Origin: Ruegeria sp. THAF33
GTDB lineage: Bacteria; Pseudomonadota; Alphaproteobacteria; Rhodobacterales; Rhodobacteraceae
NCBI RefSeq assembly: GCF_009363615.1
Contig: NZ_CP045385.1
Coordinates: forward strand, 124,001-188,000
Reading direction: 5' to 3'
DNA: 64,000 bases
Under the pieces are notes generated by a model. The model made no database searches. It saw only the letters and a list, made by a program, of their open reading frames with translations, and was not told the DNA's origin. Numbering within the stretch: the first letter of the stretch is position 1; every line of letters begins with the position of its first letter. This document shows positions 1 through 64,000 of the stretch, piece after piece. Made by a program: the position numbers and the translations under genes.

Positions 1-670
1 CTTGGGAGTGATGCAGGTCATGATGCGTCACACTTGTGAGCCATCCGATCAGAGGCTTTCCATTCGATCGCACCGGAAAGACTTCGATACCGCAGTGACC
101 AAGGGCATTTCGCAAAATCATATGGGTGACGAAAACGAACAAGGCGACGGGATGAGCGGGCAAAAGCAATAGCGCTAAAGGCAGGAAAACTGCGTTCACA
201 ACAGCTTCACCGACGTCGAAACTGTAAGACGTAAATGGCGTCGGGTTGTGGGAGCGGTGATGGAGCTTATGCAGCCTGCGAAACAGTGCGCGGTGGTGCA
301 GCAGGCGATGTGACCAGTAAAACCATGCATCATGTGCGACGATGAGGACAATGATGCTGGCGGCGAAATATGCGAATCCATAGTCCGCGATCTCATCGTA
401 AATCTCGATGACGCCAGCGCGGCTGCCAAGTCCGATCAGTGTGCCGACGGCTGCAAAGATGGCCACGGTGCGCAAACTGGCCATTAACTCGCGGAAAATC
501 TGACCTGATACGGGGCCAGAAGCGCGAATCTTCTGGCGGGCAAGGCGCGCCGCGAGGCCAAGATTGACAACGACATAAACACCGCCTGCACCAACCACGT
601 AGCGCAATAGATCAGCTCCGAAGACTTCTGCATAAAGGCAGAGCAGAGATGTGATGTTGAGGAATTCCAT
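1..670 (-). CDS. Sterol desaturase / fatty acid hydroxylase family protein (partial)
   Basis: The reverse frame is open from an ATG at 670 to the window edge, so 223 N-terminal residues are visible and the C-terminus is missing. This is an integral-membrane di-iron hydroxylase of the sterol desaturase superfamily. Hydrophobic segments precede the iron-binding histidine boxes, which are clear: HDAWFYWSHRLLHH (113-126), HKLHHRSHNP (134-143) and HHDLHH (216-221). Members hydroxylate or desaturate lipids or carotenoids, and the substrate cannot be read from this part. It diverges from the AraC-type regulator at 832, which may control it. Family is secure; function is not. Confidence 0.85.
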   Translation of the reverse strand, partial: MEFLNITSLLCLYAEVFGADLLRYVVGAGGVYVVVNLGLAARLARQKIRASGPVSGQIFRELMASLRTVAIFAAVGTLIGLGSRAGVIEIYDEIADYGFAYFAASIIVLIVAHDAWFYWSHRLLHHRALFRRLHKLHHRSHNPTPFTSYSFDVGEAVVNAVFLPLALLLLPAHPVALFVFVTHMILRNALGHCGIEVFPVRSNGKPLIGWLTSVTHHDLHHSQ

Positions 671-760
671 TGGATGCTCCTTGAATGATGTTGAAGGTGC
701 ATCCGCATTGCATCGGATAAAGCTATGATGCTGGCTGATCCCGGAAATCAGACTGTTATC

Positions 761-790
761 TTCGAAATCGGAGTTGATTTTTCGAAATCG
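761..790. promoter_or_regulatory. Tandem direct repeat, candidate AraC-type operator
   Basis: The 10-mer TTCGAAATCG occurs at 761-770 and again at 781-790. The copies start exactly 20 bp apart, so both face the same side of the helix over two turns. This is the usual arrangement for AraC-family sites. It lies between the divergent desaturase and AraC genes, so it could serve autoregulation or control of both. The binding role is inferred. Confidence 0.5.
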
Positions 791-831
791 ATAAGCCTTG
801 TTCGTTGACCGGATGGCCAACACGCGATTGC

Positions 832-1866
832 ATGAACGCCATTATGACCGAGCTTGCGAAACTGGAGATTTTCTTACGCGGCGGGGCGATCGCAACGCTG
901 CTGTTTTGCGCCGCCGTCTTTGCGTTGCACGGTCCGCCGAACCGGAAGGATGGCTCCGTCGTCGCGCTGTGCTTGGGTCTATGTGCCTATATGATGGTGT
1001 CTTCGCCCAGCATCGGCATTGAGGCCGGGCCTGTGTTCACGGTGCTCGTTGCGATCTCGGCAATCGTTCCTGTTCTCGTCTACTGGGCCGCACTGGAACT
1101 GTTTCAGGACAATCCAAATTTCGCACGCTGGCAGTTTGTCATATGCGGGCTCATCATTGCCGCAGCGTGGCTCTCGTTTACGTCGATCTCACTTGGGGTT
1201 GTGCGAGGCGCAGGTGCCCTTGTCATCTTTGCCCATCTGGTGGCCGTTATCATCCAGGGGCACGAGGATGATCTGATTGAGACGCGCAGACGCTTCAGGC
1301 GATGGTTTCTGCTCGTGGTCGCCGGTGTTGCGATCTTCATCACCGTTTTGGAAGTGACCGGGGCCGATCGCGGGTTATCGGTCGGTTTCTACCTTATGCA
1401 TGCGTTGGTGTTCTGGGGGCTGGCGGCGGCATTTCTCTTATGGGTCGTGCGGGTTGATCCCACCATCTGGTTGGTCAGCCGGAAGAGCACCTTGCAGAGC
1501 GACAACACATCCCCGGCACAACGCGCATTGATCGGACGCATCAATACCGCAATGTCGGAGAAGCTATGGGAGCGCGAAGGACTAACCCTCAGCCAGATGG
1601 CTCAAGCGCTCGGCACCCAAGAGCATCGTTTGCGCAGCGCCATCAACCAAGGGATGGGATATCGGAACTTCTCAAGTTTCATCAACGGGTATCGCATCGC
1701 GCGTGCGAAGGAGCTCTTGAGCGACCCCAATCTGGCCGAGCGCACCGTGCTGAGCATCGCATACGATATTGGCTTCGCCTCCCTTGGCCCCTTCAACCGC
1801 GCGTTTCGTGAAGCGACGGGTCAGACGCCGACAGAGTATCGACAGGCAGCGTTGCGCTCTACCTGA
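832..1866 (+). CDS. AraC family transcriptional regulator with N-terminal membrane domain
   Basis: About 344 residues. The first ~215 residues contain six or seven hydrophobic segments separated by short charged loops, including a basic TRRRFRRW stretch, so the protein should sit in the inner membrane. The C-terminal ~100 residues are an AraC double helix-turn-helix: LSQMAQALGT as the first helix pair, then the signature SIAYDIGFASLGPFNRAFRE followed by GQTPTEYR. The frame also opens at TTG 805 and has ATGs at 832 and 844. None has a strong ribosome site; 832 is chosen because it clears the direct repeat upstream. This class senses a membrane or external signal. Its likely target is the divergent hydroxylase gene. 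Confidence 0.85.
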   Translation: MNAIMTELAKLEIFLRGGAIATLLFCAAVFALHGPPNRKDGSVVALCLGLCAYMMVSSPSIGIEAGPVFTVLVAISAIVPVLVYWAALELFQDNPNFARWQFVICGLIIAAAWLSFTSISLGVVRGAGALVIFAHLVAVIIQGHEDDLIETRRRFRRWFLLVVAGVAIFITVLEVTGADRGLSVGFYLMHALVFWGLAAAFLLWVVRVDPTIWLVSRKSTLQSDNTSPAQRALIGRINTAMSEKLWEREGLTLSQMAQALGTQEHRLRSAINQGMGYRNFSSFINGYRIARAKELLSDPNLAERTVLSIAYDIGFASLGPFNRAFREATGQTPTEYRQAALRST

Positions 1867-2265
1867 CTCATTTGGGTTCGAATGTCGGCACTGCTCCGCG
1901 GCCCAAACGTCCGCCGAATTTGATATTCTGCTGTTGCAGCGAATGTCCGGTAAGCGGGCTGCGATCGCAGCATCCATGCCGATGGTCGAGTGACCGGTAT
2001 GGGCCGAAATTGCCCCGTGTCTTGAACAAGCCGCAGATTCCAAAGCACTCACATGCCCGGCATCCCTTTCACTGCCCTACACCCAACCGGTGTACGTCCA
2101 ATGCACGCTTGATGCACGGATATCACCCCTCAGAAATTGTGGACATTTCCCTCCTCTGGACGCCCTGAAACAGCTTTCCTATCTAATCACTCAGGCACCC
2201 AATTGACCGAGGCGCACATGACCGAGATGACCGACCCCATGGAAGGTGCATCGCAGAATGCGCCG
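1867..2265. other. Gene-poor intergenic stretch
   Basis: About 400 bases after the AraC gene. The open frames here are short, overlap on opposite strands and show no recognisable motif or ribosome site. I see nothing I can support as a gene. A 39-residue frame starting at ATG 2218 continues to 2337 but has no recognisable content. Confidence 0.4.
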
Positions 2266-2875
2266 TCATCCGTTGATCAAACTGGTAGCTCCCTGATAGT
2301 TAAAGAAAAAAATGCTCCCGACCAGCTCGCCCGTTGAAAAAGAAACCCGAGAAATCAGTGCAAGATCATTGTCGAGCACCTGTGCGCTGTCGGGGTCGAT
2401 CCAGAGACCGCCAAAGGTGAAGGGTATACCACAGCCGGCTTGATAGGACCCGAACGGGCCTTCGTCGATAGGAATGGCCGAATCGGATTTCGGCACATCC
2501 AACAGTTGTGCCGTGGGGCCGTCCCTGACGGTCAGGCAAACGGCATGTTGGTATCGAAGGCGGCGTCGCGGCTGCGGTTCTCGTCCAGCAAGGCTTGCGA
2601 ATCGACGCCCTTCAATTTTGGCTCCAGGCCCACCAGTGAGAGGCCATCACCTTGGTGACACGTTTAATGCGAAATTCGTAATGTAGAAGAGGCGTGACCT
2701 TTGTGTCGACAATTTGCCAGGTGAACTGATCAGTGGTGGAGGTTCTGAAATCGGTGACGGCAATCTGTTCTGCGGGCGAATCCGGGCTGAACGTTCCGAT
2801 ATCTTCGACCCTTGATACGCAATCCTCATCGCCCCTGTTGTCCCGTGCAGCATTACCCGCGCCTGTGATGATCAC
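2266..2875 (-). pseudogene. Possible frameshifted, decaying hypothetical gene
   Basis: Two reverse-strand frames follow each other head to tail in different phases. The first runs from GTG 2875 to 2612 and encodes a protein-like stretch including TWQIVDTKVTPLLHYEFRIK. The second, readable upstream of its first ATG at 2502, carries HAVCLTVRDGPTAQLLDVPK and CGIPFTFGGLWIDPDSAQVL before a stop at 2266. Both have protein-like composition, while the opposite strand does not. This suggests one gene of roughly 200 codons broken by a frameshift near 2615-2640. I do not recognise the family. It sits just downstream of the ThDP lyase in the same direction. It could also be chance. Confidence 0.3.
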
Positions 2876-2894
2876 ATCTCAGGTTTCCATCCGG

Positions 2895-4565
2895 TCACTC
2901 CTTATGTGAGGTCTTGAACAGGTCCTTGCGCAGTGTCATCAGCGCGCCCGGGTCTATTCTGGCTTGAATAACGGTTGTTTCGTTAGAGGTGATAGCCTGT
3001 TGCAAGGCAGGGCCCATGCCACCGGGACCATCGACCCATATGCCTTTGCCACCACATAGCTCGGCAAACCTGTCATAGCGTGGTGATTGAATTTCCGCGC
3101 CCATCAGACGCCCACCGTAAAACTCCTGCTGATAGGCTTTTTCGGCGCCCCAGGCCTGATTATCCAGCACAATAATGGTGATCGGGAGGCCATGCTGAAT
3201 GGCCGTCTGGATCTCGATCATCGTGTAGCCCACGGCGCCATCACCCATGATCGCTACGACAGGCCGATCGGGCGCAGCGGCCTTGGCGCCGATGGCCGCG
3301 GCCAGGCCAAAGCCGACAAGGCCAAAGTCAAGCGGCGTAATCAGGCTCATCGGTGCGTAATGGGCCAGCCGGTCGGCAGCCTGCAAGCAGGTGTTGCCGG
3401 TGTCCAGCGTCACGATGGCGTCCTCTGGCAATGTGGCACGTATTTCAGCCAGGGCGCGGCGGGGGTGCATTGGCAGCGTGTCCAGGGCCCCCTCTTCGGC
3501 CCGCTCGGCAGCAAGGCTTGCCATGTCAGCGTGGAAGGTGTCGCGCCAAACCTCGCAAGGCGGACGGGTACCAGCCCCGATCAGCGCCTCGGCCGTCAGG
3601 CGGGCATCGGCCTGCACAGCAATTTCAGCGGGGAAGTAGCGGCCCACGGCAGAACCGTCGATATCCACATGTGCAATGCGCGTATCGAGGCCGACATAAT
3701 CATTGCTGTGGAAGGTGGAGTTGAAGCCAAGTCGCGCGCCCAGCACCACCATCACATCGGCCTCTTTGGTGAGGCGGCTGGCCACACGATTGCCGCGTGG
3801 ACCCGCCTGTCCGGCAAACCACGGGTGCCCATGGCGCATCACGTCTGCATGCCCGGTTGAGGCCACCACCGGCACCTCAAATGTTTCGGCCAGAGCGGCA
3901 AGCGCATCACGCCCCTTGCCCCATTTGAAGCCACCGCCCGCAAAGATCACCGGGCGCTCTGCGTTTGAGAGCAAGCTTGCGATGGCACTGATGTCTTCGG
4001 GAGCCGCAGGTCCCGGGCGGGCGATGTTCACGGGCTTAGGATCGATGGCCGCGACTTCGGCTGCAAACAGGTCGCGCGGCACATGCAGAACCACCGGACC
4101 TCGACGGCCCGAATTGGCCAGCCGGATCGCGTCTTCCAGCATGGGCACCAGACGTGATGGGTCAGTCACCATAAGCGATCGTTTGCTAATCGGTGCGAAC
4201 AATGCCACCTGATCAACTTCCTGAAACGTATCTTTCGCCTGATCTGCGCGGGTAATGGCACCAGCGATCACCACCAATGGTGAATAGGCCAGATGCGCCT
4301 CTGCGACGGCTGTCACGATATTCACGACGCCAGGACCTGCCTGCGCACCCAGCACCACACCGGGCTTGCCGGACATCCGCGCCCAGGCATCGGCCATGTG
4401 TCCGGCAGCCCGCTCGTCTCGGGCGCCGACATAGGCGATTTCGCCCCCCTTATACATCGCGTCGAAAAGTTCCAGCATCGAGCCACCCAACAAGCCGAAA
4501 ACAGTGTCGATGTCGTTGGCCTTTAAAACGCGGTAAACGGCTTCGCCGCCATTTATGGTCGTCAT
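2895..4565 (-). CDS. Thiamine diphosphate-dependent enzyme, acetolactate synthase / sulfoacetaldehyde acetyltransferase-like
   Basis: A 556-residue ThDP enzyme of the large-subunit acetolactate synthase fold. The catalytic glutamate is E51 in RDERAAGHMADA. The metal/ThDP motif begins GDGAVG at 441 and ends at N469. Directly after it comes NQAWGAEK; this resembles the NYQWGAEK of sulfoacetaldehyde acetyltransferase (Xsc) rather than the segment I recall for acetolactate synthases. The start at 4565 has GAGGA about 8 bases upstream and lies 4 bases after the previous gene's stop. It is the last gene of the MttB/aminotransferase/oxidoreductase operon, so it probably acts on the aldehyde or oxoacid left after demethylation and transamination. 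A longer in-frame extension overlaps the upstream gene and is unlikely. Confidence 0.8.
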   Translation of the reverse strand: MTTINGGEAVYRVLKANDIDTVFGLLGGSMLELFDAMYKGGEIAYVGARDERAAGHMADAWARMSGKPGVVLGAQAGPGVVNIVTAVAEAHLAYSPLVVIAGAITRADQAKDTFQEVDQVALFAPISKRSLMVTDPSRLVPMLEDAIRLANSGRRGPVVLHVPRDLFAAEVAAIDPKPVNIARPGPAAPEDISAIASLLSNAERPVIFAGGGFKWGKGRDALAALAETFEVPVVASTGHADVMRHGHPWFAGQAGPRGNRVASRLTKEADVMVVLGARLGFNSTFHSNDYVGLDTRIAHVDIDGSAVGRYFPAEIAVQADARLTAEALIGAGTRPPCEVWRDTFHADMASLAAERAEEGALDTLPMHPRRALAEIRATLPEDAIVTLDTGNTCLQAADRLAHYAPMSLITPLDFGLVGFGLAAAIGAKAAAPDRPVVAIMGDGAVGYTMIEIQTAIQHGLPITIIVLDNQAWGAEKAYQQEFYGGRLMGAEIQSPRYDRFAELCGGKGIWVDGPGGMGPALQQAITSNETTVIQARIDPGALMTLRKDLFKTSHKE

Positions 4566-4569
4566 TGGG

Positions 4570-6981
4570 TCATTCCTCGGATCTTGGGCGCAGGTTTTGT
4601 GGGTCAAACAGGGCGTCTGCGTGCACGGTGACGGGAATGGCACGGTTCAGGATCTGCACACTGAGGCCATCGCGTGGCGTGCCCTTGCGCACGAACAGCC
4701 AGCCAAGGCTCTTTCCGACCGTGTAGCCGTAGCCGCCCGAAGTGGTCAGGCCCACCGGCTTGCCGTCCAGCAGCACCGGCTCGCCGCCGTGAATGTCGAT
4801 GTCATCGGCATGCAGTTCTGCATAATACAGCTCCCACCCCGGATCGCGGCTGAGAAGCGCATCGCGCCCCAGAAACTCCCGCCCTTCACTAACAACAAAA
4901 CGCTCCAGCCCGACATCGAGCGGGCCAACATCGGCGGTCAACTCGCCGCTGGCGCGATAGGCTTTCTCCATGCGCATTCCATTGAAGGCGTAGGAACCGA
5001 TGTCGATCAGGCCATGGGGGGTGCCTGCCTTAAACAAGGCGTCGTAGAGCGGGCCGATTTGCGCCAACGGTGCGTGCAGCTCCCAGCCCAGCTCGCCGAC
5101 AAATGACACCCGCAATGCGTAACAAGGAATGCCCCCAACGGTAATCTCCTGACCGGACAGCCAGGGAAAGGCCGTGTTTGACAGATCAACGTCGGTGAGC
5201 TCTGCCAGGATGCGCCGCGACGCCGGGCCGGACATGGCCAGCATGCCCCAATCGGCGGACCGGTTGATCATCTTCACGTCTTCACCAGGGCGAATGTGCG
5301 CTTTGATCCAGTCGAAATCGGGTGTGGCCCGAGCGATGGGAGAGCCGGTGAAATAGCGGTTTTCGGCAATCCGCCAGACGGTGATTTCAGTCTCGAACCG
5401 GCCCTTCGGCGTCAGCAAATGGTTCAGGCTCATCCTGCCGTCTTTCGATGGAACCCGGTTGGCGGATAGCCGATCCAGCAACGCATGTGCATCCTTGCCG
5501 GAAATATCGAACTGGGCAAAGGCGCAAAGGTCAATCACACCAGCGGCACGGCGCGCTGCCTTTGCCTCGGCCATGGCGTTATTGTGCCAATTCTGATGCC
5601 CCCAGCCGATCTGTTCCACCTCGCCTACCTTGCCAAAATACCGAGGCCGTTCCCATCCGGCGATCTCGCCAAACACGGCGCCTTTGGCAGCCAGCCGATC
5701 ATAGAGCGGGTGGCGGTTCAGGGGGCGCAGGCTGTCGAATTGCTTGCCCGGGCACGGCGTGTCATGGCGGCGCATGAACTCGTCCTTGGTGCGTTCGACA
5801 ATGAAGGTATCGCTGGCGAAGTCACCATAGCGGCGCGGGTCAAAGCCACGCGTGTTGATCTCGGCCTCGCCGTGCACCATCCAATCGGCCAGAACCTTGC
5901 CCGCACCGCCTCCCCAGGCCAACCCGATGGACGATCCGCAGGACAGCCAGACATTCGGTGCCCCCGACGGCCCAACCAGCATGCCGCCATCTGGCGTGTG
6001 CGTGATCGCCCCGCGCACCGTTCGTTTGATGCCAAGCTTAGCCAGGATCGGCATCTTGCCCATGGCCACCATCAGGAAGTCGCTGATTGACTCGTAATCC
6101 GGCTGGAACAGCTCGTTCTCGGCAGCCCAGGGCGCGCCCTCGGGCATTGCCCATACGGTGGGGCAGACATGGCCCTCGTAAATGCCGATCAGTCCTGATT
6201 TCTGTTCCTGCCGGATATAGCCGCCATAGGCATTGTCCCGCATGACGGGCAGTTCCGGACGATCTTGGAATTCGGGTACGGTATCGGTGACAAGATAATG
6301 GTGCAGGCAGGACACGCTGGGAATTTTCAACCCGAACCATTCGCCGACCTGATTGGCATAGGACCCGGCGGCGATGATCACATGTTCTGCCATAACATCG
6401 CCGGTTTCCGTGCGCAGCAACCACATGCCGCCTTTGCGCGAGGCCCCCGTGACACGGGTGTTGCGTTCGATCACTGCACCGCGCGCGCGACTTGCTGCGG
6501 CCAACGCCATGGTCACACCTGACGGGTCGATATGCCCGTCCTCATAAGTGCGTATGGCTGCCTTTACATCGTCGACCTTGTAAAACGGGTTGAGAGCTGC
6601 GACCTCGTCCGGCCCGATCAGATCCATAGGCAGATCTAGCAGCTTGCCCACGCCCATGATCGACTTCATCCAGTCGACCTCGTCGTCGGTGGTGGCAATA
6701 CGGATACCACCAACCTCGTGCCAGCCAATGCTTTGACCGGTCTCTTGTTCAACACGCTTGTAAACCTCGATCGACGTTTTGTTGATCCAGCCCATCAGGC
6801 GGCTGCCCACGGCATGGGCAATCTGTCCCGCCGCATGCCATGTCGAGCCGCTGGTGAGTTCCGCCTTTTCGAACAGGATGCTATCGGTCCAGCCATTTTC
6901 GGCCAACTGAAACTGAGCTGCGACACCCATTATTCCACCACCTATTATGGCTACTCGGGTGGTACGGATCGTATCGCTCAT
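4570..6981 (-). CDS. FAD-dependent oxidoreductase with GcvT domain (dimethylglycine/sarcosine dehydrogenase family)
   Basis: An 803-residue protein with an N-terminal DAO/FAD fold: the dinucleotide motif VAIIGGGIMG is at 10-19 and the family segment GSTWHAAGQ at 45-53. A central FAO_M linker follows, and then a C-terminal aminomethyltransferase (GcvT) tetrahydrofolate domain with GELGWELH and a glycine-rich finish. Enzymes of this build oxidatively remove N-methyl groups and pass the one-carbon unit to tetrahydrofolate. The ATG at 6981 overlaps the upstream stop by ATGA and has AAGGAG nine bases upstream. It is a diverged paralogue of the next gene at 6978-9377; two such enzymes in one operon would fit two successive demethylations. 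The substrate is not identifiable from sequence. Confidence 0.88.
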   Translation of the reverse strand: MSDTIRTTRVAIIGGGIMGVAAQFQLAENGWTDSILFEKAELTSGSTWHAAGQIAHAVGSRLMGWINKTSIEVYKRVEQETGQSIGWHEVGGIRIATTDDEVDWMKSIMGVGKLLDLPMDLIGPDEVAALNPFYKVDDVKAAIRTYEDGHIDPSGVTMALAAASRARGAVIERNTRVTGASRKGGMWLLRTETGDVMAEHVIIAAGSYANQVGEWFGLKIPSVSCLHHYLVTDTVPEFQDRPELPVMRDNAYGGYIRQEQKSGLIGIYEGHVCPTVWAMPEGAPWAAENELFQPDYESISDFLMVAMGKMPILAKLGIKRTVRGAITHTPDGGMLVGPSGAPNVWLSCGSSIGLAWGGGAGKVLADWMVHGEAEINTRGFDPRRYGDFASDTFIVERTKDEFMRRHDTPCPGKQFDSLRPLNRHPLYDRLAAKGAVFGEIAGWERPRYFGKVGEVEQIGWGHQNWHNNAMAEAKAARRAAGVIDLCAFAQFDISGKDAHALLDRLSANRVPSKDGRMSLNHLLTPKGRFETEITVWRIAENRYFTGSPIARATPDFDWIKAHIRPGEDVKMINRSADWGMLAMSGPASRRILAELTDVDLSNTAFPWLSGQEITVGGIPCYALRVSFVGELGWELHAPLAQIGPLYDALFKAGTPHGLIDIGSYAFNGMRMEKAYRASGELTADVGPLDVGLERFVVSEGREFLGRDALLSRDPGWELYYAELHADDIDIHGGEPVLLDGKPVGLTTSGGYGYTVGKSLGWLFVRKGTPRDGLSVQILNRAIPVTVHADALFDPQNLRPRSEE

Positions 6982-9377
6982 GCGAAACACTCCTTGGCGG
7001 GTTTGAGAGAGGCTTTGGCCGCATAGCGCGTGCACGCGATTTCAACTTCAAAGCCGTCCACAACAGTTTGCGCCTCAAGCCTGTCCAAAGCTGCGCTGAC
7101 TATGCCAAGCGCCACAGAGCGTTCAAACCGATAGCTCCACGCTGCCGAGGCGATCTGCCCGACGACACGCCCGTTGAAATAGATTGGTTCATCATGGATC
7201 GGGATTGCGTCTGGTGAATCAAACAGGATCGAAACGATCCGTCGTTGGGGTTGGTGGCCTTTCAGCACGTCTTCACCGACAAACCCGGTACCGAACGCAC
7301 AAAATGCGTCCAAACCGGCTTCGAACGGTGTCGTGCCGGGCGTCAGTTCGTGACCAAAGGCGCGAAAACCGCTCTCGATCCGCAGGCTGCTGCTGGCATA
7401 GAGCCCGGCATGGGTCGCCCCAGCCGCGATCAGCGCCTCATACGCGGTCATCGCCATGTCGGCGGGAATATATAGTTCAAAGCCGTCTTCCCCGGTAAAG
7501 GAAAGTCGTCCGGCCCAGCCCCGTGCAAGACCGATTTCCACCGGGGCAAAGCAGAACCGCTTCAGATCGGGGACCCTGCTGTTTGTGGTGGCTTGCAGAA
7601 CAGTGCGCGCCTGCGCCCCGGCCAGCCCGAGGATGGCATAGCCGCTTGTCACGTCGGTAAACTCTACGCGGTGGTTCTTACGGGTGTCGCGCATCCGCTG
7701 CATCACACGTACGACCTCACCCGATCCAACGATCAACAGATAGGCGCCCGGCCCGTGGCGTTGAACCGTCAGGTCGCTTTCCACGCCGCCGCGTTCATTG
7801 AGGATTTGACTGTAAGCGATACGTCCCACGGGCACACCCATTTGGGCTGCGCAGAGGCGATTGAGAAATCCGCTGGCATCTGGTCCCTGCACCATGATCT
7901 TGCCAAAAGCGCTTTGGTCCAAAATGGCAGCCCCCGTGCGGCAAGCGTCAACCTCATGCCCGACCTGTTCGCGCCAAGCAGGCACCCCAAAACTCAATGG
8001 CAAATGCGCCGCTTCGCTGCCAAAATGCACCGCGCGCTCCCATCCGCCGCGCGCCTCGAACTGAGCGCCTGCGGCGACCAGTCCGGCATGGATGGGCGAG
8101 CGGCGCTGTCCTCGGGCGGTGTCCATCGAACGCCCTGGATAGGGGTTGTCGTAGTGCCGACCCAATACCTCGGGTATCCGGGCCTCGAGCGCTCCCAGCA
8201 CGTTCATTTCCGGGCTGAAACGTCGGATGTCTGCCTCGTTCAGCTCCATTGTCGGCTCACCGGCGATGATCCATTCGGCCATGGCCTTGCCAGCGCCACC
8301 CGCCAGCGCGATGCCAGTCGAATTCATCCCACCCATCAAGAACAGCCCCGGCACCTCTGGGCTTTCGCCCAGCATGAACTGACTGTCGAGCGTAAAGCTT
8401 TCCGGGCCGTTCAAAAGCATCCGCACCTCGGCGCGCTCCAATGCCGGAATGCGGCGCAGGGCATTTTCCATCATTGGCATGAAATGATCCCAATCCTCAT
8501 CCAGCAGGTCGAACGAGAAATCGGCAGGAAGGCGATCCAGCGGCAGCCCCTTGGCGTGGGGCTCGAACGACCCGACCAACAGCCCCTCGACATCATCGCG
8601 GGCATAAAGGAAGGCATCCTGATCGTTCAGCGTTGGCAGATGCGTCCCCATGCCAAGGGCCTGAACTTCGGGAAGTGGCTTGGTCAGCATGTAGAAATGC
8701 TCGCAGGCATAAAGCGGCATGTGCGCGCCCGCCATTGCCGCCACTTCGCGCGACCACAGCCCGCAGGCGATCACCACCTCGTCGGCCTCGATCACATGAT
8801 CGCCGATCTCGACACCAGAGATGCGCCCGGCTTTCTTTTGCAGGCCCGTGACGGCGGTTTCCTCAAAGATTTGCACCCCACGCGCGCGGGCACCCTTTGA
8901 CAGGGCCAGGGCCACGTCGGACGGATTGACCCGGCCATCCGACGGTGACCAGACCGCGCCGATTACGTCATCCACTTCGATCAGCGGCCAGAGTTCTTTA
9001 GCCCGGGCCGCGTCGACCACCTCGGCATCGAGCCCGAAGGCGCGGCCCAGCGAGACCTGGCGCTTGATGTTGGTCAGGCGATCCGGGTTGGTTGCTAATG
9101 TCAGCGATCCGGTCTGGGTCCAGCCGGTGGCTTGTCCGGTTTCGCGCTCCAGCTCGCCATAGAGGTCGATGGAATAGTTGATCAGCCTGGTCAGCGTGGC
9201 TGAAGGCCGCAGGCGACGCACCAAACCCGCCGCATGCCAGGTGGTGCCGCTGGTCAGCTTAGAACGTTCCAGCACGACGATATCCCGCCGCCCCTCGCGG
9301 GCAAGGTGATAGGCGATGGAACAGCCGATGACACCACCGCCGATGATAACTGTCCGGGCGTGGGCTGGCAGGGTCAT
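6978..9377 (-). CDS. FAD-dependent oxidoreductase with GcvT domain (dimethylglycine/sarcosine dehydrogenase family)
   Basis: A 799-residue protein of the same layout as its downstream neighbour. It has TVIIGGGVIGCSIAYHLAR near the N-terminus, SGTTWHAAGLVRRLR at about 42-56, a DAO core and FAO_M linker, and a C-terminal folate-binding GcvT domain (FTGEDGFELYIP, GYAILGLAG). The expected reaction is N-demethylation of a secondary or tertiary amine with transfer of formaldehyde equivalents to tetrahydrofolate in the cytoplasm. Start and stop both overlap neighbours by ATGA, so it is translationally coupled inside the operon. A decayed relative of this family is present at 19949-20160. Confidence 0.88.
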   Translation of the reverse strand: MTLPAHARTVIIGGGVIGCSIAYHLAREGRRDIVVLERSKLTSGTTWHAAGLVRRLRPSATLTRLINYSIDLYGELERETGQATGWTQTGSLTLATNPDRLTNIKRQVSLGRAFGLDAEVVDAARAKELWPLIEVDDVIGAVWSPSDGRVNPSDVALALSKGARARGVQIFEETAVTGLQKKAGRISGVEIGDHVIEADEVVIACGLWSREVAAMAGAHMPLYACEHFYMLTKPLPEVQALGMGTHLPTLNDQDAFLYARDDVEGLLVGSFEPHAKGLPLDRLPADFSFDLLDEDWDHFMPMMENALRRIPALERAEVRMLLNGPESFTLDSQFMLGESPEVPGLFLMGGMNSTGIALAGGAGKAMAEWIIAGEPTMELNEADIRRFSPEMNVLGALEARIPEVLGRHYDNPYPGRSMDTARGQRRSPIHAGLVAAGAQFEARGGWERAVHFGSEAAHLPLSFGVPAWREQVGHEVDACRTGAAILDQSAFGKIMVQGPDASGFLNRLCAAQMGVPVGRIAYSQILNERGGVESDLTVQRHGPGAYLLIVGSGEVVRVMQRMRDTRKNHRVEFTDVTSGYAILGLAGAQARTVLQATTNSRVPDLKRFCFAPVEIGLARGWAGRLSFTGEDGFELYIPADMAMTAYEALIAAGATHAGLYASSSLRIESGFRAFGHELTPGTTPFEAGLDAFCAFGTGFVGEDVLKGHQPQRRIVSILFDSPDAIPIHDEPIYFNGRVVGQIASAAWSYRFERSVALGIVSAALDRLEAQTVVDGFEVEIACTRYAAKASLKPAKECFA

Positions 9378-10663
9378 GGCAGCATTCCATCGCGAATCAT
9401 GTCGGAAAGCGTGGCGCGGAAAGCGTCAATCGCTTCATCGATCAGGCCGGGCGTATGGGCAGCCGAGGTAAGGCCCGATGTATAGGCCATCATGTCCACC
9501 CCGCGCGCCAGCATCCCATCGCGGTAGGCTTTGACTTGAGCTTTGGGCAGGCCGCGGATTTCTGCCGGAGACAGACCGGCCAGACTGTCGCGTCCAAAGT
9601 GCACATGAAAGATCGAGCTGTCGCCATAAGCCAGCCCGCTCACCCCAAGATCCGTCATCGTCCCCTTCATGCCGTCACGCATCCGCGCCGCCATTTCGTT
9701 TGCTTGGGCTTGTGCCTTGCCGGTTGCCAACAGGGGCATTGCCGCGCAAGCGGCGGCGGCGACCAGAGGCGCACCGTTGAAGGTGCCCTTGTGGCTGACC
9801 GCCGGGGCCAGCCCGTCGCGCAAAATCGCGTTGTTCATCAATTCCATGATGTCGGCCCGGCCACAAACCGCCCCGCCGGGCAGCCCGCCGGTAACGATTT
9901 TCGCCAAAGTGGTCAGATCCGGTACGATGCCATCTCGCGCCTGTCGCCCACCGGGGGACCAGCGGAAGCCGGTTATAATCTCGTCAAAGATCAACACGAC
10001 ACCGGCGTCACGGGCTATGTCATGCAGGGCATGCAATGTCTCGGTTTCCAGCGGCACGCAGCCGTAATTGGCCCCGGACGCCTCGATGATCACCGTGCCG
10101 ATACGCTCATCCTGAAGAGCAGTCTGCATGGCCTGCGGCTCGGCCGCGCAAACATGAATCAGGTCGTTCACCACGTCAGGAATGCCAAGCGAAGGCGCCC
10201 TGACACTGCCAGGTTTTGCACCTTTCAGTGCGTGATCGTGCCAGCCGTGAAAATGCCCATCGATGCGCAGCACGTGTTCTTTGCCCGACCAAGCGCGACC
10301 CAAACGCAACGCCAGCATGGTCGCCTCTGTCCCCGAGGCGGTGAAGCGCGTACGATTTGCCGACGGATAAAGCCGGTTGATCCATTCTGCCCAGAAGATC
10401 TCGGCCTCATGACAATCCGCCGAGAAAATCGACCGTTCGGCCTGTTTCCGGATCGCTTCGGTAATCACCGGATGACAATGGCCCAGCATCTGACTGGCCG
10501 AGCCCATTTTGAAATCAATATACCGCCGTCCGTCCACATCCCACTTTTCCGCCCCTACGGCGCGATCAAAATAGGCCGGATAGGGATCGCGGTATCGCAA
10601 TTCATGACTTACCCCGCCAGGCAGGGCGGCCCGGGCGCGGGTGCTGAGCTCGCTGCTGTTCAT
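9374..10663 (-). CDS. Class III PLP-dependent aminotransferase, glutamate-1-semialdehyde aminomutase-like
   Basis: A 429-residue fold-type I PLP enzyme. It shows SGTEATMLALRLGRA for cofactor phosphate binding, the HFHGWHDH segment common to glutamate-1-semialdehyde aminomutase-like proteins, FDEIITGFR with the PLP-pyridine aspartate, and the Schiff-base lysine in TTLAKIVTGGLPGG. It is unlikely to be the haem-pathway HemL because it sits between an MttB-like gene and demethylating oxidoreductases, overlapping both by ATGA. In that setting it probably deaminates the demethylated primary amine. Its amino acceptor and substrate are unknown. Confidence 0.85.
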   Translation of the reverse strand: MNSSELSTRARAALPGGVSHELRYRDPYPAYFDRAVGAEKWDVDGRRYIDFKMGSASQMLGHCHPVITEAIRKQAERSIFSADCHEAEIFWAEWINRLYPSANRTRFTASGTEATMLALRLGRAWSGKEHVLRIDGHFHGWHDHALKGAKPGSVRAPSLGIPDVVNDLIHVCAAEPQAMQTALQDERIGTVIIEASGANYGCVPLETETLHALHDIARDAGVVLIFDEIITGFRWSPGGRQARDGIVPDLTTLAKIVTGGLPGGAVCGRADIMELMNNAILRDGLAPAVSHKGTFNGAPLVAAAACAAMPLLATGKAQAQANEMAARMRDGMKGTMTDLGVSGLAYGDSSIFHVHFGRDSLAGLSPAEIRGLPKAQVKAYRDGMLARGVDMMAYTSGLTSAAHTPGLIDEAIDAFRATLSDMIRDGMLP

Positions 10664-12204
10664 GTCGGCCTGCCGATCTGTTCGCGGGTCAGACGGATGT
10701 CGAAACGCGCGCGCAATGCACGGTCAAGATCGTCCGGAATGTGGCGCGGGTAGTGGGTGGCCAAAATGTCCTGAGCACTTTGCCGGGCCAGATCGCCAAC
10801 CGGATGCGCGCCGTCCTGCTGCCATTCCCGGGGGGTGCGGCGGTCGCCGACGCCGGGGTAGAAATAGTCCGACTTCATTCGGTCGAACGTATGTGTCTCA
10901 CCCAAATAGTGACCTTCGCCATGACACACCCCGGCGATCACCTCTGCCGCGATGTTTTCAGGCGTGGCTTCTATGCCGCGCAGAGTGCGCAGGATGTTTC
11001 CCAAAAGGTCATTGTCGCTGACATAGGCTGCGTGGCTGACGCCCAGAAGGCTCGACATCATCCCGGCCGCCTGAGTAACGATGTTGGATCCAGCATGGGC
11101 CGCCATGGCCACGGCCAGCGATTTCTCGGCGCCATATTGCGCATCGAGGCACTTCGCGTCGGTAATGCCCGCGATGGATGAGGTTGGCAGGTCGAAATGC
11201 CGCCCCATCTGCGCCGCACCGGCCATCAGGATCGCCTGTTCACCGCCGCCACCGCTCATCGAGCCTGTGCGCAGATCGGCCACCAGCGGCTTCGGGGCAA
11301 AGATTGCTTTGACTTCCGGGTCGACAAGCCGGGCAAACACCAGCCCGGCCAGCGTTTCGGCCACGGCCTGCACCAGTGATCCAGCGATGGTCGCGGGGCT
11401 GGTCGCCCCGGCTTGGCCCGCGCTGATCAGCTGAACCGGGAAACCCGCATTGATCGCCGCCTCGAGCACCGCGCAGGCCTCTTCGGCAAACCGCATGGGA
11501 GGCACCACGTGGCAGACCATTACGGTCAGGAAAGGACGGGCGCGAAACGTGGCTTCGCCACCGGCAATGCGATAACAGAGCTCGGCAATGGCGGGCACAT
11601 TTTCCGGTTCACTGATCGAAATCGACACATGCTTGGACGTACCCATCAGGCAGGCATAGGCGGTGTTGATATCCATTTCAGCGTTGTCGTCGATATCTCG
11701 CGCGACAACCGAGCGGCTGAAATGATGGATGTTGTCCATCTGGTCGACGATCCGCGCCGCATCATAAAGGTCAGCAAGGGTCGAATCCCGATAAGCCCCG
11801 GTATCTAGATCAAAAACACCCGGTGCCGCGCCACCGGTCGACATATGCACCCGGGCGCCTTCTATGCATAGGTCATGCATTGGGCTCTGCCCGCACAGCG
11901 TGAACCCTCGCTGCGCTTTGCTGATCGCCTCCTGCACAAGGCCGCGGGGAAACAACAATCTGCCGTCATCGGTCAATCGGCCACCTGCTTTGGAGACCCT
12001 TTCGATCATCGAAGGGATGGCCTGGCTCAAGCCCAGCGTCTCCAGCAGCGTGAGTGCGGCGTCCTCAACCAATGCAACTTCTTTTGGGGAGAGCGGTTTG
12101 AAACGCGCGCCCTCGAGCCCGGGCCAAACCGGCGGGTTGGGATCGGGTTCATCCGTTTGTTTCAGGCGCTCTTTCCGACCACGCCTTCGGGATTCCACGG
12201 TCAT
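10660..12204 (-). CDS. Trimethylamine methyltransferase family protein, non-pyrrolysine MttB type
   Basis: A 514-residue member of the MttB superfamily (COG5598). The family core is visible in GARVHMSTGGAAPGVFDLDT, MDNIHHFSR, LISAGQAGATSPATIAG and THTFDRMKSDYFYPGVGDR. Archaeal MttB reads through an in-frame amber codon as pyrrolysine; here the frame is uninterrupted, so this is the non-pyrrolysine branch that includes glycine-betaine and other quaternary-amine methyltransferases. It would move a methyl group from a quaternary amine to a corrinoid protein or folate, yet no corrinoid protein gene is adjacent. It is the first gene of the operon, divergent from the LysR gene at 12313. Confidence 0.85.
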   Translation of the reverse strand: MTVESRRRGRKERLKQTDEPDPNPPVWPGLEGARFKPLSPKEVALVEDAALTLLETLGLSQAIPSMIERVSKAGGRLTDDGRLLFPRGLVQEAISKAQRGFTLCGQSPMHDLCIEGARVHMSTGGAAPGVFDLDTGAYRDSTLADLYDAARIVDQMDNIHHFSRSVVARDIDDNAEMDINTAYACLMGTSKHVSISISEPENVPAIAELCYRIAGGEATFRARPFLTVMVCHVVPPMRFAEEACAVLEAAINAGFPVQLISAGQAGATSPATIAGSLVQAVAETLAGLVFARLVDPEVKAIFAPKPLVADLRTGSMSGGGGEQAILMAGAAQMGRHFDLPTSSIAGITDAKCLDAQYGAEKSLAVAMAAHAGSNIVTQAAGMMSSLLGVSHAAYVSDNDLLGNILRTLRGIEATPENIAAEVIAGVCHGEGHYLGETHTFDRMKSDYFYPGVGDRRTPREWQQDGAHPVGDLARQSAQDILATHYPRHIPDDLDRALRARFDIRLTREQIGRPT

Positions 12205-12268
12205 TTTTGCATGAGTCCAACTTAATATTGTCCTACATTGCTCTTACCTACAGACCTATACAAATGGT

Positions 12269-12287
12269 CATTTCTCAGCGAGAAATG
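12269..12287. promoter_or_regulatory. Perfect inverted repeat, candidate LysR operator
   Basis: CATTTCTC-AGC-GAGAAATG is a perfect 8-bp inverted repeat with a 3-bp spacer. It contains the T-N11-A core of LysR-type sites (TTCTCAGCGAGAA). It lies 26 bases before the LysR start and 65 bases before the mttB-like start in the divergent promoter region, as expected for control of both. Confidence 0.65.
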
Positions 12288-12312
12288 AGTTTTACTCACC
12301 TATGGAGCAAAC

Positions 12313-13203
12313 ATGCTACCTTCTCTCTCTGCCCTTCGTGCGTTTGATGCAGCCGCAAGGCGGGGGAGCTTTCGCGCCGCCGCCGAGCATCTGTCGATTA
12401 CCCCAACCGCGATCAGCCACCATATCCGGGGCCTCGAAGACACTCTTGGGGTCAAGCTGTTCGAGCGTACCGGACGTCAGGTCAGGCTGACCGAAGACGG
12501 CATACGACTGGCCGAAACGACCGGGCAGGCATTCGGCATGCTAAACGATACGGTTCGTGCCCTGCGACGGACCTCGCGCAAGGTGGTGCGCCTTGCCGCA
12601 GGTCCGATTTTCACTGCCCGTTGGCTGATGCCCCGGATCAGCGACCTCTGGGAGCAGTATCCCCGGATCGAGCTGGAGGTTGTGCCGCATTATCGGCCCC
12701 GCATGGGCAATCACACCCAAGCGGATATTGTAATCAGCTGGGAGCGCCTTGCAGATATGCCGAGCAGTGCCATAAAGCTTCTCGAGTTGCGCCCCGTCGC
12801 AATTGCCAGCAAGGGGTATATTGACCAACATGGGGCAATCCAAGCGCCCGAGGATTTGTTGACCTTGCCTATTCTACACCAAAGGAACCATTGGGGTTGG
12901 CTTGACTGGTTTGCCGCCATGGGCGTGCAACCGGAAACCCCTTTGCGGGGGGCTGTGTTCGAAGATGCCAATGTTCTTTTTCGGGGCGCAGCCGAAGGTC
13001 AGGGGGCTATTGTTGGCTGGCTACCTTTGATTGAACAGGACCTGAGGGAAAGACGGGTTGTTCGCTTGTTCGAAGAAGACATTACACCAACTCACGGGTA
13101 TTTCGTTGAAGCCTGGGAAGGCAACCGAACCCGGAGAGAGACGCAGGACGTTCTGGATTGGCTGAGTTCTCAGAACTGTGCGCTGGACGCCCCTGGAGCC
13201 TGA
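12313..13203 (+). CDS. LysR family transcriptional regulator (GcvA-like)
   Basis: A 296-residue LysR protein. The N-terminal winged helix-turn-helix reads LRAFDAAARRGSFRAAAEHL then ITPTAISHHIRGLEDTLG, and the remainder is the two-lobed effector domain. The ATG at 12313 has GGAG nine bases upstream. It is divergent from the methylamine-type operon, with a strong palindrome between them, so it most likely activates that operon in response to its substrate or a breakdown product. Confidence 0.9.
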   Translation: MLPSLSALRAFDAAARRGSFRAAAEHLSITPTAISHHIRGLEDTLGVKLFERTGRQVRLTEDGIRLAETTGQAFGMLNDTVRALRRTSRKVVRLAAGPIFTARWLMPRISDLWEQYPRIELEVVPHYRPRMGNHTQADIVISWERLADMPSSAIKLLELRPVAIASKGYIDQHGAIQAPEDLLTLPILHQRNHWGWLDWFAAMGVQPETPLRGAVFEDANVLFRGAAEGQGAIVGWLPLIEQDLRERRVVRLFEEDITPTHGYFVEAWEGNRTRRETQDVLDWLSSQNCALDAPGA

Positions 13204-13591
13204 AGGCGAGACTGGTGCCATGTCCAAACCGGCCATTGGGGTTTGTCGCTGTGGTAGCCCAGTTCGAAAAACGCCTGTACGATTTGACAGGTTCAATGGC
13301 AGGATTGTCCCTCGATCTGTGAAGCGGAAAAGGTCGGGTATTCGCTCTGGCAGCGAAAGTCCGCAGAGCGAGTTGTGATCAATGCAACTGAGTTGGCTGC
13401 TGGATGTCCGTTCAGGGCCGTCCAAGACGGCTACCTTTTGTTGGGTCATATGAAATGCTGCGTTCGATCTTATGGCCGCGAAGAGCCCGTATTTAGTAAT
13501 GCTGCGCGTCTTCTAGGCGGCAGAAAAGCGTAAAAAACTGCCGTTCTCACTGGCCCGTTGCGGATCAGGTGTGTGGTGAAAACCTAAGGCT
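13204..13591. other. Intergenic stretch with no supported gene
   Basis: About 390 bases between the convergent LysR and GlpD-like genes. Short frames exist on both strands, but they lack ribosome sites and recognisable motifs. I see no strong terminator hairpin. Confidence 0.4.
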
Positions 13592-15214
13592 TCAATCGGC
13601 CCCCTGTTTTCGCCTGAAGCGGTCAAGTTGAGCCTGATAGGCGATTAGCTCATCTTCAATCCTTGAATTTGTCCAGCCCAGATGTGGCGCTGCAGTCTCG
13701 GCAATTTTGCGGGCTTGTCCCAGGCCTTGATCCGGTTCCCACCCCAGACCAAGCCTCCGCATGAGCAAATCAGCCAGATTGGCGGGCATTTCGTTGCGCG
13801 CGCAACGCGCAATCTCGGAGCTGTAATCCTTTGGCATCTGGTTGCCGTCACATGCAGCGTCGTAGTCGAATATTGTCTGAGCGCTACAGTATTGCAGATC
13901 GCGCCGATCTCCGGAGGGCACTAGTCGCTTTTGAATCTCCCGGGTGATTTTTCTTGCGACGCGCCTATGGGTCATGATCGGGCCACCAGTCAGCGCCAGC
14001 ATGTTGGGCAATCCATCAACCGCCAAATCATGTATCTTGATCTCGCGACTACCCATTGGATCCAGCGGATCACGCGTCAGCGGGTTGACGCCAGCCCAGG
14101 TAAACAGCACATCGCTGGGTTCCAAAGACAGCTTTGGAAGACACCGGTTGGTTTCCGAAACCATCCATTCAATTTCCTGGTCCGTCGCCGAGACGCTAGC
14201 GGCATCTCCTTGGAATGGTGTTCGCGTCAAACCGACATAATGGATACCGCGAAAGGGTAGGCAATAAAGTGGCTCGCCTATGCTGTTATAGGTGAATACC
14301 CCCCAATCAGCGAATTCCTCTGGCAGTTGAACCGCAATATGTATGCCCTTCATCCCCGCACATCTGGGAGCCGTATTTGAACCAGTCCTGGCAGTCACAT
14401 CATCGACCCAAGCCCCTGCCAGATTGAGGACAAAGTCCGCGGTGACAGTGGCCGATTCAGGGGTGTGCAATGCGCCCTGCTCAGTCGATTGCAGCGTAAT
14501 GTGCCACCGCGCATCCTTTTGCGCTTGCCTGATCTCCACCACCCGTGTGTAGTTACGAACGCACGCTCCCATCCGACGCGCATCAAACAGGGCATCCAGC
14601 GCGATACGCTCTGGCCAATCAAATAGATACTCCTGAAAAACCGCGATGCTGCGCAGCTTTTCAGGATCGCGCAACCATGGACTGATCGGAACCTGGTCGG
14701 TTTGGCCGGGGCGACAGCGACGATACTTAAGCGGCTCGCCGGTCGGACTAGTCATCCGTAGTGCTGCAAAGGCCGCATCCAGTTGCCAGGGGGTGTATTG
14801 ATCATCTGAATAGATCGGCAAACAGAAGTTGATTGGCTTTACCCGGATGGGGATCGTGCGCACGATTTCGTCTCTGGCAAGCATGTCATCACGAACGGTT
14901 TTCATGGACATAGCCAGATGCCGTGGGCGCAACAACGTCCGCCAAATATTGGAGCCTGATGCCAAATGCCTGAGACCACAATGGAGCAAGCGACTGGACC
15001 GGCTGGTTGCCCCATTGGCAAAATCACCCTGATCGACCACAAGCACCTTGTACCCGGCCGCGCAGAGATGTTGGGCGGCGCTGGCGCCATTAATTCCGGC
15101 ACCGACAACGGCAATATCAAAGTGGGTTTGCTCTAACTGGGACAGTCCGTGAGGTGACGTCGATGCGTTCGGCGGCAATGGTGTCTCCTTTTGTATCGTT
15201 ATTGGTTTCAGCAT
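13592..15214 (-). CDS. glpD: Glycerol-3-phosphate dehydrogenase/oxidase family protein
   Basis: About 540 residues from the ATG at 15214; the frame also opens at a TTG 33 bases earlier. It has the FAD motif IAVVGAGINGASAAQHL, the GlpD-type segment GATSRSSRLLHCGLRHL, a substrate-domain stretch LYCLPFRGIHYVGLTRTPF and a C-terminal DAO_C helical domain rich in Arg and Glu. GlpD oxidises glycerol-3-phosphate to dihydroxyacetone phosphate at the membrane and passes electrons to quinone. No glycerol transporter or kinase gene is adjacent, so this may be an accessory copy or a relative with another substrate. GGTGGA lies about 11 bases upstream of the chosen start. Confidence 0.78.
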   Translation of the reverse strand: MLKPITIQKETPLPPNASTSPHGLSQLEQTHFDIAVVGAGINGASAAQHLCAAGYKVLVVDQGDFANGATSRSSRLLHCGLRHLASGSNIWRTLLRPRHLAMSMKTVRDDMLARDEIVRTIPIRVKPINFCLPIYSDDQYTPWQLDAAFAALRMTSPTGEPLKYRRCRPGQTDQVPISPWLRDPEKLRSIAVFQEYLFDWPERIALDALFDARRMGACVRNYTRVVEIRQAQKDARWHITLQSTEQGALHTPESATVTADFVLNLAGAWVDDVTARTGSNTAPRCAGMKGIHIAVQLPEEFADWGVFTYNSIGEPLYCLPFRGIHYVGLTRTPFQGDAASVSATDQEIEWMVSETNRCLPKLSLEPSDVLFTWAGVNPLTRDPLDPMGSREIKIHDLAVDGLPNMLALTGGPIMTHRRVARKITREIQKRLVPSGDRRDLQYCSAQTIFDYDAACDGNQMPKDYSSEIARCARNEMPANLADLLMRRLGLGWEPDQGLGQARKIAETAAPHLGWTNSRIEDELIAYQAQLDRFRRKQGAD

Positions 15215-15411
15215 GAAAAGGTACGAATTCCACCAGTTTCCGACCAAATCCCAATGTCATGGGAATTTCTATCTGCCATCAGACGGTATATACTCTGAGC
15301 CACATTCTAGCGATGGCAGCCGCGAAACTTAACTATAGCGCTTTGCATTGTACGCAAAACACAGAAAGCGCCAGTTTCGGTCATTTGTTCGACGGCGGCG
15401 AAAGTTCACTT

Positions 15412-16230
15412 GGTTTTGTTGCAAAGATTTGAGCCCGTTGAGTTGTTTCGGCAATCGCTTGTGAGTCAGGTGGCGAGCTCAGCAAACTGCTGAAATGGGC
15501 AGAGTCCGGGCGTGATTTGACCCTTGCGGATCATGTGCGCCACTTCTATTCCGTCAAGCGTTGCCGCCGCTGAAGCAAAGGCCTTGAACCCCAGCATTGG
15601 CCGAGTGCGTCTCTTGATGAAACGGTGGTCCTGTTCCACGATATTGTTCAAGTATTTCCGCCTCACCATCTCAATTGGGATCGGGCAGCCAAAGCTTTTG
15701 AGCATTTTGTTGATGGCCTTGATGCCGGCGGTGTTGGCACCGCTCTTGTCGATCACAATCTTCTTCGGCAACCCATTGATCTCCAACATCCTGGCGAAGA
15801 ACTTGGTGGCGGCTGGTTTGTTGCGACGTCGCGAAAGCATGAAATCAAGGGTCTTGCCGTGCTTGTCGACAGCTCGATAGAGGTAAACCCACGCGCCTTT
15901 AACTTTGATGTAAGTTTCGTCCATTCTCCACGAACGATTACAAGGCCCTTTGCGGCGACGTGCTGCCTCAGCGATTGCACCAGAATACCGTGTTACCCAC
16001 CGGTTCAGCGTGGTGTGGTCCACTGAAACACCGCGCTCGGCCATGATTTCTTCCAGATCCCGGTAAGACACACCGTATCGGACATAGAAAAACACCGCGA
16101 ACAGGATCACATCCTTCGGATATTGCGCGCCTTTGAAGGAAACCATGAACTGACTTTCGACTGATTTTACCGAAAGTCATTCACCCGCAGCATCTGACCT
16201 CGTCAACAGCCAAAAGTTTGCAACAGATCC
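15412..16230 (-). mobile_element. IS6-family insertion sequence, about 819 bp
   Basis: Imperfect terminal inverted repeats bound a single transposase gene: GGTTTTGTTGCAAAG at 15412 inward, and GGATCTGTTGCAAAC reading inward from 16230. Both share the TGTTGCAAA core typical of IS6 ends. The 8-bp flanks (15404-15411 and 16231-16238) do not match, so no target duplication is seen. The right flank is the cut end of an ABC ATPase gene whose remainder is not found on the left side, suggesting IS-mediated deletion or recombination after insertion. Confidence 0.8.
15466..16146 (-). CDS. IS6 family transposase
   Basis: A 226-residue, apparently intact DDE transposase. The N-terminal part has SYRDLEEIMAERGVSVDHTT and LNRWVTRYS, the usual IS6 helix-turn-helix region. 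The catalytic acidic residues are D in MDETYIKVKG, D in VIDKSGANTAG and E in NIVEQDHRFIKRR. Length and motif order match IS26-like transposases. IS6 elements move by replicative transposition and cointegrate formation. It is the only gene in the element. Confidence 0.92.
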   Translation of the reverse strand: MVSFKGAQYPKDVILFAVFFYVRYGVSYRDLEEIMAERGVSVDHTTLNRWVTRYSGAIAEAARRRKGPCNRSWRMDETYIKVKGAWVYLYRAVDKHGKTLDFMLSRRRNKPAATKFFARMLEINGLPKKIVIDKSGANTAGIKAINKMLKSFGCPIPIEMVRRKYLNNIVEQDHRFIKRRTRPMLGFKAFASAAATLDGIEVAHMIRKGQITPGLCPFQQFAELAT

Positions 16231-16466
16231 TGGCGCAGATCATGGCCTGCGACCGTGATTTCACCGTCCGGCGCCACAAGCAATCGCGTGAGCAGCGACA
16301 CCAGTGTCGATTTACCGGCCCCATTCGGACCGAGCAGACCGCAGAACATCCCCGCCGACACGTCAAAAGAGACAGCATCCAAAGCCGTCTTGGCGCCATA
16401 ATGAAAGCTCAGGTCGCGTACGGCGAGACCAGGATCGGTTTCCGCCGAGGGGCGCGCGTCTGACAT
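16231..16466 (-). pseudogene. 5' remnant of ABC transporter ATP-binding gene, truncated by the IS6 element
   Basis: An ATG at 16466 with GGAGGA just upstream opens a 78-codon stub. It encodes LAVRDLSFHYGAKTALDAVS and a complete Walker A, GLLGPNGAGKST, and then VAGHDLR before the frame runs into the IS end. The Q-loop, signature motif and Walker B are absent. The sequence resembles the ATPase of ABC systems associated with PQQ-dependent alcohol oxidation (family recall, not a search). The ribosome site is intact, so a short fusion ending in IS sequence may still be made, but it cannot be a working ATPase. Confidence 0.8.
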
Positions 16467-16616
16467 TCTTCCTCCGTCCCGAACCATGGTTCTTGACAGC
16501 AGCTTGCATCGTCGGGGCGCGTTTCTCAACCTTCCAGTCCGAGGCCGGACCACGACTTAAGTATGTGAAGCTTCACGGATTTGATGGTATTTCCCGAAGG
16601 ATCCGTCGCCAAAACT

Positions 16617-16648
16617 GGCCAGCCGAGACTGTCAGGGGAAGGCTGGCC
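16617..16648. other. Hairpin downstream of LysR gene
   Basis: GGCCAGCC at 16617-16624 pairs perfectly with GGCTGGCC at 16641-16648 across a 16-nt loop. It lies just past the stop of the reverse-strand LysR gene at 16687. No T-run follows, so it is at best a weak terminator or processing site. Confidence 0.3.
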
Positions 16649-16686
16649 TGATCGGCGCGAACACCCCGTTTTGCGGGTACCGCTTT

Positions 16687-17571
16687 TCAGTTTGCGTTCA
16701 GCAAAAACGATCTGAACTCTTTGAAGGCGGGGGATCTGCTGAAAGAGGGTGTGAATTTGGCCACCATTGCGCGGGGAAGCTTCAACGAGGCCGAAAACGG
16801 GCGAACCAGATCGCCATTGTCCAGCAATTTCTGAACCAGAACTTCGTGCGCCATCAACACGCCACCGCCATGACGCGCCTCTTCCAGCGCGACGGAATAC
16901 AACGAGTGCACGGTTCCCGTCTTCGGTACACGTGCGCCATCTGGTTGGCTGTTCAGCCAATTGTCCCAATCATTTGCCCATGCCCCGTCATGGAGAAGGG
17001 TTTCCTGCGAAAGATCTGAAACAGATTTCAATCTGTCCGCGACCGAGGGCGCGCAAACCGGGAAAATCACATCTTCGGCTATTTTGATTTCGTTGATTCC
17101 GATCGTTTCACCGGAAAAGAACAAAGTCATGTCAAATGGTTCACGCGCAAGGTTTGGCGGCGTTTCAAGGGCCACAACAGACACGGACAAATCCGGGGCA
17201 ATTTGCCTGAGCGTTCCAAGTCTGGGCGCCAGCCACAATTGCGCGATCGACGGCAGCGCGGCGACCTTGACCTTGCGCGGCAGGGCCTTGGTTCGAAGTT
17301 CCTGCACGGCCATTCCCAATTGATCAAACGCCTGGGTGAACCCGGGCAAAAGCTCTTCGGCGAGCGCCGTCATCTCGACCCCGCGGGCATTTCGGACAAA
17401 AAGTTGGGTGCCGGCCCAGGCTTCAAGGGCCTTGACGTGCTGAGTTATCGCGCCTGGTGTAACGGATAGCTCGTCTGCCGCAGCGGCAAAACTTCCAAGC
17501 CGAGCCGCCGCTTCAAATGCTCGTAAAGCATTGAGATGTGGGCCTTTCGGGCGACGAGGGGAAAGTGACAT
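16687..17571 (-). CDS. LysR family transcriptional regulator (GcvA-like)
   Basis: About 294 residues from the ATG at 17571; an ATG at 17667 in frame would run into the glyA-like promoter region. The DNA-binding part is LNALRAFEAAARLGSFAAAA then VTPGAITQHVKALEAWAG, followed by a LysR substrate domain. It diverges from the serine hydroxymethyltransferase-like gene at 17681 and most likely controls it. An inverted repeat, GCAAAT-N14-ATTTGC, lies between them. Confidence 0.88.
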   Translation of the reverse strand: MSLSPRRPKGPHLNALRAFEAAARLGSFAAAADELSVTPGAITQHVKALEAWAGTQLFVRNARGVEMTALAEELLPGFTQAFDQLGMAVQELRTKALPRKVKVAALPSIAQLWLAPRLGTLRQIAPDLSVSVVALETPPNLAREPFDMTLFFSGETIGINEIKIAEDVIFPVCAPSVADRLKSVSDLSQETLLHDGAWANDWDNWLNSQPDGARVPKTGTVHSLYSVALEEARHGGGVLMAHEVLVQKLLDNGDLVRPFSASLKLPRAMVAKFTPSFSRSPAFKEFRSFLLNAN

Positions 17572-17596
17572 CCATTTAAGCCTTAGTTTTTCTGCG

Positions 17597-17622
17597 GCAA
17601 ATAAATAGCAATACTGATTTGC
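17597..17622. promoter_or_regulatory. Inverted repeat in LysR/glyA-like divergent region
   Basis: GCAAAT (17597-17602) and ATTTGC (17617-17622) form an interrupted inverted repeat in the 109-bp divergent gap. Position and size suit a LysR-type recognition site. The short arms make this tentative. Confidence 0.35.
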
Positions 17623-17680
17623 TTCGGCCAGTGGAACTCTGGAATTTTGGAGAAAACGCAATCGCATCGGAGGAGCCCGG

Positions 17681-18946
17681 ATGTCGCGGCACTTTGAAAA
17701 CCCAGTCGGGATGACCGACCCCGTCGTCGCAGAAGCTCTTGCAAACGAGAAAAAGCGCCAGCAGGATCAAATTGAGCTGATCGCGTCCGAAAATATCGTC
17801 AGCCGTGCGGTGCTGGATGCTCTCGGGCATGAGATGACCAACAAGACGCTTGAAGGGTATCCGGGAAACCGGTTCCACGGCGGCGGTCAGTTTGTCGACG
17901 TCGTCGAGCAGGCGGCAATCGACCGCGCCAAGGAACTGTTCGGGTGCGACTATGCCAATGTTCAGCCCCATTCCGGCAGCCAGGCGAACCTTGCTGTTTT
18001 CTTTCTGCTGCTCAAGCCTGGTGACAGGGTCTTGTCGCTGGATCTGGCCGCCGGCGGTCATCTGAGTCACGGCCTGAAGGCCAACCTGTCGGGTCGCTGG
18101 TTCGAACCGCATCATTATGGTGTCGACGCCGAATCCGAGGTCATTGACTGCGATGCGCTGGAAAAACTGGCCGAGGAAATCCGGCCAAAGCTGCTGATCG
18201 CGGGTGGGTCTGCCTATCCACGGGAAATCGACTTCGAGCGTATGGGGCAAATCGCCAGGAAGGTCGGTGCGCATTTTCATGTGGACATGGCCCATATTGC
18301 CGGGCTGGTCGCTGCGGGCGTGCATCCTTCGCCTTTTCCGCATGCGGACATTGTGACGTGCACCACGACAAAAACACTGCGTGGTCCTCGTGGCGGGGTG
18401 ATCCTCACCAACAACGAGGACTGGTTCAAGAGGCTGCAATCTGCGGTTTTCCCCGGCGTTCAGGGTTCGATCCACAGCCAGGTTCTGGCGGCCAAAGCAG
18501 TTTGCCTTGCCGAAGCGCTTACGGATGAATTCAAGGACTACGGAGCGCAGGTCAAAGCCAACGCCGCCAAACTCGCGGAAACCTTGCAGTCCCGGGGGTT
18601 GCGTATCGTGTCCGGTGGTACTGACACGCATCTGGTGCTCGTGGATCTCAGCCCCAAGGGTATCACAGGCAAACGTGCCGAGGTCGTTCTGGAGAAGGCC
18701 AACATCACGACCAACAAAAACGCGATCCCCAATGACAGCACGCGACCGCCAGAATGGGTTGGATTGCGCCTGGGCGTGAGCGCGGCCACGACCCGCGGAA
18801 TGAAACAGGCCGCGTTCGACCAGTTGGCAAACGTGATTGCGGATCTGATCGAAGCTGAGGCCGCGGGTGATACCGGTGCGACAATTCTGCGCTGCAAAAC
18901 CTCGGTCGCTGCGTTGTGCAAATCGTACCCCATCTATCCAGCGTAG
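17681..18946 (+). CDS. Serine hydroxymethyltransferase family protein, non-canonical active site
   Basis: A 421-residue PLP enzyme with clear full-length similarity to GlyA: IELIASENIVS, ANVQPHSGSQAN, FHVDMAHIAGLVAAGV, Schiff-base lysine K231 in TTTKTLRGPRGG, and NITTNKNAIPND. Against E. coli GlyA as I recall it, several active-site positions differ. NKYAEGYPGKRYYGG is NKTLEGYPGNRFHGG here, the histidine before the lysine (THKT) is threonine (TTKT), and the conserved GGQGGPLMH is GVQGSIHSQ. The catalytic Glu, Asp, His and substrate Arg positions remain. I infer a paralogue for another beta-hydroxy or alpha-methyl amino acid rather than housekeeping GlyA. GGAGGAG precedes the ATG. It is divergent from a LysR gene and followed by a DeoR gene. 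Confidence 0.82.
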   Translation: MSRHFENPVGMTDPVVAEALANEKKRQQDQIELIASENIVSRAVLDALGHEMTNKTLEGYPGNRFHGGGQFVDVVEQAAIDRAKELFGCDYANVQPHSGSQANLAVFFLLLKPGDRVLSLDLAAGGHLSHGLKANLSGRWFEPHHYGVDAESEVIDCDALEKLAEEIRPKLLIAGGSAYPREIDFERMGQIARKVGAHFHVDMAHIAGLVAAGVHPSPFPHADIVTCTTTKTLRGPRGGVILTNNEDWFKRLQSAVFPGVQGSIHSQVLAAKAVCLAEALTDEFKDYGAQVKANAAKLAETLQSRGLRIVSGGTDTHLVLVDLSPKGITGKRAEVVLEKANITTNKNAIPNDSTRPPEWVGLRLGVSAATTRGMKQAAFDQLANVIADLIEAEAAGDTGATILRCKTSVAALCKSYPIYPA

Positions 18947-19058
18947 TCACTGCTTGCCCGGTGGCAGGGCCCATCGACCGCTCTGGACCATTGGTGTGAG
19001 GGCGTCACCGCTGCGTCATGGCAACGCGTGCCTGATTGGGTGTTTGGGCTGTACCATG

Positions 19059-19074
19059 TTTGCAAATTTTGGCA
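19059..19074. promoter_or_regulatory. DeoR operator, upstream copy
   Basis: TTTGCAAATTTTGGCA lies 33 bases before the DeoR start at 19107. A perfect 16/16 inverted copy is at 19883-19898 on the other side of the gene. Identical 16-mers on both sides of a regulator gene point to an operator and autoregulation. It also argues against the earlier in-frame ATG at 19056, which would place the site inside the coding region. Confidence 0.7.
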
Positions 19075-19106
19075 TATTCGTGCAGTCCAAACCAAAGGGC
19101 CGGCCA

Positions 19107-19862
19107 ATGCTCGCACCCGAACGCCACGCCATCATACTGGAAGAAGTCTCGCGCCAGCCAGCGGTCTCGATCCGTTCGCTGACGGAACGGCTTGGTGTGT
19201 CACGGGAAACCGTGCGCAAGGATATTGAACAGCTGGCACTGGAGAACAAGCTTTATCAGGTGCGGGGCGGCGCGACCAGTATCCGCAGGCGGGAACCTCC
19301 GATGGCCGACCGGGCTCAAACCAACCCGAAAGGCAAGGAACGGATTGGAGCCTATGTGGCAAGCGTGATCCCGGACGGGGCCAGCGTGATAATCGACAGC
19401 GGGTCAACGACAGTGGCGGCGGCGCAGGCTCTGGCTACTGTGCGACAAAATCTTACCATATATACCAATGATTTGACGATTGCATCCGTGTTGGCTTCGG
19501 CGGTCGCCGAAGTCACGCTGCTGGGCGGGCGGCTGGATTTTTCAGAGAATGCCACATTGGGTTTGGACACGCTCGACCACCTGTCGCGATACAATGCGGA
19601 CTATGCGTTGATCGGGGTCGGCGGTGTGAGCTCTCGGGCATTGTTTACGGATTTCTCGCTGGAAGGCGCCAACCTGCGTCATATGATGATGCAGCGGTCG
19701 CAGCGGCCGCTGATCCTGGCTGATAGCAGCAAGTTCGACATGGTTGGTCCGATCGTAATGAAACCTTTGCCGGTGAAAGCGACACTGGTGGTGGATGAGG
19801 AGTTGCCAAATAGCATTGCTGGCGCGCTGCAAAGCCAGCCCGTGGATATTGTGATCGCATGA
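19107..19862 (+). CDS. DeoR/GlpR family transcriptional regulator
   Basis: A 251-residue DeoR-type repressor. The N-terminal helix-turn-helix is SIRSLTERLGVSRETVRKDI, followed by the family hinge NKLYQVRGGATS. The C-terminal DeoRC sugar-phosphate-isomerase-like sensor domain has IDSGSTTVAAAQAL, LTIYTNDLTIAS, VTLLGGRLDFSENATLG and LIGVGGVS. Members usually sense a phosphorylated metabolite. Its flanking operators suggest it controls itself and the gene that once followed (now a pseudogene at 19949), and possibly more of the nearby island. Confidence 0.9.
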   Translation: MLAPERHAIILEEVSRQPAVSIRSLTERLGVSRETVRKDIEQLALENKLYQVRGGATSIRRREPPMADRAQTNPKGKERIGAYVASVIPDGASVIIDSGSTTVAAAQALATVRQNLTIYTNDLTIASVLASAVAEVTLLGGRLDFSENATLGLDTLDHLSRYNADYALIGVGGVSSRALFTDFSLEGANLRHMMMQRSQRPLILADSSKFDMVGPIVMKPLPVKATLVVDEELPNSIAGALQSQPVDIVIA

Positions 19863-19882
19863 CGCAATAACAGGAAAAAAAT

Positions 19883-19898
19883 TGCCAAAATTTGCAAA
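19883..19898. promoter_or_regulatory. DeoR operator, downstream copy
   Basis: TGCCAAAATTTGCAAA is the exact reverse complement of the 16-mer at 19059-19074. It lies 50 bases before the start codon of the dead oxidoreductase gene at 19949, where a repressor site for that gene would be expected. Confidence 0.68.
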
Positions 19899-19948
19899 GT
19901 ACAAATAGGGTGAAGGGAAATCCGAATCCCTGAGTACGGAGCGACCCG

Positions 19949-20160
19949 ATGGCTGACACCAAACTTCCGCACTGCGCAGCATGTCATTGTCGGAGGCATC
20001 ATCATTGGCTGCACGGTTGCGTATCATCTGACCGGAAAGTTGCATCGTGATGTGGTGCTTATTGCGCAGGGGTAACCAAGCCGTGGCACCACATGGCATA
20101 CGGTTGGTCTGGATCGTCAGTTGTGCAACCAACCCGCGATGACCAACCTGATCCGCCCCT
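19949..20160 (+). pseudogene. Remnant of FAD-dependent oxidoreductase (dimethylglycine/sarcosine dehydrogenase family)
   Basis: An ATG at 19949 with GGAG upstream starts MADTKLP, then the frame shifts. The next phase reads QHVIVGGIIIGCTVAYHLTG and HRDVVLIAQG before a stop near 20070. A further shift gives GTTWHTVGLDRQL and then MTNLIR. This is the diagnostic N-terminal order of the FAD/GcvT oxidoreductases at 4570-9377 (GGGVIGCSIAYHL, then SGTTWHAAGL). Only the first ~70 codons are recognisable; the rest to 20320 is unreadable. At least two frameshifts and a stop make it non-functional. Confidence 0.72.
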
Positions 20161-20320
20161 CGCCGGGGTTGCATTGCCCAGCGGGTTTGAGCCCAATAAA
20201 GCGTTGCCGTCGCGATACAGGTCAAGCTTTGGTCGAGCCGCTGTGTGTGCGCGCAAACAAGCGCTCTGAAAGCCGAATTGTGACGCAAGACAAATATTCA
20301 GCTCATATCGTCGGGCCACA

Positions 20321-21160
20321 ATGACATTACAGGCAGTTCTCATCGTCTTGACCGCAGCCGTGTTGCACGCGCTCTGGAATGCGGTTGTCAAAGGCGCGCC
20401 CGACAAAGCGGTTGTTTTGGGGTTGGTGGCGCTTGGCCACGCCGTGCCTGCGCTGATTGCGTTGCCTTTTATCGGCTTGCCGGTTTGGGCGGCGTTCCCC
20501 TTCATCATCGGCTCGACCCTGATCCACTGGGGGTACTATTGGTTTCTCAACACCGCGTACAAACATGGAGATCTGTCGGTGGTGTACCCGATCTCACGCG
20601 GGATGACGCCAATCCTGGTCGCGGTGGGTGCCATTCTTTTCGCGGGTGAGTTTCTGCCGCCGATCGCGTGGGTCGGCATTGTCTGCATCTCGGCTGGGAT
20701 TGGGTGCCTGTCCCTGATCGGGTTGGGCCGAAACACAAGCTGGGTCGCCGTGGCGGCGGCGTTTGGCACGGGTCTGATGATAGCGTCCTATTCGATTGTG
20801 GACGGCATTGGTATCCGGCTGTCCGGGAACATACTGGGATACATTGCGGCACTGTTCGTTGCCGAAATTTTTGTTGCCGGGTTTATCTTCGCGACCAGAT
20901 GGCAGCGTTTCGTAGCGCTGCCCAGGCGTTATGCCTGGGCGGGTCTGACAGGCGGCGTCATCTCTGGCCTGGCGTATGGGCTGGTGCTGTATGCCAAGAC
21001 GGTCGCGCCCTTGGGCGTGGTGTCCGCCCTCAGGGAAAGTTCGGTTATCTTTGCGTCGCTTATTGGTGTGATGTGGTTCGGCGAAGGGCCGAAATCCAAC
21101 AGGCTTCTTGCAGCGACCATTGTCGCGATCGGGATCGGACTGCTTGCGATGACACGTTGA
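20321..21160 (+). CDS. EamA family (DMT superfamily) transporter
   Basis: A 279-residue inner-membrane protein with about ten hydrophobic segments arranged as two five-helix EamA repeats. Repeat-end signatures are visible: YPISRGMTPILVAVGAILFAGE in the first half and ALRESSVIFASLIGVMWFGEG in the second. Such proteins usually export or exchange metabolites, often amino acids. Its place between a DeoR regulator and an aminoethylphosphonate transporter gives no firm substrate. Confidence 0.88.
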   Translation: MTLQAVLIVLTAAVLHALWNAVVKGAPDKAVVLGLVALGHAVPALIALPFIGLPVWAAFPFIIGSTLIHWGYYWFLNTAYKHGDLSVVYPISRGMTPILVAVGAILFAGEFLPPIAWVGIVCISAGIGCLSLIGLGRNTSWVAVAAAFGTGLMIASYSIVDGIGIRLSGNILGYIAALFVAEIFVAGFIFATRWQRFVALPRRYAWAGLTGGVISGLAYGLVLYAKTVAPLGVVSALRESSVIFASLIGVMWFGEGPKSNRLLAATIVAIGIGLLAMTR

Positions 21161-21336
21161 GCGTTTTTTGCGCCACCGCAGGGAAAGTCTGAAGAATTCA
21201 GCGCCTTTGACATGCTCTGATGATCTGTTGATCGTCATGGTCCCGTTCCGCGCGGATCATCTGGGGCGGGCGGATTTCATCTATAGGAAATGCTTATGAC
21301 ATCGAAGATATAATCGATTTTTATTGGCGTTTTTAT

Positions 21337-21354
21337 CTGTCAAACTGCTGTCAA
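21337..21354 (+). promoter_or_regulatory. Pho box (PhoB-binding site) upstream of aepX
   Basis: CTGTCAA-ACTG-CTGTCAA is two direct 7-mers 11 bp apart. This matches the known Pho box layout (CTGTCAT-N4-CTGTCAT) at six of seven positions in each half. It ends 78 bases before the aepX start. It indicates that phosphate starvation induces the phosphonate transporter. Confidence 0.75.
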
Positions 21355-21432
21355 ACAATCGGTGCACAATAATCGAGTTCGAACGCCGCGCAAGAATGGC
21401 GAAAATAACATTACTACCAACAGAGGATCACA

Positions 21433-22452
21433 ATGAAACAGACGACATCATTTCTCGCAGCCCTGACCATAGGTGCGCTGACGGCAACGGCTGCGGCATC
21501 GGAAACGGAATTGACAGTTTATACCGCAGTCGAAGCGGAAGACTTGGCCCGGTATGCCGAGACGTTCAATCAAAGCCATCCTGACATCAAGATCAATTGG
21601 GTTCGCGACTCGACCGGGATCATTACGGCGAAATTGCTGGCAGAACGTGATAATCCGCAGGCCGACGTTGTTTGGGGCCTGGCCGCCACGTCGCTGCTGC
21701 TGTTGAAATCAGAAGGTATGCTGGAGCCATATGCGCCGGCCGGTGTGGAAAACCTGGACAAGAAATTTGTTGATGGCGACACCCCCCCTGCCTGGGTCGG
21801 CATGGACGCCTGGGTTGCTGCCGTCTGCTACAATACAGTCGAGGCAGAGAAAGCCGGGCTGACCCCGCCGACATCCTGGAAGGATCTCACCGACCCGATG
21901 TACAAAGATCAGGTGATCATGCCCAATCCGAATTCATCGGGCACCGGGTTCCTTGACGTGTCCAGCTGGTTGCAGATGTTCGGTGAAGAAGGTGGTTGGG
22001 AATACATGGATGCGCTGCACGAGAACATCGCGCGGTACACCCATTCAGGTTCAAAACCCTGCAAACTGGCCGCGGCAGGCGAAATCCCGATTGGCATCTC
22101 TTTCGCGTTCCGCGGAGCAAAATCCAAAGCCGACGGCGCGCCGCTTGAGATCATCGTGCCTTCTGAGGGCGTGGGATGGGACATGGAAGCCACCGCAATT
22201 GTCGCCGGTACCGCAAATCTGGAGGCTGCGCAGAAGCTGGTGGACTTCACCGTCACCAAAGAGGCCAACGAGATGTACAACACCGGCTATGCCGTCGTGG
22301 CCTATCCGGGCGTTGCGAAACCGGTTGAGCACTTCCCAGACGGTCTTCTGGATGCAATGATCGAAAATGATTTTGAGTTTGCCGCCAACAATCGCGCGGC
22401 AATCCTGAAGGAATGGCAGTCTCGCTATGACGGAAAGTCGGAAGCGAAGTAA
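21433..22452 (+). CDS. aepX: 2-aminoethylphosphonate ABC transporter, substrate-binding protein
   Basis: A 339-residue periplasmic binding protein. The signal peptide covers about residues 1-23 with a cleavage site near ATAAAS. The mature part (LTVYTAVEAEDLARYAETFN, GVGWDMEATAIVAGT) matches the iron/phosphonate-type family 1 binding proteins annotated as PhnS-like AEP binding proteins. It is followed by an ATPase and a double-domain permease in the aepXVW order and lies in an island that also encodes AEP breakdown. A Pho box lies upstream, and a strong hairpin after its stop may favour high binding-protein expression. Confidence 0.85.
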   Translation: MKQTTSFLAALTIGALTATAAASETELTVYTAVEAEDLARYAETFNQSHPDIKINWVRDSTGIITAKLLAERDNPQADVVWGLAATSLLLLKSEGMLEPYAPAGVENLDKKFVDGDTPPAWVGMDAWVAAVCYNTVEAEKAGLTPPTSWKDLTDPMYKDQVIMPNPNSSGTGFLDVSSWLQMFGEEGGWEYMDALHENIARYTHSGSKPCKLAAAGEIPIGISFAFRGAKSKADGAPLEIIVPSEGVGWDMEATAIVAGTANLEAAQKLVDFTVTKEANEMYNTGYAVVAYPGVAKPVEHFPDGLLDAMIENDFEFAANNRAAILKEWQSRYDGKSEAK

Positions 22453-22460
22453 CCCCTTTG

Positions 22461-22488
22461 GCAGGAGAGGCTTTCGTGCCTCTCCTGC
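22461..22488 (+). terminator. Intra-operon hairpin after aepX
   Basis: GCAGGAGAGGC pairs perfectly with GCCTCTCCTGC across a six-base TTTCGT loop. No U-run follows, so it probably acts as a partial terminator or 3'-end stabiliser that raises aepX mRNA over aepVW. Confidence 0.6.
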
Positions 22489-22569
22489 GCACCAGTCTCT
22501 TGTTCCCCGACAAACAACTTACTCACCCGGATTCAACCGGCCAGGATCGGCCGCGCCCGAGGTGCAGAT

Positions 22570-23700
22570 GTGAGGACCTCTCCCGTGCTTCAGAAAACAC
22601 CACCCGGTGAACTGTATCTCAGCATCCAGAATTTGTGGAAAGCGTTCGGAAGCTTTCTGGCGCTCAAGGACATCTCTTTGGAAATCAACGAGGGCGAGTT
22701 TGTTTGTTTCCTCGGCCCGTCCGGGTGCGGCAAGACCACTCTTTTGCGGGCAATCGCCGGATTGGATTTGCAGACCAAGGGTACGGTCATGCAGGATGGC
22801 AAGGACGTGTCCAATCTGCCCCCGTCCGAGCGTGATTTCGGGATCGTGTTTCAGTCCTACGCGTTGTTCCCAAATCTGACGATTGAAAAGAACATCGCTT
22901 TTGGCCTTGAAAACACCGGCCGCAGCAAATCGGATATCGCTGTTCGCGTAAACGAACTCTTGTCCCTGGTTGGTCTGCCGGATCAGGGCAAGAAATATCC
23001 GGCGCAATTGTCGGGTGGTCAGCAGCAACGGATTGCGCTGGCGCGTGCCATTGCGACCAACCCCGGACTTTTGCTGTTGGACGAACCCCTGTCGGCGCTG
23101 GACGCCAAAGTGCGTGTTCATCTGCGGCACGAGATCAAGGAGTTGCAGCGCAAGCTGGGTGTGACCACCGTGATGGTGACCCACGATCAGGAAGAAGCGC
23201 TGGCCATGGCAGACCGGATCGTGGTCATGAACCATGGTGTGATCGAACAGGTGGGGCCTCCTACCGAAATCTACCGGGAACCGGCCAATCTGTTCGTTGC
23301 CGACTTTATCGGTGAAATGAACCAGATCCGGTCACAGGTCACCAAAGGCGGACGTTTGAGCGTCGGGGAAAAGACCTTTGCCTGCCTCAGCCACAAGTTC
23401 AACGATGGAACCCCGATCATCGCGGCCATTCGACCCGAAGACATCATCCCTCATGAAGCTGGTTATCTCGACACGGGCGGCAATCGGAACTGCATAGAGG
23501 TGACGCTGGATGAGATGGAATTCTTGGGTTCGTTCTGGCGCTGCCGCTTGAACAACGAGAAGTTCGGATCATCGGAACTGATCGCGGATTTCTCGATCAA
23601 CGCCGTGCGTCGTCTGGAACTGGAAGAGGGGCGCAGCGTGGTGATTGAGCTCCCCGAGAACCGCCTTATGGCGTTTGAAGTGCCGGAGGCCAAGGCATGA
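22570..23700 (+). CDS. aepV: 2-aminoethylphosphonate ABC transporter, ATP-binding protein
   Basis: A 376-residue ABC ATPase. Walker A is GPSGCGKTT, the signature is QLSGGQQQRIALARA, Walker B with the catalytic Glu is LLLLDEPLSAL, and the switch is MVTHDQEE. A ~130-residue C-terminal TOBE-type domain follows. The start is GTG at 22570 behind GAGGTG. Its 3' end overlaps the permease by ATGA. It energises AEP import with AepX and AepW. Confidence 0.85.
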   Translation: MRTSPVLQKTPPGELYLSIQNLWKAFGSFLALKDISLEINEGEFVCFLGPSGCGKTTLLRAIAGLDLQTKGTVMQDGKDVSNLPPSERDFGIVFQSYALFPNLTIEKNIAFGLENTGRSKSDIAVRVNELLSLVGLPDQGKKYPAQLSGGQQQRIALARAIATNPGLLLLDEPLSALDAKVRVHLRHEIKELQRKLGVTTVMVTHDQEEALAMADRIVVMNHGVIEQVGPPTEIYREPANLFVADFIGEMNQIRSQVTKGGRLSVGEKTFACLSHKFNDGTPIIAAIRPEDIIPHEAGYLDTGGNRNCIEVTLDEMEFLGSFWRCRLNNEKFGSSELIADFSINAVRRLELEEGRSVVIELPENRLMAFEVPEAKA

Positions 23701-25718
23701 GCTCGGTTTCTACCAATCAGGACAGCATGCCTGTCGGGCCGGACATCAAGCCCAAGCTCAGCCGTGATGATATCCTGATGCGCGGCAGCATGATGGTGAT
23801 CGCGCTGTATCTGGTCGTGACATTGGCGTTGCCGCTTTACACGATGCTGTCCAAGTCGTTTTCGACCTATCGGGTCGAGCTGTCCCAGTACGAGTTTCAG
23901 GTAAGTGACGACGCAGGCGTCTTCGACGGAACGATCCTGTCGGCAGACGAGTTGAACAGGAAATTGGGGGTCTATTCCGACTCTGATCTGGTGACGGGTT
24001 CGGACGGGCGCTTGCCGGTGACCGGATTCTTTCCTGATTTCAGCTTTCGCAGCCCGGTGATGTACAAGATCCGCAACACGACGGATACCGGGCGCTTTCT
24101 GGTCGGATCGACATTGAATGAAGGCACCGATTGGGTCGAGCTTGATTCCAACACGTTCCGCCGGGTGCAAATGCGGCCGGTCCAGTCGCGAGGGCTGGAC
24201 AATTTCATCAACTACTTCTCGACACCGGCATTGTTCAATTCGATCAAGAACTCGCTTTGGATCTCGGTAGTCAGCACCATTGTGACGGTGACACTGGCGT
24301 TTTGGTTCGCCTATGCGCTGAACCGAAGCTGCATGCGGTTCAAGAGTGTTTTTCGCCTCATTGCGATGGCACCGATCCTGGTTCCGTCGCTTTTGCCGGG
24401 CATCGCGTTGGTCTACCTGTTCGGCAATCAGGGCATGATCAAGGAGTTGCTGTTCGGTGCCAGCATCTACGGCCCCATAGGCATCGTGATCGGATCAGTT
24501 TTCTTTACCTTTCCGCACGCGTTCCTGATCATATCGACCGCGCTCGCGATATCTGACGCGCGCCTGTATGAAGCTGCGGCCAGCTTGCGGTCGACGCCAT
24601 GGCGAACCTTCTGGACCGTAACCATCCCCGGGGCCCGCTATGGCCTGATCTCGGCGGCCTTTGTCGTGTTCAACCTGGTGATCACCGATTTCGGATTGCC
24701 GAAGGTCATCGGTGGTCAATTCAACGTGCTTGCCGTGGATATCTACAAACAGGTGATCGGCCAGCAGAATTTTGAAATGGGCGCTGTGGTATCTGTGGTT
24801 CTGGTCATCCCGGCCATTCTGGCTTTTGCCATCGACCGGATGGTTCAGTCCAAGCAGGTTGCGCTGCTTTCGGCGCGTTCCGTGCCATATCAGGCGACGC
24901 CAAACCCGAAAGCTGACCGCATATTCCTGATCTATTGCAGCCTGATCGGCCTGTTCATCGTTGGTCTTCTGGCTGTGTGTCAGTTTGCAGCGCTGATCAA
25001 GTTCTGGCCCTACGACCTGAGTCTGAGCCTCAAGAACTATCAGTTCAACAGAATGGACGGCGGCGGCTGGGGGTCGTATTTCAACTCGATCAAACTGGCA
25101 TTGCTGACGGCAGTCATCGGCACGACGGTTGTATTCTTCGGGGCCTATCTGGTGGAAAAATCAAACGGGTTCAGAACCGGTAGGTCGATTTTCCAGATGT
25201 TCGCGATGCTGCCCATGGCGATCCCAGGCATGGTATTGGGGCTGTCATATATTTTCTTCTTCAACAACCCGTCCAATCCGCTGAACGGGATTTACGGCAC
25301 GATGGCGATTTTGGTGATTTGCACTGTGACGCATTTCTACACCGTATCGCACCTGACGGCCGTCACCGCGCTCAAGCAAATGGACAGAGAATTTGAGTCA
25401 GTGTCTGCCTCGCTCAAACAGCCGACAATGAAGCTGTTTGCACGGGTAACGGTTCCGGTTTGTCTGCCGGCGGTGTTGGACATCTCGATCTATCTGTTCG
25501 TCAACGCGATGACGACCGTGTCGGCAGTAGTGTTTCTTTATTCTCCCAAAACGACGCTTGCGTCCATCGCGGTGCTGAACATGGATGATGCCGGGGATAT
25601 CGCGCCTGCGGCGGCGATGGGCATGATGATCTTTTACACCAACGCTGCTGCCCGGATCGTTCACCTGATTGCTTCAAAAGGCATTCTCAAGCGCACTCAG
25701 GCTTGGCGAAGCCGGTAG
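23697..25718 (+). CDS. aepW: 2-aminoethylphosphonate ABC transporter, fused double permease
   Basis: A 673-residue inner-membrane protein carrying two binding-protein-dependent permease domains in one chain. Each has an EAA-type cytoplasmic loop: YEAAASLRSTPWRTFWTVTIPG in the first half and ESVSASLKQPTMKLFARVTVP in the second. Between TM1 and TM2 is a ~130-residue hydrophilic periplasmic loop, a known oddity of the PhnU/AepW group. Translation is coupled to aepV by ATGA. It ends just before a bidirectionally placed terminator. Confidence 0.86.
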   Translation: MSSVSTNQDSMPVGPDIKPKLSRDDILMRGSMMVIALYLVVTLALPLYTMLSKSFSTYRVELSQYEFQVSDDAGVFDGTILSADELNRKLGVYSDSDLVTGSDGRLPVTGFFPDFSFRSPVMYKIRNTTDTGRFLVGSTLNEGTDWVELDSNTFRRVQMRPVQSRGLDNFINYFSTPALFNSIKNSLWISVVSTIVTVTLAFWFAYALNRSCMRFKSVFRLIAMAPILVPSLLPGIALVYLFGNQGMIKELLFGASIYGPIGIVIGSVFFTFPHAFLIISTALAISDARLYEAAASLRSTPWRTFWTVTIPGARYGLISAAFVVFNLVITDFGLPKVIGGQFNVLAVDIYKQVIGQQNFEMGAVVSVVLVIPAILAFAIDRMVQSKQVALLSARSVPYQATPNPKADRIFLIYCSLIGLFIVGLLAVCQFAALIKFWPYDLSLSLKNYQFNRMDGGGWGSYFNSIKLALLTAVIGTTVVFFGAYLVEKSNGFRTGRSIFQMFAMLPMAIPGMVLGLSYIFFFNNPSNPLNGIYGTMAILVICTVTHFYTVSHLTAVTALKQMDREFESVSASLKQPTMKLFARVTVPVCLPAVLDISIYLFVNAMTTVSAVVFLYSPKTTLASIAVLNMDDAGDIAPAAAMGMMIFYTNAAARIVHLIASKGILKRTQAWRSR

Positions 25719-25731
25719 CCAAAGGAACCCT

Positions 25732-25768
25732 GCCCCTGCCGGTCAGGTATCGGCGGGGGGGCTTTTTT
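25732..25768 (+). terminator. Rho-independent terminator of aepXVW
   Basis: GCCCCTGCCG at 25732-25741 pairs with CGGCGGGGGGGC at 25751-25762 (one bulge), and TTTTTT follows at once. It overlaps the last codons of the convergent LysR gene. Confidence 0.65.
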
Positions 25769-26633
25769 CTTCCAGCGCGCGCTGGGCGAAGTCCATGAAG
25801 GCACGGATGATCTTTACGTTGCGCCGTTGCGAAAGCGAAATCATGCTTTCACCCATTTGCAACTTCACGCCTTTCAGCTTGATTTGTCGCAATCGATCAT
25901 CATGCCCATACTCTGCCTGAGAGACAAACCCGATGCCTGCGCCCGAGGCCACAAGCTCGCGCACGGCCTCGCGCCCTTCCGCAACGATTGCAGGATTCAA
26001 CGTGATACCGCGCCTTTCGGCTTCTTCTTCCAGTTTCTGACGTGTTTTTGACCCGTGCTCTCTGAAAACCAACGGCAGATCGGCCAGCTCCTCCAAAGAA
26101 AGCGAAGGTTTGGATGCCAAAAGCACGCCTTGGGCGGCAAAGGCCACGATTTCAGTGGACCCCAGGTTCAACACGTCCATGTCCTTGCCGGGGGACAGGC
26201 TGCCGACGACACCGATCTCGGCGTTGTACGACCGAAGTTCTTCCAGGATTTCTTCGGTGTTTCCGGACCGCACGGTGATGGTGATTTTGGGGTACTTCTT
26301 TTGAAACGACCCCAGGAAAGACGTCATGTGATGCGCTGAATCGGCGATGATCCGCAATTCCCCGTCGATTGCGGCCTTGGTTTCCGAAAGATAGTCCTCG
26401 ATCTGGTCTTCGATCTCAAAATACTGCTTTGTGAACCGGTAAAGCTGTTCGCCTTCAGGGGTGAGGTTCACGCGTTTTCGTTCGCGCTGAAACAACAACA
26501 GATCGTGATCCTGTTCCAGTTTTCGAACCTGTTCGGAAATCGCCGGCTGCGTCAGAAAAAGCGCCTCGGCCGCGCGGGAAAACCCGCCATGTTTGGCCAC
26601 GTAATGAAAGGCTTTGAGCTGGCTGTGCCGCAT
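25743..26633 (-). CDS. LysR family regulator of aminoethylphosphonate catabolism
   Basis: A 296-residue LysR protein from the ATG at 26633; a GTG codon immediately before it is also in frame. The helix-turn-helix is LKAFHYVAKHGGFSRAAEAL and LTQPAISEQVRKLEQD, and the effector domain contains ELRIIADSAHHM and VASGAGIGFVSQAE. It sits between the aep transporter and the divergent phnW gene. This is the position of the LysR regulators that activate AEP degradation in other proteobacteria. It would allow phosphate-independent induction by AEP. Confidence 0.88.
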   Translation of the reverse strand: MRHSQLKAFHYVAKHGGFSRAAEALFLTQPAISEQVRKLEQDHDLLLFQRERKRVNLTPEGEQLYRFTKQYFEIEDQIEDYLSETKAAIDGELRIIADSAHHMTSFLGSFQKKYPKITITVRSGNTEEILEELRSYNAEIGVVGSLSPGKDMDVLNLGSTEIVAFAAQGVLLASKPSLSLEELADLPLVFREHGSKTRQKLEEEAERRGITLNPAIVAEGREAVRELVASGAGIGFVSQAEYGHDDRLRQIKLKGVKLQMGESMISLSQRRNVKIIRAFMDFAQRALEEKSPPADT

Positions 26634-26701
26634 CACAGGACCCCAATGATTCGTACATAGGCTGCACTTATAATTAGATTGATATTTGCAATTTCACATA
26701 T

Positions 26702-26714
26702 AGCAACCGTTGCT
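26702..26714. promoter_or_regulatory. Inverted repeat upstream of phnW, candidate LysR site
   Basis: AGCAAC-C-GTTGCT is a perfect 6-bp inverted repeat in the LysR/phnW divergent region, 40 bases before the phnW start. No Pho box is visible here, unlike upstream of aepX. Confidence 0.45.
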
Positions 26715-26753
26715 GCAATGGTGTTTGTGAAAACGCTGTTCTGGAGCCTGGTA

Positions 26754-27941
26754 ATGACGCCATCCCATCCAAAAATCGAGCAACCGCGCCTCGGCGAACC
26801 ATACCTTTTGACACCCGGTCCTTTGACAACGTCCTATGCCGTGAAAGAGGCCATGCTGAAGGACTGGGGCAGCTGGGACGACGACTTTCGCGCCATGACA
26901 AGAGAGCTGCGGTCAAGCCTGCTGGACCTGCTTGGTGACGGCGCCGACGCGTTCGATTGCGTGCCAATGCAAGGCAGCGGCTCCTTCTCGGTCGAAGCAA
27001 TGCTGGCGTCTTTTATTCCGCCGGAAGGAAAGGCGCTGGTACTGGCCAATGGCGCCTATGGGCAACGTTCTGCGCAGACGCTACAGTATCTGGGCCGGGA
27101 CCATATCGTGCTGGACAAGGGCGATTACCTGCCGCCACGGGGCGACGAGGTTGCGCGCATTCTCGCGGATGACCCGGCCATCACGCATGTTGTTGCCATT
27201 CACTGCGAAACCAGTTCGGGTATCTTGAACCCCGTCGAGGAAATATCCGAGGCCACATATGCAGCCGGTCGCAAGCTGTTGATCGACTCGATGTCTGCCT
27301 TTGGCGCGATCGAGCTCAGGCCCTCGGATATTCGATACGAAGCCATGGTGTCTTCGGCGAACAAGTGCATCGAGGGCGTTCCTGGCTTTGGCTTCATTGT
27401 GGCGCGCAAGAGCGAACTGGAAGCCGCAAAGGGTAACAGTCATTCCCTGTCTCTGGATGTGCACGCCCAATGGGCGCACATGAACAAGACCGGTCAGTGG
27501 CGCTTTACCCCGCCGACGCACGTGGTCGCCGCCTTCATCGAAGCGCTTCGGGCGCATGCCGCTGAAGGCGGTGTTGCCGGCCGCGGCGCACGTTACACCC
27601 GCAACCGGGACGTCATGGTTGCGGGCATGCGTGAACTGGGTTTCGAAACGCTGTTGGACAATCGTTGGCTCAGCCCGATCATCATCACGTTCTTCTGCCC
27701 CGCCGATGAGAAATTCGTATTCGATCAGTTCTACAACCTGATGAAGGACAAAGGGTTCATTATTTACCCGGGCAAGCTGACCGTCGTCGACAGTTTCCGC
27801 GTCGGATGCATCGGTCAGATGGACGAAGACGTCATGCGCAATGTCGTGCGCGCAGCAAAGGAATCCCTGGAAGAAATGGGCGTGACAAACGCCGCTCCTC
27901 CTCTTCGGGCACTGGAAGAACGCGCCAAGCTGGCCGCTTAA
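26754..27941 (+). CDS. phnW: 2-aminoethylphosphonate--pyruvate transaminase
   Basis: A 395-residue class V PLP enzyme that converts 2-aminoethylphosphonate and pyruvate to phosphonoacetaldehyde and alanine. It has YLLTPGPLTTS near the N-terminus, GSGSFSVEAML for cofactor phosphate, the PLP aspartate D178 in LLIDSMSAFG, and Schiff-base lysine K204 in SSANKCIEGVPGFGF. The ATG at 26754 with GGAG seven bases upstream is preferred to an earlier in-frame start at 26679 that lies in the promoter region. It is the first gene of phnW-phnA-phnY. Confidence 0.95.
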   Translation: MTPSHPKIEQPRLGEPYLLTPGPLTTSYAVKEAMLKDWGSWDDDFRAMTRELRSSLLDLLGDGADAFDCVPMQGSGSFSVEAMLASFIPPEGKALVLANGAYGQRSAQTLQYLGRDHIVLDKGDYLPPRGDEVARILADDPAITHVVAIHCETSSGILNPVEEISEATYAAGRKLLIDSMSAFGAIELRPSDIRYEAMVSSANKCIEGVPGFGFIVARKSELEAAKGNSHSLSLDVHAQWAHMNKTGQWRFTPPTHVVAAFIEALRAHAAEGGVAGRGARYTRNRDVMVAGMRELGFETLLDNRWLSPIIITFFCPADEKFVFDQFYNLMKDKGFIIYPGKLTVVDSFRVGCIGQMDEDVMRNVVRAAKESLEEMGVTNAAPPLRALEERAKLAA

Positions 27942-27959
27942 ACATCAAGGAAAATACAG

Positions 27960-29204
27960 ATGACCATTCAAACCCCTGTCGAAGCAAATGAGCGCGTCTA
28001 TCCGACGCCGAAGGTGCCTGCCATTGCCATCTGCCTTGATGGATGCGAGCCCGAATACCTTGATGTCGCGATTGCGAAAGGGCTGATGCCCAATCTCAAG
28101 CGGATACGGGAAGAGGGTACGGACCGACTGGCCCATTCCGTTATCCCGTCCTTCACCAACCCCAACAATCTTTCGATTGCCACCGGGCGCCCTCCGATCG
28201 TGCATGGCATCTGCGGCAACTACCTCATCGACCCTGACAGCGGCGAGGAAGTGATGATGAATGATGTCCGCTTCCTGCGTGCGCCGACCATTTTTTCCCA
28301 ATTCTACGACGCGGGTTTCCGCGTGGCGATGGTAACCGCCAAGGACAAGCTGCGCGCGCTGTTGGGGGCAGGGCTGAAATTTGACGAGGGCAGGGCGGTT
28401 GCGTTTTCTTCCGAACGGTCGGGTGAAACGACGCTGGCGGAACATGGCATCGACAACGCCAGCAAATGGCTGGGCATGGACGTCCCCGAGGTCTATTCGG
28501 CAGAACTTTCCGAATTTGTCTTTGCCGCTGGCGTCAAGCTGCTGAAAGAGTTCAAGCCCGACGTGATGTATTTGTCGACCACAGACTATATCCAGCACAA
28601 GTTTGCACCCGATCAAAAAGGCGCACTCGATTTCTATGCCATGTTTGACCGGTATCTGGGCGAACTGGATGAATTGGGTGCGGCCATCGTGGTGACCGCG
28701 GACCACGGTATGAAGCCAAAGCATTTGGCGGATGGATCCCCTTCGGTTGTGTACGTGCAGGACCTGATGGACGAATGGCTGGGCAAGGATGCGGCGCGGG
28801 TCATTCTTCCGATTACCGACCCATACGTCGTGCATCATGGCGCGTTGGGGTCTTTTGCAACCGCCTATTTGCCTGACGGAGCAGACCAGGGCGACATCAT
28901 CCGCAAGCTCAAGGCGACCAGCGGCATCACTCATGTGCTGACCAAGGCCGAGGCGATCGAGCAATTCGAATTGCCGGGCGACCGCATTGGCGACATCGTG
29001 ATGGTTTCCGGTGAAAACATCTGCATCGGCACGTCCGAGCATCGCCACGATCTGGCAGCACTCAAAGAACCTTTGCGCAGCCATGGTGGTTTGACCGAGC
29101 AGGAAGTTCCCTTCATCGTGAACCGTGTCATCGACCTGCCAAACCAACCCGTGCTGCGCAATTTCGATGCCTTCTTCTACGCAACAACAGCGGCGGCACA
29201 GTAA
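27960..29204 (+). CDS. phnA: Phosphonoacetate hydrolase
   Basis: A 414-residue member of the alkaline phosphatase superfamily that splits phosphonoacetate into acetate and phosphate. Metal and catalytic residues are visible: D27 in AICLDGCEP, T66 in PSFTNPNN (equivalent to the catalytic threonine of characterised PhnA), STTDYIQH, VTADHGMKPK, and a late His in PYVVHHGALG. It follows phnW by 18 bases with AAGGAA as ribosome site and precedes phnY, so the hydrolytic route ends here. Confidence 0.93.
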   Translation: MTIQTPVEANERVYPTPKVPAIAICLDGCEPEYLDVAIAKGLMPNLKRIREEGTDRLAHSVIPSFTNPNNLSIATGRPPIVHGICGNYLIDPDSGEEVMMNDVRFLRAPTIFSQFYDAGFRVAMVTAKDKLRALLGAGLKFDEGRAVAFSSERSGETTLAEHGIDNASKWLGMDVPEVYSAELSEFVFAAGVKLLKEFKPDVMYLSTTDYIQHKFAPDQKGALDFYAMFDRYLGELDELGAAIVVTADHGMKPKHLADGSPSVVYVQDLMDEWLGKDAARVILPITDPYVVHHGALGSFATAYLPDGADQGDIIRKLKATSGITHVLTKAEAIEQFELPGDRIGDIVMVSGENICIGTSEHRHDLAALKEPLRSHGGLTEQEVPFIVNRVIDLPNQPVLRNFDAFFYATTAAAQ

Positions 29205-29207
29205 GCT

Positions 29208-30671
29208 ATGAAAGATCAGACCATGTCGAAAATCGAAGTACGCAACGAGGGAATGCGGATCGGTGGCGAGATTGTCTTTACAGACGACACCGTTCCCGTT
29301 CTCTACCCGTACACAAACGAGGTTGTGGGTCACGTACCAGCCGGTACAGCCGAACATGCGCGCCGGGCGTTCGAGATTGCGGCGAATTACAAACCCAAGC
29401 TGACCCGATACGAGCGCAGCCAGATCCTGCAACGGGCGGGCGAGTTGATCGGCGAAAAGCGCGATTATCTTGCGAAATGGCTGACGCTGGAGTTGGGGAT
29501 CTGTCACCAGCATGCGATCTACGAAACCAAGCGCGCGCAGGACGTGTATCAATTCGCGGCGGCCGAGGCATTGAAGGATGATGGTGAAATCTTCTCCTGC
29601 GACCTGACCCACAATGGCAAGGCCCGCAAGATTTTCACCACCCGAGAGCCGGTGAAAGCAATCAGCGCAATCACGCCGTTCAATCACCCGCTGAACATGG
29701 TCTGCCACAAGATCGCGCCGTCGATTGCCACCAACAATTGCATGGTTTGCAAACCGACCGAGCTGACGCCGCTGACCGCATTGACACTGGCTGACATTCT
29801 CTATGAGGCCGGCTTGCCGCCCGAGATGTTCCAGGTCGTGACAGGTTGGCCCGGTGACATTGGCGACGAAATGATCACCAATGAGCACATCGATATCATC
29901 ACCTTCACCGGCGGTGTGCCCGTGGGCAAAGTGATCGCCGAAAAAGGTGTCTACAAGCGTCAGGCGCTGGAACTTGGCGGCAACGACCCTCTGATCGTTC
30001 TGAATGACCTGAGTGAGGCCGATCTGGACAAGGCGGCAGCCATTGCGGTGGCGGGGGCTACCGGAAATTCCGGCCAGCGTTGCACAGCGGTCAAGCGCAT
30101 TCTCGTGCAGGATAGCGTGGCCGATACATTCGTGCCGCTGGTTCTTGAGAAGGCCAGGAAAATCAAGTTCGGCGATCCTCAAGACCCGGAAACCGAATTG
30201 GGATGCGTGATCCATGACAAGGCCGCCGAGGTTTTTGAAAACCGCGTTTTTCAGGCGGAAAAAGAAGGTGCTGAAATTCTGTACCACCCCGGTCGCCAGG
30301 GTGCGCTGCTGCCGCCTATCGTGGTCGACAAGGTGCCCCATGACAGCGAGCTGGTGATGGAGGAAACCTTTGGACCCATCGTGCCGATCGTTCGCGTGCC
30401 GGACAACGACGAAGAGGTGATGGCAATTTCAAACGGAACCGAGTTCGGCCTGTCTTCGGGTGTCTGCACAAACGATCTGAACCGGGCGATTGCCTTCATC
30501 AACGGGTTGAACGTCGGCACCTGCAACATCTGGGAACAGCCGGGTTACCGCATTGAAATGTCGCCCTTTGGCGGCATCAAGGACAGTGGAAACGGGGTGA
30601 AGGAAGGCGTCATCGAAGCGATGAAGTTTTTCACCAACGTCAAAACCTATTCGCTGCCGTGGCCTAACTGA
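29208..30671 (+). CDS. phnY: Phosphonoacetaldehyde dehydrogenase
   Basis: A 487-residue NAD-dependent aldehyde dehydrogenase; an in-frame ATG at 29223 gives 482. The catalytic cysteine is in [12 protein letters not shown], the general-base glutamate in [10 protein letters not shown], and the NAD-binding loop in [10 protein letters not shown]. It oxidises phosphonoacetaldehyde to phosphonoacetate between PhnW and PhnA. The three-base gap to phnA implies one transcript. Assignment rests on family plus context. Confidence 0.92.
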
Positions 30672-30675
30672 GTCT

Positions 30676-30707
30676 GTTGCCCTTACCCCTTATGCGGAAA
30701 GGGCAAC
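30676..30707 (+). other. Hairpin between phnY and pbfA
   Basis: GTTGCCCTT pairs with AAGGGCAAC over a 14-nt loop directly after the phnY stop. No T-run follows, so it is a candidate attenuator or RNA-processing structure rather than a complete terminator. Confidence 0.4.
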
Positions 30708-30776
30708 ACAGTTCCTCCCTGGTACTGGCGGGCTTGCGGGGTCCGCATCTTTTGATGATGGCAAAGAGGAGCGGCG

Positions 30777-32129
30777 ATGCCACAAATTGTCCACACTGAA
30801 GGGGAATCAAACACGTCCGAGGCGCGCAAGGCGTGGCTGCAAAAATCCATGGGGCCCAAGTCATCGCCATTGCTCAAACGCGATGCAAACGTGTTCCTGC
30901 ATCAATCTTTGTCCTCACCCTGCGTCAGCACCATTGCTAAGGCCGAAGGGCTCTGGATCGAAGACATCGAGGGCCGCCGGTACATGGATTTCCACGGCAA
31001 CTCGGTGCACCACATCGGGTATGGCCATCCCCGCTTGGTCGCCGCCATAAAGGCACAGCTTGACGATCTGCCCTTTGCGCCCCGCCGCTTCACCAACGAT
31101 CCGGCGGTGGAGCTGGCTGAAAAACTGGCAGAGATCGTGCCTGGTGATCTGGGCAAAATGCTCTTTACCACCGGCGGATCCGACGCCAACGAGGTTGCCC
31201 TCAGGATCGCGCGCGCCGCTACGGGTCGGTTCAAAACGATCAGCTTCTGGGATGCTTTCCATGGCGCGGGGTTCGGCGCTGCAAGTGTCGGCGGAGAGGC
31301 GACCTTTCGCAGTCACATTGCGGGGCCACTTTTGTCTGGCACCGAACATGTCGCCCCCTTTGCCTGCTATCGATGCCCTTACAATCATGCGGGCCCCGAA
31401 ACCTGCGGGCTGGCCTGTGCGAAAATGGTGGAATATGTCCTCGAGCGCGAAGGAGATGTGGCGGCGGTCATTGCGGAGCCGATGCGCGCCGTGCCCTATG
31501 TCCCGCCGCCGGGGTTCTGGAAGACGGTGCGCGAGGCATGCAACCGTCACGGGGCGCTGTTGATCATGGATGAAATCCCGACGGGTCTTGGCAAGACGGG
31601 CAGGATGTTCGCCTTTGAACATGACGAGATCATCCCGGACATCGTGACACTTGGGAAGGCGCTTGGCGGCGGCATCCTGCCAATTGCCGCCTGTGTCGCC
31701 CGCAAACAGCTGGATGTCTGCGGAGATTTTGCCATCGGGCATTACACGCACGAAAAGAACCCGGTCACCGCCCGGGCCGCTTTGACCACGATCCAGATCA
31801 TCGAAGACGAAGGCCTGGTTCGCCGGTCAGCCGAACTGGGTGAACATGCCATTGGTCGCTTGATGGATGAACTTCAGAACGTTCCGATTGTCGGAGACAT
31901 CCGGGGACGGGGCCTGATGTTCGGGATCGAAATCGTCGATGATCGCGCCGACAAAACACCGGGAAACGCGTGCGCCGAACGGATCTACTATGCCTGCCTC
32001 GAGGCCGGTCTGAGCTATAAGATCTGTCAGGGGTGCGTTCTGACGTTGTCTCCGCCGCTGACGATCTCGCGTTTGGAGTTGGACCGCGCAATCGACATCG
32101 TAATTGCTGCAATCAAGGCCGAGAGTTGA
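30777..32129 (+). CDS. pbfA: Class III PLP enzyme, probable (R)-1-hydroxy-2-aminoethylphosphonate ammonia-lyase
   Basis: A 450-residue fold-type I PLP protein that reads as an aminotransferase: TTGGSDANEVALRIARAATG, LIMDEIPTGLGKTGRMFAFE, and lysine in TLGKALGGGILP. In gene clusters for AEP breakdown, proteins of this group are known as PbfA, which eliminates ammonia from the hydroxylated AEP to give phosphonoacetaldehyde. That product would enter the adjacent PhnY-PhnA route. A cysteine-rich insert (CYRCPYNHAGPETCGLAC) is seen near residue 200. AGAGGAG precedes the ATG. A true aminotransferase remains possible, but phnW already supplies that step. Confidence 0.75.
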   Translation: MPQIVHTEGESNTSEARKAWLQKSMGPKSSPLLKRDANVFLHQSLSSPCVSTIAKAEGLWIEDIEGRRYMDFHGNSVHHIGYGHPRLVAAIKAQLDDLPFAPRRFTNDPAVELAEKLAEIVPGDLGKMLFTTGGSDANEVALRIARAATGRFKTISFWDAFHGAGFGAASVGGEATFRSHIAGPLLSGTEHVAPFACYRCPYNHAGPETCGLACAKMVEYVLEREGDVAAVIAEPMRAVPYVPPPGFWKTVREACNRHGALLIMDEIPTGLGKTGRMFAFEHDEIIPDIVTLGKALGGGILPIAACVARKQLDVCGDFAIGHYTHEKNPVTARAALTTIQIIEDEGLVRRSAELGEHAIGRLMDELQNVPIVGDIRGRGLMFGIEIVDDRADKTPGNACAERIYYACLEAGLSYKICQGCVLTLSPPLTISRLELDRAIDIVIAAIKAES

Positions 32130-32171
32130 CGCCCCTTACCGATCTCGTGTCACAATAGAGGATCAGGGGCC

Positions 32172-32187
32172 GCGCCCTTCCGGGCGC
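32172..32187 (+). other. GC-rich hairpin after pbfA
   Basis: GCGCCC-TTCC-GGGCGC is a perfect small hairpin 43 bases after the pbfA stop, without a following T-run. Possibly a weak terminator. Confidence 0.35.
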
Positions 32188-32372
32188 CCTTGGCCAAGTT
32201 CATAGGTGACGGATGTTCCGTCAAAGCGCGGTCAAGTGCTTGCGGTGAAGCTCACAGGAGTTTACGCCTTGTAGGCCAAAAATGGGATGTATCCCTTCCC
32301 AATCGCGGCCGGTAACATGAATAATACAATGCGCCGCGACAAGCTGGGCCAAAAAGAATAACGGGGTAGAGT

Positions 32373-34037
32373 ATGGCAATTGTCAGCTTCCTTATCAGCC
32401 TTGCTGGGGCGACGATGCTGCTGCTTTACGCGGTTCGTATGGTGCGAACCGGGATCGAGCGCAGCTATGGGGCGTCGTTCCAGCGGGTAATGACCCAACA
32501 ACGCAGCTACCTTCAGGCCTCGGTGGTTGGGTTGACGATGGCGGTCGTGCTGCAAAGCTCGGCGGCCGTTGCTCTGTTGACCTCGGGGTTTGCGGCCAGT
32601 GGAATGCTCAGTTTTCCTGCCGGCCTTGCGATTGTACTTGGCGGCGATCTGGGGTCGGCGCTGATCATCCAGATTCTTTCGTTCCGGCTGGACTGGCTTG
32701 TTCCGATGCTGTTGGCGGTTGGGGGGTATCTGTTCGTAAAGACCGACGCCAAAAAAACCCGGCAAATGGGGCGCATCCTGATGGGCGTGGCCTTTATCCT
32801 GATCTCGCTTCGGTTCCTTCGCGAGGCGATGGATCCCATTCGGGACAGCGCGTTTCTGCCCGCGGTGGCGGATTATCTGGCGCGCGACTATATCACCGCG
32901 TTTCTGGTCGGGGGCGCCTTGGCTTTCATCATGCATTCTTCGGTGGCGGCCATCCTCATGTGTGTCACCCTTGTGCAGATCGGAGCGATCCCGTTCGCCG
33001 CCGGGATGTCTTTGGTGTTTGGCGCGAATTTCGGCTCTGCCTTCATTCCGGTCTGGCTCACCCGTGCCATGCCAGTCCAGGCCCGGCGCATTCCATATGC
33101 CAACCTGGCATTGCGTGGCAGTTGGGCTTTGGTGAGTTTGTTTGCCGCCAACATGGCTTTGCGGACCGGGTTGTTAGGAGACCCGCAAGGCGGGCAGATG
33201 CTGGTCAATGTGCATGTTTTGTTCAACCTGTCGCTGCTGCTTCTGGCCTTGCCATTTTGCGGGAGATTGAAAGTTCTGTTCGAAAGGTTTTTGCCGGATC
33301 AGAAGAAGGAACTGGTTCCGCAACCGGCACGACCGGCCAGCGCATTGGACATAGGAAACGTGGCAAATCCCAGTCAGGCCCTGCCAAGCCTCAAGCGTGA
33401 GCTGCTGCGGATGAGCGACCTTGTCGAAACCATGTTCCGGCCTTGCCTGGAATTGTATCGCAGTGGCGACAAACAACAGATTCGAGCGGTACAGGCCATC
33501 GACGAAGACGTGAACAATTGCCTGTCCGGGATCAGGGCATTCGTTTCCGCGATTCCACCGGATGTATTTGAAAAAAAGGATGAAAAATCCGCACGCGACC
33601 TGATGGAATTCGCAATCCGGCTGGAGACGGCCGGTGATGTCGTGGCCAAGCGCTTGACCGTGTTGGCGGGTGAAATGCGAGCCAAAGGCTCGAGCTTCTC
33701 GCAGGAAGGCTGGTCGGAACTTGTTCAAATGCACGAGGGTATTCTGGCCAACATGAAGCTGGCATCAAACGTGCTTATTTCAGACGATCTGGAAAGCGCG
33801 CGCCTGCTGAGCCTTGAGAAGACCGAAATCAAACGGGTGGAACGTGAAAGCCGAAAACGACATCTGCGCCGATTGCAGCACGGGTCACGGGAAAGCTTCG
33901 AAACCAGTGATATTCATCTTGAGACGTTGCGGGCGTTCCGGGAGTTCAACAGCCATATCGCATCTATTGCTTACCCGGTGCTGTACCAGAATGGCCAGCT
34001 TCTCGAGACGCGGCTGATCGACGAAATTGCGAAATAG
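32373..34037 (+). CDS. Na/Pi cotransporter family protein with PhoU-like C-terminal domain
   Basis: A 554-residue inner-membrane protein. The N-terminal ~310 residues hold two Na/Pi cotransporter repeats with the QSS motifs VVLQSSAAVALLT and FIMHSSVAAILM. The C-terminal ~220 residues are a helical PhoU-like domain. Bacterial members move phosphate with sodium and several act as exporters. Next to a complete AEP mineralisation route it could vent the phosphate released when AEP is used for nitrogen or carbon. No Pho box was seen upstream. Direction of transport is inferred. Confidence 0.86.
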   Translation: MAIVSFLISLAGATMLLLYAVRMVRTGIERSYGASFQRVMTQQRSYLQASVVGLTMAVVLQSSAAVALLTSGFAASGMLSFPAGLAIVLGGDLGSALIIQILSFRLDWLVPMLLAVGGYLFVKTDAKKTRQMGRILMGVAFILISLRFLREAMDPIRDSAFLPAVADYLARDYITAFLVGGALAFIMHSSVAAILMCVTLVQIGAIPFAAGMSLVFGANFGSAFIPVWLTRAMPVQARRIPYANLALRGSWALVSLFAANMALRTGLLGDPQGGQMLVNVHVLFNLSLLLLALPFCGRLKVLFERFLPDQKKELVPQPARPASALDIGNVANPSQALPSLKRELLRMSDLVETMFRPCLELYRSGDKQQIRAVQAIDEDVNNCLSGIRAFVSAIPPDVFEKKDEKSARDLMEFAIRLETAGDVVAKRLTVLAGEMRAKGSSFSQEGWSELVQMHEGILANMKLASNVLISDDLESARLLSLEKTEIKRVERESRKRHLRRLQHGSRESFETSDIHLETLRAFREFNSHIASIAYPVLYQNGQLLETRLIDEIAK

Positions 34038-34122
34038 CCGGAAGGTTCTGTGATAAAAATCTGAAAAAGCAAAGGAATGATGCTACACTTCTGATGACGG
34101 CAGCGAACAGGAGCCGGACTCG

Positions 34123-34302
34123 ATGCAAGCACGGGTAAAGAAAACAGGAAGATCGAAACGCGAAGCAACAAAATGGCTTCAGTTTCGAAATTCGGTTTTG
34201 CGGCTGTTCGGCGTCGATGGAAGCTTCCGCCCAGAGCGCGGCGCAGAAGGCGGAATCCAAAAGGTCGCGGTCGAAAAGGCAACCACGTTTTACCTGCCTT
34301 GA
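34123..34302 (+). CDS. Small hypothetical basic protein
   Basis: A 59-codon frame begins MQARVKKTGRSKREATKWLQ and ends FYLP. AGGAG lies nine bases before the ATG, and codon use is GC3-rich as in neighbouring genes. The N-terminal half is strongly basic. No family is recognised, and the reverse strand is also open, so it may be spurious. Confidence 0.35.
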   Translation: MQARVKKTGRSKREATKWLQFRNSVLRLFGVDGSFRPERGAEGGIQKVAVEKATTFYLP

Positions 34303-34496
34303 AGCTGAATTGCGCGACGGTTTTTGGGGGCGTTCCCAGACCTGATCCTTGAAAAATTCTATGAACATCAATTCCGTGGAGTTTGGCGGGCCAAATCGTA
34401 GCTTGGGAACATGTTCGAGTGGAACTTTTGCTTGGTGCGTTCAAAGCTTAGCAACAAAGCCGATACCGGACGGCAAGTCCCACCCAGGAACCGATC

Positions 34497-34964
34497 TCAA
34501 CAGGAAGGAATGGGCAGGGCGTTACTGCGTTTGATTTCGCGCAGAACGACATTTGTTTGCGCGCTTTCCACCGCCGGCAGGCGAAACAGGAATTCTTCAA
34601 GAAAAACGTTGTAAGCCCCGATATCCTTGCAGATCACCCGCATGTGGTAATCTGCCTGCCCGGTCGTTGCGTAGCATTCCATAACTTCCGGGCGCTTCTC
34701 GATCGCTGCAATGAAGCGTTCAAGATGTTCCGGATTGTGCCGGGTCAGATGAACATGCACCAGGGCCTGAAACGAAAGCCCGGCGTGTTCAGGCGACAAT
34801 TCGGCACGGTACTGCGAAATCAGGCCGGCCTCTTCAAACACGCGGATTCGACGCCAACAGGCAGAGGATGACATGCCCACCCGTTCTGCAAGGTCAGCAT
34901 TTGAGATGCGGCAATCCTTTTGAAGCAGCGCGAGAAGTTGGCAGTCACGTGAGTCGAGAAGCAT
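34497..34964 (-). CDS. Lrp/AsnC family transcriptional regulator
   Basis: A 155-residue protein starting at ATG 34964; the frame is open further upstream, but that part has AT-rich promoter character. The helix-turn-helix is ISNADLAERVGMSSSACWRR, followed by IRVFEEAGLI and an AsnC/RAM ligand domain with ECYATTGQADYHMRV. It diverges from the indolepyruvate oxidoreductase gene at 35092, a pairing seen in proteobacteria. It probably controls that gene in response to an amino acid. Confidence 0.92.
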   Translation of the reverse strand: MLLDSRDCQLLALLQKDCRISNADLAERVGMSSSACWRRIRVFEEAGLISQYRAELSPEHAGLSFQALVHVHLTRHNPEHLERFIAAIEKRPEVMECYATTGQADYHMRVICKDIGAYNVFLEEFLFRLPAVESAQTNVVLREIKRSNALPIPSC

Positions 34965-35001
34965 TCGAGAAAAATACCCCAAAATGCGACAAAAGAAGAG
35001 A

Positions 35002-35020
35002 GGATTTTTCAAAAATATCC
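35002..35020. promoter_or_regulatory. AT-rich imperfect palindrome, candidate Lrp/AsnC site
   Basis: GGATTTTTCAAAAATATCC lies between the divergent Lrp and oxidoreductase genes and is close to palindromic. The shape fits Lrp-family sites. The sequence AAAATACCC also occurs twice in this gap, near 34971 and 35066. Confidence 0.4.
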
Positions 35021-35091
35021 GGAAATAGCGGGAAGCTAGAACAGATTCCTCAAAGGATTCCGGTAAAATACCCAGAAAAGGCGAGGCATCC

Positions 35092-38000
35092 ATGACTGAC
35101 CAGTCCCTGAAATTCGATACTTACGCCCTGTCGGACCGATACAAAGCCTCAGAGGGTCGTGTTTTCCTGACGGGAACGCAAGCTCTGGTGCGCATCATGT
35201 TGGACCAGGCCCGCAGGGACGCAGCAGCGGGAAACAACACGGCCGGGTTCATCTCCGGATATCGGGGGTCTCCTCTTGGTGGTTTGGATCTGGAGCTATG
35301 GCGAGCGAAAGAGGAAACCGAGGCGGCCAGGATCACATTCATGCCGGCTGTAAACGAAGACCTCGGCGCCACAGCGGTTCTTGGTGCCCAGCAGGCCTCG
35401 CTTGATCCCGATTGTGAGGTCGAGGGCGTGTTTTCGATGTGGTACGGGAAGGGCCCCGGAGTTGACCGTTCAGGGGACGCGTTGCGCCATGGCAATGCCT
35501 ATGGCTCGTCGCCGAAGGGCGGGGTTCTGGTTGTCGCGGGTGACGATCATGGCTGCGTGTCTTCTTCAATGCCGCATCAGTCCGACGTCGCCTTCATGAC
35601 CTGGTTCATGCCAACGCTGAACCCGGCCAACGTGGCTGAATACCTGGAGTTCGGTGAATACGGGATCGCGCTGAGCCGATACTCGGGCACCTGGGTCGGG
35701 TTCAAGGCGATTTCGGAAACCGTGGAAAGCGGGCAATCCGTGCGGTTGAAGCCGGACCGTAAATTTACCTTGCCGGAAATAGATCTGCCGCCGGGCGGCT
35801 TGCACGTGCGCAGCGCCGATTTGCCAAGCCCGGCCATCGAGACGCGGATCGAACACAAGTTGCGGGCAGTCGAGGCTTTTGTCGAGGCGAACCCGATCGA
35901 CCGGCGCATCTATGACATCAAGGATGCCCCATTCGGGATTGTCACAACGGGCAAAAGCCATCTGGACCTGATGGAAGTGCTGCGTCTTCTGGGGCTCGAC
36001 GAAAGCGGATGCCGCCGTTTGGGCATCGACATCTACAAGGTGGGGATGGTTTGGCCTTTGGCGCGGCGCGATGCGTTGTCTTTCGTCCGTGGCAAAAAAG
36101 AGGTGCTGGTCGTCGAGGAAAAACGCGGGATCATTGAAAGCCAGTTCAAGGAATATTTCTATGACTGGCCGGGGGACAAGCCCGAAAAGATGGTCGGAAA
36201 ACACCGCGCAGCGGGTGATCCGTTGATTCCCTGGACCGGAGAGTTGAGCCCGTTGAACCTGGTTCCGGTCGTTGCAGAGCGACTCGACCGTTTTTTTCCG
36301 GAAGAGGGATTTCTGGAAAAGGCGAAGGCGCTGACGGACGAACCGCCATCCGTTCTGAATGTTCCGGGTGCGGTCAGGGCTCCGTATTTTTGCTCGGGTT
36401 GTCCCCACAACACATCCACCAAAGTCCCCGATGGAAGCATGGCTGCGTCAGGCATCGGCTGTCACGTGATGGCAAGTTGGATGAACCGCAACACGGTCGG
36501 TTATGCGCAGATGGGGGGCGAAGGTGTGCCGCATGTTGTTGCCTCGAAATTCAATGGCAACAAACATATCTTTCAAAACCTTGGCGAGGGCACTTGGTAT
36601 CATTCCGGGTCGCTTGCCATTCGCCAGGCCGTGGCAGCGGGTACGAACATCACTTACAAGATCCTGTACAATGACGCAGTGGCAATGACGGGGGGGCAGC
36701 CTGTTGATGGCCCTATCAGCGTTTCCGGGATCGCCCAGACCTGCCGCGCGGAAGGTGTCGACCGGATCGCCTTGGTTTCAGACGATATAACGAAGTTCGA
36801 TTCCAGCGATTTTCCGGCACGAACGAGCTTTCACCCCCGGGAAGAGATGGATGCCGTGCAGCGTGAGCTGCGTGAAATCCAAGGTGTGACGGTTTTGATT
36901 TACGAGCAGACCTGCGCCACCGAGAAACGTCGTCGCCGCAAGCGTGGCAAAACAGAAGACCCCAAGCGGTTTGCTTTCATCAACCCCGCGGTGTGCGAAG
37001 GCTGCGGCGATTGCTCGGTCGAAAGCAACTGTCTGAGTATCGAACCCCTGGAAACCCCACTGGGCCGCAAGCGAAAGGTCAACCTGAACTCGTGCAACAA
37101 GGACTTTTCCTGCCTGAACGGGTTTTGCCCCAGTTTCATTACCGTGGAAGGGGCGGTGCGGCGAAAGGAACCCAGGCAGAAACTGGATATCCCGTCGCTT
37201 CTTGCCAAGGTTCCCGACCCGCAGCTTCCTGACCTGCACGCGCCGTACGATCTTTTGGTCGGTGGGGTCGGCGGCACCGGTGTCGTAACGGTGGGCGCCG
37301 TTCTGACGATGGCGGCGCATTTGGAAGGCAAAGGCGCCAGCGTGCTGGATTTCACCGGGTTCGCCCAGAAATTCGGTACGGTTGTCGGCTATGTTCGCAT
37401 TGCCCGCACGCCCGAAGAAATCAATCAGGTCCGAATTGAGGCCAAAAGCGCCGACGCCGTCATCGGGTGTGACGTGGTCGTGTCTTCGGCGCCCAAAGCC
37501 TCGGTTCACTATCGCAAGGGCACAAAAGTTGTACTGAACCGTGCGGAAATGCCAACAGGCGACCTTGTTCTGCACCGCGATGCCCAGCTCAAGGTCGACG
37601 AACGAGAAGCGCTGATACGCCGGACCGTCGGCGAAGAAAATGTCTTCGCGTTGGATGCAAACCAGTTGGCCGTGGATTTGCTGGGGGATTCGGTCTTTGC
37701 CAATACCTTGCTGTTTGGTGTCGCGTGGCAGCTGGGGAACATTCCGATCAGTGAGGTTGCAATCAAACAGGCGATCAAGCTCAATGGAGCCGCGATCGAG
37801 GCCAACATAATGGCCTTTGATCTGGGGCGGGTGATCGCTGCAAACCCGCAGAGGCTGAATGCGAAGGAGAAGAGCTTTTCGCAAGAAACATCGCAGCAGA
37901 TAATCGATTACCGGTCCGATGAATTGGCGACCTATCACGATGACGCTTATGCGCAACAGTACCGGGATCGCCTGATCCGTCTGTCAGCATCACTGCCTGA

Positions 38001-38553
38001 CCAGATACGCGAGGAAGCGCTTTCGCTTGCGGCAAAATCCCTGTTTCGCCTCATGGCAATCAAGGACGAATACGAGGTTGCTCGGTTGCTGACATCGCAA
38101 CAATTCGAGAAACAATTGCGGTCCGAGTTCGAAGGGGATTTTCGGATCAAATATCACCTCGCGCCACCGGTTCTGAGCGGTCGCAAGGATGCTCGCGGGC
38201 GACCGCGCAAGCGAAGCTATGGTGGTTGGATGACCCCCGTTTTGCGGCTCCTTTCGCGTGCACGCAGGCTTCGCGGCGGCTGGCTTGATCCATTCCGGTT
38301 TTCAAAGGACCGCAAGCTTGAAAACGAAACTCTGGCCTGGTTTCTGGCTGTCTTGGATCGCATTGAAAAAGCCAGCCCCGAGCTGGAGGCGGAAATCTGC
38401 CTGAAAATCCTGTCAGCGCCGCTGGATATCCGCGGTTTTGGCCCGGTGCGCGAAGCGGCAACGCAAACCGTACGTGCAGATGTAGATGCCATGCTGAACG
38501 TGATCGGAGAACAGCGAAGGGATGCGCAGGGCGCCGCTTCTCACAAGGTTTGA
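35092..38553 (+). CDS. Indolepyruvate ferredoxin oxidoreductase, fused IorA-IorB type
   Basis: A 1153-residue single-chain enzyme that oxidatively decarboxylates aryl- or other 2-oxoacids from amino-acid transamination to acyl-CoA with ferredoxin. The N-terminal half is the pyrimidine and ThDP-binding region (GYRGSPLGGLD; GEGTWYHSGSLAI; YNDAVAMTGGQ). Next is a cysteine-rich iron-sulfur region (CEGCGDCSVESNC, then CNKDFSCLNGFCPSF) at about 640-690. The gamma-type domain follows with VGGVGGTGVVTVGAV, and a long C-terminal extension ends the chain. The CxxCxxC cluster motif is intact. The ATG has GGCGAGG upstream. The likely regulator is the divergent Lrp protein. Confidence 0.92.
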   Translation: MTDQSLKFDTYALSDRYKASEGRVFLTGTQALVRIMLDQARRDAAAGNNTAGFISGYRGSPLGGLDLELWRAKEETEAARITFMPAVNEDLGATAVLGAQQASLDPDCEVEGVFSMWYGKGPGVDRSGDALRHGNAYGSSPKGGVLVVAGDDHGCVSSSMPHQSDVAFMTWFMPTLNPANVAEYLEFGEYGIALSRYSGTWVGFKAISETVESGQSVRLKPDRKFTLPEIDLPPGGLHVRSADLPSPAIETRIEHKLRAVEAFVEANPIDRRIYDIKDAPFGIVTTGKSHLDLMEVLRLLGLDESGCRRLGIDIYKVGMVWPLARRDALSFVRGKKEVLVVEEKRGIIESQFKEYFYDWPGDKPEKMVGKHRAAGDPLIPWTGELSPLNLVPVVAERLDRFFPEEGFLEKAKALTDEPPSVLNVPGAVRAPYFCSGCPHNTSTKVPDGSMAASGIGCHVMASWMNRNTVGYAQMGGEGVPHVVASKFNGNKHIFQNLGEGTWYHSGSLAIRQAVAAGTNITYKILYNDAVAMTGGQPVDGPISVSGIAQTCRAEGVDRIALVSDDITKFDSSDFPARTSFHPREEMDAVQRELREIQGVTVLIYEQTCATEKRRRRKRGKTEDPKRFAFINPAVCEGCGDCSVESNCLSIEPLETPLGRKRKVNLNSCNKDFSCLNGFCPSFITVEGAVRRKEPRQKLDIPSLLAKVPDPQLPDLHAPYDLLVGGVGGTGVVTVGAVLTMAAHLEGKGASVLDFTGFAQKFGTVVGYVRIARTPEEINQVRIEAKSADAVIGCDVVVSSAPKASVHYRKGTKVVLNRAEMPTGDLVLHRDAQLKVDEREALIRRTVGEENVFALDANQLAVDLLGDSVFANTLLFGVAWQLGNIPISEVAIKQAIKLNGAAIEANIMAFDLGRVIAANPQRLNAKEKSFSQETSQQIIDYRSDELATYHDDAYAQQYRDRLIRLSASLPDQIREEALSLAAKSLFRLMAIKDEYEVARLLTSQQFEKQLRSEFEGDFRIKYHLAPPVLSGRKDARGRPRKRSYGGWMTPVLRLLSRARRLRGGWLDPFRFSKDRKLENETLAWFLAVLDRIEKASPELEAEICLKILSAPLDIRGFGPVREAATQTVRADVDAMLNVIGEQRRDAQGAASHKV

Positions 38554-38591
38554 TTGTTCTTTCCGGAACCTGTCTGGAAACGCGGATTGTA

Positions 38592-38621
38592 TGCGGGGCT
38601 GAACGGATCTGAAGCCCCGCA
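38592..38621. terminator. Hairpin in convergent gap
   Basis: TGCGGGGCT pairs with AGCCCCGCA across a 12-nt loop, 39 bases after the oxidoreductase stop. The remaining ~210 bases to the convergent RraA gene show no gene. Lacking a T-run, it is a possible rather than clear terminator. Confidence 0.4.
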
Positions 38622-38833
38622 CACTCCGGAGTATTGGACTGCTGTCTGAAACGGTCCGGTTTTCGTTCGGGCGTCACCGGCAGCGGCGCGGCGCCGCCAC
38701 CGGACAGACAGATGTGGGTAACCTTTCGTCACGGGCATTGCGTTGGCAAAGGCCGTCTTGCTCTGGGTTGACGAGCAAAGGACTTGTAAGTGCTTTTCGC
38801 CCAGTCGGCGTTCATTGTCCCCGCTTGCTGCGA

Positions 38834-39529
38834 TCAGACCCTTGCTTTTTCAAAGGCAGCCCAAGCGGTTTCAAATGCTTCGAAATCAAACGCGGGCTTG
38901 CGGGCTGCGTCCAGAACAATACGTTCTGTCGCCAAAAGCTTTTGGACTGCACCTTCCAATTGATCAACGACATCATTCGGTATGACCAATGCGCCATGAC
39001 GATCGGCGTGAACCAGATCACCGGGCTCAACTGTCAGACCAAAAATCGAAACTTGAGTGTCAATCTCGCGGACGTGGACGAAACCATGACTCGGTCCGAT
39101 GGAACCAGCGACAACCGGGAACCCTTGGGGCAAATCCCCGAGATCCCGCATGACACCGTTGGTCAGAGCGCCGGACATGCCGAAACCCTTGTGAACCGTC
39201 GTATTGATCTCACCCCAATAAGCGCCGATGCAATCTGGGTAATCCAGATCCTCGATCACGGCGATTGAAGGGCCGGGTGCTTCGGCCATGTACTTGTAAT
39301 AGGCCATACGTCGGGCTTTGATGATGTCGGGCGGCTCGGTCGGGGGATTGACCGCAGCAATTTTGGCGGTGCGCGCATAGCCGACTATGGCAGGCCCTTC
39401 GGGGGCCGAGCTTAGCATGGTGCCGCGCGTGAACCTGTCGAACCCGCGCCTGCCCTGTGCCACCTCGATGGCATTGCAGACAGTTGGCGTATCGACTTTA
39501 CGAAGCAAAGACAAAAGGGACGGTGTCAT
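38834..39529 (-). CDS. RraA family protein, probable 4-hydroxy-2-oxoacid aldolase/decarboxylase
   Basis: A 231-residue RraA/dimethylmenaquinone-methyltransferase-like protein. It has DTPTVCNAIE at the N-terminus, the metal-binding-site stretch GALTNGVMRDLGD, and the conserved VEPGDLVHADRHGALVIP. Family members with these features include 4-hydroxy-4-methyl-2-oxoglutarate aldolase and oxaloacetate decarboxylase. It is the last gene of the long LacI operon and overlaps the hydrolase gene by ATGA, so it may carry out the final C-C cleavage to central metabolites. Confidence 0.85.
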   Translation of the reverse strand: MTPSLLSLLRKVDTPTVCNAIEVAQGRRGFDRFTRGTMLSSAPEGPAIVGYARTAKIAAVNPPTEPPDIIKARRMAYYKYMAEAPGPSIAVIEDLDYPDCIGAYWGEINTTVHKGFGMSGALTNGVMRDLGDLPQGFPVVAGSIGPSHGFVHVREIDTQVSIFGLTVEPGDLVHADRHGALVIPNDVVDQLEGAVQKLLATERIVLDAARKPAFDFEAFETAWAAFEKARV

Positions 39530-40221
39530 GTGTCCTCCAGCCAGCGGGACAGCGCCGCTGTTGTTTTTTCAGGTTGTTCCAATGTCGGGAGATGGCCCGC
39601 GTCGCCGATGATCTCAAGCGCGCTTCGTGGCAGCAGGTCATGCATAAGTCGGTGGCGTTCAACTGGGCAAAGCCGGTCTTCATGCCCGCACAAGACCAGA
39701 GCCTTTCCGGTATAAGCTGTCAGTGTCTCGCTTTGGTCCGGTCGGTTCATAAGTGCCTTGGACTGACGTATGAAAACGTCAGGGCCCAGGTCGGTGGCCA
39801 TTGCCATGCACAGATCCAGAATCGCCCCCCGGTTCGGTCCGTCAGCTAGATAACCGGGCTTCATCTCGTCACGCATCACGGTCCTCAGCTGACCGTTGCG
39901 CACGACGGACATCTGCGGCGTACGACGCGCTTTTACCTCTGGCTTTTCCGCCAGTGGATTGGTGTCAAGCAAGGCCAGACGCGAAACACGTTCGGGGGCT
40001 TGGCGCGTTACCTCCATCGCCACGATACCCCCCATGGACAGCCCGGCCAGCGCGAAGACCGGCGGCGCATTCCCGAGAATATCCCGGGCCATGGCCTCTA
40101 TGCTGTCGTGATGAGACAACGGAAAGGTCATCACGGGCATTCTGCCCGACAGAGCATTGATCTGAGGGCCAAAAAGCCGGGCATCACACATCATGCCCGG
40201 CAACAAGATCAGAGGTTTCAT
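39526..40221 (-). CDS. Alpha/beta hydrolase
   Basis: A 231-residue alpha/beta hydrolase starting at ATG 40221, which overlaps the MetE-like stop by ATGA. It begins KPLILLPGMMCDARLF with the oxyanion region. The nucleophile elbow is GLSMGG near residue 83; the acid is likely in CGHEDRLCPVE and the catalytic His in GDAGHLPTLEQPE. Family members cleave esters, lactones or C-C bonds. In this operon an ester or lactone intermediate is plausible, but the substrate is unknown. Confidence 0.86.
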   Translation of the reverse strand: MKPLILLPGMMCDARLFGPQINALSGRMPVMTFPLSHHDSIEAMARDILGNAPPVFALAGLSMGGIVAMEVTRQAPERVSRLALLDTNPLAEKPEVKARRTPQMSVVRNGQLRTVMRDEMKPGYLADGPNRGAILDLCMAMATDLGPDVFIRQSKALMNRPDQSETLTAYTGKALVLCGHEDRLCPVERHRLMHDLLPRSALEIIGDAGHLPTLEQPEKTTAALSRWLEDT

Positions 40222-41342
40222 GCCGAAGCCAGCTTTGCCCCTTCGGACAACGCCGCCAGCTTGGCATAGGCGATCTGGGGATCGACGGCGCCGAAACCCG
40301 CAAAAGTGCCAAAGCCGCAATCGCTGCCCGCGATCACCCGGTCCGGTCCCACGATTTCCGTGAACCGGTCAATCCGTTGGGCCACAAGTTCGGGATGTTC
40401 GACGAAATTGGTCGTGGTGTCGACCACGCCGGGCACCAGAACCTTGTCTTCGGGAATCTCGGCCTTGCGGTCCCGGAAAACAGTCCATTCATGGGCATGC
40501 CGCGGATTGGACGTTTCGAACAGGACATAGCGCGACTTGGTCGCCATCAGGGTGCTGAAGACCTTGTCCATGGCGATGTCGCAGCAATGCGGGCCTTCGT
40601 AGTTGCCCCAGCAGATATGTACCCGTACCCGATCCTGCGGGACGTTCTGAAGCGCATGGTTCAGGGCCTCGACATGCATGTCGGCAATTTTGATGAACGC
40701 CTCATCCGACAGGTCGGTGAACAGCATGTGGCGCGACAGGGCAAGATCGGGGCAATCCAGTTGCAGGTCCAACCCGGCGGCGACGATGGTTTCGTATTCG
40801 TCCTTCATCGCGTCGGCCAACGCTGCCAGATAAGCCTCTCGCGTAGGGTAGAAATCATTCTGCAAAAACAACGAGATCACTCCGGGAGACGCGGCATTCA
40901 CGAAGCCGCGCTCGGCCCCGTGTCGAGACATGGCCGCCTTTAGGTTGGCGATGTCCTTTTGTAACTCGCCTTGCCCTTTTGATCGCACCTCACCCGTGCA
41001 CATCGGCCTTGCGTATTGTGGGGTACCGCCGTCATCGGCCAGTCTTTGCAGAAAGCCGGGAAACATCTTCAAGTCTGCCGGCGCGTTACGAGGGCTGTCG
41101 CCCGAAAACCCGGTGTAGCGATCTTTGACATAGGTCGCATAGGAGATTTTCGAAGTTTCGCCGTCGCTGACGATATCAACACCGGCTTCGACCTGTTTGC
41201 GCACCGTTTCGGCCACGGCGTTGGCCATGCAGGTATCAAAGGCGCCTGTGTCGTAAGGTTCGCCGTTTTCGCGGGCAAAAATAAAATCCACGACGTCCTG
41301 CGTTCGGGGCAGAGAGCCAACATGTGTTGTTTTTACGGTCAT
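40218..41342 (-). CDS. Cobalamin-independent methionine synthase (MetE C-terminal)-like protein
   Basis: A 374-residue protein equal to the catalytic barrel of MetE without its N-terminal domain. It opens THVGSLPR. The zinc ligands of MetE are all present: H242 and C244 in VHICWGNY, E276 in VLFETSNP, and C342 in AGSDCGFGT. Stand-alone proteins like this move methyl groups from small donors to thiols, or act on other substrates. In a catabolic operon next to a SAM-dependent methyltransferase and a cupin, it suggests a methylated substrate or methyl transfer step. It is not likely to be the main methionine synthase. Confidence 0.85.
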   Translation of the reverse strand: MTVKTTHVGSLPRTQDVVDFIFARENGEPYDTGAFDTCMANAVAETVRKQVEAGVDIVSDGETSKISYATYVKDRYTGFSGDSPRNAPADLKMFPGFLQRLADDGGTPQYARPMCTGEVRSKGQGELQKDIANLKAAMSRHGAERGFVNAASPGVISLFLQNDFYPTREAYLAALADAMKDEYETIVAAGLDLQLDCPDLALSRHMLFTDLSDEAFIKIADMHVEALNHALQNVPQDRVRVHICWGNYEGPHCCDIAMDKVFSTLMATKSRYVLFETSNPRHAHEWTVFRDRKAEIPEDKVLVPGVVDTTTNFVEHPELVAQRIDRFTEIVGPDRVIAGSDCGFGTFAGFGAVDPQIAYAKLAALSEGAKLASA

Positions 41343-41352
41343 GGGGACCTCC

Positions 41353-41955
41353 TTAAATTTTTCGTGCCATCAGGATCGTGTGGCTTTGGGCTTCTGGATC
41401 TTCGGCCAGGTATCCGGTCATTTGCAGCCCGTTTTTCTCAAGACATCCGGCGTAACCGGCCGGGGACAGCGACGCGTGGTAGACAAGCTCTGATCCCACC
41501 GTGCCGCTGACCTCTCCGGCACGAGGTCCGACGGTCAGCATGAGCATTCCCTTGGGCCGCAAATGGCGCGCCATCCGGGCGATACAGTCTTTCTGCTCGT
41601 CCGCTGTAAGGTGGAAAAAGCTGTTCCAGGCAATGATGCCGTCGAACTGTTGATCCAGTTCAAAACTCCGCATATCCGCGTTGCGCCAGTCGCCATCGGG
41701 CCAACGTTCGCGGGCAATGGCAAGCATGGCGTCGGAAAAATCGATACCCGTGACGTCAAACCCTTCGGCCATGAACCAGCGTGCGATGGGGTCGCCCGAG
41801 CCACAGCCCAGGTCCAATACGCGGTCACCCGGCTTCAGGCTGGCCGTGAAGCGCGCCAACCAGCGCGCTTCGAACAGGGCCTTGGAACGGCGCCTGTCAT
41901 ATTCGGTCGCCTGCCGTTCATAAACGGCGTGGGTGTCATTCGGGTCCGCGTTCAT
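41353..41955 (-). CDS. Class I SAM-dependent methyltransferase
   Basis: A 200-residue Rossmann methyltransferase. Motif I is VLDLGCGSGDPIARW near 47-61, the acidic loop is VTGIDFSDAM, motif II is FDGIIAWNSFFHL, and motif III is LRPKGMLMLTVGP. It overlaps the upstream cupin gene by ATGA and precedes the MetE-like gene by ten bases. The substrate is unknown; the operon position suggests modification of a pathway intermediate or product. Confidence 0.88.
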   Translation of the reverse strand: MNADPNDTHAVYERQATEYDRRRSKALFEARWLARFTASLKPGDRVLDLGCGSGDPIARWFMAEGFDVTGIDFSDAMLAIARERWPDGDWRNADMRSFELDQQFDGIIAWNSFFHLTADEQKDCIARMARHLRPKGMLMLTVGPRAGEVSGTVGSELVYHASLSPAGYAGCLEKNGLQMTGYLAEDPEAQSHTILMARKI

Positions 41956-42917
41956 CCTGTCCAGGTCGCTCCTGCCGGGTCATCGGTTGCGGTGATGCGG
42001 TACATGCCCGCCTGTCCGGTCATGGATGGCTGAACGCCATAGGTTTCGCCGGGAAGAACCAAGGCCGTGTCGCCCACCGAGATCGTAGTCTCGTACCCGT
42101 CAATCGAAACACGCCAGTGACCGCTGGCCGGCATCAGAACCACTGGTTTCTTGGCAGCGATCGGTTGGGTCACTGCGGACCCGCGCCCCAGAAAATCGAC
42201 CTCGAATCCGGGTTTGTCCTTGATCAACGCGTTTTCGCCAATCACCTTTGCGGGCTTTTTGGCCGACAACGCCATCAGATCCCAATACCGCGCAACGTAT
42301 TTGCCGACCACATCTTCGACAGGAACTTCGGGATAGCTTTTCAGCTGTTCTTCGGTCAGCAAAGGCATCGGGCGGACATTGTGCGGCAGTTCCTGGCCCA
42401 GTTTGGAGTCGTACAGAACGCCATTGTCGCCCAGCATCAGACCATGTGCCTGTGCATCTTCGATCACCTGAGGCGCCCAGGTGACGCCGCCACCCGCATC
42501 GTCTCCGCCCAGGATCGACATGATCATTCCGTAATCCTGGCCGACATTCTCAAAGCCCCGGAAAATACCCGTTGGAATGTTGAAGATGTCTCCTTCCTCG
42601 GCGATGAATTCCCCGGCCGTACCATAGCGGCCCCAGAAAAACCGCCAACGACCCTTGGCAACGAAAAAGACCTCGGCCGTGGTGTGGCTGTGCAGTGAGT
42701 TGCGGCATTTCGGCGGCTGCCCGGCCGCTCCGATGTTGAAACCGATCTTGTCCGTGATGTGGACATGCTGGTCCGGAGATTCCGAGACGCCGCCGCCGAT
42801 TATCGTGAAGTTCTCTTTCTGGTCGCTGCCGGGAGTATGGGCATCGATAAAAGCGGTTTTACAGGGTTGAAGCTCGCCATAGCGGACTATGCGGGAAGGG
42901 ATGGATGATTTTGTCAT
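41952..42917 (-). CDS. Cupin domain-containing protein
   Basis: A 321-residue protein with at least one clear cupin barrel: metal ligands in NSLHSHTTAEVFFVAKGRWRF and GDIFNIPTGIFRGFEN. A second barrel near the C-terminus has HWRVSIDGYETTISVGDTALVLPGE but lacks the His cluster. Such bicupins are often dioxygenases or isomerases of the gentisate/homogentisate shape. Here only one metal site is evident. A 191-base gap separates it from the upstream SnoaL-like gene, with no gene seen in it. Confidence 0.82.
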   Translation of the reverse strand: MTKSSIPSRIVRYGELQPCKTAFIDAHTPGSDQKENFTIIGGGVSESPDQHVHITDKIGFNIGAAGQPPKCRNSLHSHTTAEVFFVAKGRWRFFWGRYGTAGEFIAEEGDIFNIPTGIFRGFENVGQDYGMIMSILGGDDAGGGVTWAPQVIEDAQAHGLMLGDNGVLYDSKLGQELPHNVRPMPLLTEEQLKSYPEVPVEDVVGKYVARYWDLMALSAKKPAKVIGENALIKDKPGFEVDFLGRGSAVTQPIAAKKPVVLMPASGHWRVSIDGYETTISVGDTALVLPGETYGVQPSMTGQAGMYRITATDDPAGATWTG

Positions 42918-43108
42918 GACGTACGATCCGATTTAGCGTTTTTGGAAAGAAAGCTCGTGTGCCCAAATAGGACAGGCCCTTACTTTCCAGGCGGGCGCAG
43001 GTTCAGTCGCCGCGCCCTCAGGCTTTGACGGTACATATGGAAAAGCCGAACGGTCCGGGGCTCGGACAGACCGCCCGACAGGATGCGATATGAGACCGGG
43101 CGGCCCAC

Positions 43109-44098
43109 TCAGACCTCGCCGTTCTGCAACAGGATCTGCTTCCAGACCGAGGTTTCATCGAACAGGGTGTATTCACGGCGCAACTGCGGCTGCCCTGTAA
43201 TAAGCGCGCCGAATTCAGCGTGGCTGATCCCGAGGACATAAACCTGCGCACCACTCGGCGCGCCAAACACGCCCCAGCCGTCATGCTTGCCCCAAAGGCT
43301 CCAGCGAATTGCCGCACGCGGAGGCATATCGGGGTCATCTCGCCCGATCTGATGCTCGATCTTGAATTCCGCATTCGGAAAACTCGCCCGCAGACCCATC
43401 CAGAAGCGGTCGATGGCCTGCCAGCCATGCCCTGTTACGCCACCCACATATTCTGACTGAACAGCGCGGTCATATTCTGAACCGATCACGCCCATATCTG
43501 CGTTCATGATCCGCGTCAGAATGTCGGCGTAGCGCTGCCCCCATTCATTGTCATTCCCATGGCCTTTGTATGGTCCAGGCTGATCGATTTCGGGCGTCAG
43601 AGGTTTGACGCAGTTCTCTTTGCCGCCTTCCCGGGCAATCAGATCAGCGGCGTATTCTTTGGGATCCCAGCCCATCTGGCGCACAATCGCGCCCTGATCG
43701 CGGATCAGCCATTCATCGTTGATCTGATTGTCGATGGCGTGACAATCCGCAAGAATCCGGTAACTCAGCTTGGTGCCGGTGGGCTTGCCATAGACACCCT
43801 CGGCCAAATGCGTGGCCGTTGAAATGATCCGATGAGAGCTCAACATGCCCTCTTCCGGTGTGCCGGACCAAATCACGTCTTCGCCCAGCAGCTGCCGATC
43901 CGGAAACTCGGCAAGCGTTGCCATTGTGGCCCCAATGACATTCTGATTGCCCAAAACAACCGAACCAGGCGAACGGACGACGATGTCATCGCTGTAATAC
44001 TCATGCAGCGTGGCGATCCCCCGATCTTCCCAGATCTCTTTGGTGATGCCGATGATATAGTCCGGAAAATCCCGGAATTTCGGATCGAAGCCTTTCAT
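43109..44098 (-). CDS. SnoaL-like (NTF2 fold) protein, two-domain
   Basis: About 329 residues from the ATG at 44098, which overlaps the LacI stop by ATGA and has AAAGGA upstream. It seems to hold two NTF2/SnoaL-like halves: IATLHEYYSDDIVVRSPGSV in the first, and VTGHGWQAIDRFWMGLRASF with AAIRWSLWGKHDGWGVFG in the second. The fold occurs in polyketide cyclases, epimerases, hydrolases and dehydratases. It is the most diverged of the four such proteins in this region. No function can be assigned. Confidence 0.75.
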   Translation of the reverse strand: MKGFDPKFRDFPDYIIGITKEIWEDRGIATLHEYYSDDIVVRSPGSVVLGNQNVIGATMATLAEFPDRQLLGEDVIWSGTPEEGMLSSHRIISTATHLAEGVYGKPTGTKLSYRILADCHAIDNQINDEWLIRDQGAIVRQMGWDPKEYAADLIAREGGKENCVKPLTPEIDQPGPYKGHGNDNEWGQRYADILTRIMNADMGVIGSEYDRAVQSEYVGGVTGHGWQAIDRFWMGLRASFPNAEFKIEHQIGRDDPDMPPRAAIRWSLWGKHDGWGVFGAPSGAQVYVLGISHAEFGALITGQPQLRREYTLFDETSVWKQILLQNGEV

Positions 44099-45138
44099 GT
44101 CTCTGTCCTTTGTGGGGCCCACCCCTTTGGCAATCGGGCCGAGGTCCGCACAACCAGTGGTCCATCAATGGCCACTTTGCGCGGTTCGGCTTTCGCCGGG
44201 GTGTCGATATGTTCGAAAAGTGCGGCAACGGTTTCGGCTACCATAAGGTTGGCCCGCTGCCGGATCGTTGTCAAATTGTAAGCCGGCCAACCGGCCGGCG
44301 GCACGTCATCATAACCCACGACCGAGACATCCTCGGGGACGCGCAGGCCAAGTTCAAAACGGATCACATCCATCGCCGCCAATGCCATGTGATCATTGGC
44401 CACAAATACGGCATCCGGCCGTCGTTCAGGGGCGACATCGAACATCCGACGGGCTGCTGTACGGGCGTTTTCCGTGTGAAACTCCCCTACTTCATGAGCA
44501 AACAGTTCCTGCCCGGCCTCGGCCAGTGCGGCGCGATACCCGGCTTCGCGGTCCCGCTGCGTCGAGGCCCCTTGCCAACCTGCGATATAGGCAATCCGTT
44601 GGTGCCCACCGGCTAGCAGAAATTCCGCGACTTTGCGGCCCCCGGCATAGTTGTCGGACGTGACCGTGGTGATGCCCTCGATGTCCTGGCTGCGGTTGAA
44701 CAGCACCACTGGCACCCCGGCCTGTTGGCAGCGCATGGCGATATCCGACGACATGGGCACCGAGGCCAGGATGACGCCATCCACCTGATAATCAAGAATC
44801 TCTTCCATCACATCGTCGATGTTCCCGGCCGATCGTGAGGCCATGAAGATCAGCACGTGATAGCCTTGCTCCTGAAGGGCGTTGGACAGCTTCTCGAGCG
44901 CTTCCGGATAAAAATAGTTATCCAGGTAGCCTACCACCAAACCGATAATCCGGCTTTTCCCGGACACCATGGCGCGGGCCAGAACGTTTGGACGATAGCC
45001 CAGTTCAGCAGCGGCTTTGCGCACCTTCTCTTCGGTCTTTTTGCTGACGGACGCGCCGGGCGTGAATACGCGGCTGACGGCGGACTGGCTGACACCAGCC
45101 AGTTGGGCGACCTGAAGGGATGTTACTTTTTCGGCCAT
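44095..45138 (-). CDS. LacI family transcriptional regulator
   Basis: A 347-residue LacI repressor starting at ATG 45138, which shares one base with the SDR stop (TGATG). The N-terminal headpiece is VTSLQVAQLAGVSQSAVSRV, with hinge GYRPNVLARAMVSG. A periplasmic-binding-like sugar sensor follows (IIGLVVGYLDNYFYPE, VGYDDVPPAGWP). It is encoded in the middle of the operon it most likely represses. Two 20-bp palindromes with a central CpG at 53552 and 53606 are fitting operators. The effector is probably the imported compound or a derivative. Confidence 0.92.
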   Translation of the reverse strand: MAEKVTSLQVAQLAGVSQSAVSRVFTPGASVSKKTEEKVRKAAAELGYRPNVLARAMVSGKSRIIGLVVGYLDNYFYPEALEKLSNALQEQGYHVLIFMASRSAGNIDDVMEEILDYQVDGVILASVPMSSDIAMRCQQAGVPVVLFNRSQDIEGITTVTSDNYAGGRKVAEFLLAGGHQRIAYIAGWQGASTQRDREAGYRAALAEAGQELFAHEVGEFHTENARTAARRMFDVAPERRPDAVFVANDHMALAAMDVIRFELGLRVPEDVSVVGYDDVPPAGWPAYNLTTIRQRANLMVAETVAALFEHIDTPAKAEPRKVAIDGPLVVRTSARLPKGWAPQRTET

Positions 45139-45902
45139 CAATCTGCTGTCCAACCCCCGTCGATAAGCATTGACGTGCCGGTAACCAGTGCAGAGGCGTC
45201 TGACGCGAGATAACGCACCGCGCCCATGATGTCTTCGACCTCTCCGACCCGGTCCAACTTGATCTTTTCCATGATCCACGCGGCGCGTTCAGGATTGTCG
45301 AAAGTGGATTGGGTCAGGGGCGTTTTGATGAAAGTCGGGCAGACAGTGTTGATCCGAATGCCCTGTTTGCCCCATTCGATGGCCATGGATTTGACCATGC
45401 CCTCAAGCCCATGTTTGGTCGCACAATAAAGCGCCCGGTCGACACCGCCGACATGCCCCATCTGGCTGGAGATGTGGATGATCGATCCCGGCTTTCCTGC
45501 CAAGATCAAAGCGCGGGCGGCGTAGGCCGATAAGAAGTAGGCCGAACGCAAATTGACGTTGGTGACAACATCAAAGTCATCGGGCGTGGTTTCGATGGCC
45601 GCGCTGTGGCGCGCCACGCCCGCTGAATTCACCACGATATCGAAAGTGCGGTGATCGAAAAGCTGTTTCAGGGCATCCAGATCACCCTGATCCATCACAA
45701 GCGCTTCGGCCGACCAGCCGTGATCTCGCAAGGCGGAGACGGTGTCGTTCAACCGGTCCGCCCCTCTGGCCGCACAAACAACATGCGCGCCTGCCTCGGC
45801 CAAAGCCACCGCACAACCCTGACCGATACCCGACGAGGCTCCGGTAACGAGGGCTGATTTTCCGTTCAGAGAAAACGAAGGGGTGCGTGGCAATTCCGTC
45901 AT
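45138..45902 (-). CDS. SDR family NAD(P)-dependent oxidoreductase
   Basis: A 254-residue short-chain dehydrogenase. The cofactor motif is GASSGIGQG near 20-28, the NNAG-equivalent is VNSAGV, the active site is S in IIHISSQMG with YCATKHG (Y-x3-K), and it ends with DGGWTAD. The acidic/basic residue after beta-2 (CAARGADR) suggests NADP(H) may be preferred. It overlaps both neighbours by one base. It likely oxidises or reduces a hydroxyl of the imported compound before or after the HpsN-like dehydrogenase. Confidence 0.92.
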   Translation of the reverse strand: MTELPRTPSFSLNGKSALVTGASSGIGQGCAVALAEAGAHVVCAARGADRLNDTVSALRDHGWSAEALVMDQGDLDALKQLFDHRTFDIVVNSAGVARHSAAIETTPDDFDVVTNVNLRSAYFLSAYAARALILAGKPGSIIHISSQMGHVGGVDRALYCATKHGLEGMVKSMAIEWGKQGIRINTVCPTFIKTPLTQSTFDNPERAAWIMEKIKLDRVGEVEDIMGAVRYLASDASALVTGTSMLIDGGWTAD

Positions 45903-46954
45903 CAGCGCATTCCATCCGGTATTTCAATACGGCCCAAATTGCGGGCCTTGTTGAATTCCCGCAGGCGGGCAAAGACGTCAACGCCAAGCTGCCGGTAGGC
46001 ATCCAGCAAATCAACCAGCACCCAGTTTTCCCGGATCCTGCCGTTTTCCAAACGCCAGAAATCGAGGCTGCGCATGGTGATCTTCTTGCCTGACGGAGCG
46101 ATGCCCATCCAACCATCGTCTGTGACGGTCTGGATCATGTTGGGCCAGCCCGTCACAGCTGCATATTCCCCGTCACCGAAGAAGTGATAGGTGATGTCGT
46201 CCACGAACTGCCCGCGATCCGGCATACCGTTCAGAAATGGGATCTGATGCCAATTTCGGAACCCCGCGTACCCGCGCCCGGTGCCGATGCCCGAAGGGCC
46301 GTACCAGTTCATGCGCGGGTGCCAGAACCGTTCCATCTCCATCACTTCGGGGCCGCCTTGGGACGGGTGTTTCTTGAGATGCTCCAGCATGTCGATGATA
46401 TGCTGGCAGGTCTGTTTGCCCTTGGCTTCATCATAAGGGCCGGGGACAAACCCGTCCTGGGTGGCAGGGCCGGGGACATGCCATTCACGGCCCAGACTTG
46501 GCGCCATCGGCCAGGCACTCGCCTGCATCATGACTTCGGGGATGTCCCAAAGGGCCTGCATCTCGACGATCTTGCCGTTTTCGAAGCGGTAAAATTCATG
46601 AAACCGCATCGTGACTTGATGACCCGTCGGCGGGATGTCCAGCCAGGGGCCGGTGAAAACACCGGTGTAATACCCACCACATCCGACCCAATCTGCGCCG
46701 AACTCATCCGGGCCGGCCATGACGATGTAATCCCGTCGTTCAAGATCGGGCCAGGCCGCCAGTAAGTCTTTGTAGCCAGTGTCATAGAACGCATCACTGC
46801 CGACGCTGTCCCCAAAGGGATGACACAGACGGAACACGGCATCCGGTGACGTGACCTCCGCCAAAGCCCGGCGTACGCTGGCCTCATCGAAATCGTACAT
46901 CGCAGCCCTGAGCGGTTCGATCAGGGCCTTGTGATGTGTGTGTTTGTCACTCAT
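45902..46954 (-). CDS. SnoaL-like (NTF2 fold) protein, two-domain
   Basis: A 350-residue protein with two SnoaL-like halves. The first includes [22 protein letters not shown]; the second has [10 protein letters not shown] and [20 protein letters not shown], ending QLGVDVF. The second-half pattern recurs in the proteins at 53674 (IWWGPEGIG, NWIFIDLLHF) and 48294 ([19 protein letters not shown]), so these are paralogues. It overlaps the HpsN-like gene by ATGA. Annotated relatives are called ester cyclases or polyketide cyclases, but no polyketide genes are present, so a small-molecule epimerase, dehydratase or hydrolase role is more likely. Confidence 0.8.
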
Positions 46955-48282
46955 TCAGCAGCGTCCCGGTAAGGCGCCGGCGCACCGTAGGGCACATTGA
47001 TTCCGCCATATCGGCGCACACGAACGTTGCATTGTTCCGCGTGGCCAACGAACCCTTCAAGCATGCACAGGCGCGAGCCATACTCGCCGATCAGCGTCGC
47101 GGCCTCATTGGTCAGAACTTTTTGATAGCTGTGCGTCTTCAGGTATTTACCAACCCAAAGACCACCCGTGTAACGCCCGGCTTTTTTGGTGGGCAGCGTG
47201 TGGTTTGTGCCAATCACCTTGTCCCCGTTCGAAACATTGGTGCGCGGCCCAAGGAACAACGCCCCATAGCAGGTCATGTTTTCAAGGAACCAGTCGTCTC
47301 GGTCGGTCATCACCTGTACATGTTCCGAGGCGATGTCATCGGCAACCTGCAACATCTCATCATAAGTGTCGCAAACGATCACCTCACCATATTCGTCCCA
47401 CGACACCCTTGCGGTATCTGCGGTTGGCAGGATGCCCAGCAGCCGGTCTACCTCGGCCAGGGTGTCATTGGCCAGATTGCGTGAGTTGGTCAGCAGAACG
47501 CAGGGGCTGTTGTATCCATGCTCGGCCTGCCCCAGCAGATCGGTTGCGCACAGCTCCGCATCTGCGGCGGTCTCGTCGGCAATGACCATCGTTTCGGTCG
47601 GCCCTGCAAAAAGATCGATCCCGACACGACCGAACAACTGACGTTTGGCTTCCGCGACAAAGGCGTTGCCGGGGCCAACAAGCATGTGAACCGGATCGAT
47701 TGTTTCGGTGCCCAATGCCATGGCCCCGATGGCCTGAATGCCGCCCATGACATAGATCTCATGCGCGCCACCCAAGTGCATGGCGGCAATTACCGCTGCA
47801 TTGGGTTTGCCCTGAAACGGGGGCGTGCAGGCGATGATGCGCGGAACACCGGCGACCGAAGCGGTCGCCACCGACATATGCGCCGAGGCGACCATCGGGA
47901 ATTTGCCGCCCGGAACATAGCAACCCACGGATTGCACCGGGATGTTCTTATGCCCCAGAATGACACCGGGCAGGGTTTCGACCTCGATGTCCAGCATTGA
48001 ATCCCGCTGCGCCTGCGCAAAGTTGCGCACCTGTTCCTGCGCGAATTTGATATCGGCCAGCTCACGATCGGACAATTGCCCGATCAGGTCATCAATTTCC
48101 TGCTGGCTCAGGCGGAACGAGGCAGGTGAGTAGTTGTCGAACTTCTCACTCAGCTCGCGCACCGCGGAATCCCCACGGGTTTCGATGTCTTTCAGCGTCG
48201 CTTCAACCACGGCACGGGTCTTGGCATCATCTTCCGCCCGATCCGCATCGGATTTGCCGCGTTTAAGATACTCGATTGCCAT
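46951..48282 (-). CDS. Histidinol dehydrogenase family protein, sulfopropanediol 3-dehydrogenase (HpsN)-like
   Basis: A 443-residue zinc- and NAD-dependent alcohol dehydrogenase of the HisD family. Family signatures are visible: [59 protein letters not shown], the catalytic Glu-His pair in ASEHVQV, and GTNHTLPT. It resembles HpsN, which oxidises 2,3-dihydroxypropane-1-sulfonate to sulfolactate in Roseobacters, more than biosynthetic HisD. It lies 11 bases after a SnoaL-like gene and overlaps another. No sulfolactate lyase gene is nearby, so a different polyol or amino alcohol is possible. Confidence 0.82.
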
Positions 48283-48293
48283 CTTTCCAATCC

Positions 48294-48824
48294 TCAGTTT
48301 TCCGGCCGTGGCGGAGTCTTCTCGCCGCGGTCAAATGCTTCCCAGCCTTCGCTGTTGAATAGGTCCACGCCCAGCTGAGCCGCAACGTGGGCAAAGTCGA
48401 CATTTACCCAGTTGTCGACAATCTTGCCGTCGACCACTTTCCAGAAGTCCATGTACCTGATTTCGACACGCTTGCCTGTGGGGGCAATGCCCAGAAATTC
48501 GCCGGAATGCGTGGCTTCCTGGCGGCCGAAGGCGGCGGCCCATTCACCCATGTAAAGGCGCGCTTCGTCAACGCAGACCTTATCCGAAAACGCGGCTTGA
48601 AACGGGCGCTGCCAGTTATCCTGAAATTCCTGCAGGCCGGTCTTGGTGCCGCAGCCCTGATTGCCCATCCAGCGAAAACCTTGGGCGAAGAATTCACCGA
48701 TGTCATCAATGCGGTGATCATTCAGACCATCAACCATCGTTTCGATCACGCGGCGCGTGTCTTCCGTCTTGCTCATGTCCGTGTCGCGGGTCAGAACCGC
48801 TTGTTCGGGACGGGAACCTTTCAT
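48294..48824 (-). CDS. SnoaL-like (NTF2 fold) protein, single-domain
   Basis: A 176-residue protein from ATG 48824 with AAAGGA seven bases upstream; a second ATG at 48776 is possible. One NTF2-type domain: a helical start ([20 protein letters not shown]), then [20 protein letters not shown] and [17 protein letters not shown]. It aligns with the C-terminal half of the two-domain paralogues. It separates the transporter genes from the catabolic genes of the operon, with a 127-base gap to the permease. Confidence 0.82.
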
Positions 48825-48951
48825 TTTTCTATCCTTTGAGGTTGCCGAAGGGAGGGATTGGGACGTGCGGCCCCAATGCTCAGAAAGTCCCTCGGCATCC
48901 TGTTCAGCGCCGGGTGGCGCGACATGGCGTTATGTCGGGCGTTCTTGCTCA

Positions 48952-50106
48952 TCAGCCTTTCACCGCCCCGGCTGTCAGACCGCTGACAATCTGGCGCTGG
49001 AAAATCAGCACGAGGAAGATCAGAGGCGCGGTGATCGATACGGCAGCGGCAACCGCAACGACCTGATCGGTTGTCGTCGTCTCGCGATTGAACATGCCGA
49101 CGATGGCGGGAACCATGGTCTGGTTCTGCGCATCAAGCAGCAGCGCGGTGACCAGAAAATCGTTGTACGCCAGCAAGAAGCTGAACAGTCCTGTGGTGAT
49201 CACGCCTGGCCACATCACCGGCATGATGACACGGCGGAAGGCCTGAAAGTGGCTGCACCCATCCACGCGGGCGGCCTCATCCAGCTCGGCCGGGATGTTC
49301 TGGAAGAACGAACGCAGCATCCAGATTGTGAAGGGCTGGTTGATCGCAACCAGAACAGCAATTACCGCAAAAGGCTTGCCGTACAAGGTTGGTGCGTTTT
49401 CACCCAAGATCGGGCTGAGCCATTCGGCCGAGTTGATGAACACCGGCAGATAGCCTGCTACCAGAACCGAATGCGGCAATGCCCGGAACACCAGTGCGAC
49501 GATCAGGATCCAGAAGGCCAACGTTGATCCTGACCGCGCCAGACCGTAGCCCGCCAAAGTGCCCACGGTCAGCGACACTGTCACCACGCCCGTCGTTACG
49601 ATCAGCGAGTTCTTGAAGTTGTTTGAAAAACCCCGGTCGATCCAGACGGTTTTGTAATGCTCGGTCGTCAGACCAAGCACATCCCGTCCCAGTGGGCCAA
49701 ACAGCGGGTTCAACACGTTCAGGATTGCAGGCAGGACCACGAAGAACACCAGCAGGAAACCCACCAGCAAGGACAGCACACCGATCAGCCAGCCGAACCA
49801 TTCCTGACCGGGCTTGGTGTAGGACTTTATCATCGAAGGCAGTGTTTTGGTAGCAGCGAAGATCGTGCCCCAGATAACCGCGATGCCCAGAATGATATCC
49901 AGCAGCGACAAGCCCTTTCCGACGCTCAGCGTGGCCGGCCCGAAGATCACGTTCAGCGCGTTGCTGTCGAACGCATCGACGGGTGACTTGAAGCTCATGA
50001 CCACGATCCAGAAGATCGGAAAGGCCGCGATCAGGCACCAGAGCGCAAGGAAGATGTTCGAGGTCAACCGCAGGCTTAAGGGCTGGCGAAGCGCACGCGA
50101 GGACAT
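48952..50106 (-). CDS. Carbohydrate-type ABC transporter permease (MalG-like) with insertion
   Basis: A 384-residue inner-membrane permease; MalG-like proteins are usually near 280. The extra ~100 residues lie between TM1 and the rest and include two more hydrophobic stretches (LLDIILGIAVIWGTIFAAT and SLLVGFLLVFFVVLPAI). The EAA loop ELDEAARVDGCSHFQAFRRV is intact near the C-terminus. The ATG at 50106 has GGAGG upstream and starts one base after the previous stop. It forms the channel with the permease at 50108. Confidence 0.9.
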   Translation of the reverse strand: MSSRALRQPLSLRLTSNIFLALWCLIAAFPIFWIVVMSFKSPVDAFDSNALNVIFGPATLSVGKGLSLLDIILGIAVIWGTIFAATKTLPSMIKSYTKPGQEWFGWLIGVLSLLVGFLLVFFVVLPAILNVLNPLFGPLGRDVLGLTTEHYKTVWIDRGFSNNFKNSLIVTTGVVTVSLTVGTLAGYGLARSGSTLAFWILIVALVFRALPHSVLVAGYLPVFINSAEWLSPILGENAPTLYGKPFAVIAVLVAINQPFTIWMLRSFFQNIPAELDEAARVDGCSHFQAFRRVIMPVMWPGVITTGLFSFLLAYNDFLVTALLLDAQNQTMVPAIVGMFNRETTTTDQVVAVAAAVSITAPLIFLVLIFQRQIVSGLTAGAVKG

Positions 50107-50107
50107 G

Positions 50108-51130
50108 TCAGTGACCTCCTTTATGGTCGCGCCATGTACGGCGCAGCGGAAGGATAAGCAGGATGACGACACCGATCATGGTCAGCATCGAGTTGGCGGA
50201 CGCCCGGCTGATCGACCGGTTGCCGGCCTGATCCGGCGTCAGGTAGTCGAAGGTCAGCCACTGTAGCGAGATGACGTAGCCCTGGCTCGAAAAACCGACG
50301 ATCTCTTCGAACACGCGGTAGCTGTCCATCAGGTGGATCATCGACACGAAAATGATCAGTGGCATCAGGTGTGGAATGACGATGTATTTCAGGCGCTGCC
50401 AACGGGTCGCACCGTCAATCACGGCACTTTCAAGACTGTCCTGATTGACCGTTTGCAGCCCGGCGTAGAAGACGATCGCTGCAAAGGGTGCCACGTGCCA
50501 GACGCGGTAGAGCATCATCAGTATTTCGATGGTCCAGGCTTGGGCGAAAAGGGCGATGTCCCGGTTCAGCCACCATTCCATCATTGCGGTCAGGATGCCG
50601 TCGCCCCGGAAAAGCCAGTTGATCGACAGCACGCCGATCACGGGTGTGATGATGAAGGGCAGCAAGGACACAAAGATCACCGGCCCGCGGATGGACCGCG
50701 CCGCGTTGTTGATCAGTATTGCGATCCCAAGCCCGCACCCGACCACCAGCGGCAGAGTGATCAATGTGAAGGTCAGGGTGAACCGAAGCGCTTTCCAGAA
50801 GTTGATCGTAGACAGCACATGCCAACTGCCGTCGCTTATGGCGCGCCATGCGCGTTCAGGCTCCAATACGTTGCGATAGCTTTGCAAGCCGACATATTGG
50901 GTTTGGGTAATGACCTCGCCATGTTCGTCAAGTTTTGGCTGCGAAACCATCTCGGTCACGCAGGTCTGCGTCAGGAAACCGGGCGTGCAGGTTTCCTTTT
51001 CGACCGTCTCATAGATCGGCTGAGTAACGTAAAAACTCTGCTTGAACACGCTGACCAGAGGAAACGCGATAAAGAGAAGCATCATAAAGACAGAGGGGCC
51101 GACAAATGCGGCAAATGTCCGGAAATTCAT
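50108..51130 (-). CDS. Carbohydrate-type ABC transporter permease (MalF-like)
   Basis: A 340-residue inner-membrane protein with about six transmembrane segments. The EAA loop is LESAVIDGATRWQRLKYIVI. The loop after TM1 is long and carries two cysteines (TCTPGFLTQTCV) that could form a disulfide in the periplasm. It partners the MalG-like permease. It lies 66 bases after the binding-protein gene. Confidence 0.9.
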   Translation of the reverse strand: MNFRTFAAFVGPSVFMMLLFIAFPLVSVFKQSFYVTQPIYETVEKETCTPGFLTQTCVTEMVSQPKLDEHGEVITQTQYVGLQSYRNVLEPERAWRAISDGSWHVLSTINFWKALRFTLTFTLITLPLVVGCGLGIAILINNAARSIRGPVIFVSLLPFIITPVIGVLSINWLFRGDGILTAMMEWWLNRDIALFAQAWTIEILMMLYRVWHVAPFAAIVFYAGLQTVNQDSLESAVIDGATRWQRLKYIVIPHLMPLIIFVSMIHLMDSYRVFEEIVGFSSQGYVISLQWLTFDYLTPDQAGNRSISRASANSMLTMIGVVILLILPLRRTWRDHKGGH

Positions 51131-51196
51131 GGCTCTGCCTTTCTCATGACTCTCGAGGGGAAGGGGCGGGAGGGCCGTAGCCCTCCCACGGGAGGA

Positions 51197-52408
51197 TCAG
51201 TTGCTGATCAGACCTGCTTCTTTCGCGGCAGTGATGTAATCTGCCTCGATATCCGCCAGCGTTGTCTGAGCATCCTTGGCGCCGGTCAGGTAGTCGGCAA
51301 GACCGTTGCCCAAGGCGGTGTGCATGATGCCCATCGGGCCAGATGCCGGGTATGCCTTTGCGCCCGCTTCAGCCGAAGCGGCTGCTCCTGCCGCCAAAGC
51401 ACCCGCTGAATAGGCAGGGCTCAGCCAAACAGCGACGTCATTGTTTGCGCTGACCATTTCGCCGTCCATGCCCTCAAGCGCGACGCGGAATGCGGCGTCG
51501 GCCTCTTCGTCGCTCATGTTCGAAGCGAGAACGATGCCATCCCACCAGATGGTGGTTGCCGGCGCTGCCGAACCCATAGGAGCGGCTGCCATGGTGACTT
51601 TGCCGACGACCTGGCTTTCGGCCTCATCATTCATGGCGGCTGCACGGCTGGCCCAAAGGTTCGCCATGGCGATCTTGCCCTGTTGGAACTGTTGCTGCAC
51701 GTATGTCGAGTCGGAAACCAGATATTCCGGATCCATGTACTCGGTCATGGCTTTCAGTGTTTCCAGCGCAGCGACGCCCTGCTCGTTGTTGATCGTTGGA
51801 ACGTTGCCGTCGCCAAAGAACGAGCCGCCTTCGCCAAGGTACATGTTGACGAACTCCTGGCCGAGGTTCCAACCGGTCTTGAACGTTCCCCCGATCGGAT
51901 AGTCCATGACGCCGGCTTCTTTGATCTTGGCGGCCGCTGCCAGGACGTCATCATAGGTTTTTGGTTCTTCGATGCCCAGTTCAGCCAGAACATCATCGCG
52001 ATACATCAGGTGCTGCGCATTCACCATCATTGCAATGGCCATGGTCTTGCCATCAACCTTGATCAACTGGTTGGGAAGCAGGTCCTGGCCGTATTTTTCG
52101 ACCAGATCATCCAGCGGACGGATCGTGCCTGCGTTCAGCAACGGCACCAGGGTCGCGTTTGAAACACCGCCGATCTGATAAAGCGCGGGATCTGCAGCAA
52201 ATGCTTCGGGCTGCTTTTCGCGGAATTCCTGATCCAGCGATGCGCTGAAATTGCCGCATTCTGCCATCGCATCGGTGACGGCTTTCCACGCTTCAAATCC
52301 GGCGGACAGTGATTTTAGCGGCACTTCGTTTTCAAAGGCGCAATCTGCCCACGCGCCGGTGGCGGCGATGGACATGGCACCGGCCATGAGGATCGTCTTG
52401 AGTTTCAT
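51197..52408 (-). CDS. ABC transporter extracellular solute-binding protein (carbohydrate type)
   Basis: A 403-residue family 1 binding protein. The signal peptide covers residues 1-21 with cleavage after TGAWA. The mature protein has typical elements such as MANLWASRAAAMNDEAESQV and the closing GNGLADYLTGAKDAQTTLAD. It lies second in the importer order ATPase, binding protein, permease, permease. The fold usually binds sugars, polyols or glycerol-phosphate-like molecules; the ligand is unknown. Confidence 0.9.
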   Translation of the reverse strand: MKLKTILMAGAMSIAATGAWADCAFENEVPLKSLSAGFEAWKAVTDAMAECGNFSASLDQEFREKQPEAFAADPALYQIGGVSNATLVPLLNAGTIRPLDDLVEKYGQDLLPNQLIKVDGKTMAIAMMVNAQHLMYRDDVLAELGIEEPKTYDDVLAAAAKIKEAGVMDYPIGGTFKTGWNLGQEFVNMYLGEGGSFFGDGNVPTINNEQGVAALETLKAMTEYMDPEYLVSDSTYVQQQFQQGKIAMANLWASRAAAMNDEAESQVVGKVTMAAAPMGSAAPATTIWWDGIVLASNMSDEEADAAFRVALEGMDGEMVSANNDVAVWLSPAYSAGALAAGAAASAEAGAKAYPASGPMGIMHTALGNGLADYLTGAKDAQTTLADIEADYITAAKEAGLISN

Positions 52409-52429
52409 AGGTTTCTCCCTGTCAGGATC

Positions 52430-52452
52430 GGTCCGTCGTCGACGTCCGGACC
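52430..52452 (-). other. Hairpin between ATPase and binding-protein genes
   Basis: GGTCCG and CGGACC flank an 11-nt loop in the 75-base gap before the binding-protein gene. It may protect or set the level of the highly needed binding-protein transcript. Confidence 0.4.
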
Positions 52453-52483
52453 GGTGTTATGCCCTTGCGGGCCGTTTGTGGGG

Positions 52484-53530
52484 TTAGCCCCCGATCCGCG
52501 CACCGCTTCCAGCTTCGAAGAGGTGACAGATATCCGTCGGCACCGAGAACGAGACCGTTTCGCCAATCTCGGCGCGGAATGCTTTGTCTGCTTTCACCGA
52601 AACCAGAGCTCCGCCGACCCGAACCGAGATCATGGTCGCGTCGCCCAGCAGTTCCAGCGTATAGATCGGAGCGGTGATCTGACCTTTGCCATCGGCAAGG
52701 CTGGCATCTTCGGCCCTGAAACCCAGTGTCATTGGGCCATCCGGTGCATCCACCGCAATTTCGACATGTTCGGCGCGGAATATTCCGCCCGCCACTTCGC
52801 CGTCCATCAAATTCATGGCGGGTGAACCGATGAAGCTGGCGACGAACGTATTCGCGGGACGGTCATAAATTTCGGTCGGGCTTCCGACCTGCTGAACCAC
52901 GCCCTGTTTCATCACGACGACGCGGTCCGCAAGGGTCATGGCCTCGATCTGGTCGTGGGTGACGTAAATGGTGGTGACAGCCAGCTCATGGCTCAGGTTC
53001 TTGATCTGGGCTCGTGTGGAAACCCGCAGCTTGGCGTCCAGATTGGACAACGGCTCGTCCATCAGGAACACGTTGGGTTCGCGCACGATGGCACGTGCTA
53101 GTGCCACACGCTGTCTCTGTCCACCCGACAACTCGGCTGGCTTGCGATGCAGGAAATCGTCCAGTTCAACCATGGCACTGGCGCGGCGCACTTTCTCGTC
53201 GTGTGTTGCCGGGTCGATACCACGCACTTTCAGCGGAAAGCGGATGTTCTCGTAAACGTTCATGTTGGGATACAGAGCGTAGCTTTGGAACACCATCGCC
53301 ACGTCACGGTCCTTGGGTTCCAGATCATTGACCACGTTGCCGTCGACAAGGATTTCGCCTTCCGTCACGTCTTCAAGGCCGGCGATCATGCGCATTGTGG
53401 TTGTCTTGCCGCAGCCTGATGGGCCGAGCAGCACCAGAAACTCACGATCTGCAATCGTGAGGTCGAAATTGTGAACCCCAACGAATGAGCCCCATCGCTT
53501 GCCGACGTTCCGCAATTGAATTTCCGCCAT
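52484..53530 (-). CDS. ABC transporter ATP-binding protein (UgpC/MsmK-like)
   Basis: A 348-residue sugar-type ABC ATPase. Walker A is GPSGCGKTT, the signature is ELSGGQRQRVALARA, Walker B is NVFLMDEPLSNL, the switch is VTHDQIEA, and the C-terminal TOBE regulatory domain includes LGFRAEDASLAD. The ATG at 53530 has AGGGGG upstream; the frame extends further but would cross the operator. It is the first gene of the fifteen-gene operon, with a LacI-type palindrome 22 bases before its start. Confidence 0.93.
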   Translation of the reverse strand: MAEIQLRNVGKRWGSFVGVHNFDLTIADREFLVLLGPSGCGKTTTMRMIAGLEDVTEGEILVDGNVVNDLEPKDRDVAMVFQSYALYPNMNVYENIRFPLKVRGIDPATHDEKVRRASAMVELDDFLHRKPAELSGGQRQRVALARAIVREPNVFLMDEPLSNLDAKLRVSTRAQIKNLSHELAVTTIYVTHDQIEAMTLADRVVVMKQGVVQQVGSPTEIYDRPANTFVASFIGSPAMNLMDGEVAGGIFRAEHVEIAVDAPDGPMTLGFRAEDASLADGKGQITAPIYTLELLGDATMISVRVGGALVSVKADKAFRAEIGETVSFSVPTDICHLFEAGSGARIGG

Positions 53531-53551
53531 GGTGCCCCCTGCAAGGAATCG

Positions 53552-53571
53552 TTTTGCATACGTTTGCAAAA
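53552..53571. promoter_or_regulatory. LacI-type operator 1
   Basis: TTTTGCATACGTTTGCAAAA differs from the perfect palindrome at 53606 by one base. It has the central CpG typical of LacI-family operators. It lies just upstream of the ATPase gene. Confidence 0.75.
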
Positions 53572-53605
53572 CTGTAATTCGCATGTATCAAATCAGGCAA
53601 GACTT

Positions 53606-53625
53606 TTTTGCATACGTATGCAAAA
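53606..53625. promoter_or_regulatory. LacI-type operator 2 (perfect 20-bp palindrome)
   Basis: TTTTGCATACGTATGCAAAA is a perfect 20-bp palindrome. Its centre is 54 bp from that of operator 1. It lies between the divergent ATPase and SnoaL-like genes, 48 bases before the latter's chosen start, so both transcription units can be repressed together. Confidence 0.8.
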
Positions 53626-53673
53626 ATAACGGAGAAATCCGACTCAACCTGGCTTCGCGCCGCTCGCAAAACT

Positions 53674-54696
53674 ATGACTACAATGGTAAATACCGTGAAC
53701 TTTCAGACAGAAAAAAAACTAGTCTCTGCGTTTCACACCGCATTGGAATCCGCCGCAGTGACGGAAACTCCGAAGGTGATGAGCCAATTTTGCGCTCCGG
53801 ATTCGAGGTGGCGCGGCTTTCATCCGTTCAACGAAATCAACGGCGCCGAACAGGTTGCCCGGAAATTCTGGCAGCCGCTGAAGGGCAGCCTTGCTCATTT
53901 GCAGAACCGAGTGGATATTCTGTTTGCGGGGCAAAACTCGTTGCGGAAAGAAACCGACGTTTGGGTTGTCGCCATGGGCCATCTGGTGGGGCTGTTCGAC
54001 CGACCGTGGTTGGGTATTCGCCCGACCGGCAAGATGGCGTTCCTGCGATATTGCGCGTTCTACAAGGTGGCTGGTGGCAGAATTGTCGAAACAGCGATGT
54101 ATTTCGACATCCCGCACTTGATGGTCCAGGCTGGCCAGAATCCGTTCCCCCCGCAGACCGCGGCACATCTGGTTCAGCCCGGACCAAGGACCCATGATGG
54201 TTTGGTGCTTGGTGAGCAGCCCGCAGACGAAGGCGAAAAAACGCTGGCGGTCATCAACGCGATGATCGCGGATCTGGGCCGTTGGGACAGCGGACTGTCG
54301 CTGGAAGAAGAGTTGGCGCGCACGTGGCACCAGGACATGATCTGGTGGGGCCCCGAAGGAATTGGCGCGACCTACACGATCGAACGCTATGCCAGGCAAC
54401 ACTCCGGATCGTTTCGCGCCGCCTTCACGGACCGGTCAAAGACCAATCACGTCTGCCGTCTGGCCGAAGGGCATTACGGTGGCTTCTTTGGATGGCCCAA
54501 TTTTACTGCCACGCCCACAGGGGGTTTCATGGGGATGCCAGCCACCGGAAAACCCGGCGAATTCAGGGTGATCGATATCTATCGCCGCGTCGAAGACAAG
54601 CTGGCCGAAAACTGGATCTTCATCGACTTGCTGCATTTTTGGAAAGGGCAGGGTGTGGATATTCTGGCGCGCACCACCGGGATTGAAGCATCATGA
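53674..54696 (+). CDS. SnoaL-like (NTF2 fold) protein, two-domain
   Basis: About 340 residues from ATG 53674 (a second ATG at 53683). The frame is open back to a TTG at 53608, but that lies inside the operator. Two SnoaL-like halves: LRYCAFYKVAGGRIVETAMYFDI in the first, then IWWGPEGIG, FMGMPATGKPGEFRVIDIY and NWIFIDLL in the second. It is a close paralogue of the protein at 45902. It is coupled by ATGA to the amidohydrolase gene. No strong ribosome site is seen, so the exact start is uncertain. Confidence 0.78.
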   Translation: MTTMVNTVNFQTEKKLVSAFHTALESAAVTETPKVMSQFCAPDSRWRGFHPFNEINGAEQVARKFWQPLKGSLAHLQNRVDILFAGQNSLRKETDVWVVAMGHLVGLFDRPWLGIRPTGKMAFLRYCAFYKVAGGRIVETAMYFDIPHLMVQAGQNPFPPQTAAHLVQPGPRTHDGLVLGEQPADEGEKTLAVINAMIADLGRWDSGLSLEEELARTWHQDMIWWGPEGIGATYTIERYARQHSGSFRAAFTDRSKTNHVCRLAEGHYGGFFGWPNFTATPTGGFMGMPATGKPGEFRVIDIYRRVEDKLAENWIFIDLLHFWKGQGVDILARTTGIEAS

Positions 54697-55565
54697 GGAT
54701 AGATGCGCATCACCACCTGTGGGACCTTTCGGCCGTGCACTACCCCTGGCTTACAGAGAAAGGTATCGTTCGGTTTTTCGGCGATCCGTCTTCCATCCAG
54801 CGGGACTATTTGCTCCCGGAGTTTCGCGCAGACGCCGAAGCCATGGGGTTCGGCGCTTCGGTTCACATTCAGGTCGGCGCCGCTGAGCCCTGGGCCGAGG
54901 CGCAGTGGGTACAATCCGTTGCCGACCAGTTCCCTGACTGGCCGTTGGTGCAGGTGGCATTCTGCGATCTGACCTCGGATGATCTGGATGCACAGCTCGA
55001 CCGTCTTCAAACCCTGCCTTCGGTGCGCGGCGTTCGTCAGATTATTGGCCGCGCTCCGGGTGAAGACGCCTCAACTGGCACGAACGCGTTGCTTGAAGAC
55101 CCAAAGTTCTTGACCGGCCTGAAGCAACTGGGCGCGCGCGGTCTTTCCTTTGATCTTCAGCTGCTGCCAGAGCTGATGGGTCAAACCGCGAATATCCTTG
55201 CACAGGCCCCGGAGACCCGGATCGCTCTTTGCCACGCAGGGTCGCCATATGACCGGACTCCGCAAGGGTTGCGACGGTGGGCAGATGAATTGACGGCCTT
55301 GTCAAACCTGCCACAAGTCTTTTGCAAACTCTCCGGCCTGGGAATGTTCGACCACGATTGGAATGCTGAGAGCGTCTCGCCGATCGTTTCAACCTGCCTG
55401 TCCCAATTTGGCGCCGATCGCTGCATGTTCGGGTCGAATTTCCCGGTCGACAGCCTTACCTCGACCTACAAGGAAACCGTTTCCCGGCATGAGACGCTCA
55501 TCCCGGGGGCGATGCTGGACGACGTCTTTCGCGGCACGACAGAACGTTTCTATCGCATTGAATAG
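54693..55565 (+). CDS. Amidohydrolase family protein, lactonase-like
   Basis: A 290-residue TIM-barrel hydrolase of the amidohydrolase 2 group that contains L-fuconolactonase and 2-pyrone-4,6-dicarboxylate lactonase. The N-terminal metal motif is DAHHHLWD. Further conserved elements are VRGVRQIIGRAPGE, ALCHAGSPYD and the late MFGSNFPVDS carrying the catalytic aspartate. A lactone-opening step fits beside dehydrogenases that could produce a lactone. It is the second gene of the divergent unit controlled by the LacI-type palindromes. Confidence 0.88.
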   Translation: MRIDAHHHLWDLSAVHYPWLTEKGIVRFFGDPSSIQRDYLLPEFRADAEAMGFGASVHIQVGAAEPWAEAQWVQSVADQFPDWPLVQVAFCDLTSDDLDAQLDRLQTLPSVRGVRQIIGRAPGEDASTGTNALLEDPKFLTGLKQLGARGLSFDLQLLPELMGQTANILAQAPETRIALCHAGSPYDRTPQGLRRWADELTALSNLPQVFCKLSGLGMFDHDWNAESVSPIVSTCLSQFGADRCMFGSNFPVDSLTSTYKETVSRHETLIPGAMLDDVFRGTTERFYRIE

Positions 55566-55663
55566 CGACGGAAACGACAAACCGGACTTCCTGCACTGGT
55601 TTTCTGAAACGGCTTGGCAATCCCGGCGCGCCGGCTCTGAGGCTGACCGGCGGGCCCGCAGGT

Positions 55664-56701
55664 TCATGTCACCTGTTTCCTTTGATCATCCATGCCCATC
55701 GAACACAGAATCGGGCTGTTTCTTTGGCGAGACTGAAATGTCGACTTGTCCGACAGTCCGGACCAATTGGTCATGATCAGGCTTTGCGCGACGGCACCGC
55801 CCAGCGTGGTGCCGGGACCCGTAACAACGAAAAGATCCGGTGCGAACTCATGCGCGGCCTGTGCGATGGCATGGGTGAAATCATAAGTTTCGGTCACTTG
55901 ATGGCCCAGGGTGTAATCCCAAAGTGCATTCGGGTCGCAAGCTCCGGGCCACCAAATCCGGCCACGCCCGTCGATCAGGGGCAGGTCCGGTTGTCGGAAC
56001 AGGTCAGCGCTCAGTCGCGTGCGGCCCTGCGCCGAGACCGGAGTCTGAAGATGCGAATGGAACCCGGCATGGTTGGCCAAGCGCATGGGAAAACGTTCCT
56101 GAACCACCGGTACGGCCTTTTCGAGCGCGGCCAAACCGGCGTCGTCACCTGCAAGCACCAACATGCCGCCCAGATCAATCGACAGGGTCAGCGTTGCATC
56201 GGTTCGGTCAATGTCATCCACCAAGGCAAGCAGCTCTGCCTTGCGGGCCTGGTCAGGATGCCAGTCGGCATCCACGAAAGGATAGATCAATTGTCCACCG
56301 ATCATGTTTTCCTGCATCAGAGTGCCCATGGTGTTGACCACCTCGAACCCTCCTTCGGCGGACAGCGCACCGCCGCAGGCCAGCGCCGAATACCAGCCCA
56401 TCGAATTTCCCGTCACCGCAACCACTTCGATTTTGTCAGGATTGATGGCGCGGAAATCGCCCAAAGTCGCGGCATAGATCAAAGCAGATGCATTGTCGCC
56501 GCGCGTGTGCCTGGCAATGGAATATCGGGCGGCACCGTCCAGTTCGCTGAGCGTGTCTTGCCCCTGCGCGCGCCGCATGTCATCAAAGCGTCGCAACAGG
56601 GCCTTGTCGCTGAATTGCCGGCCCAAGACACCCAGTTCGGGTCTGTTGTAAGTACCGCGGCCAGGGCAGATGACGACGGCAGTCTGTTTGGCGGAACTCA
56701 T
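55664..56701 (-). CDS. ACP S-malonyltransferase (FabD)-like protein
   Basis: A 345-residue acyltransferase-fold protein starting at ATG 56701, overlapping the E1 stop by ATGA. The nucleophile motif is GNSMGW rather than the GHSLGE of FabD, and the catalytic His is in NHAGFHSHL. The N-terminus (VICPGRGTYNRPELG) is also unlike FabD's GQG start. No ACP or ketosynthase gene is near, and the operon otherwise degrades 2-oxoacids through acyl-CoA, so a CoA/acyl transfer or thioester-hydrolysis role is possible. Last gene of the unit. Confidence 0.75.
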   Translation of the reverse strand: MSSAKQTAVVICPGRGTYNRPELGVLGRQFSDKALLRRFDDMRRAQGQDTLSELDGAARYSIARHTRGDNASALIYAATLGDFRAINPDKIEVVAVTGNSMGWYSALACGGALSAEGGFEVVNTMGTLMQENMIGGQLIYPFVDADWHPDQARKAELLALVDDIDRTDATLTLSIDLGGMLVLAGDDAGLAALEKAVPVVQERFPMRLANHAGFHSHLQTPVSAQGRTRLSADLFRQPDLPLIDGRGRIWWPGACDPNALWDYTLGHQVTETYDFTHAIAQAAHEFAPDLFVVTGPGTTLGGAVAQSLIMTNWSGLSDKSTFQSRQRNSPILCSMGMDDQRKQVT

Positions 56702-58887
56702 GTGCCAGCCTCCATCAAGGATCGCGCGGCGGCTTCGATACTGTCCTTCGATGGCATGGTCGCAGCATAGGCCGGGCCTGTTGCGATAAAGCTGTCTTCT
56801 GCGGTGACGCGGGCCAGCGGCACATCGCATGTTTCATGAAAATGCGCCATCAGAGCTTCGGCCACGCCGCCATGGTGGCGGGTTTCGTCGACGATCAGGA
56901 TGCGTTTGGCCCCGATCACGGCCTGTGTCAGTGCCGCTTTGGGCAAAGGGGACAACCAGCGCATATCGATGATCCGTGTCTTGATCCCGTCGGCCAGCAA
57001 GGCCGTGCGCGCCTGATGGCTGAGATAGACGCCATTTCCAAAGGTGACGATGGCCAGATCGTCGCCGTCACCATCCACGCCCACCTCGCCGAAGCCGATC
57101 TTTTCAGAAGGATCGGGATAGGTTTGCATCCAGCCGCCGTCTCCGGCCTCGTGCAGGTCCCGCATCGGGTATAGGGCGATGGGTTCGAGGAAAACGACCA
57201 GCCGCTGTTCTTCACGCGCGAGGCGCACGCATTCACGCAGCATCCGCGCGGCGTCGGCACCGTTCGACGGGCAGGCCAGGATCAGGCCCGGGATGTCGCG
57301 CAATACAGCGACCGAGTTGTCATTGTGGAAATGTCCGCCAAACCCTTTTTGATACCCCAGTCCGGCAATGCGCACGACCAACGGGTTGGTGTATTGACCA
57401 TTCGAGAAAAAGGGCAGGGTGGCGGCCTCACCTCGCAGCTGATCCTCGGCGTTGTGAAGATAGGCCAGAAACTGGATTTCCGGCATTGGCGTGAATCCGT
57501 TCTGAGCCATGCCGATCGCCAGGCCCAGGATCGACTGTTCGTCCAGCAACGTGTCGATCATCCGGCCAGGGCCAAACCGTGTTTGCAGCTTTTGGGTCAC
57601 GCCGTAAACGCCGCCCTTGCGCCCGACATCTTCGCCCATCATGACGATCTCGCCATGTTCCAGCATCAGATCGGTCAGTGCCCAGTTGATCAATCGCGAC
57701 ATGATCTGCGGTTCGGAATGGGCCTTGAGATCGCCGCCGAACACCTCGGCCCGACGCTCGGGTGTTGGGCCATTGGTCGGCGCGCAGGGGCGTGTCGGCG
57801 GGATCAGGCTGGCCATTACCTCTTTTGCGTTTTGCAGGCGAGGGCGCGTGATGGCCTGTTCGGCCACGCGGGCGACCCGGGCGCAGGTATCATTGTAGAC
57901 GCTCAGCGCCTGTTCCGGGCTCATCGCGCCGCACTGATCCAACAGGCGCACGGAATGCAGCAGCGGGTCGTTGGCTTCTTCGGCCTCAACCTCGGCCTTT
58001 GGCATATAGGTGGTTGGCATATCGGCCCCGGCGTGACCGTACAGGCGAACAGTCCGAACATGCAGGAAAGCAGGTTTCCTGCGGCTGCGCACATAGTCGG
58101 CCGCCTGTTGCGCAACGCGATAGGTGTCGAACAGATCCAACCCGTCGCACGAGAAATACTTCAGGCCCGGACGGTTGGCGAATGTGGCCGCGATCCAGCC
58201 TTTCGGCGTTTTGGTCGAGATACCGATCCCGTTGTCTTCGCAGCAGAACAGAAGGGGCAGAGGCACAGATTGAAAGGACGTCCACTGCGCCGTGTTGAAC
58301 GCGCCCTGTGCGGTGGAGTGGTTGGCCGAGGCATCCCCGAACGAGCAATAGACGATGGCATCCTCGGGCATGTCTGCATGTTCAGGGTGATGACGCCGTG
58401 CAGCGGCGACGGCATATGCCGCGCCGACCGCCTTCGGCAGATGGCTGGCGATGGTCGAGGTCTGCGGTGGAATGCACAGCGCTTTCGATCCCAGAACCTT
58501 GTGACGCCCGCCACTGATCGGATCCTCGGAAGACGAGGCAAAGGACAGCAGAATATCCCATGTCGGGCTTTGGCCCGGCACCTGATCCGCGCGGGCAATC
58601 TGAAAGGCCGCATCGCGGTAGTGCAGAAAGGCCGGATCGGTCGGGCGCAGGGCCGCGGCAACGGCCGCCATGCCCTCATGCCCGGATGACCCGATCGTAT
58701 AGAACCCCTGGCCCGCCTTCTGCATCGCGCGGCTTTGCCGGTCCAGCGCGCGGCTCAGGCATTGCGCCCTGTAAAGCGCGACGGCTTCATGACCGCTCAG
58801 CGGCCCGGCCGGTGCGGACCCTTCGGGAAAGTCCCGCGCCGCAACACGGCGCAGGAAATTGTCATGCACGATTGCGGCGCGATCCAT
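56698..58887 (-). CDS. 2-oxoacid dehydrogenase E1 component, fused alpha and beta subunits
   Basis: A 729-residue ThDP enzyme. The first ~390 residues are the E1-alpha part: YTIGSSGHEGM, then a ThDP motif FGDASANHSTAQGAF ending at EDNGIGIS. The last ~330 residues are E1-beta: MGEDVGRKGGVYGVT, DTLLDEQSILGLAIGMA, FGNGVYLSHQA and VDETRHHGG. Fusion of both subunits is seen in branched-chain and related dehydrogenases. No E2 or E3 gene is in the operon, so it must borrow them. With the aminotransferase and glutaryl-CoA dehydrogenase, 2-oxoadipate is a reasonable substrate. Confidence 0.85.
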   Translation of the reverse strand: MDRAAIVHDNFLRRVAARDFPEGSAPAGPLSGHEAVALYRAQCLSRALDRQSRAMQKAGQGFYTIGSSGHEGMAAVAAALRPTDPAFLHYRDAAFQIARADQVPGQSPTWDILLSFASSSEDPISGGRHKVLGSKALCIPPQTSTIASHLPKAVGAAYAVAAARRHHPEHADMPEDAIVYCSFGDASANHSTAQGAFNTAQWTSFQSVPLPLLFCCEDNGIGISTKTPKGWIAATFANRPGLKYFSCDGLDLFDTYRVAQQAADYVRSRRKPAFLHVRTVRLYGHAGADMPTTYMPKAEVEAEEANDPLLHSVRLLDQCGAMSPEQALSVYNDTCARVARVAEQAITRPRLQNAKEVMASLIPPTRPCAPTNGPTPERRAEVFGGDLKAHSEPQIMSRLINWALTDLMLEHGEIVMMGEDVGRKGGVYGVTQKLQTRFGPGRMIDTLLDEQSILGLAIGMAQNGFTPMPEIQFLAYLHNAEDQLRGEAATLPFFSNGQYTNPLVVRIAGLGYQKGFGGHFHNDNSVAVLRDIPGLILACPSNGADAARMLRECVRLAREEQRLVVFLEPIALYPMRDLHEAGDGGWMQTYPDPSEKIGFGEVGVDGDGDDLAIVTFGNGVYLSHQARTALLADGIKTRIIDMRWLSPLPKAALTQAVIGAKRILIVDETRHHGGVAEALMAHFHETCDVPLARVTAEDSFIATGPAYAATMPSKDSIEAAARSLMEAGT

Positions 58888-58898
58888 GTCAGATGTCC

Positions 58899-60101
58899 TT
58901 AGGCGAAGGCTTGCAGACCTGTCTGCGCACGGCCCAGGATCAGGGCATGCACATCATGGGTGCCTTCATAGGTGTTGACGGTTTCAAGGTTCACCATGTG
59001 GCGGATCACGTGGAAGTCCTGACTGATCCCGTTGCCACCATGCATGTCGCGGGCATGGCGGGCGATCTCAAGGGCCTTGCCGCAATTGTTCCGTTTGATC
59101 AGGCTGACCATCTCGGGCGCGGCGCGGGCTTCGTCCATCAGGCGACCCACGCGCAACGCGGCTTGCAGGCCCAGCGTGATCTCGGTCTGCATGTTGGCAA
59201 GCTTCAGCTGGAACAGTTGTGTCTGCGCCAGTGGACGGCCGAACTGTTTGCGGTCAAGCCCATATTGCCGGGCCGCGTGCCAGCACGCCTCGGCAGCGCC
59301 CATCGACCCCCAGGCAATGCCGTAACGCGCACGGTTCAGACAGCCGAACGGGCCTTTCAAACCTTCGACATTGGGCAGCAGGGCGTCCTCGCCGACCTCG
59401 ACATTGTTCATCACGATCTCACCGGTGATCGAGGCGCGCAAGGACAGCTTGCCTTCGATCTTGGGCGCCGACAATCCAGCCGTTCCCTTGTCCAGAACAA
59501 AGCCCTTGATCTTGCCGCCATGCGCCTCGGATTTAGCCCAAACGACGAACACATCGGCGATCGGGGCGTTCGAGATCCACATTTTCGACCCGTTCAGCAA
59601 ATAGCCGCCCTCGGTTTTCTTCGCGACAGTCTTCATCGAGCCGGGGTCCGAACCGGCATCGGGTTCCGTCAGCCCGAAGCAGCCGATAAATTCGCCGGTT
59701 GCCAGTTTGGGCAGGTACTTCTGGCGCTGCTCTTCGGTGCCGTAAGCGTAGATCGGATACATCACCAGGCTGGACTGCACCGACATCATCGAACGATAGC
59801 CGCTGTCCACACGCTCGACCTCGCGCGCGACCAGACCATAGGTCACATAGCTGGACCCTATACCGCCGTATTCCTCGGGAATGGTTGTTCCCAGCAAACC
59901 CATCTCACCCATCTCGCGAAAGATGGCCGGGTCGGTTTCTTCATTGGCAAACGCGGCAGTTACCCGAGACAGCAGCTTGTCCTGCGCGTAGGCATGCGCA
60001 GCGTCACGAACCATGCGTTCGTCTTCGGCCAACTGGTCTTCCAACAGGAACGGATCGTCCCAGGTGAAAGGGCCAAGGTGCGGGGCGGATTGAGGTTTCA
60101 T
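58899..60101 (-). CDS. gcdH: Glutaryl-CoA dehydrogenase
   Basis: A 400-residue acyl-CoA dehydrogenase that oxidises and decarboxylates glutaryl-CoA to crotonyl-CoA using FAD. The GcdH-type pattern is strong: [13 protein letters not shown] at the start, [56 protein letters not shown], and the catalytic glutamate E379 in [20 protein letters not shown]. Most GcdH proteins I recall have LTEPNHGSDP, so DA here is a small variation. It overlaps the aminotransferase gene by ATGA. Confidence 0.93.
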
Positions 60102-61273
60102 GCAAGTTTCCTTTCCACAGCGGTTTTCAGACGCGCAAGGCCCGCTGCAATTGTATTTTCAGCATATGCGAATGACAGGCGAAGATGGCCCGGCATCCCA
60201 AAGGCGCGGCCGGGCACCAGGGCAACGCCGGCATCTTCCAGCAACCACGTGCAGAATTCCGCGTCGCTGTCAAATGGTCCGCCTTGTTCCTTCAACAGGC
60301 CAGTGCAGGACGGAAAGGCGTAAAACGCCCCGTCCGGGGTGGAACAGCGCAGCCCGGGTACTGCGTTCAACCCGTCGACGACCAGATCGCGGCGCGCGGC
60401 AAAGAGCGCGCGACGCTCCTCCAGCAACTCGGGGTCGCAAGTGATGGCGGCCAGCGACGCCCATTGCGAGATCGAGCATGCCCCCGATGTGACCTGACCC
60501 TGAACAGCGACCATGGCGCTTATCAGATCGGACGGTCCGATCCCCCAGCCGATGCGCCATCCGGTCATCGACCACGCCTTGGCCGCACCGTTGACGATCA
60601 GCATGCGATGGGTCAGCGCTGGGGCGGCTTCGGCCGCGGACGTGAAAGGTGCAAAGCTGAGATGGCGATAAATCTCATCGGCCAGAACCCAGACCTGCGA
60701 GTGGCGCTCCAGCACTTTTGCCAGCCCCGCAAGTTCTTCCTTCGAGTAAATCGCGCCCGACGGGTTCGAGGGTGAATTCAGCATCAGCCAGCGCGTGCGC
60801 GGTGTGATGGCGGCCTGCAATTGTTCAGGCAGCAGTTTGAAGCTCTGCTCCATCGGGCACGGCAGAACAACCGGCACCCCACCTGCCATCCGGACAATAT
60901 CGGAATAGCTGGTCCAATAGGGGGCGGGCATGATGACCTCGTCGCCGGGGTTAAGGCTGGCCAGCATCGCATTTGCGATCACCTGTTTCGCGCCTGTCGA
61001 TACGATGACCTGAGCCATCTCGGCACCTGCCTGTCGGGCAATTTCCGTGCGCAGTTCAGGCACACCCGCAGTGGGCGGGTACCTGGTTTTGCCCTCCAGT
61101 GCCGCTGAATGCGCAGCTTCGACCACATGGGGCGGCGTCGGCAGGTCCGGTTCGCCGGTTGACAGCGCCAGAATATCACGCCCTTGGGTGCGCAGGCGGG
61201 CGGCGGCCTCTGAGATCTGGACGATTTCCGACAATTCGATACCGTTCAACCGGTCAGCGCGCTGGAATACCAT
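60098..61273 (-). CDS. Class I/II PLP-dependent aminotransferase
   Basis: A 391-residue fold-type I aminotransferase of the aspartate aminotransferase type Ib group. It shows [26 protein letters not shown], the asparagine of [21 protein letters not shown], the Schiff-base lysine in [16 protein letters not shown] and a C-terminal arginine in LRLSFAYAE. The ATG at 61273 is preferred over upstream in-frame codons. As first gene of the gcdH operon it probably yields the 2-oxoacid for the E1 enzyme. Exact substrate is inferred only. Confidence 0.9.
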
Positions 61274-61311
61274 GAACCTTCCTCTGCAAACAGGTTCGGT
61301 TTTAGCCACAA

Positions 61312-61355
61312 AGTCACTTGAGAAAAATACGCCAATGAGTATCTTTTCAGTGACT
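61312..61355. promoter_or_regulatory. Interrupted inverted repeat, candidate LysR site
   Basis: AGTCACT (61312-61318) and AGTGACT (61349-61355) face each other across the divergent aminotransferase/LysR gap. GAAAA and TTTTC on the inner sides extend the symmetry. The spacing suits two LysR half-sites. Confidence 0.4.
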
Positions 61356-61362
61356 AAAACTC

Positions 61363-62268
61363 ATGAGTTCCATGCCCCGGATCAACTCACTGCCATCGCT
61401 GGCTCTTATGCGCAGTTTCGAAGCCGCCGCGCGCCATGAAAGCTATACCATGGCGGCCGAAGAGCTTGGCGTGACGCAAAGCGCGATCAGCCGCCAGGTC
61501 CGAGAGCTTGAGGCCGCGATTGGCGTTACGCTGTTTCGGCGGGTTGGACGCGCAGTGCGCCTTTCCAAAGCGGGGCGGGCCTTGCGGGACGAGCTGGCAG
61601 GTGATCTTGAACGTCTCAGTGGTACGATCAACCGTGCGATTGCAGCCGGAGACGGTGCGTCGCTTTTGACCCTGGCCGTCCTGCCCACCTTTGCGACACG
61701 GTGGCTGGTGCCGCGCTTGCCGGATTTCAAAACGCGCCATCCCGGGATCGAACTGGATCTGCACTCTTACACGACGCCTTTCAGCCTTGAAGAACGACGT
61801 ATGGATCTGGCCATCCATTTCGGGCAGGAGGATTGGCCGGGCGCGCAATTGCGCAGGTTGTTCCCCGAGCATCTGGTGGTCACGGCAGCACCCGCGCTGC
61901 TGAGACGTCACAGGCTGGACACCCGCGCACAGACCTTTGAGCTGCCGCTTTTGCATCTGACCTCGCGCCCCGAGCTGTGGTCCACCTATCACTCTCAGCT
62001 CGGGCTGGATCCGGGAGCGGTTTTTCCGGGGATGCGGTTCGATCAGTTCTCGATGCTGATCGAGGCCGCCGTCGTCGGTTTGGGTGCCGCCATTCTGCCC
62101 TCGTATTTGATTGAAGAAGAGCTGGCGTCCGGTGTTCTGACCGAAATCGGCCAGATCGCCAACACGTCGAACAGCGCCTATTACATCGCGGCGCCAACAG
62201 GTCAGAAGAACGAAGCCGTTCAATTTTTTGCAAACTGGATCAGCAAGCAGACGCGGGCACGCGGGTAA
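61363..62268 (+). CDS. LysR family regulator (GcdR/GcvA-like)
   Basis: A 301-residue LysR protein with LALMRSFEAAARHESYTMAA and VTQSAISRQVRELEAAIG as DNA-binding region. The rest is the effector domain (LAVLPTFATRWLVPRLPDF is typical of the GcvA branch). LysR regulators next to gcdH are known activators of glutarate metabolism. It diverges from the aminotransferase-gcdH operon, supporting that role. ATG at 61363; 61372 is also possible. Confidence 0.9.
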   Translation: MSSMPRINSLPSLALMRSFEAAARHESYTMAAEELGVTQSAISRQVRELEAAIGVTLFRRVGRAVRLSKAGRALRDELAGDLERLSGTINRAIAAGDGASLLTLAVLPTFATRWLVPRLPDFKTRHPGIELDLHSYTTPFSLEERRMDLAIHFGQEDWPGAQLRRLFPEHLVVTAAPALLRRHRLDTRAQTFELPLLHLTSRPELWSTYHSQLGLDPGAVFPGMRFDQFSMLIEAAVVGLGAAILPSYLIEEELASGVLTEIGQIANTSNSAYYIAAPTGQKNEAVQFFANWISKQTRARG

Positions 62269-62312
62269 CTGGTCAAATACAGAAGATCGAACTCACTGCC
62301 CGCAGGCACATC

Positions 62313-63188
62313 TCAGGCGAAAATCTGTTTGAGCCAGGTTTCAAACATCTGTTTGGCAGCAGAGTTCGCGTTTGATCTCTGACCATCGACAAGGAAATGG
62401 CTCTGTTCGATTGGAATGGCGTCCCCGACTATCGCGATGGACCTTCCGGCCTTGATTGCGGTTCTGGCAAAGCGCTCAAGGATTACCGCGTATCCTCCAC
62501 CTTCCGCCACGATGTCCACGGCGGCAATTGTCGTGTCCACGGTGAAGCAAGACGCCGCAGGAGAATATTTTGTGCCGAAAGCGGAAAAATACCGGTGCCA
62601 CATGTCCTGAAATCCCAAAATCTGTATTTGGGGTTTGACCAGCAGTTCTTGCGCCGAAGGCCATTTCCGATCTCGTGATCCGGCTGCAACCGGTACGATA
62701 CGTTCGTCCGAGATCTTGCTGAACGGCCCGTCGTTCCATTCCCCGTTCCCCAAACGCAGCTCGACATCGACGTTTTCCCTGCCCGCGGATTCTGCCCAGA
62801 TATTTGAAACCAACCTGATCGATACACCCGGGTGTGCGCGTGAAAACTCGGGCAATCTGCCGGCAAGGAACAAGCTGGCCGTGGAAATCGGCACACGCAC
62901 GACCAGCTCGTGCTTGTGACAGGAGCCAAACAGGCTTGCGGTCGACAGGTCGATATCGCCCAAGGCGCGCCGAACTGAAAACGCATACGCCTGCCCGACC
63001 TCTGTCAGGCTGAGGTTGCGCGCGGCACGAAAGAACAAAGGGCAGCCCAGCTGTGCTTCCAATGAGCGGACGTGCAGGCTCAGGGCCGTCTGTGTGATGC
63101 CAAGTTCTTCTGCTGCAGCAGTAAAGCTCATATGCCGTGCGGCACAGTCAAAAGACCGCAGCCAGACCAGATTGGGCGATTTTGACAT
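62313..63188 (-). CDS. LysR family transcriptional regulator
   Basis: A 291-residue protein from ATG 63188; a TTG at 63200 extends it slightly. The helix-turn-helix is VWLRSFDCAARHMSFTAAAE then ITQTALSLHVRSLEAQLG. A standard LysR effector domain follows. It is convergent with the gcdH regulator and divergent from the dehydrogenase gene at 63321, which it probably controls. Confidence 0.9.
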   Translation of the reverse strand: MSKSPNLVWLRSFDCAARHMSFTAAAEELGITQTALSLHVRSLEAQLGCPLFFRAARNLSLTEVGQAYAFSVRRALGDIDLSTASLFGSCHKHELVVRVPISTASLFLAGRLPEFSRAHPGVSIRLVSNIWAESAGRENVDVELRLGNGEWNDGPFSKISDERIVPVAAGSRDRKWPSAQELLVKPQIQILGFQDMWHRYFSAFGTKYSPAASCFTVDTTIAAVDIVAEGGGYAVILERFARTAIKAGRSIAIVGDAIPIEQSHFLVDGQRSNANSAAKQMFETWLKQIFA

Positions 63189-63320
63189 TTCCAGCACCAA
63201 AAAAATTTATGGATACTGGCGATAATTATTCGTTTTACATGCTGCATTCAACGGCCGTAGATTTCATCAGGGAAAAACAGCGCTGGTCCTCTGATTGGCC
63301 ACCGGAAAGGGAACGCAGGT

Positions 63321-64000
63321 ATGAAAGTTGGATTTATCGGCCTTGGAAATGTCGGCGGGAAACTCAGCGGCAGTTTGCTGCGCAATGGCGTTGATCTGAC
63401 CGTACATGATCTGAACTCTGACCTGGTGTCAGGTTTCGTCGACCGCGGGGCAAAGGCTGCCGAGAATCCGGCACAACTGATGCGGGATTGTGATGCGGTG
63501 ATCACCTGCCTGCCCTCTCCGGCGGCTTCGGACGCTGTGATGGAGGACATGCTGCCCGAAGTGACCGAGGGCAAAATCTGGATGGAGATGTCCACCACGG
63601 ATGAAGCAGAGGTCAAGCGTCTGGGTGCGATGGTGAAGGAACGCGGTGGCGCTGCCGTCGATTGTCCGGTCTCGGGCGGGTGTCATCGAGCGGATACCGG
63701 CAACATTTCGATTTTTGCCGGATGTGATCGCGCCACGTTCGAACGTATTCTGCCCTTTCTGACCACGATGGGGCGTCGCATCCTTCATACCGGTGAACTG
63801 GGATCTGCTTCGGTGCTGAAGGTGCTGACCAACTATCTGGCCACTGCAAACCTGATCACCTGTTCAGAGGCGCTTGTCGTCGCCAAGGCCGCCGGAATGG
63901 ATTTGAATACGGCGTATGAGGCAATGAAGATCAGTTCGGGAACATCCTTCGTGCATGAAACCGAAAGTCAGGTCATCCTAAACGGATCTCGCGATATCTC
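63321..64000 (+). CDS. 3-hydroxyisobutyrate dehydrogenase family NAD(P)-dependent oxidoreductase (partial)
   Basis: The frame runs from ATG 63321 to the window edge, giving 226 residues with the C-terminus missing. It begins MKVGFIGLGNVGG, the Rossmann motif of beta-hydroxyacid dehydrogenases. The substrate motif DCPVSGGCHRADTGN and the catalytic lysine in GSASVLKVLTNYLAT follow. Members act on 3-hydroxyisobutyrate, tartronate semialdehyde or similar acids. The specific substrate is not clear. It is divergent from the LysR gene. Confidence 0.88.
   Translation, partial: MKVGFIGLGNVGGKLSGSLLRNGVDLTVHDLNSDLVSGFVDRGAKAAENPAQLMRDCDAVITCLPSPAASDAVMEDMLPEVTEGKIWMEMSTTDEAEVKRLGAMVKERGGAAVDCPVSGGCHRADTGNISIFAGCDRATFERILPFLTTMGRRILHTGELGSASVLKVLTNYLATANLITCSEALVVAKAAGMDLNTAYEAMKISSGTSFVHETESQVILNGSRDI

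Follow-up and report, generated by a model that had tools for sequence, protein, structure and literature searches.

A conserved seventeen-gene block in Ruegeria sp. THAF33 with the appearance of a LacI-linked nutrient-degradation system

Introduction

There are non-phosphorylating routes for the breakdown of sugar acids that end in an HpcH/HpaI aldolase of the GarL type, and the HMG/CHA aldolases, which have the RraA fold, carry a D-x20-R-D motif. As described in PMC11382572, histidinol dehydrogenase (HisD) has the motif G-S-A-P-L, and HpsN, the DHPS 3-dehydrogenase of the hps cluster for DHPS degradation in Cupriavidus pinatubonensis, has the motif G-R-Y-A/S-H, which ends in the sulfonate-binding residue His126.

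Here we describe a block of genes in a window of 64,000 nucleotides, the whole stretch of DNA that was analysed from the marine bacterium Ruegeria sp. THAF33. The original prediction held that this gene set matches no known pathway, and our search of the literature (open-licence papers) likewise found no description of the cluster.

Results

All seventeen genes that had been predicted are present with their ends as proposed, and Pfam profile matches confirmed the families assigned to them (Table 1). Fifteen lie on the minus strand, between 38834 and 53530, and two diverge from them, between 53683 and 55565; the 152-bp control region between the two groups is common to both, as had been claimed, and contains two palindromes, TTGCATACGTWTGCAA, at a spacing of 54 bp. 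The accompanying description of overlaps of mostly 1–4 bases holds for seven of the 14 minus-strand junctions but not for the other seven, which are gaps of 1, 10, 11, 66, 75, about 175 and 191 bases at the likeliest starts, which were compared with the annotation of Ruegeria sp. AD91A. The divergent pair overlaps by four bases. By family profile, the 17 proteins include no kinase or IlvD/enolase-type dehydratase, no transaminase or deaminase and no member of a sulfolyase family.

Table 1. Genes of the block and palindromes of its control region, with positions in the window and best-supported family.
Feature	Position	Strand	Profile match and remarks
RraA-family protein, proposed pyruvate-releasing aldolase	38834..39529	-	PF03737, 64.5 bits
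Alpha/beta-hydrolase, PcaD-like (lactonase, esterase or C-C hydrolase)	39526..40221	-	PF12697, 46 bits; under the cut-offs of the PcaD-type NCBIfam models
MetE-like zinc barrel, 374 aa, without N-terminal MetE domain	40218..41342	-	PF01717, 48.8 bits
Class I SAM methyltransferase, accessory	41353..41955	-	PF13649, 72.9 bits
Bicupin-type core enzyme	41952..42917	-	PF07883, 34.5 bits
Double-domain SnoaL-like protein SnoaL329	43109..44098	-	PF07366, 47.6 bits
LacI-family regulator	44095..45138	-	PF00356, 49.5 bits; PF13377, 108.8 bits; AD91A annotation starts at upstream TTG, 45141
SDR dehydrogenase, KduD-like	45138..45902	-	PF13561, 191.4 bits; KduD model 204.4 bits, below cut-off 338.85
Double-domain SnoaL-like protein SnoaL350	45902..46954	-	PF07366, 95.9 bits; match in 118/295 family genomes sampled
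HisD-fold dehydrogenase, putative third motif class	46951..48282	-	PF00815, 436.9 bits; motif G-K-F-P-M
Single-domain SnoaL-like protein	48294..48776	-	PF07366, 78.1 bits; open frame extends to 48824
ABC permease, sugar type	48952..50106	-	PF00528, 72.3 bits
ABC permease, sugar type	50108..51130	-	PF00528, 29.8 bits (cut-off 26.4)
Extracellular solute-binding protein	51197..52408	-	PF01547, 79.2 bits
ABC ATPase, MalK/UgpC type	52484..53530	-	PF00005, 118.8 bits; start per AD91A, open frame extends to 53584
LacI-type palindrome, predicted distal operator	53554..53569	.	1 mismatch to TTGCATACGTATGCAA
LacI-type palindrome, perfect, predicted operator	53608..53623	.	0 mismatches
Double-domain SnoaL-like protein SnoaL341, divergent	53683..54696	+	PF07366, 70.8 bits
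Lactonase-like amidohydrolase, accessory	54693..55565	+	PF04909, 118.8 bits

In order to follow the block in other genomes, we used 40 loci with SnoaL350, hand-picked from 118 genomes and mostly the better matches, and 80 named loci, which are the best 80 by cupin identity; in species-level genomes the cupin has at least 575 relatives. Genes in the fetched loci were found by tblastn with the window proteins and by their longest open frames, so that the counts can miss weakly similar or short genes, and many loci were cut by contig ends. The gene set is found again both within Rhodobacteraceae and elsewhere in the Alphaproteobacteria, and parts of it occur in Vibrio and one haloarchaeon; relatives also occur in two loci of about 30% locus GC from genomes of 1.4–1.6 Mb. 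The recurring core consists of the HisD-fold dehydrogenase, the SDR, the cupin, the alpha/beta-hydrolase (ABH) and the RraA protein. Among 63 full-length loci around the cupin gene, the counts were LacI 61, HisD 60, SDR 55, SnoaL329 55, ABH 52, RraA 49, MetE 46 and methyltransferase 16, and in the 40 SnoaL350 loci they were HisD 28, SDR 31, LacI 32, cupin 30, RraA 19, MetE 23 and methyltransferase 7. The fetched stretches of three Stappia loci (L158, L160 and L161) show HisD–SDR–cupin–ABH–RraA with neither SnoaL nor MetE-like genes, which are thus not needed for the core. The amidohydrolase, present in 6 of the 40 loci, is an accessory gene. Genes for SnoaL proteins, for the MetE-like barrel and for the methyltransferase vary more from locus to locus than the core does. 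The FabD-like, E1-type and acyl-CoA-dehydrogenase genes to the right do not travel with the unit (0, 1 and 0 of the 40 loci, and 0, 1 and 0 of the 80).

The regulator has both a LacI helix-turn-helix and a sugar-binding-type domain. At three mismatches or fewer the palindrome pattern matched twice in the window against a shuffle mean of 0.19, yet two of 100 shuffles gave at least two matches; in the 4.63-Mb genome, at two mismatches or fewer, it matched only at these two palindromes, and the reversed-pattern control matched once. In the loci of relatives, we found 35 sites in 23 of 40, 37 in 21 of 80 and 14 in 9 of 19, against shuffled half-site controls of 0.2, 0.8 and 0.2, respectively. Of 52 sites with up to three mismatches in the 40 SnoaL350 loci, 44 lie upstream of the ATPase gene at a distance of no more than 300 bp; paired palindromes in relatives precede this same transporter gene, and the spacing is 54–56 bp in 16 of 19 close pairs. 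No palindrome with up to two mismatches occurs in 59 of the 80 named loci, in many of which the control region lay beyond the flank. Variants of LysR type, such as L058, retain a palindrome although their stretch contains no lacI gene, and so the palindrome does not always go with a regulator gene of its own type nearby. The lacI gene, the palindromes and the recurring gene set together support a LacI-linked catabolic unit, as first suggested, and the block has the look of a genuine system for nutrient degradation, conserved and under joint control.

The nearest solved structures to the window dehydrogenase are HpsN (E 1.5e-113) and (R)-DHPS dehydrogenase (E 4.4e-109). In the alignment, the catalytic residues Glu318, His319, Asp352 and Lys353 are identical to those of 8v35 and the zinc residues of HpsN are likewise kept (numbering and comparison from PMC11382572), but the residue at His126 is Met. 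The motif G-K-[FY]-P-[ML] occurs in all 111 close matches (at least 64% identity, with some genomes under two locus identifiers), and the same Ruegeria genome carries a separate copy, 46% identical, with the HpsN motif G-R-Y-S-H. The label ‘HpsN-like’ in the original prediction is thus apt for the fold but not for the substrate. Histidinol dehydrogenase was also rejected, because the HisD motif is absent, although the NCBIfam model TIGR00069 scores 419.2 bits, above its cut-off of 243.8. Judged by its motif, then, the window dehydrogenase is a third class, with a predicted recognition site unlike that of both relatives of known function. At E values up to 1e-150 the HisD-fold gene is matched in 39 of 289 genomes of the taxonomic class, and relatives at 64–70% identity adjoin other genes too, so that the subfamily may have several substrates.

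The cupin has a complete motif 1 (H76, H78 and E82), and its motif 2 has R120, each in 48 of 48 sequences; the motif-2 His expected of a cupin dioxygenase is missing. Weak profile links connect its N half to acireductone and 3-hydroxyanthranilate dioxygenases and its C half to quercetin dioxygenase; a structure model (mean pLDDT 65.1, pTM 0.67) was too low in confidence to rely on. The RraA protein has E107-x20-R128-D129 in 26 of 26 sequences, with Glu in place of the Asp of the known aldolases; it matches the structure of 4-carboxy-4-hydroxy-2-oxoadipate aldolase weakly (E 0.0023) and falls far below the cut-offs of the NCBIfam aldolase models. Among 116 loci with cupin and HisD-fold genes, 72 have RraA alone, seven have HpcH/HpaI without RraA, three have both and 34 have neither in the stretch, some because the stretch was cut; PF03328 was confirmed for HpcH/HpaI in eight proteins. 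The replacement of RraA by HpcH/HpaI in some relatives supports a pyruvate-releasing last step, and the last step of the pathway is probably aldol cleavage, as had been proposed.

All four proteins described as SnoaL-like score above the PF07366 cut-off of 28.4 bits, which places them in the family. The zinc ligands of MetE are His, Cys, Glu and Cys, and the MetE-like barrel keeps them (H242, C244, E276 and C342, each conserved in 90% or more of 32 sequences). Its best NCBIfam equivalog score, 91.8 bits against a cut-off of 406, led us to reject methionine synthase proper. The predicted methyl handling survives as a lead through these ligands but is weakened by the absence of the barrel from 34 of the 116 loci.

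In Vibrio pelagius (L080) and in Rhodobacteraceae there are loci with importer and SnoaL genes in which the core is missing. In V. pelagius, sarcosine oxidase genes adjoin the SnoaL genes; they probably form a separate glycine-betaine module and were set aside.

Discussion

We consider it fairly probable that the block is one LacI-controlled catabolic regulon for import followed by kinase-free oxidative breakdown through carboxylic acids. From the families present, we infer that the sugar-type ABC importer would take up a decorated compound resembling a polyol, a sugar or a cyclitol, whose substituents the SnoaL-type proteins, amidohydrolase, MetE-like barrel and methyltransferase may trim or remodel. 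The HisD-fold enzyme would produce a COOH from a CH2OH that has a chelating OH or NH2 beside it, the SDR would form a ketone or lactone, and the cupin and alpha/beta-hydrolase would rearrange, dehydrate or open the SDR product. RraA, or HpcH/HpaI in relatives, would then cleave a 4-hydroxy-2-oxo acid to pyruvate and a second carbonyl compound. When inducer is absent, the LacI protein would keep both promoters shut through the paired palindromes. The sequence of lactone formation, ring opening, rearrangement, methyl handling and aldol cleavage put forward originally is not established.

The likeliest substrate is sugar- or polyol-like. We tentatively suggest, as a possibility short of an even chance, that a sugar or polyol passes through an acid sugar: the SDR would produce a lactone that a hydrolase opens, the HisD-fold enzyme would turn the CH2OH at the far end into COOH, dehydration would fall to the cupin or a SnoaL protein, and the aldolase would release pyruvate. 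The importer is of the sugar type, a TRAP family-7 binding protein precedes the bare core in L160, and in L112 the tetronate genes OtnK and OtnC, above their NCBIfam cut-offs, stand in a row with a distant cupin–HpaI–ABH set. Enolase-superfamily proteins lie beside HisD-class genes in 4 of 14 loci without the cupin, compared with 1 of 116 with it; however, these four cases are few, L208 and L217 come from a single genus, and the L223 gene lies at a distance of 7 kb. Moreover, we know of no cupin acid-sugar dehydratase, and such a route leaves the SnoaL expansion and the MetE-like gene unexplained.

The boldest candidate, which we regard as unlikely, is full breakdown of the mycosporine-like sunscreens, with mycosporine-like amino acids or deoxygadusol as substrate. 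SnoaL proteins would split off the amino acids, the HisD-fold enzyme would convert the CH2OH on the tertiary carbinol to COOH, the cupin would act as a dioxygenase opening the cyclic beta-diketone, the hydrolase would free 4-carboxy-4-hydroxy-2-oxoadipate and RraA would yield pyruvate and oxaloacetate. On paper, the ring product so derived is the exact substrate of known RraA-family aldolases, and the profile links of the cupin halves are to dioxygenases, but the cupin lacks the motif-2 His, and the SDR and MetE-like steps are unneeded or unplaced. The loci with importer and SnoaL genes alone would be partial degraders; a review (PMC3083659) reports that Vibrio harveyi hydrolyses mycosporine-like compounds, although the Vibrio locus found here is from V. 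pelagius. The presence of the cluster in the two low-GC loci also favours this substrate and suggests that, whatever it is, the substrate is worth keeping for streamlined marine bacteria; against it, some members come from soil, sludge and lake sources. The support is indirect throughout, and among the open-licence papers listed in our searches no mycosporine catabolic genes were found. Were it correct, the route would account for what becomes of a major class of algal sunscreens.

More doubtful still is a nitrogenous amino-alcohol or amide substrate, on which the HisD-fold enzyme would work as it does on histidinol. HisD chemistry does act on a 1,2-amino alcohol, an amidase (PF01425) lies within the unit in L168 and L199, with a similar one in L173, and a CN_hydrolase is near the core in L106; but amidases occur in just three of the 80 loci, and the 17 proteins include neither transaminase nor deaminase. 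A sulfonate (DHPS) pathway with the dehydrogenase as HpsN, as its best solved relatives might imply, was rejected as very improbable, since the His126 motif is missing from all 111 close matches, the genome has its own HpsN-motif copy and no sulfolyase family is found in the block.

Returning to the proposed regulon for a sugar- or polyol-like compound, identification of the substrate of so common a unit would attach a function to a widespread route of import and oxidation, add a third specificity to a textbook enzyme fold and keep the names histidinol dehydrogenase, methionine synthase and ester cyclase from being given to these proteins. With the lower pathway of protocatechuate and gallate (LigI and LigK), the block shares an Amidohydro_2-type hydrolase and an RraA-family aldolase, but it has no aromatic dioxygenase, and its amidohydrolase is accessory. 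With the non-phosphorylating sugar-acid routes, it shares classes of dehydrogenase, hydrolase and pyruvate aldolase, LacI control and a sugar-type importer; here, in contrast, there is no known acid-sugar dehydratase, and HisD-fold oxidation and SnoaL and MetE-like genes are present. With the hps cluster, as PMC11382572 describes it, the block has in common a zinc dehydrogenase of the HisD fold, whose catalytic residues are identical, and an adjoining SDR that belongs to PF13561, the Pfam family of HpsO. It differs in that the sulfonate-recognition His is Met, in that neither a sulfolyase nor an HpsP-type zinc alcohol dehydrogenase is among the 17 proteins, and in the addition of cupin, SnoaL, MetE-like and aldolase genes.

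Gene content and conservation

The window belongs to a contig of 811 kb in a genome of 4.63 Mb. The nearest named record, a plasmid of Ruegeria sp. AD91A, is 90.5% identical across the entire 16.7-kb block, and its annotation lists all 17 genes and, to their right, the same neighbours. Because seven of the 14 minus-strand junctions overlap by 1–4 bases, the gene array is compact, though with three gaps of more than 70 bases. The right-hand neighbours showed no conservation alongside the regulon in the loci of relatives; the name of the malonyltransferase-like protein among them comes from the AD91A annotation, the window protein having no Pfam match.

Features in and around the unit (families from family scans; SnoaL names mark the SnoaL-like proteins), with gene counts in 40 loci (several cut by contig or fetch ends) and in 63 full-length cupin-centred loci
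Feature	Position	Strand	Of 40	Of 63
Indolepyruvate ferredoxin oxidoreductase family (AD91A annotation)	35092–38553			
Whole unit	38834–55565			
RraA		minus	19	49
Alpha/beta-hydrolase		minus	20	52
MetE-like barrel		minus	23	46
SAM methyltransferase		minus	7	16
Cupin		minus	30	
SnoaL329		minus	35	55
LacI		minus	32	61
SDR		minus	31	55
SnoaL350		minus		45
HisD fold		minus	28	60
SnoaL176		minus	24	45
Permeases 1, 2		minus	34, 34	49, 53
Binding protein		minus	34	45
ATPase		minus	34	51
Palindrome TTGCATACGTTTGCAA	53554			
Palindrome TTGCATACGTATGCAA	53608			
SnoaL341		divergent	24	3 (mostly beyond 10-kb flank; uninformative)
Amidohydro_2 protein		divergent	6	0 (mostly beyond 10-kb flank; uninformative)
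Malonyltransferase-like protein, E1-type alpha/beta dehydrogenase, acyl-CoA dehydrogenase	55664–60101	minus		

A relative of SnoaL350 was present in 118 of 295 genomes of the family, from which the 40 loci were chosen by hand; some genomes are represented by two locus entries in the relatives' sets. The candidate undescribed catabolic regulon of the original prediction is judged to be real, widespread and apparently undescribed.

Parts of the unit also occur separately. No SnoaL gene was present in eight of the 63 cupin-centred loci, and three Stappia loci (L158, L160 and L161) hold the HisD-fold, LacI, SDR, cupin, hydrolase and RraA genes together, with neither SnoaL nor MetE in the fetched stretch; L160 also encodes a TRAP binding protein of the DctP type. 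The core (HisD-fold dehydrogenase, SDR, cupin, hydrolase and RraA) is likewise present in Ensifer adhaerens (L081), whose stretch lacks MetE. Seven loci (L044, L051, L057, L058, L060, L061 and L064) combine the importer with between one and three SnoaL genes, HisD and cupin being absent from the stretch, and six have a LysR-type gene, which is missing from the shared cluster of L057. Vibrio pelagius (L080) has the importer plus four SnoaL genes, and in Halobellus limi (L079) a MetE-like gene is adjoined by five annotated ester cyclases. Two loci of 30–31% GC, from genomes of 1.4 and 1.6 Mb, carry HisD (74% identity), MetE-like, SnoaL and distant cupin (31%) genes.

Other families were seen at some loci. 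A GMC-type oxidoreductase family member lies within the cluster in L040, L056, L069, L073, L150, L152, L159, L176 and L189 (PF00732 confirmed in L159 only). An amidase inside the unit accompanies a second HisD-fold copy (44–46%) in L168, L173 and L199 (PF01425 confirmed in L168 and L199). HisD-class genes lie near enolase-superfamily proteins, with no cupin in the stretch, in L208, L212, L217 and L223; L208 and L217 additionally have HpcH/HpaI.

Control region

The two palindromes lie between the ATPase and SnoaL341 starts and, at up to two mismatches, matched nowhere else in the genome; a control with the reversed pattern matched once. At the same threshold, three sets of relatives were compared with shuffled half-sites, using five shuffles for each locus: 35 sites (23 of 40 loci) against 0.2, 37 (21 of 80) against 0.8 and 14 (nine of 19) against 0.2. 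With up to three mismatches allowed, the 40 loci contain 52 sites, of which 44 fall no more than 300 bp upstream of the ATPase gene; the spacing is 54–56 bp in 16 of 19 close pairs. This is strong evidence for a conserved paired operator, which we infer to be read by the local LacI protein. L058 has a site and a LysR-type gene, lacI being absent from its stretch. Three palindromes each, at up to two mismatches, were seen in L168 and L173.

Cupin, aldolase and methyl-handling genes

In all 48 cupin sequences His76, His78 and Glu82 are present and Arg120 replaces the motif-2 histidine. Profile searches gave weak links, among many other cupins, to quercetin dioxygenase (2.3e-6, C-terminal half) and to acireductone and 3-hydroxyanthranilate dioxygenases (0.001 each, N-terminal half); the structure model was too low in quality for use. 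In L115 (8524–13892) a cupin 68–69% identical to that of the window is part of a row that also encodes an ectoine EutA-like protein (145 bits, under the cut-off of 318), a zinc alcohol dehydrogenase and proteins resembling diaminopropionate ammonia-lyase and, by eye, M24; neither HisD nor RraA is in the stretch. L112 (8758–15246) has the ATPase, a distant cupin, an HpcH/HpaI aldolase and the hydrolase lined up with three tetronate genes, of which OtnK and OtnC score above their NCBIfam cut-offs and OtnI scores below; it represents a second pathway built on the cupin–hydrolase–aldolase trio.

Cupin and HisD occur together in 116 loci. Of the two aldolase families, 72 of these have RraA alone, seven HpcH/HpaI alone, three both and 34 neither; PF03328 was confirmed in L105, L106, L108, L109, L112, L113, L185 and L199. 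That two unrelated aldolase families replace one another here speaks for a last step that cleaves a 4-hydroxy-2-oxo acid. Characterised aldolases of the RraA type have the motif D-x20-R-D; here it is E-x20-R-D (26 of 26).

The MetE-like gene is present in 81 of the 116 loci, and in 34 MetE-like, URO-D and homocysteine S-methyltransferase genes are all absent. L185 has a URO-D protein and no MetE-like gene, and in L216, which has no cupin, a homocysteine S-methyltransferase adjoins HisD and SDR; these two single cases hint at methyl-handling stand-ins and do not make a rule.

Proposed function and comparison with known systems

Since none of the 17 proteins is a kinase and the route would end in a pyruvate aldolase, the core most likely works as a non-phosphorylating oxidative route. 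A sugar or polyol substrate fits this core, processed via an acid sugar that either the cupin or a SnoaL protein would dehydrate. In favour of this form, four of 14 cupin-less loci have enolase-superfamily genes together with the HisD class, against one of 116 cupin loci, although two of those four come from one genus.

A mycosporine substrate also fits, as a tentative proposal. In deoxygadusol the ring that contains a methoxylated beta-diketone also includes a carbinol carbon to which CH2OH is attached. If the CH2OH were oxidised to COOH and the diketone cleaved oxidatively, a reaction for which acetylacetone dioxygenase is a cupin precedent, with loss of the methyl, the product would on paper be 4-carboxy-4-hydroxy-2-oxoadipate, the substrate of known RraA-family aldolases. 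A review (PMC3083659) describes hydrolysis of shinorine and porphyra-334 to mycosporine-glycine by Vibrio harveyi.

The best solved relatives of the window HisD-fold enzyme are HpsN and (R)-DHPS dehydrogenase. Residues equivalent to HpsN Glu318, His319, Asp352 and Lys353 (numbered as in PMC11382572) are kept, whereas His126, described there as the sulfonate-recognising residue, is replaced by Met. Among 111 matches of at least 64% identity the motif is G-K-F-P-M in 104, G-K-Y-P-L in five and G-K-Y-P-M in two; six more, at 45–47%, have G-R-[YF]-P-[LI] or are partial matches. Two further copies are encoded in the same genome: one, 46% identical, has G-R-Y-S-H, and the other is more distant (37%), its matched stretch including one stop codon. 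The window dehydrogenase would form a third motif class of the fold, although its NCBIfam label, above cut-off, is histidinol dehydrogenase, which argues against a clean split. The wider subfamily, found in 39 of 289 genomes of the class, also lies beside amidases, enolase-superfamily proteins and a 2-hydroxyacid dehydrogenase, and so may serve several substrates having CH2OH beside OH or NH2. The system as a whole is of a known kind; the combination of genes is new.
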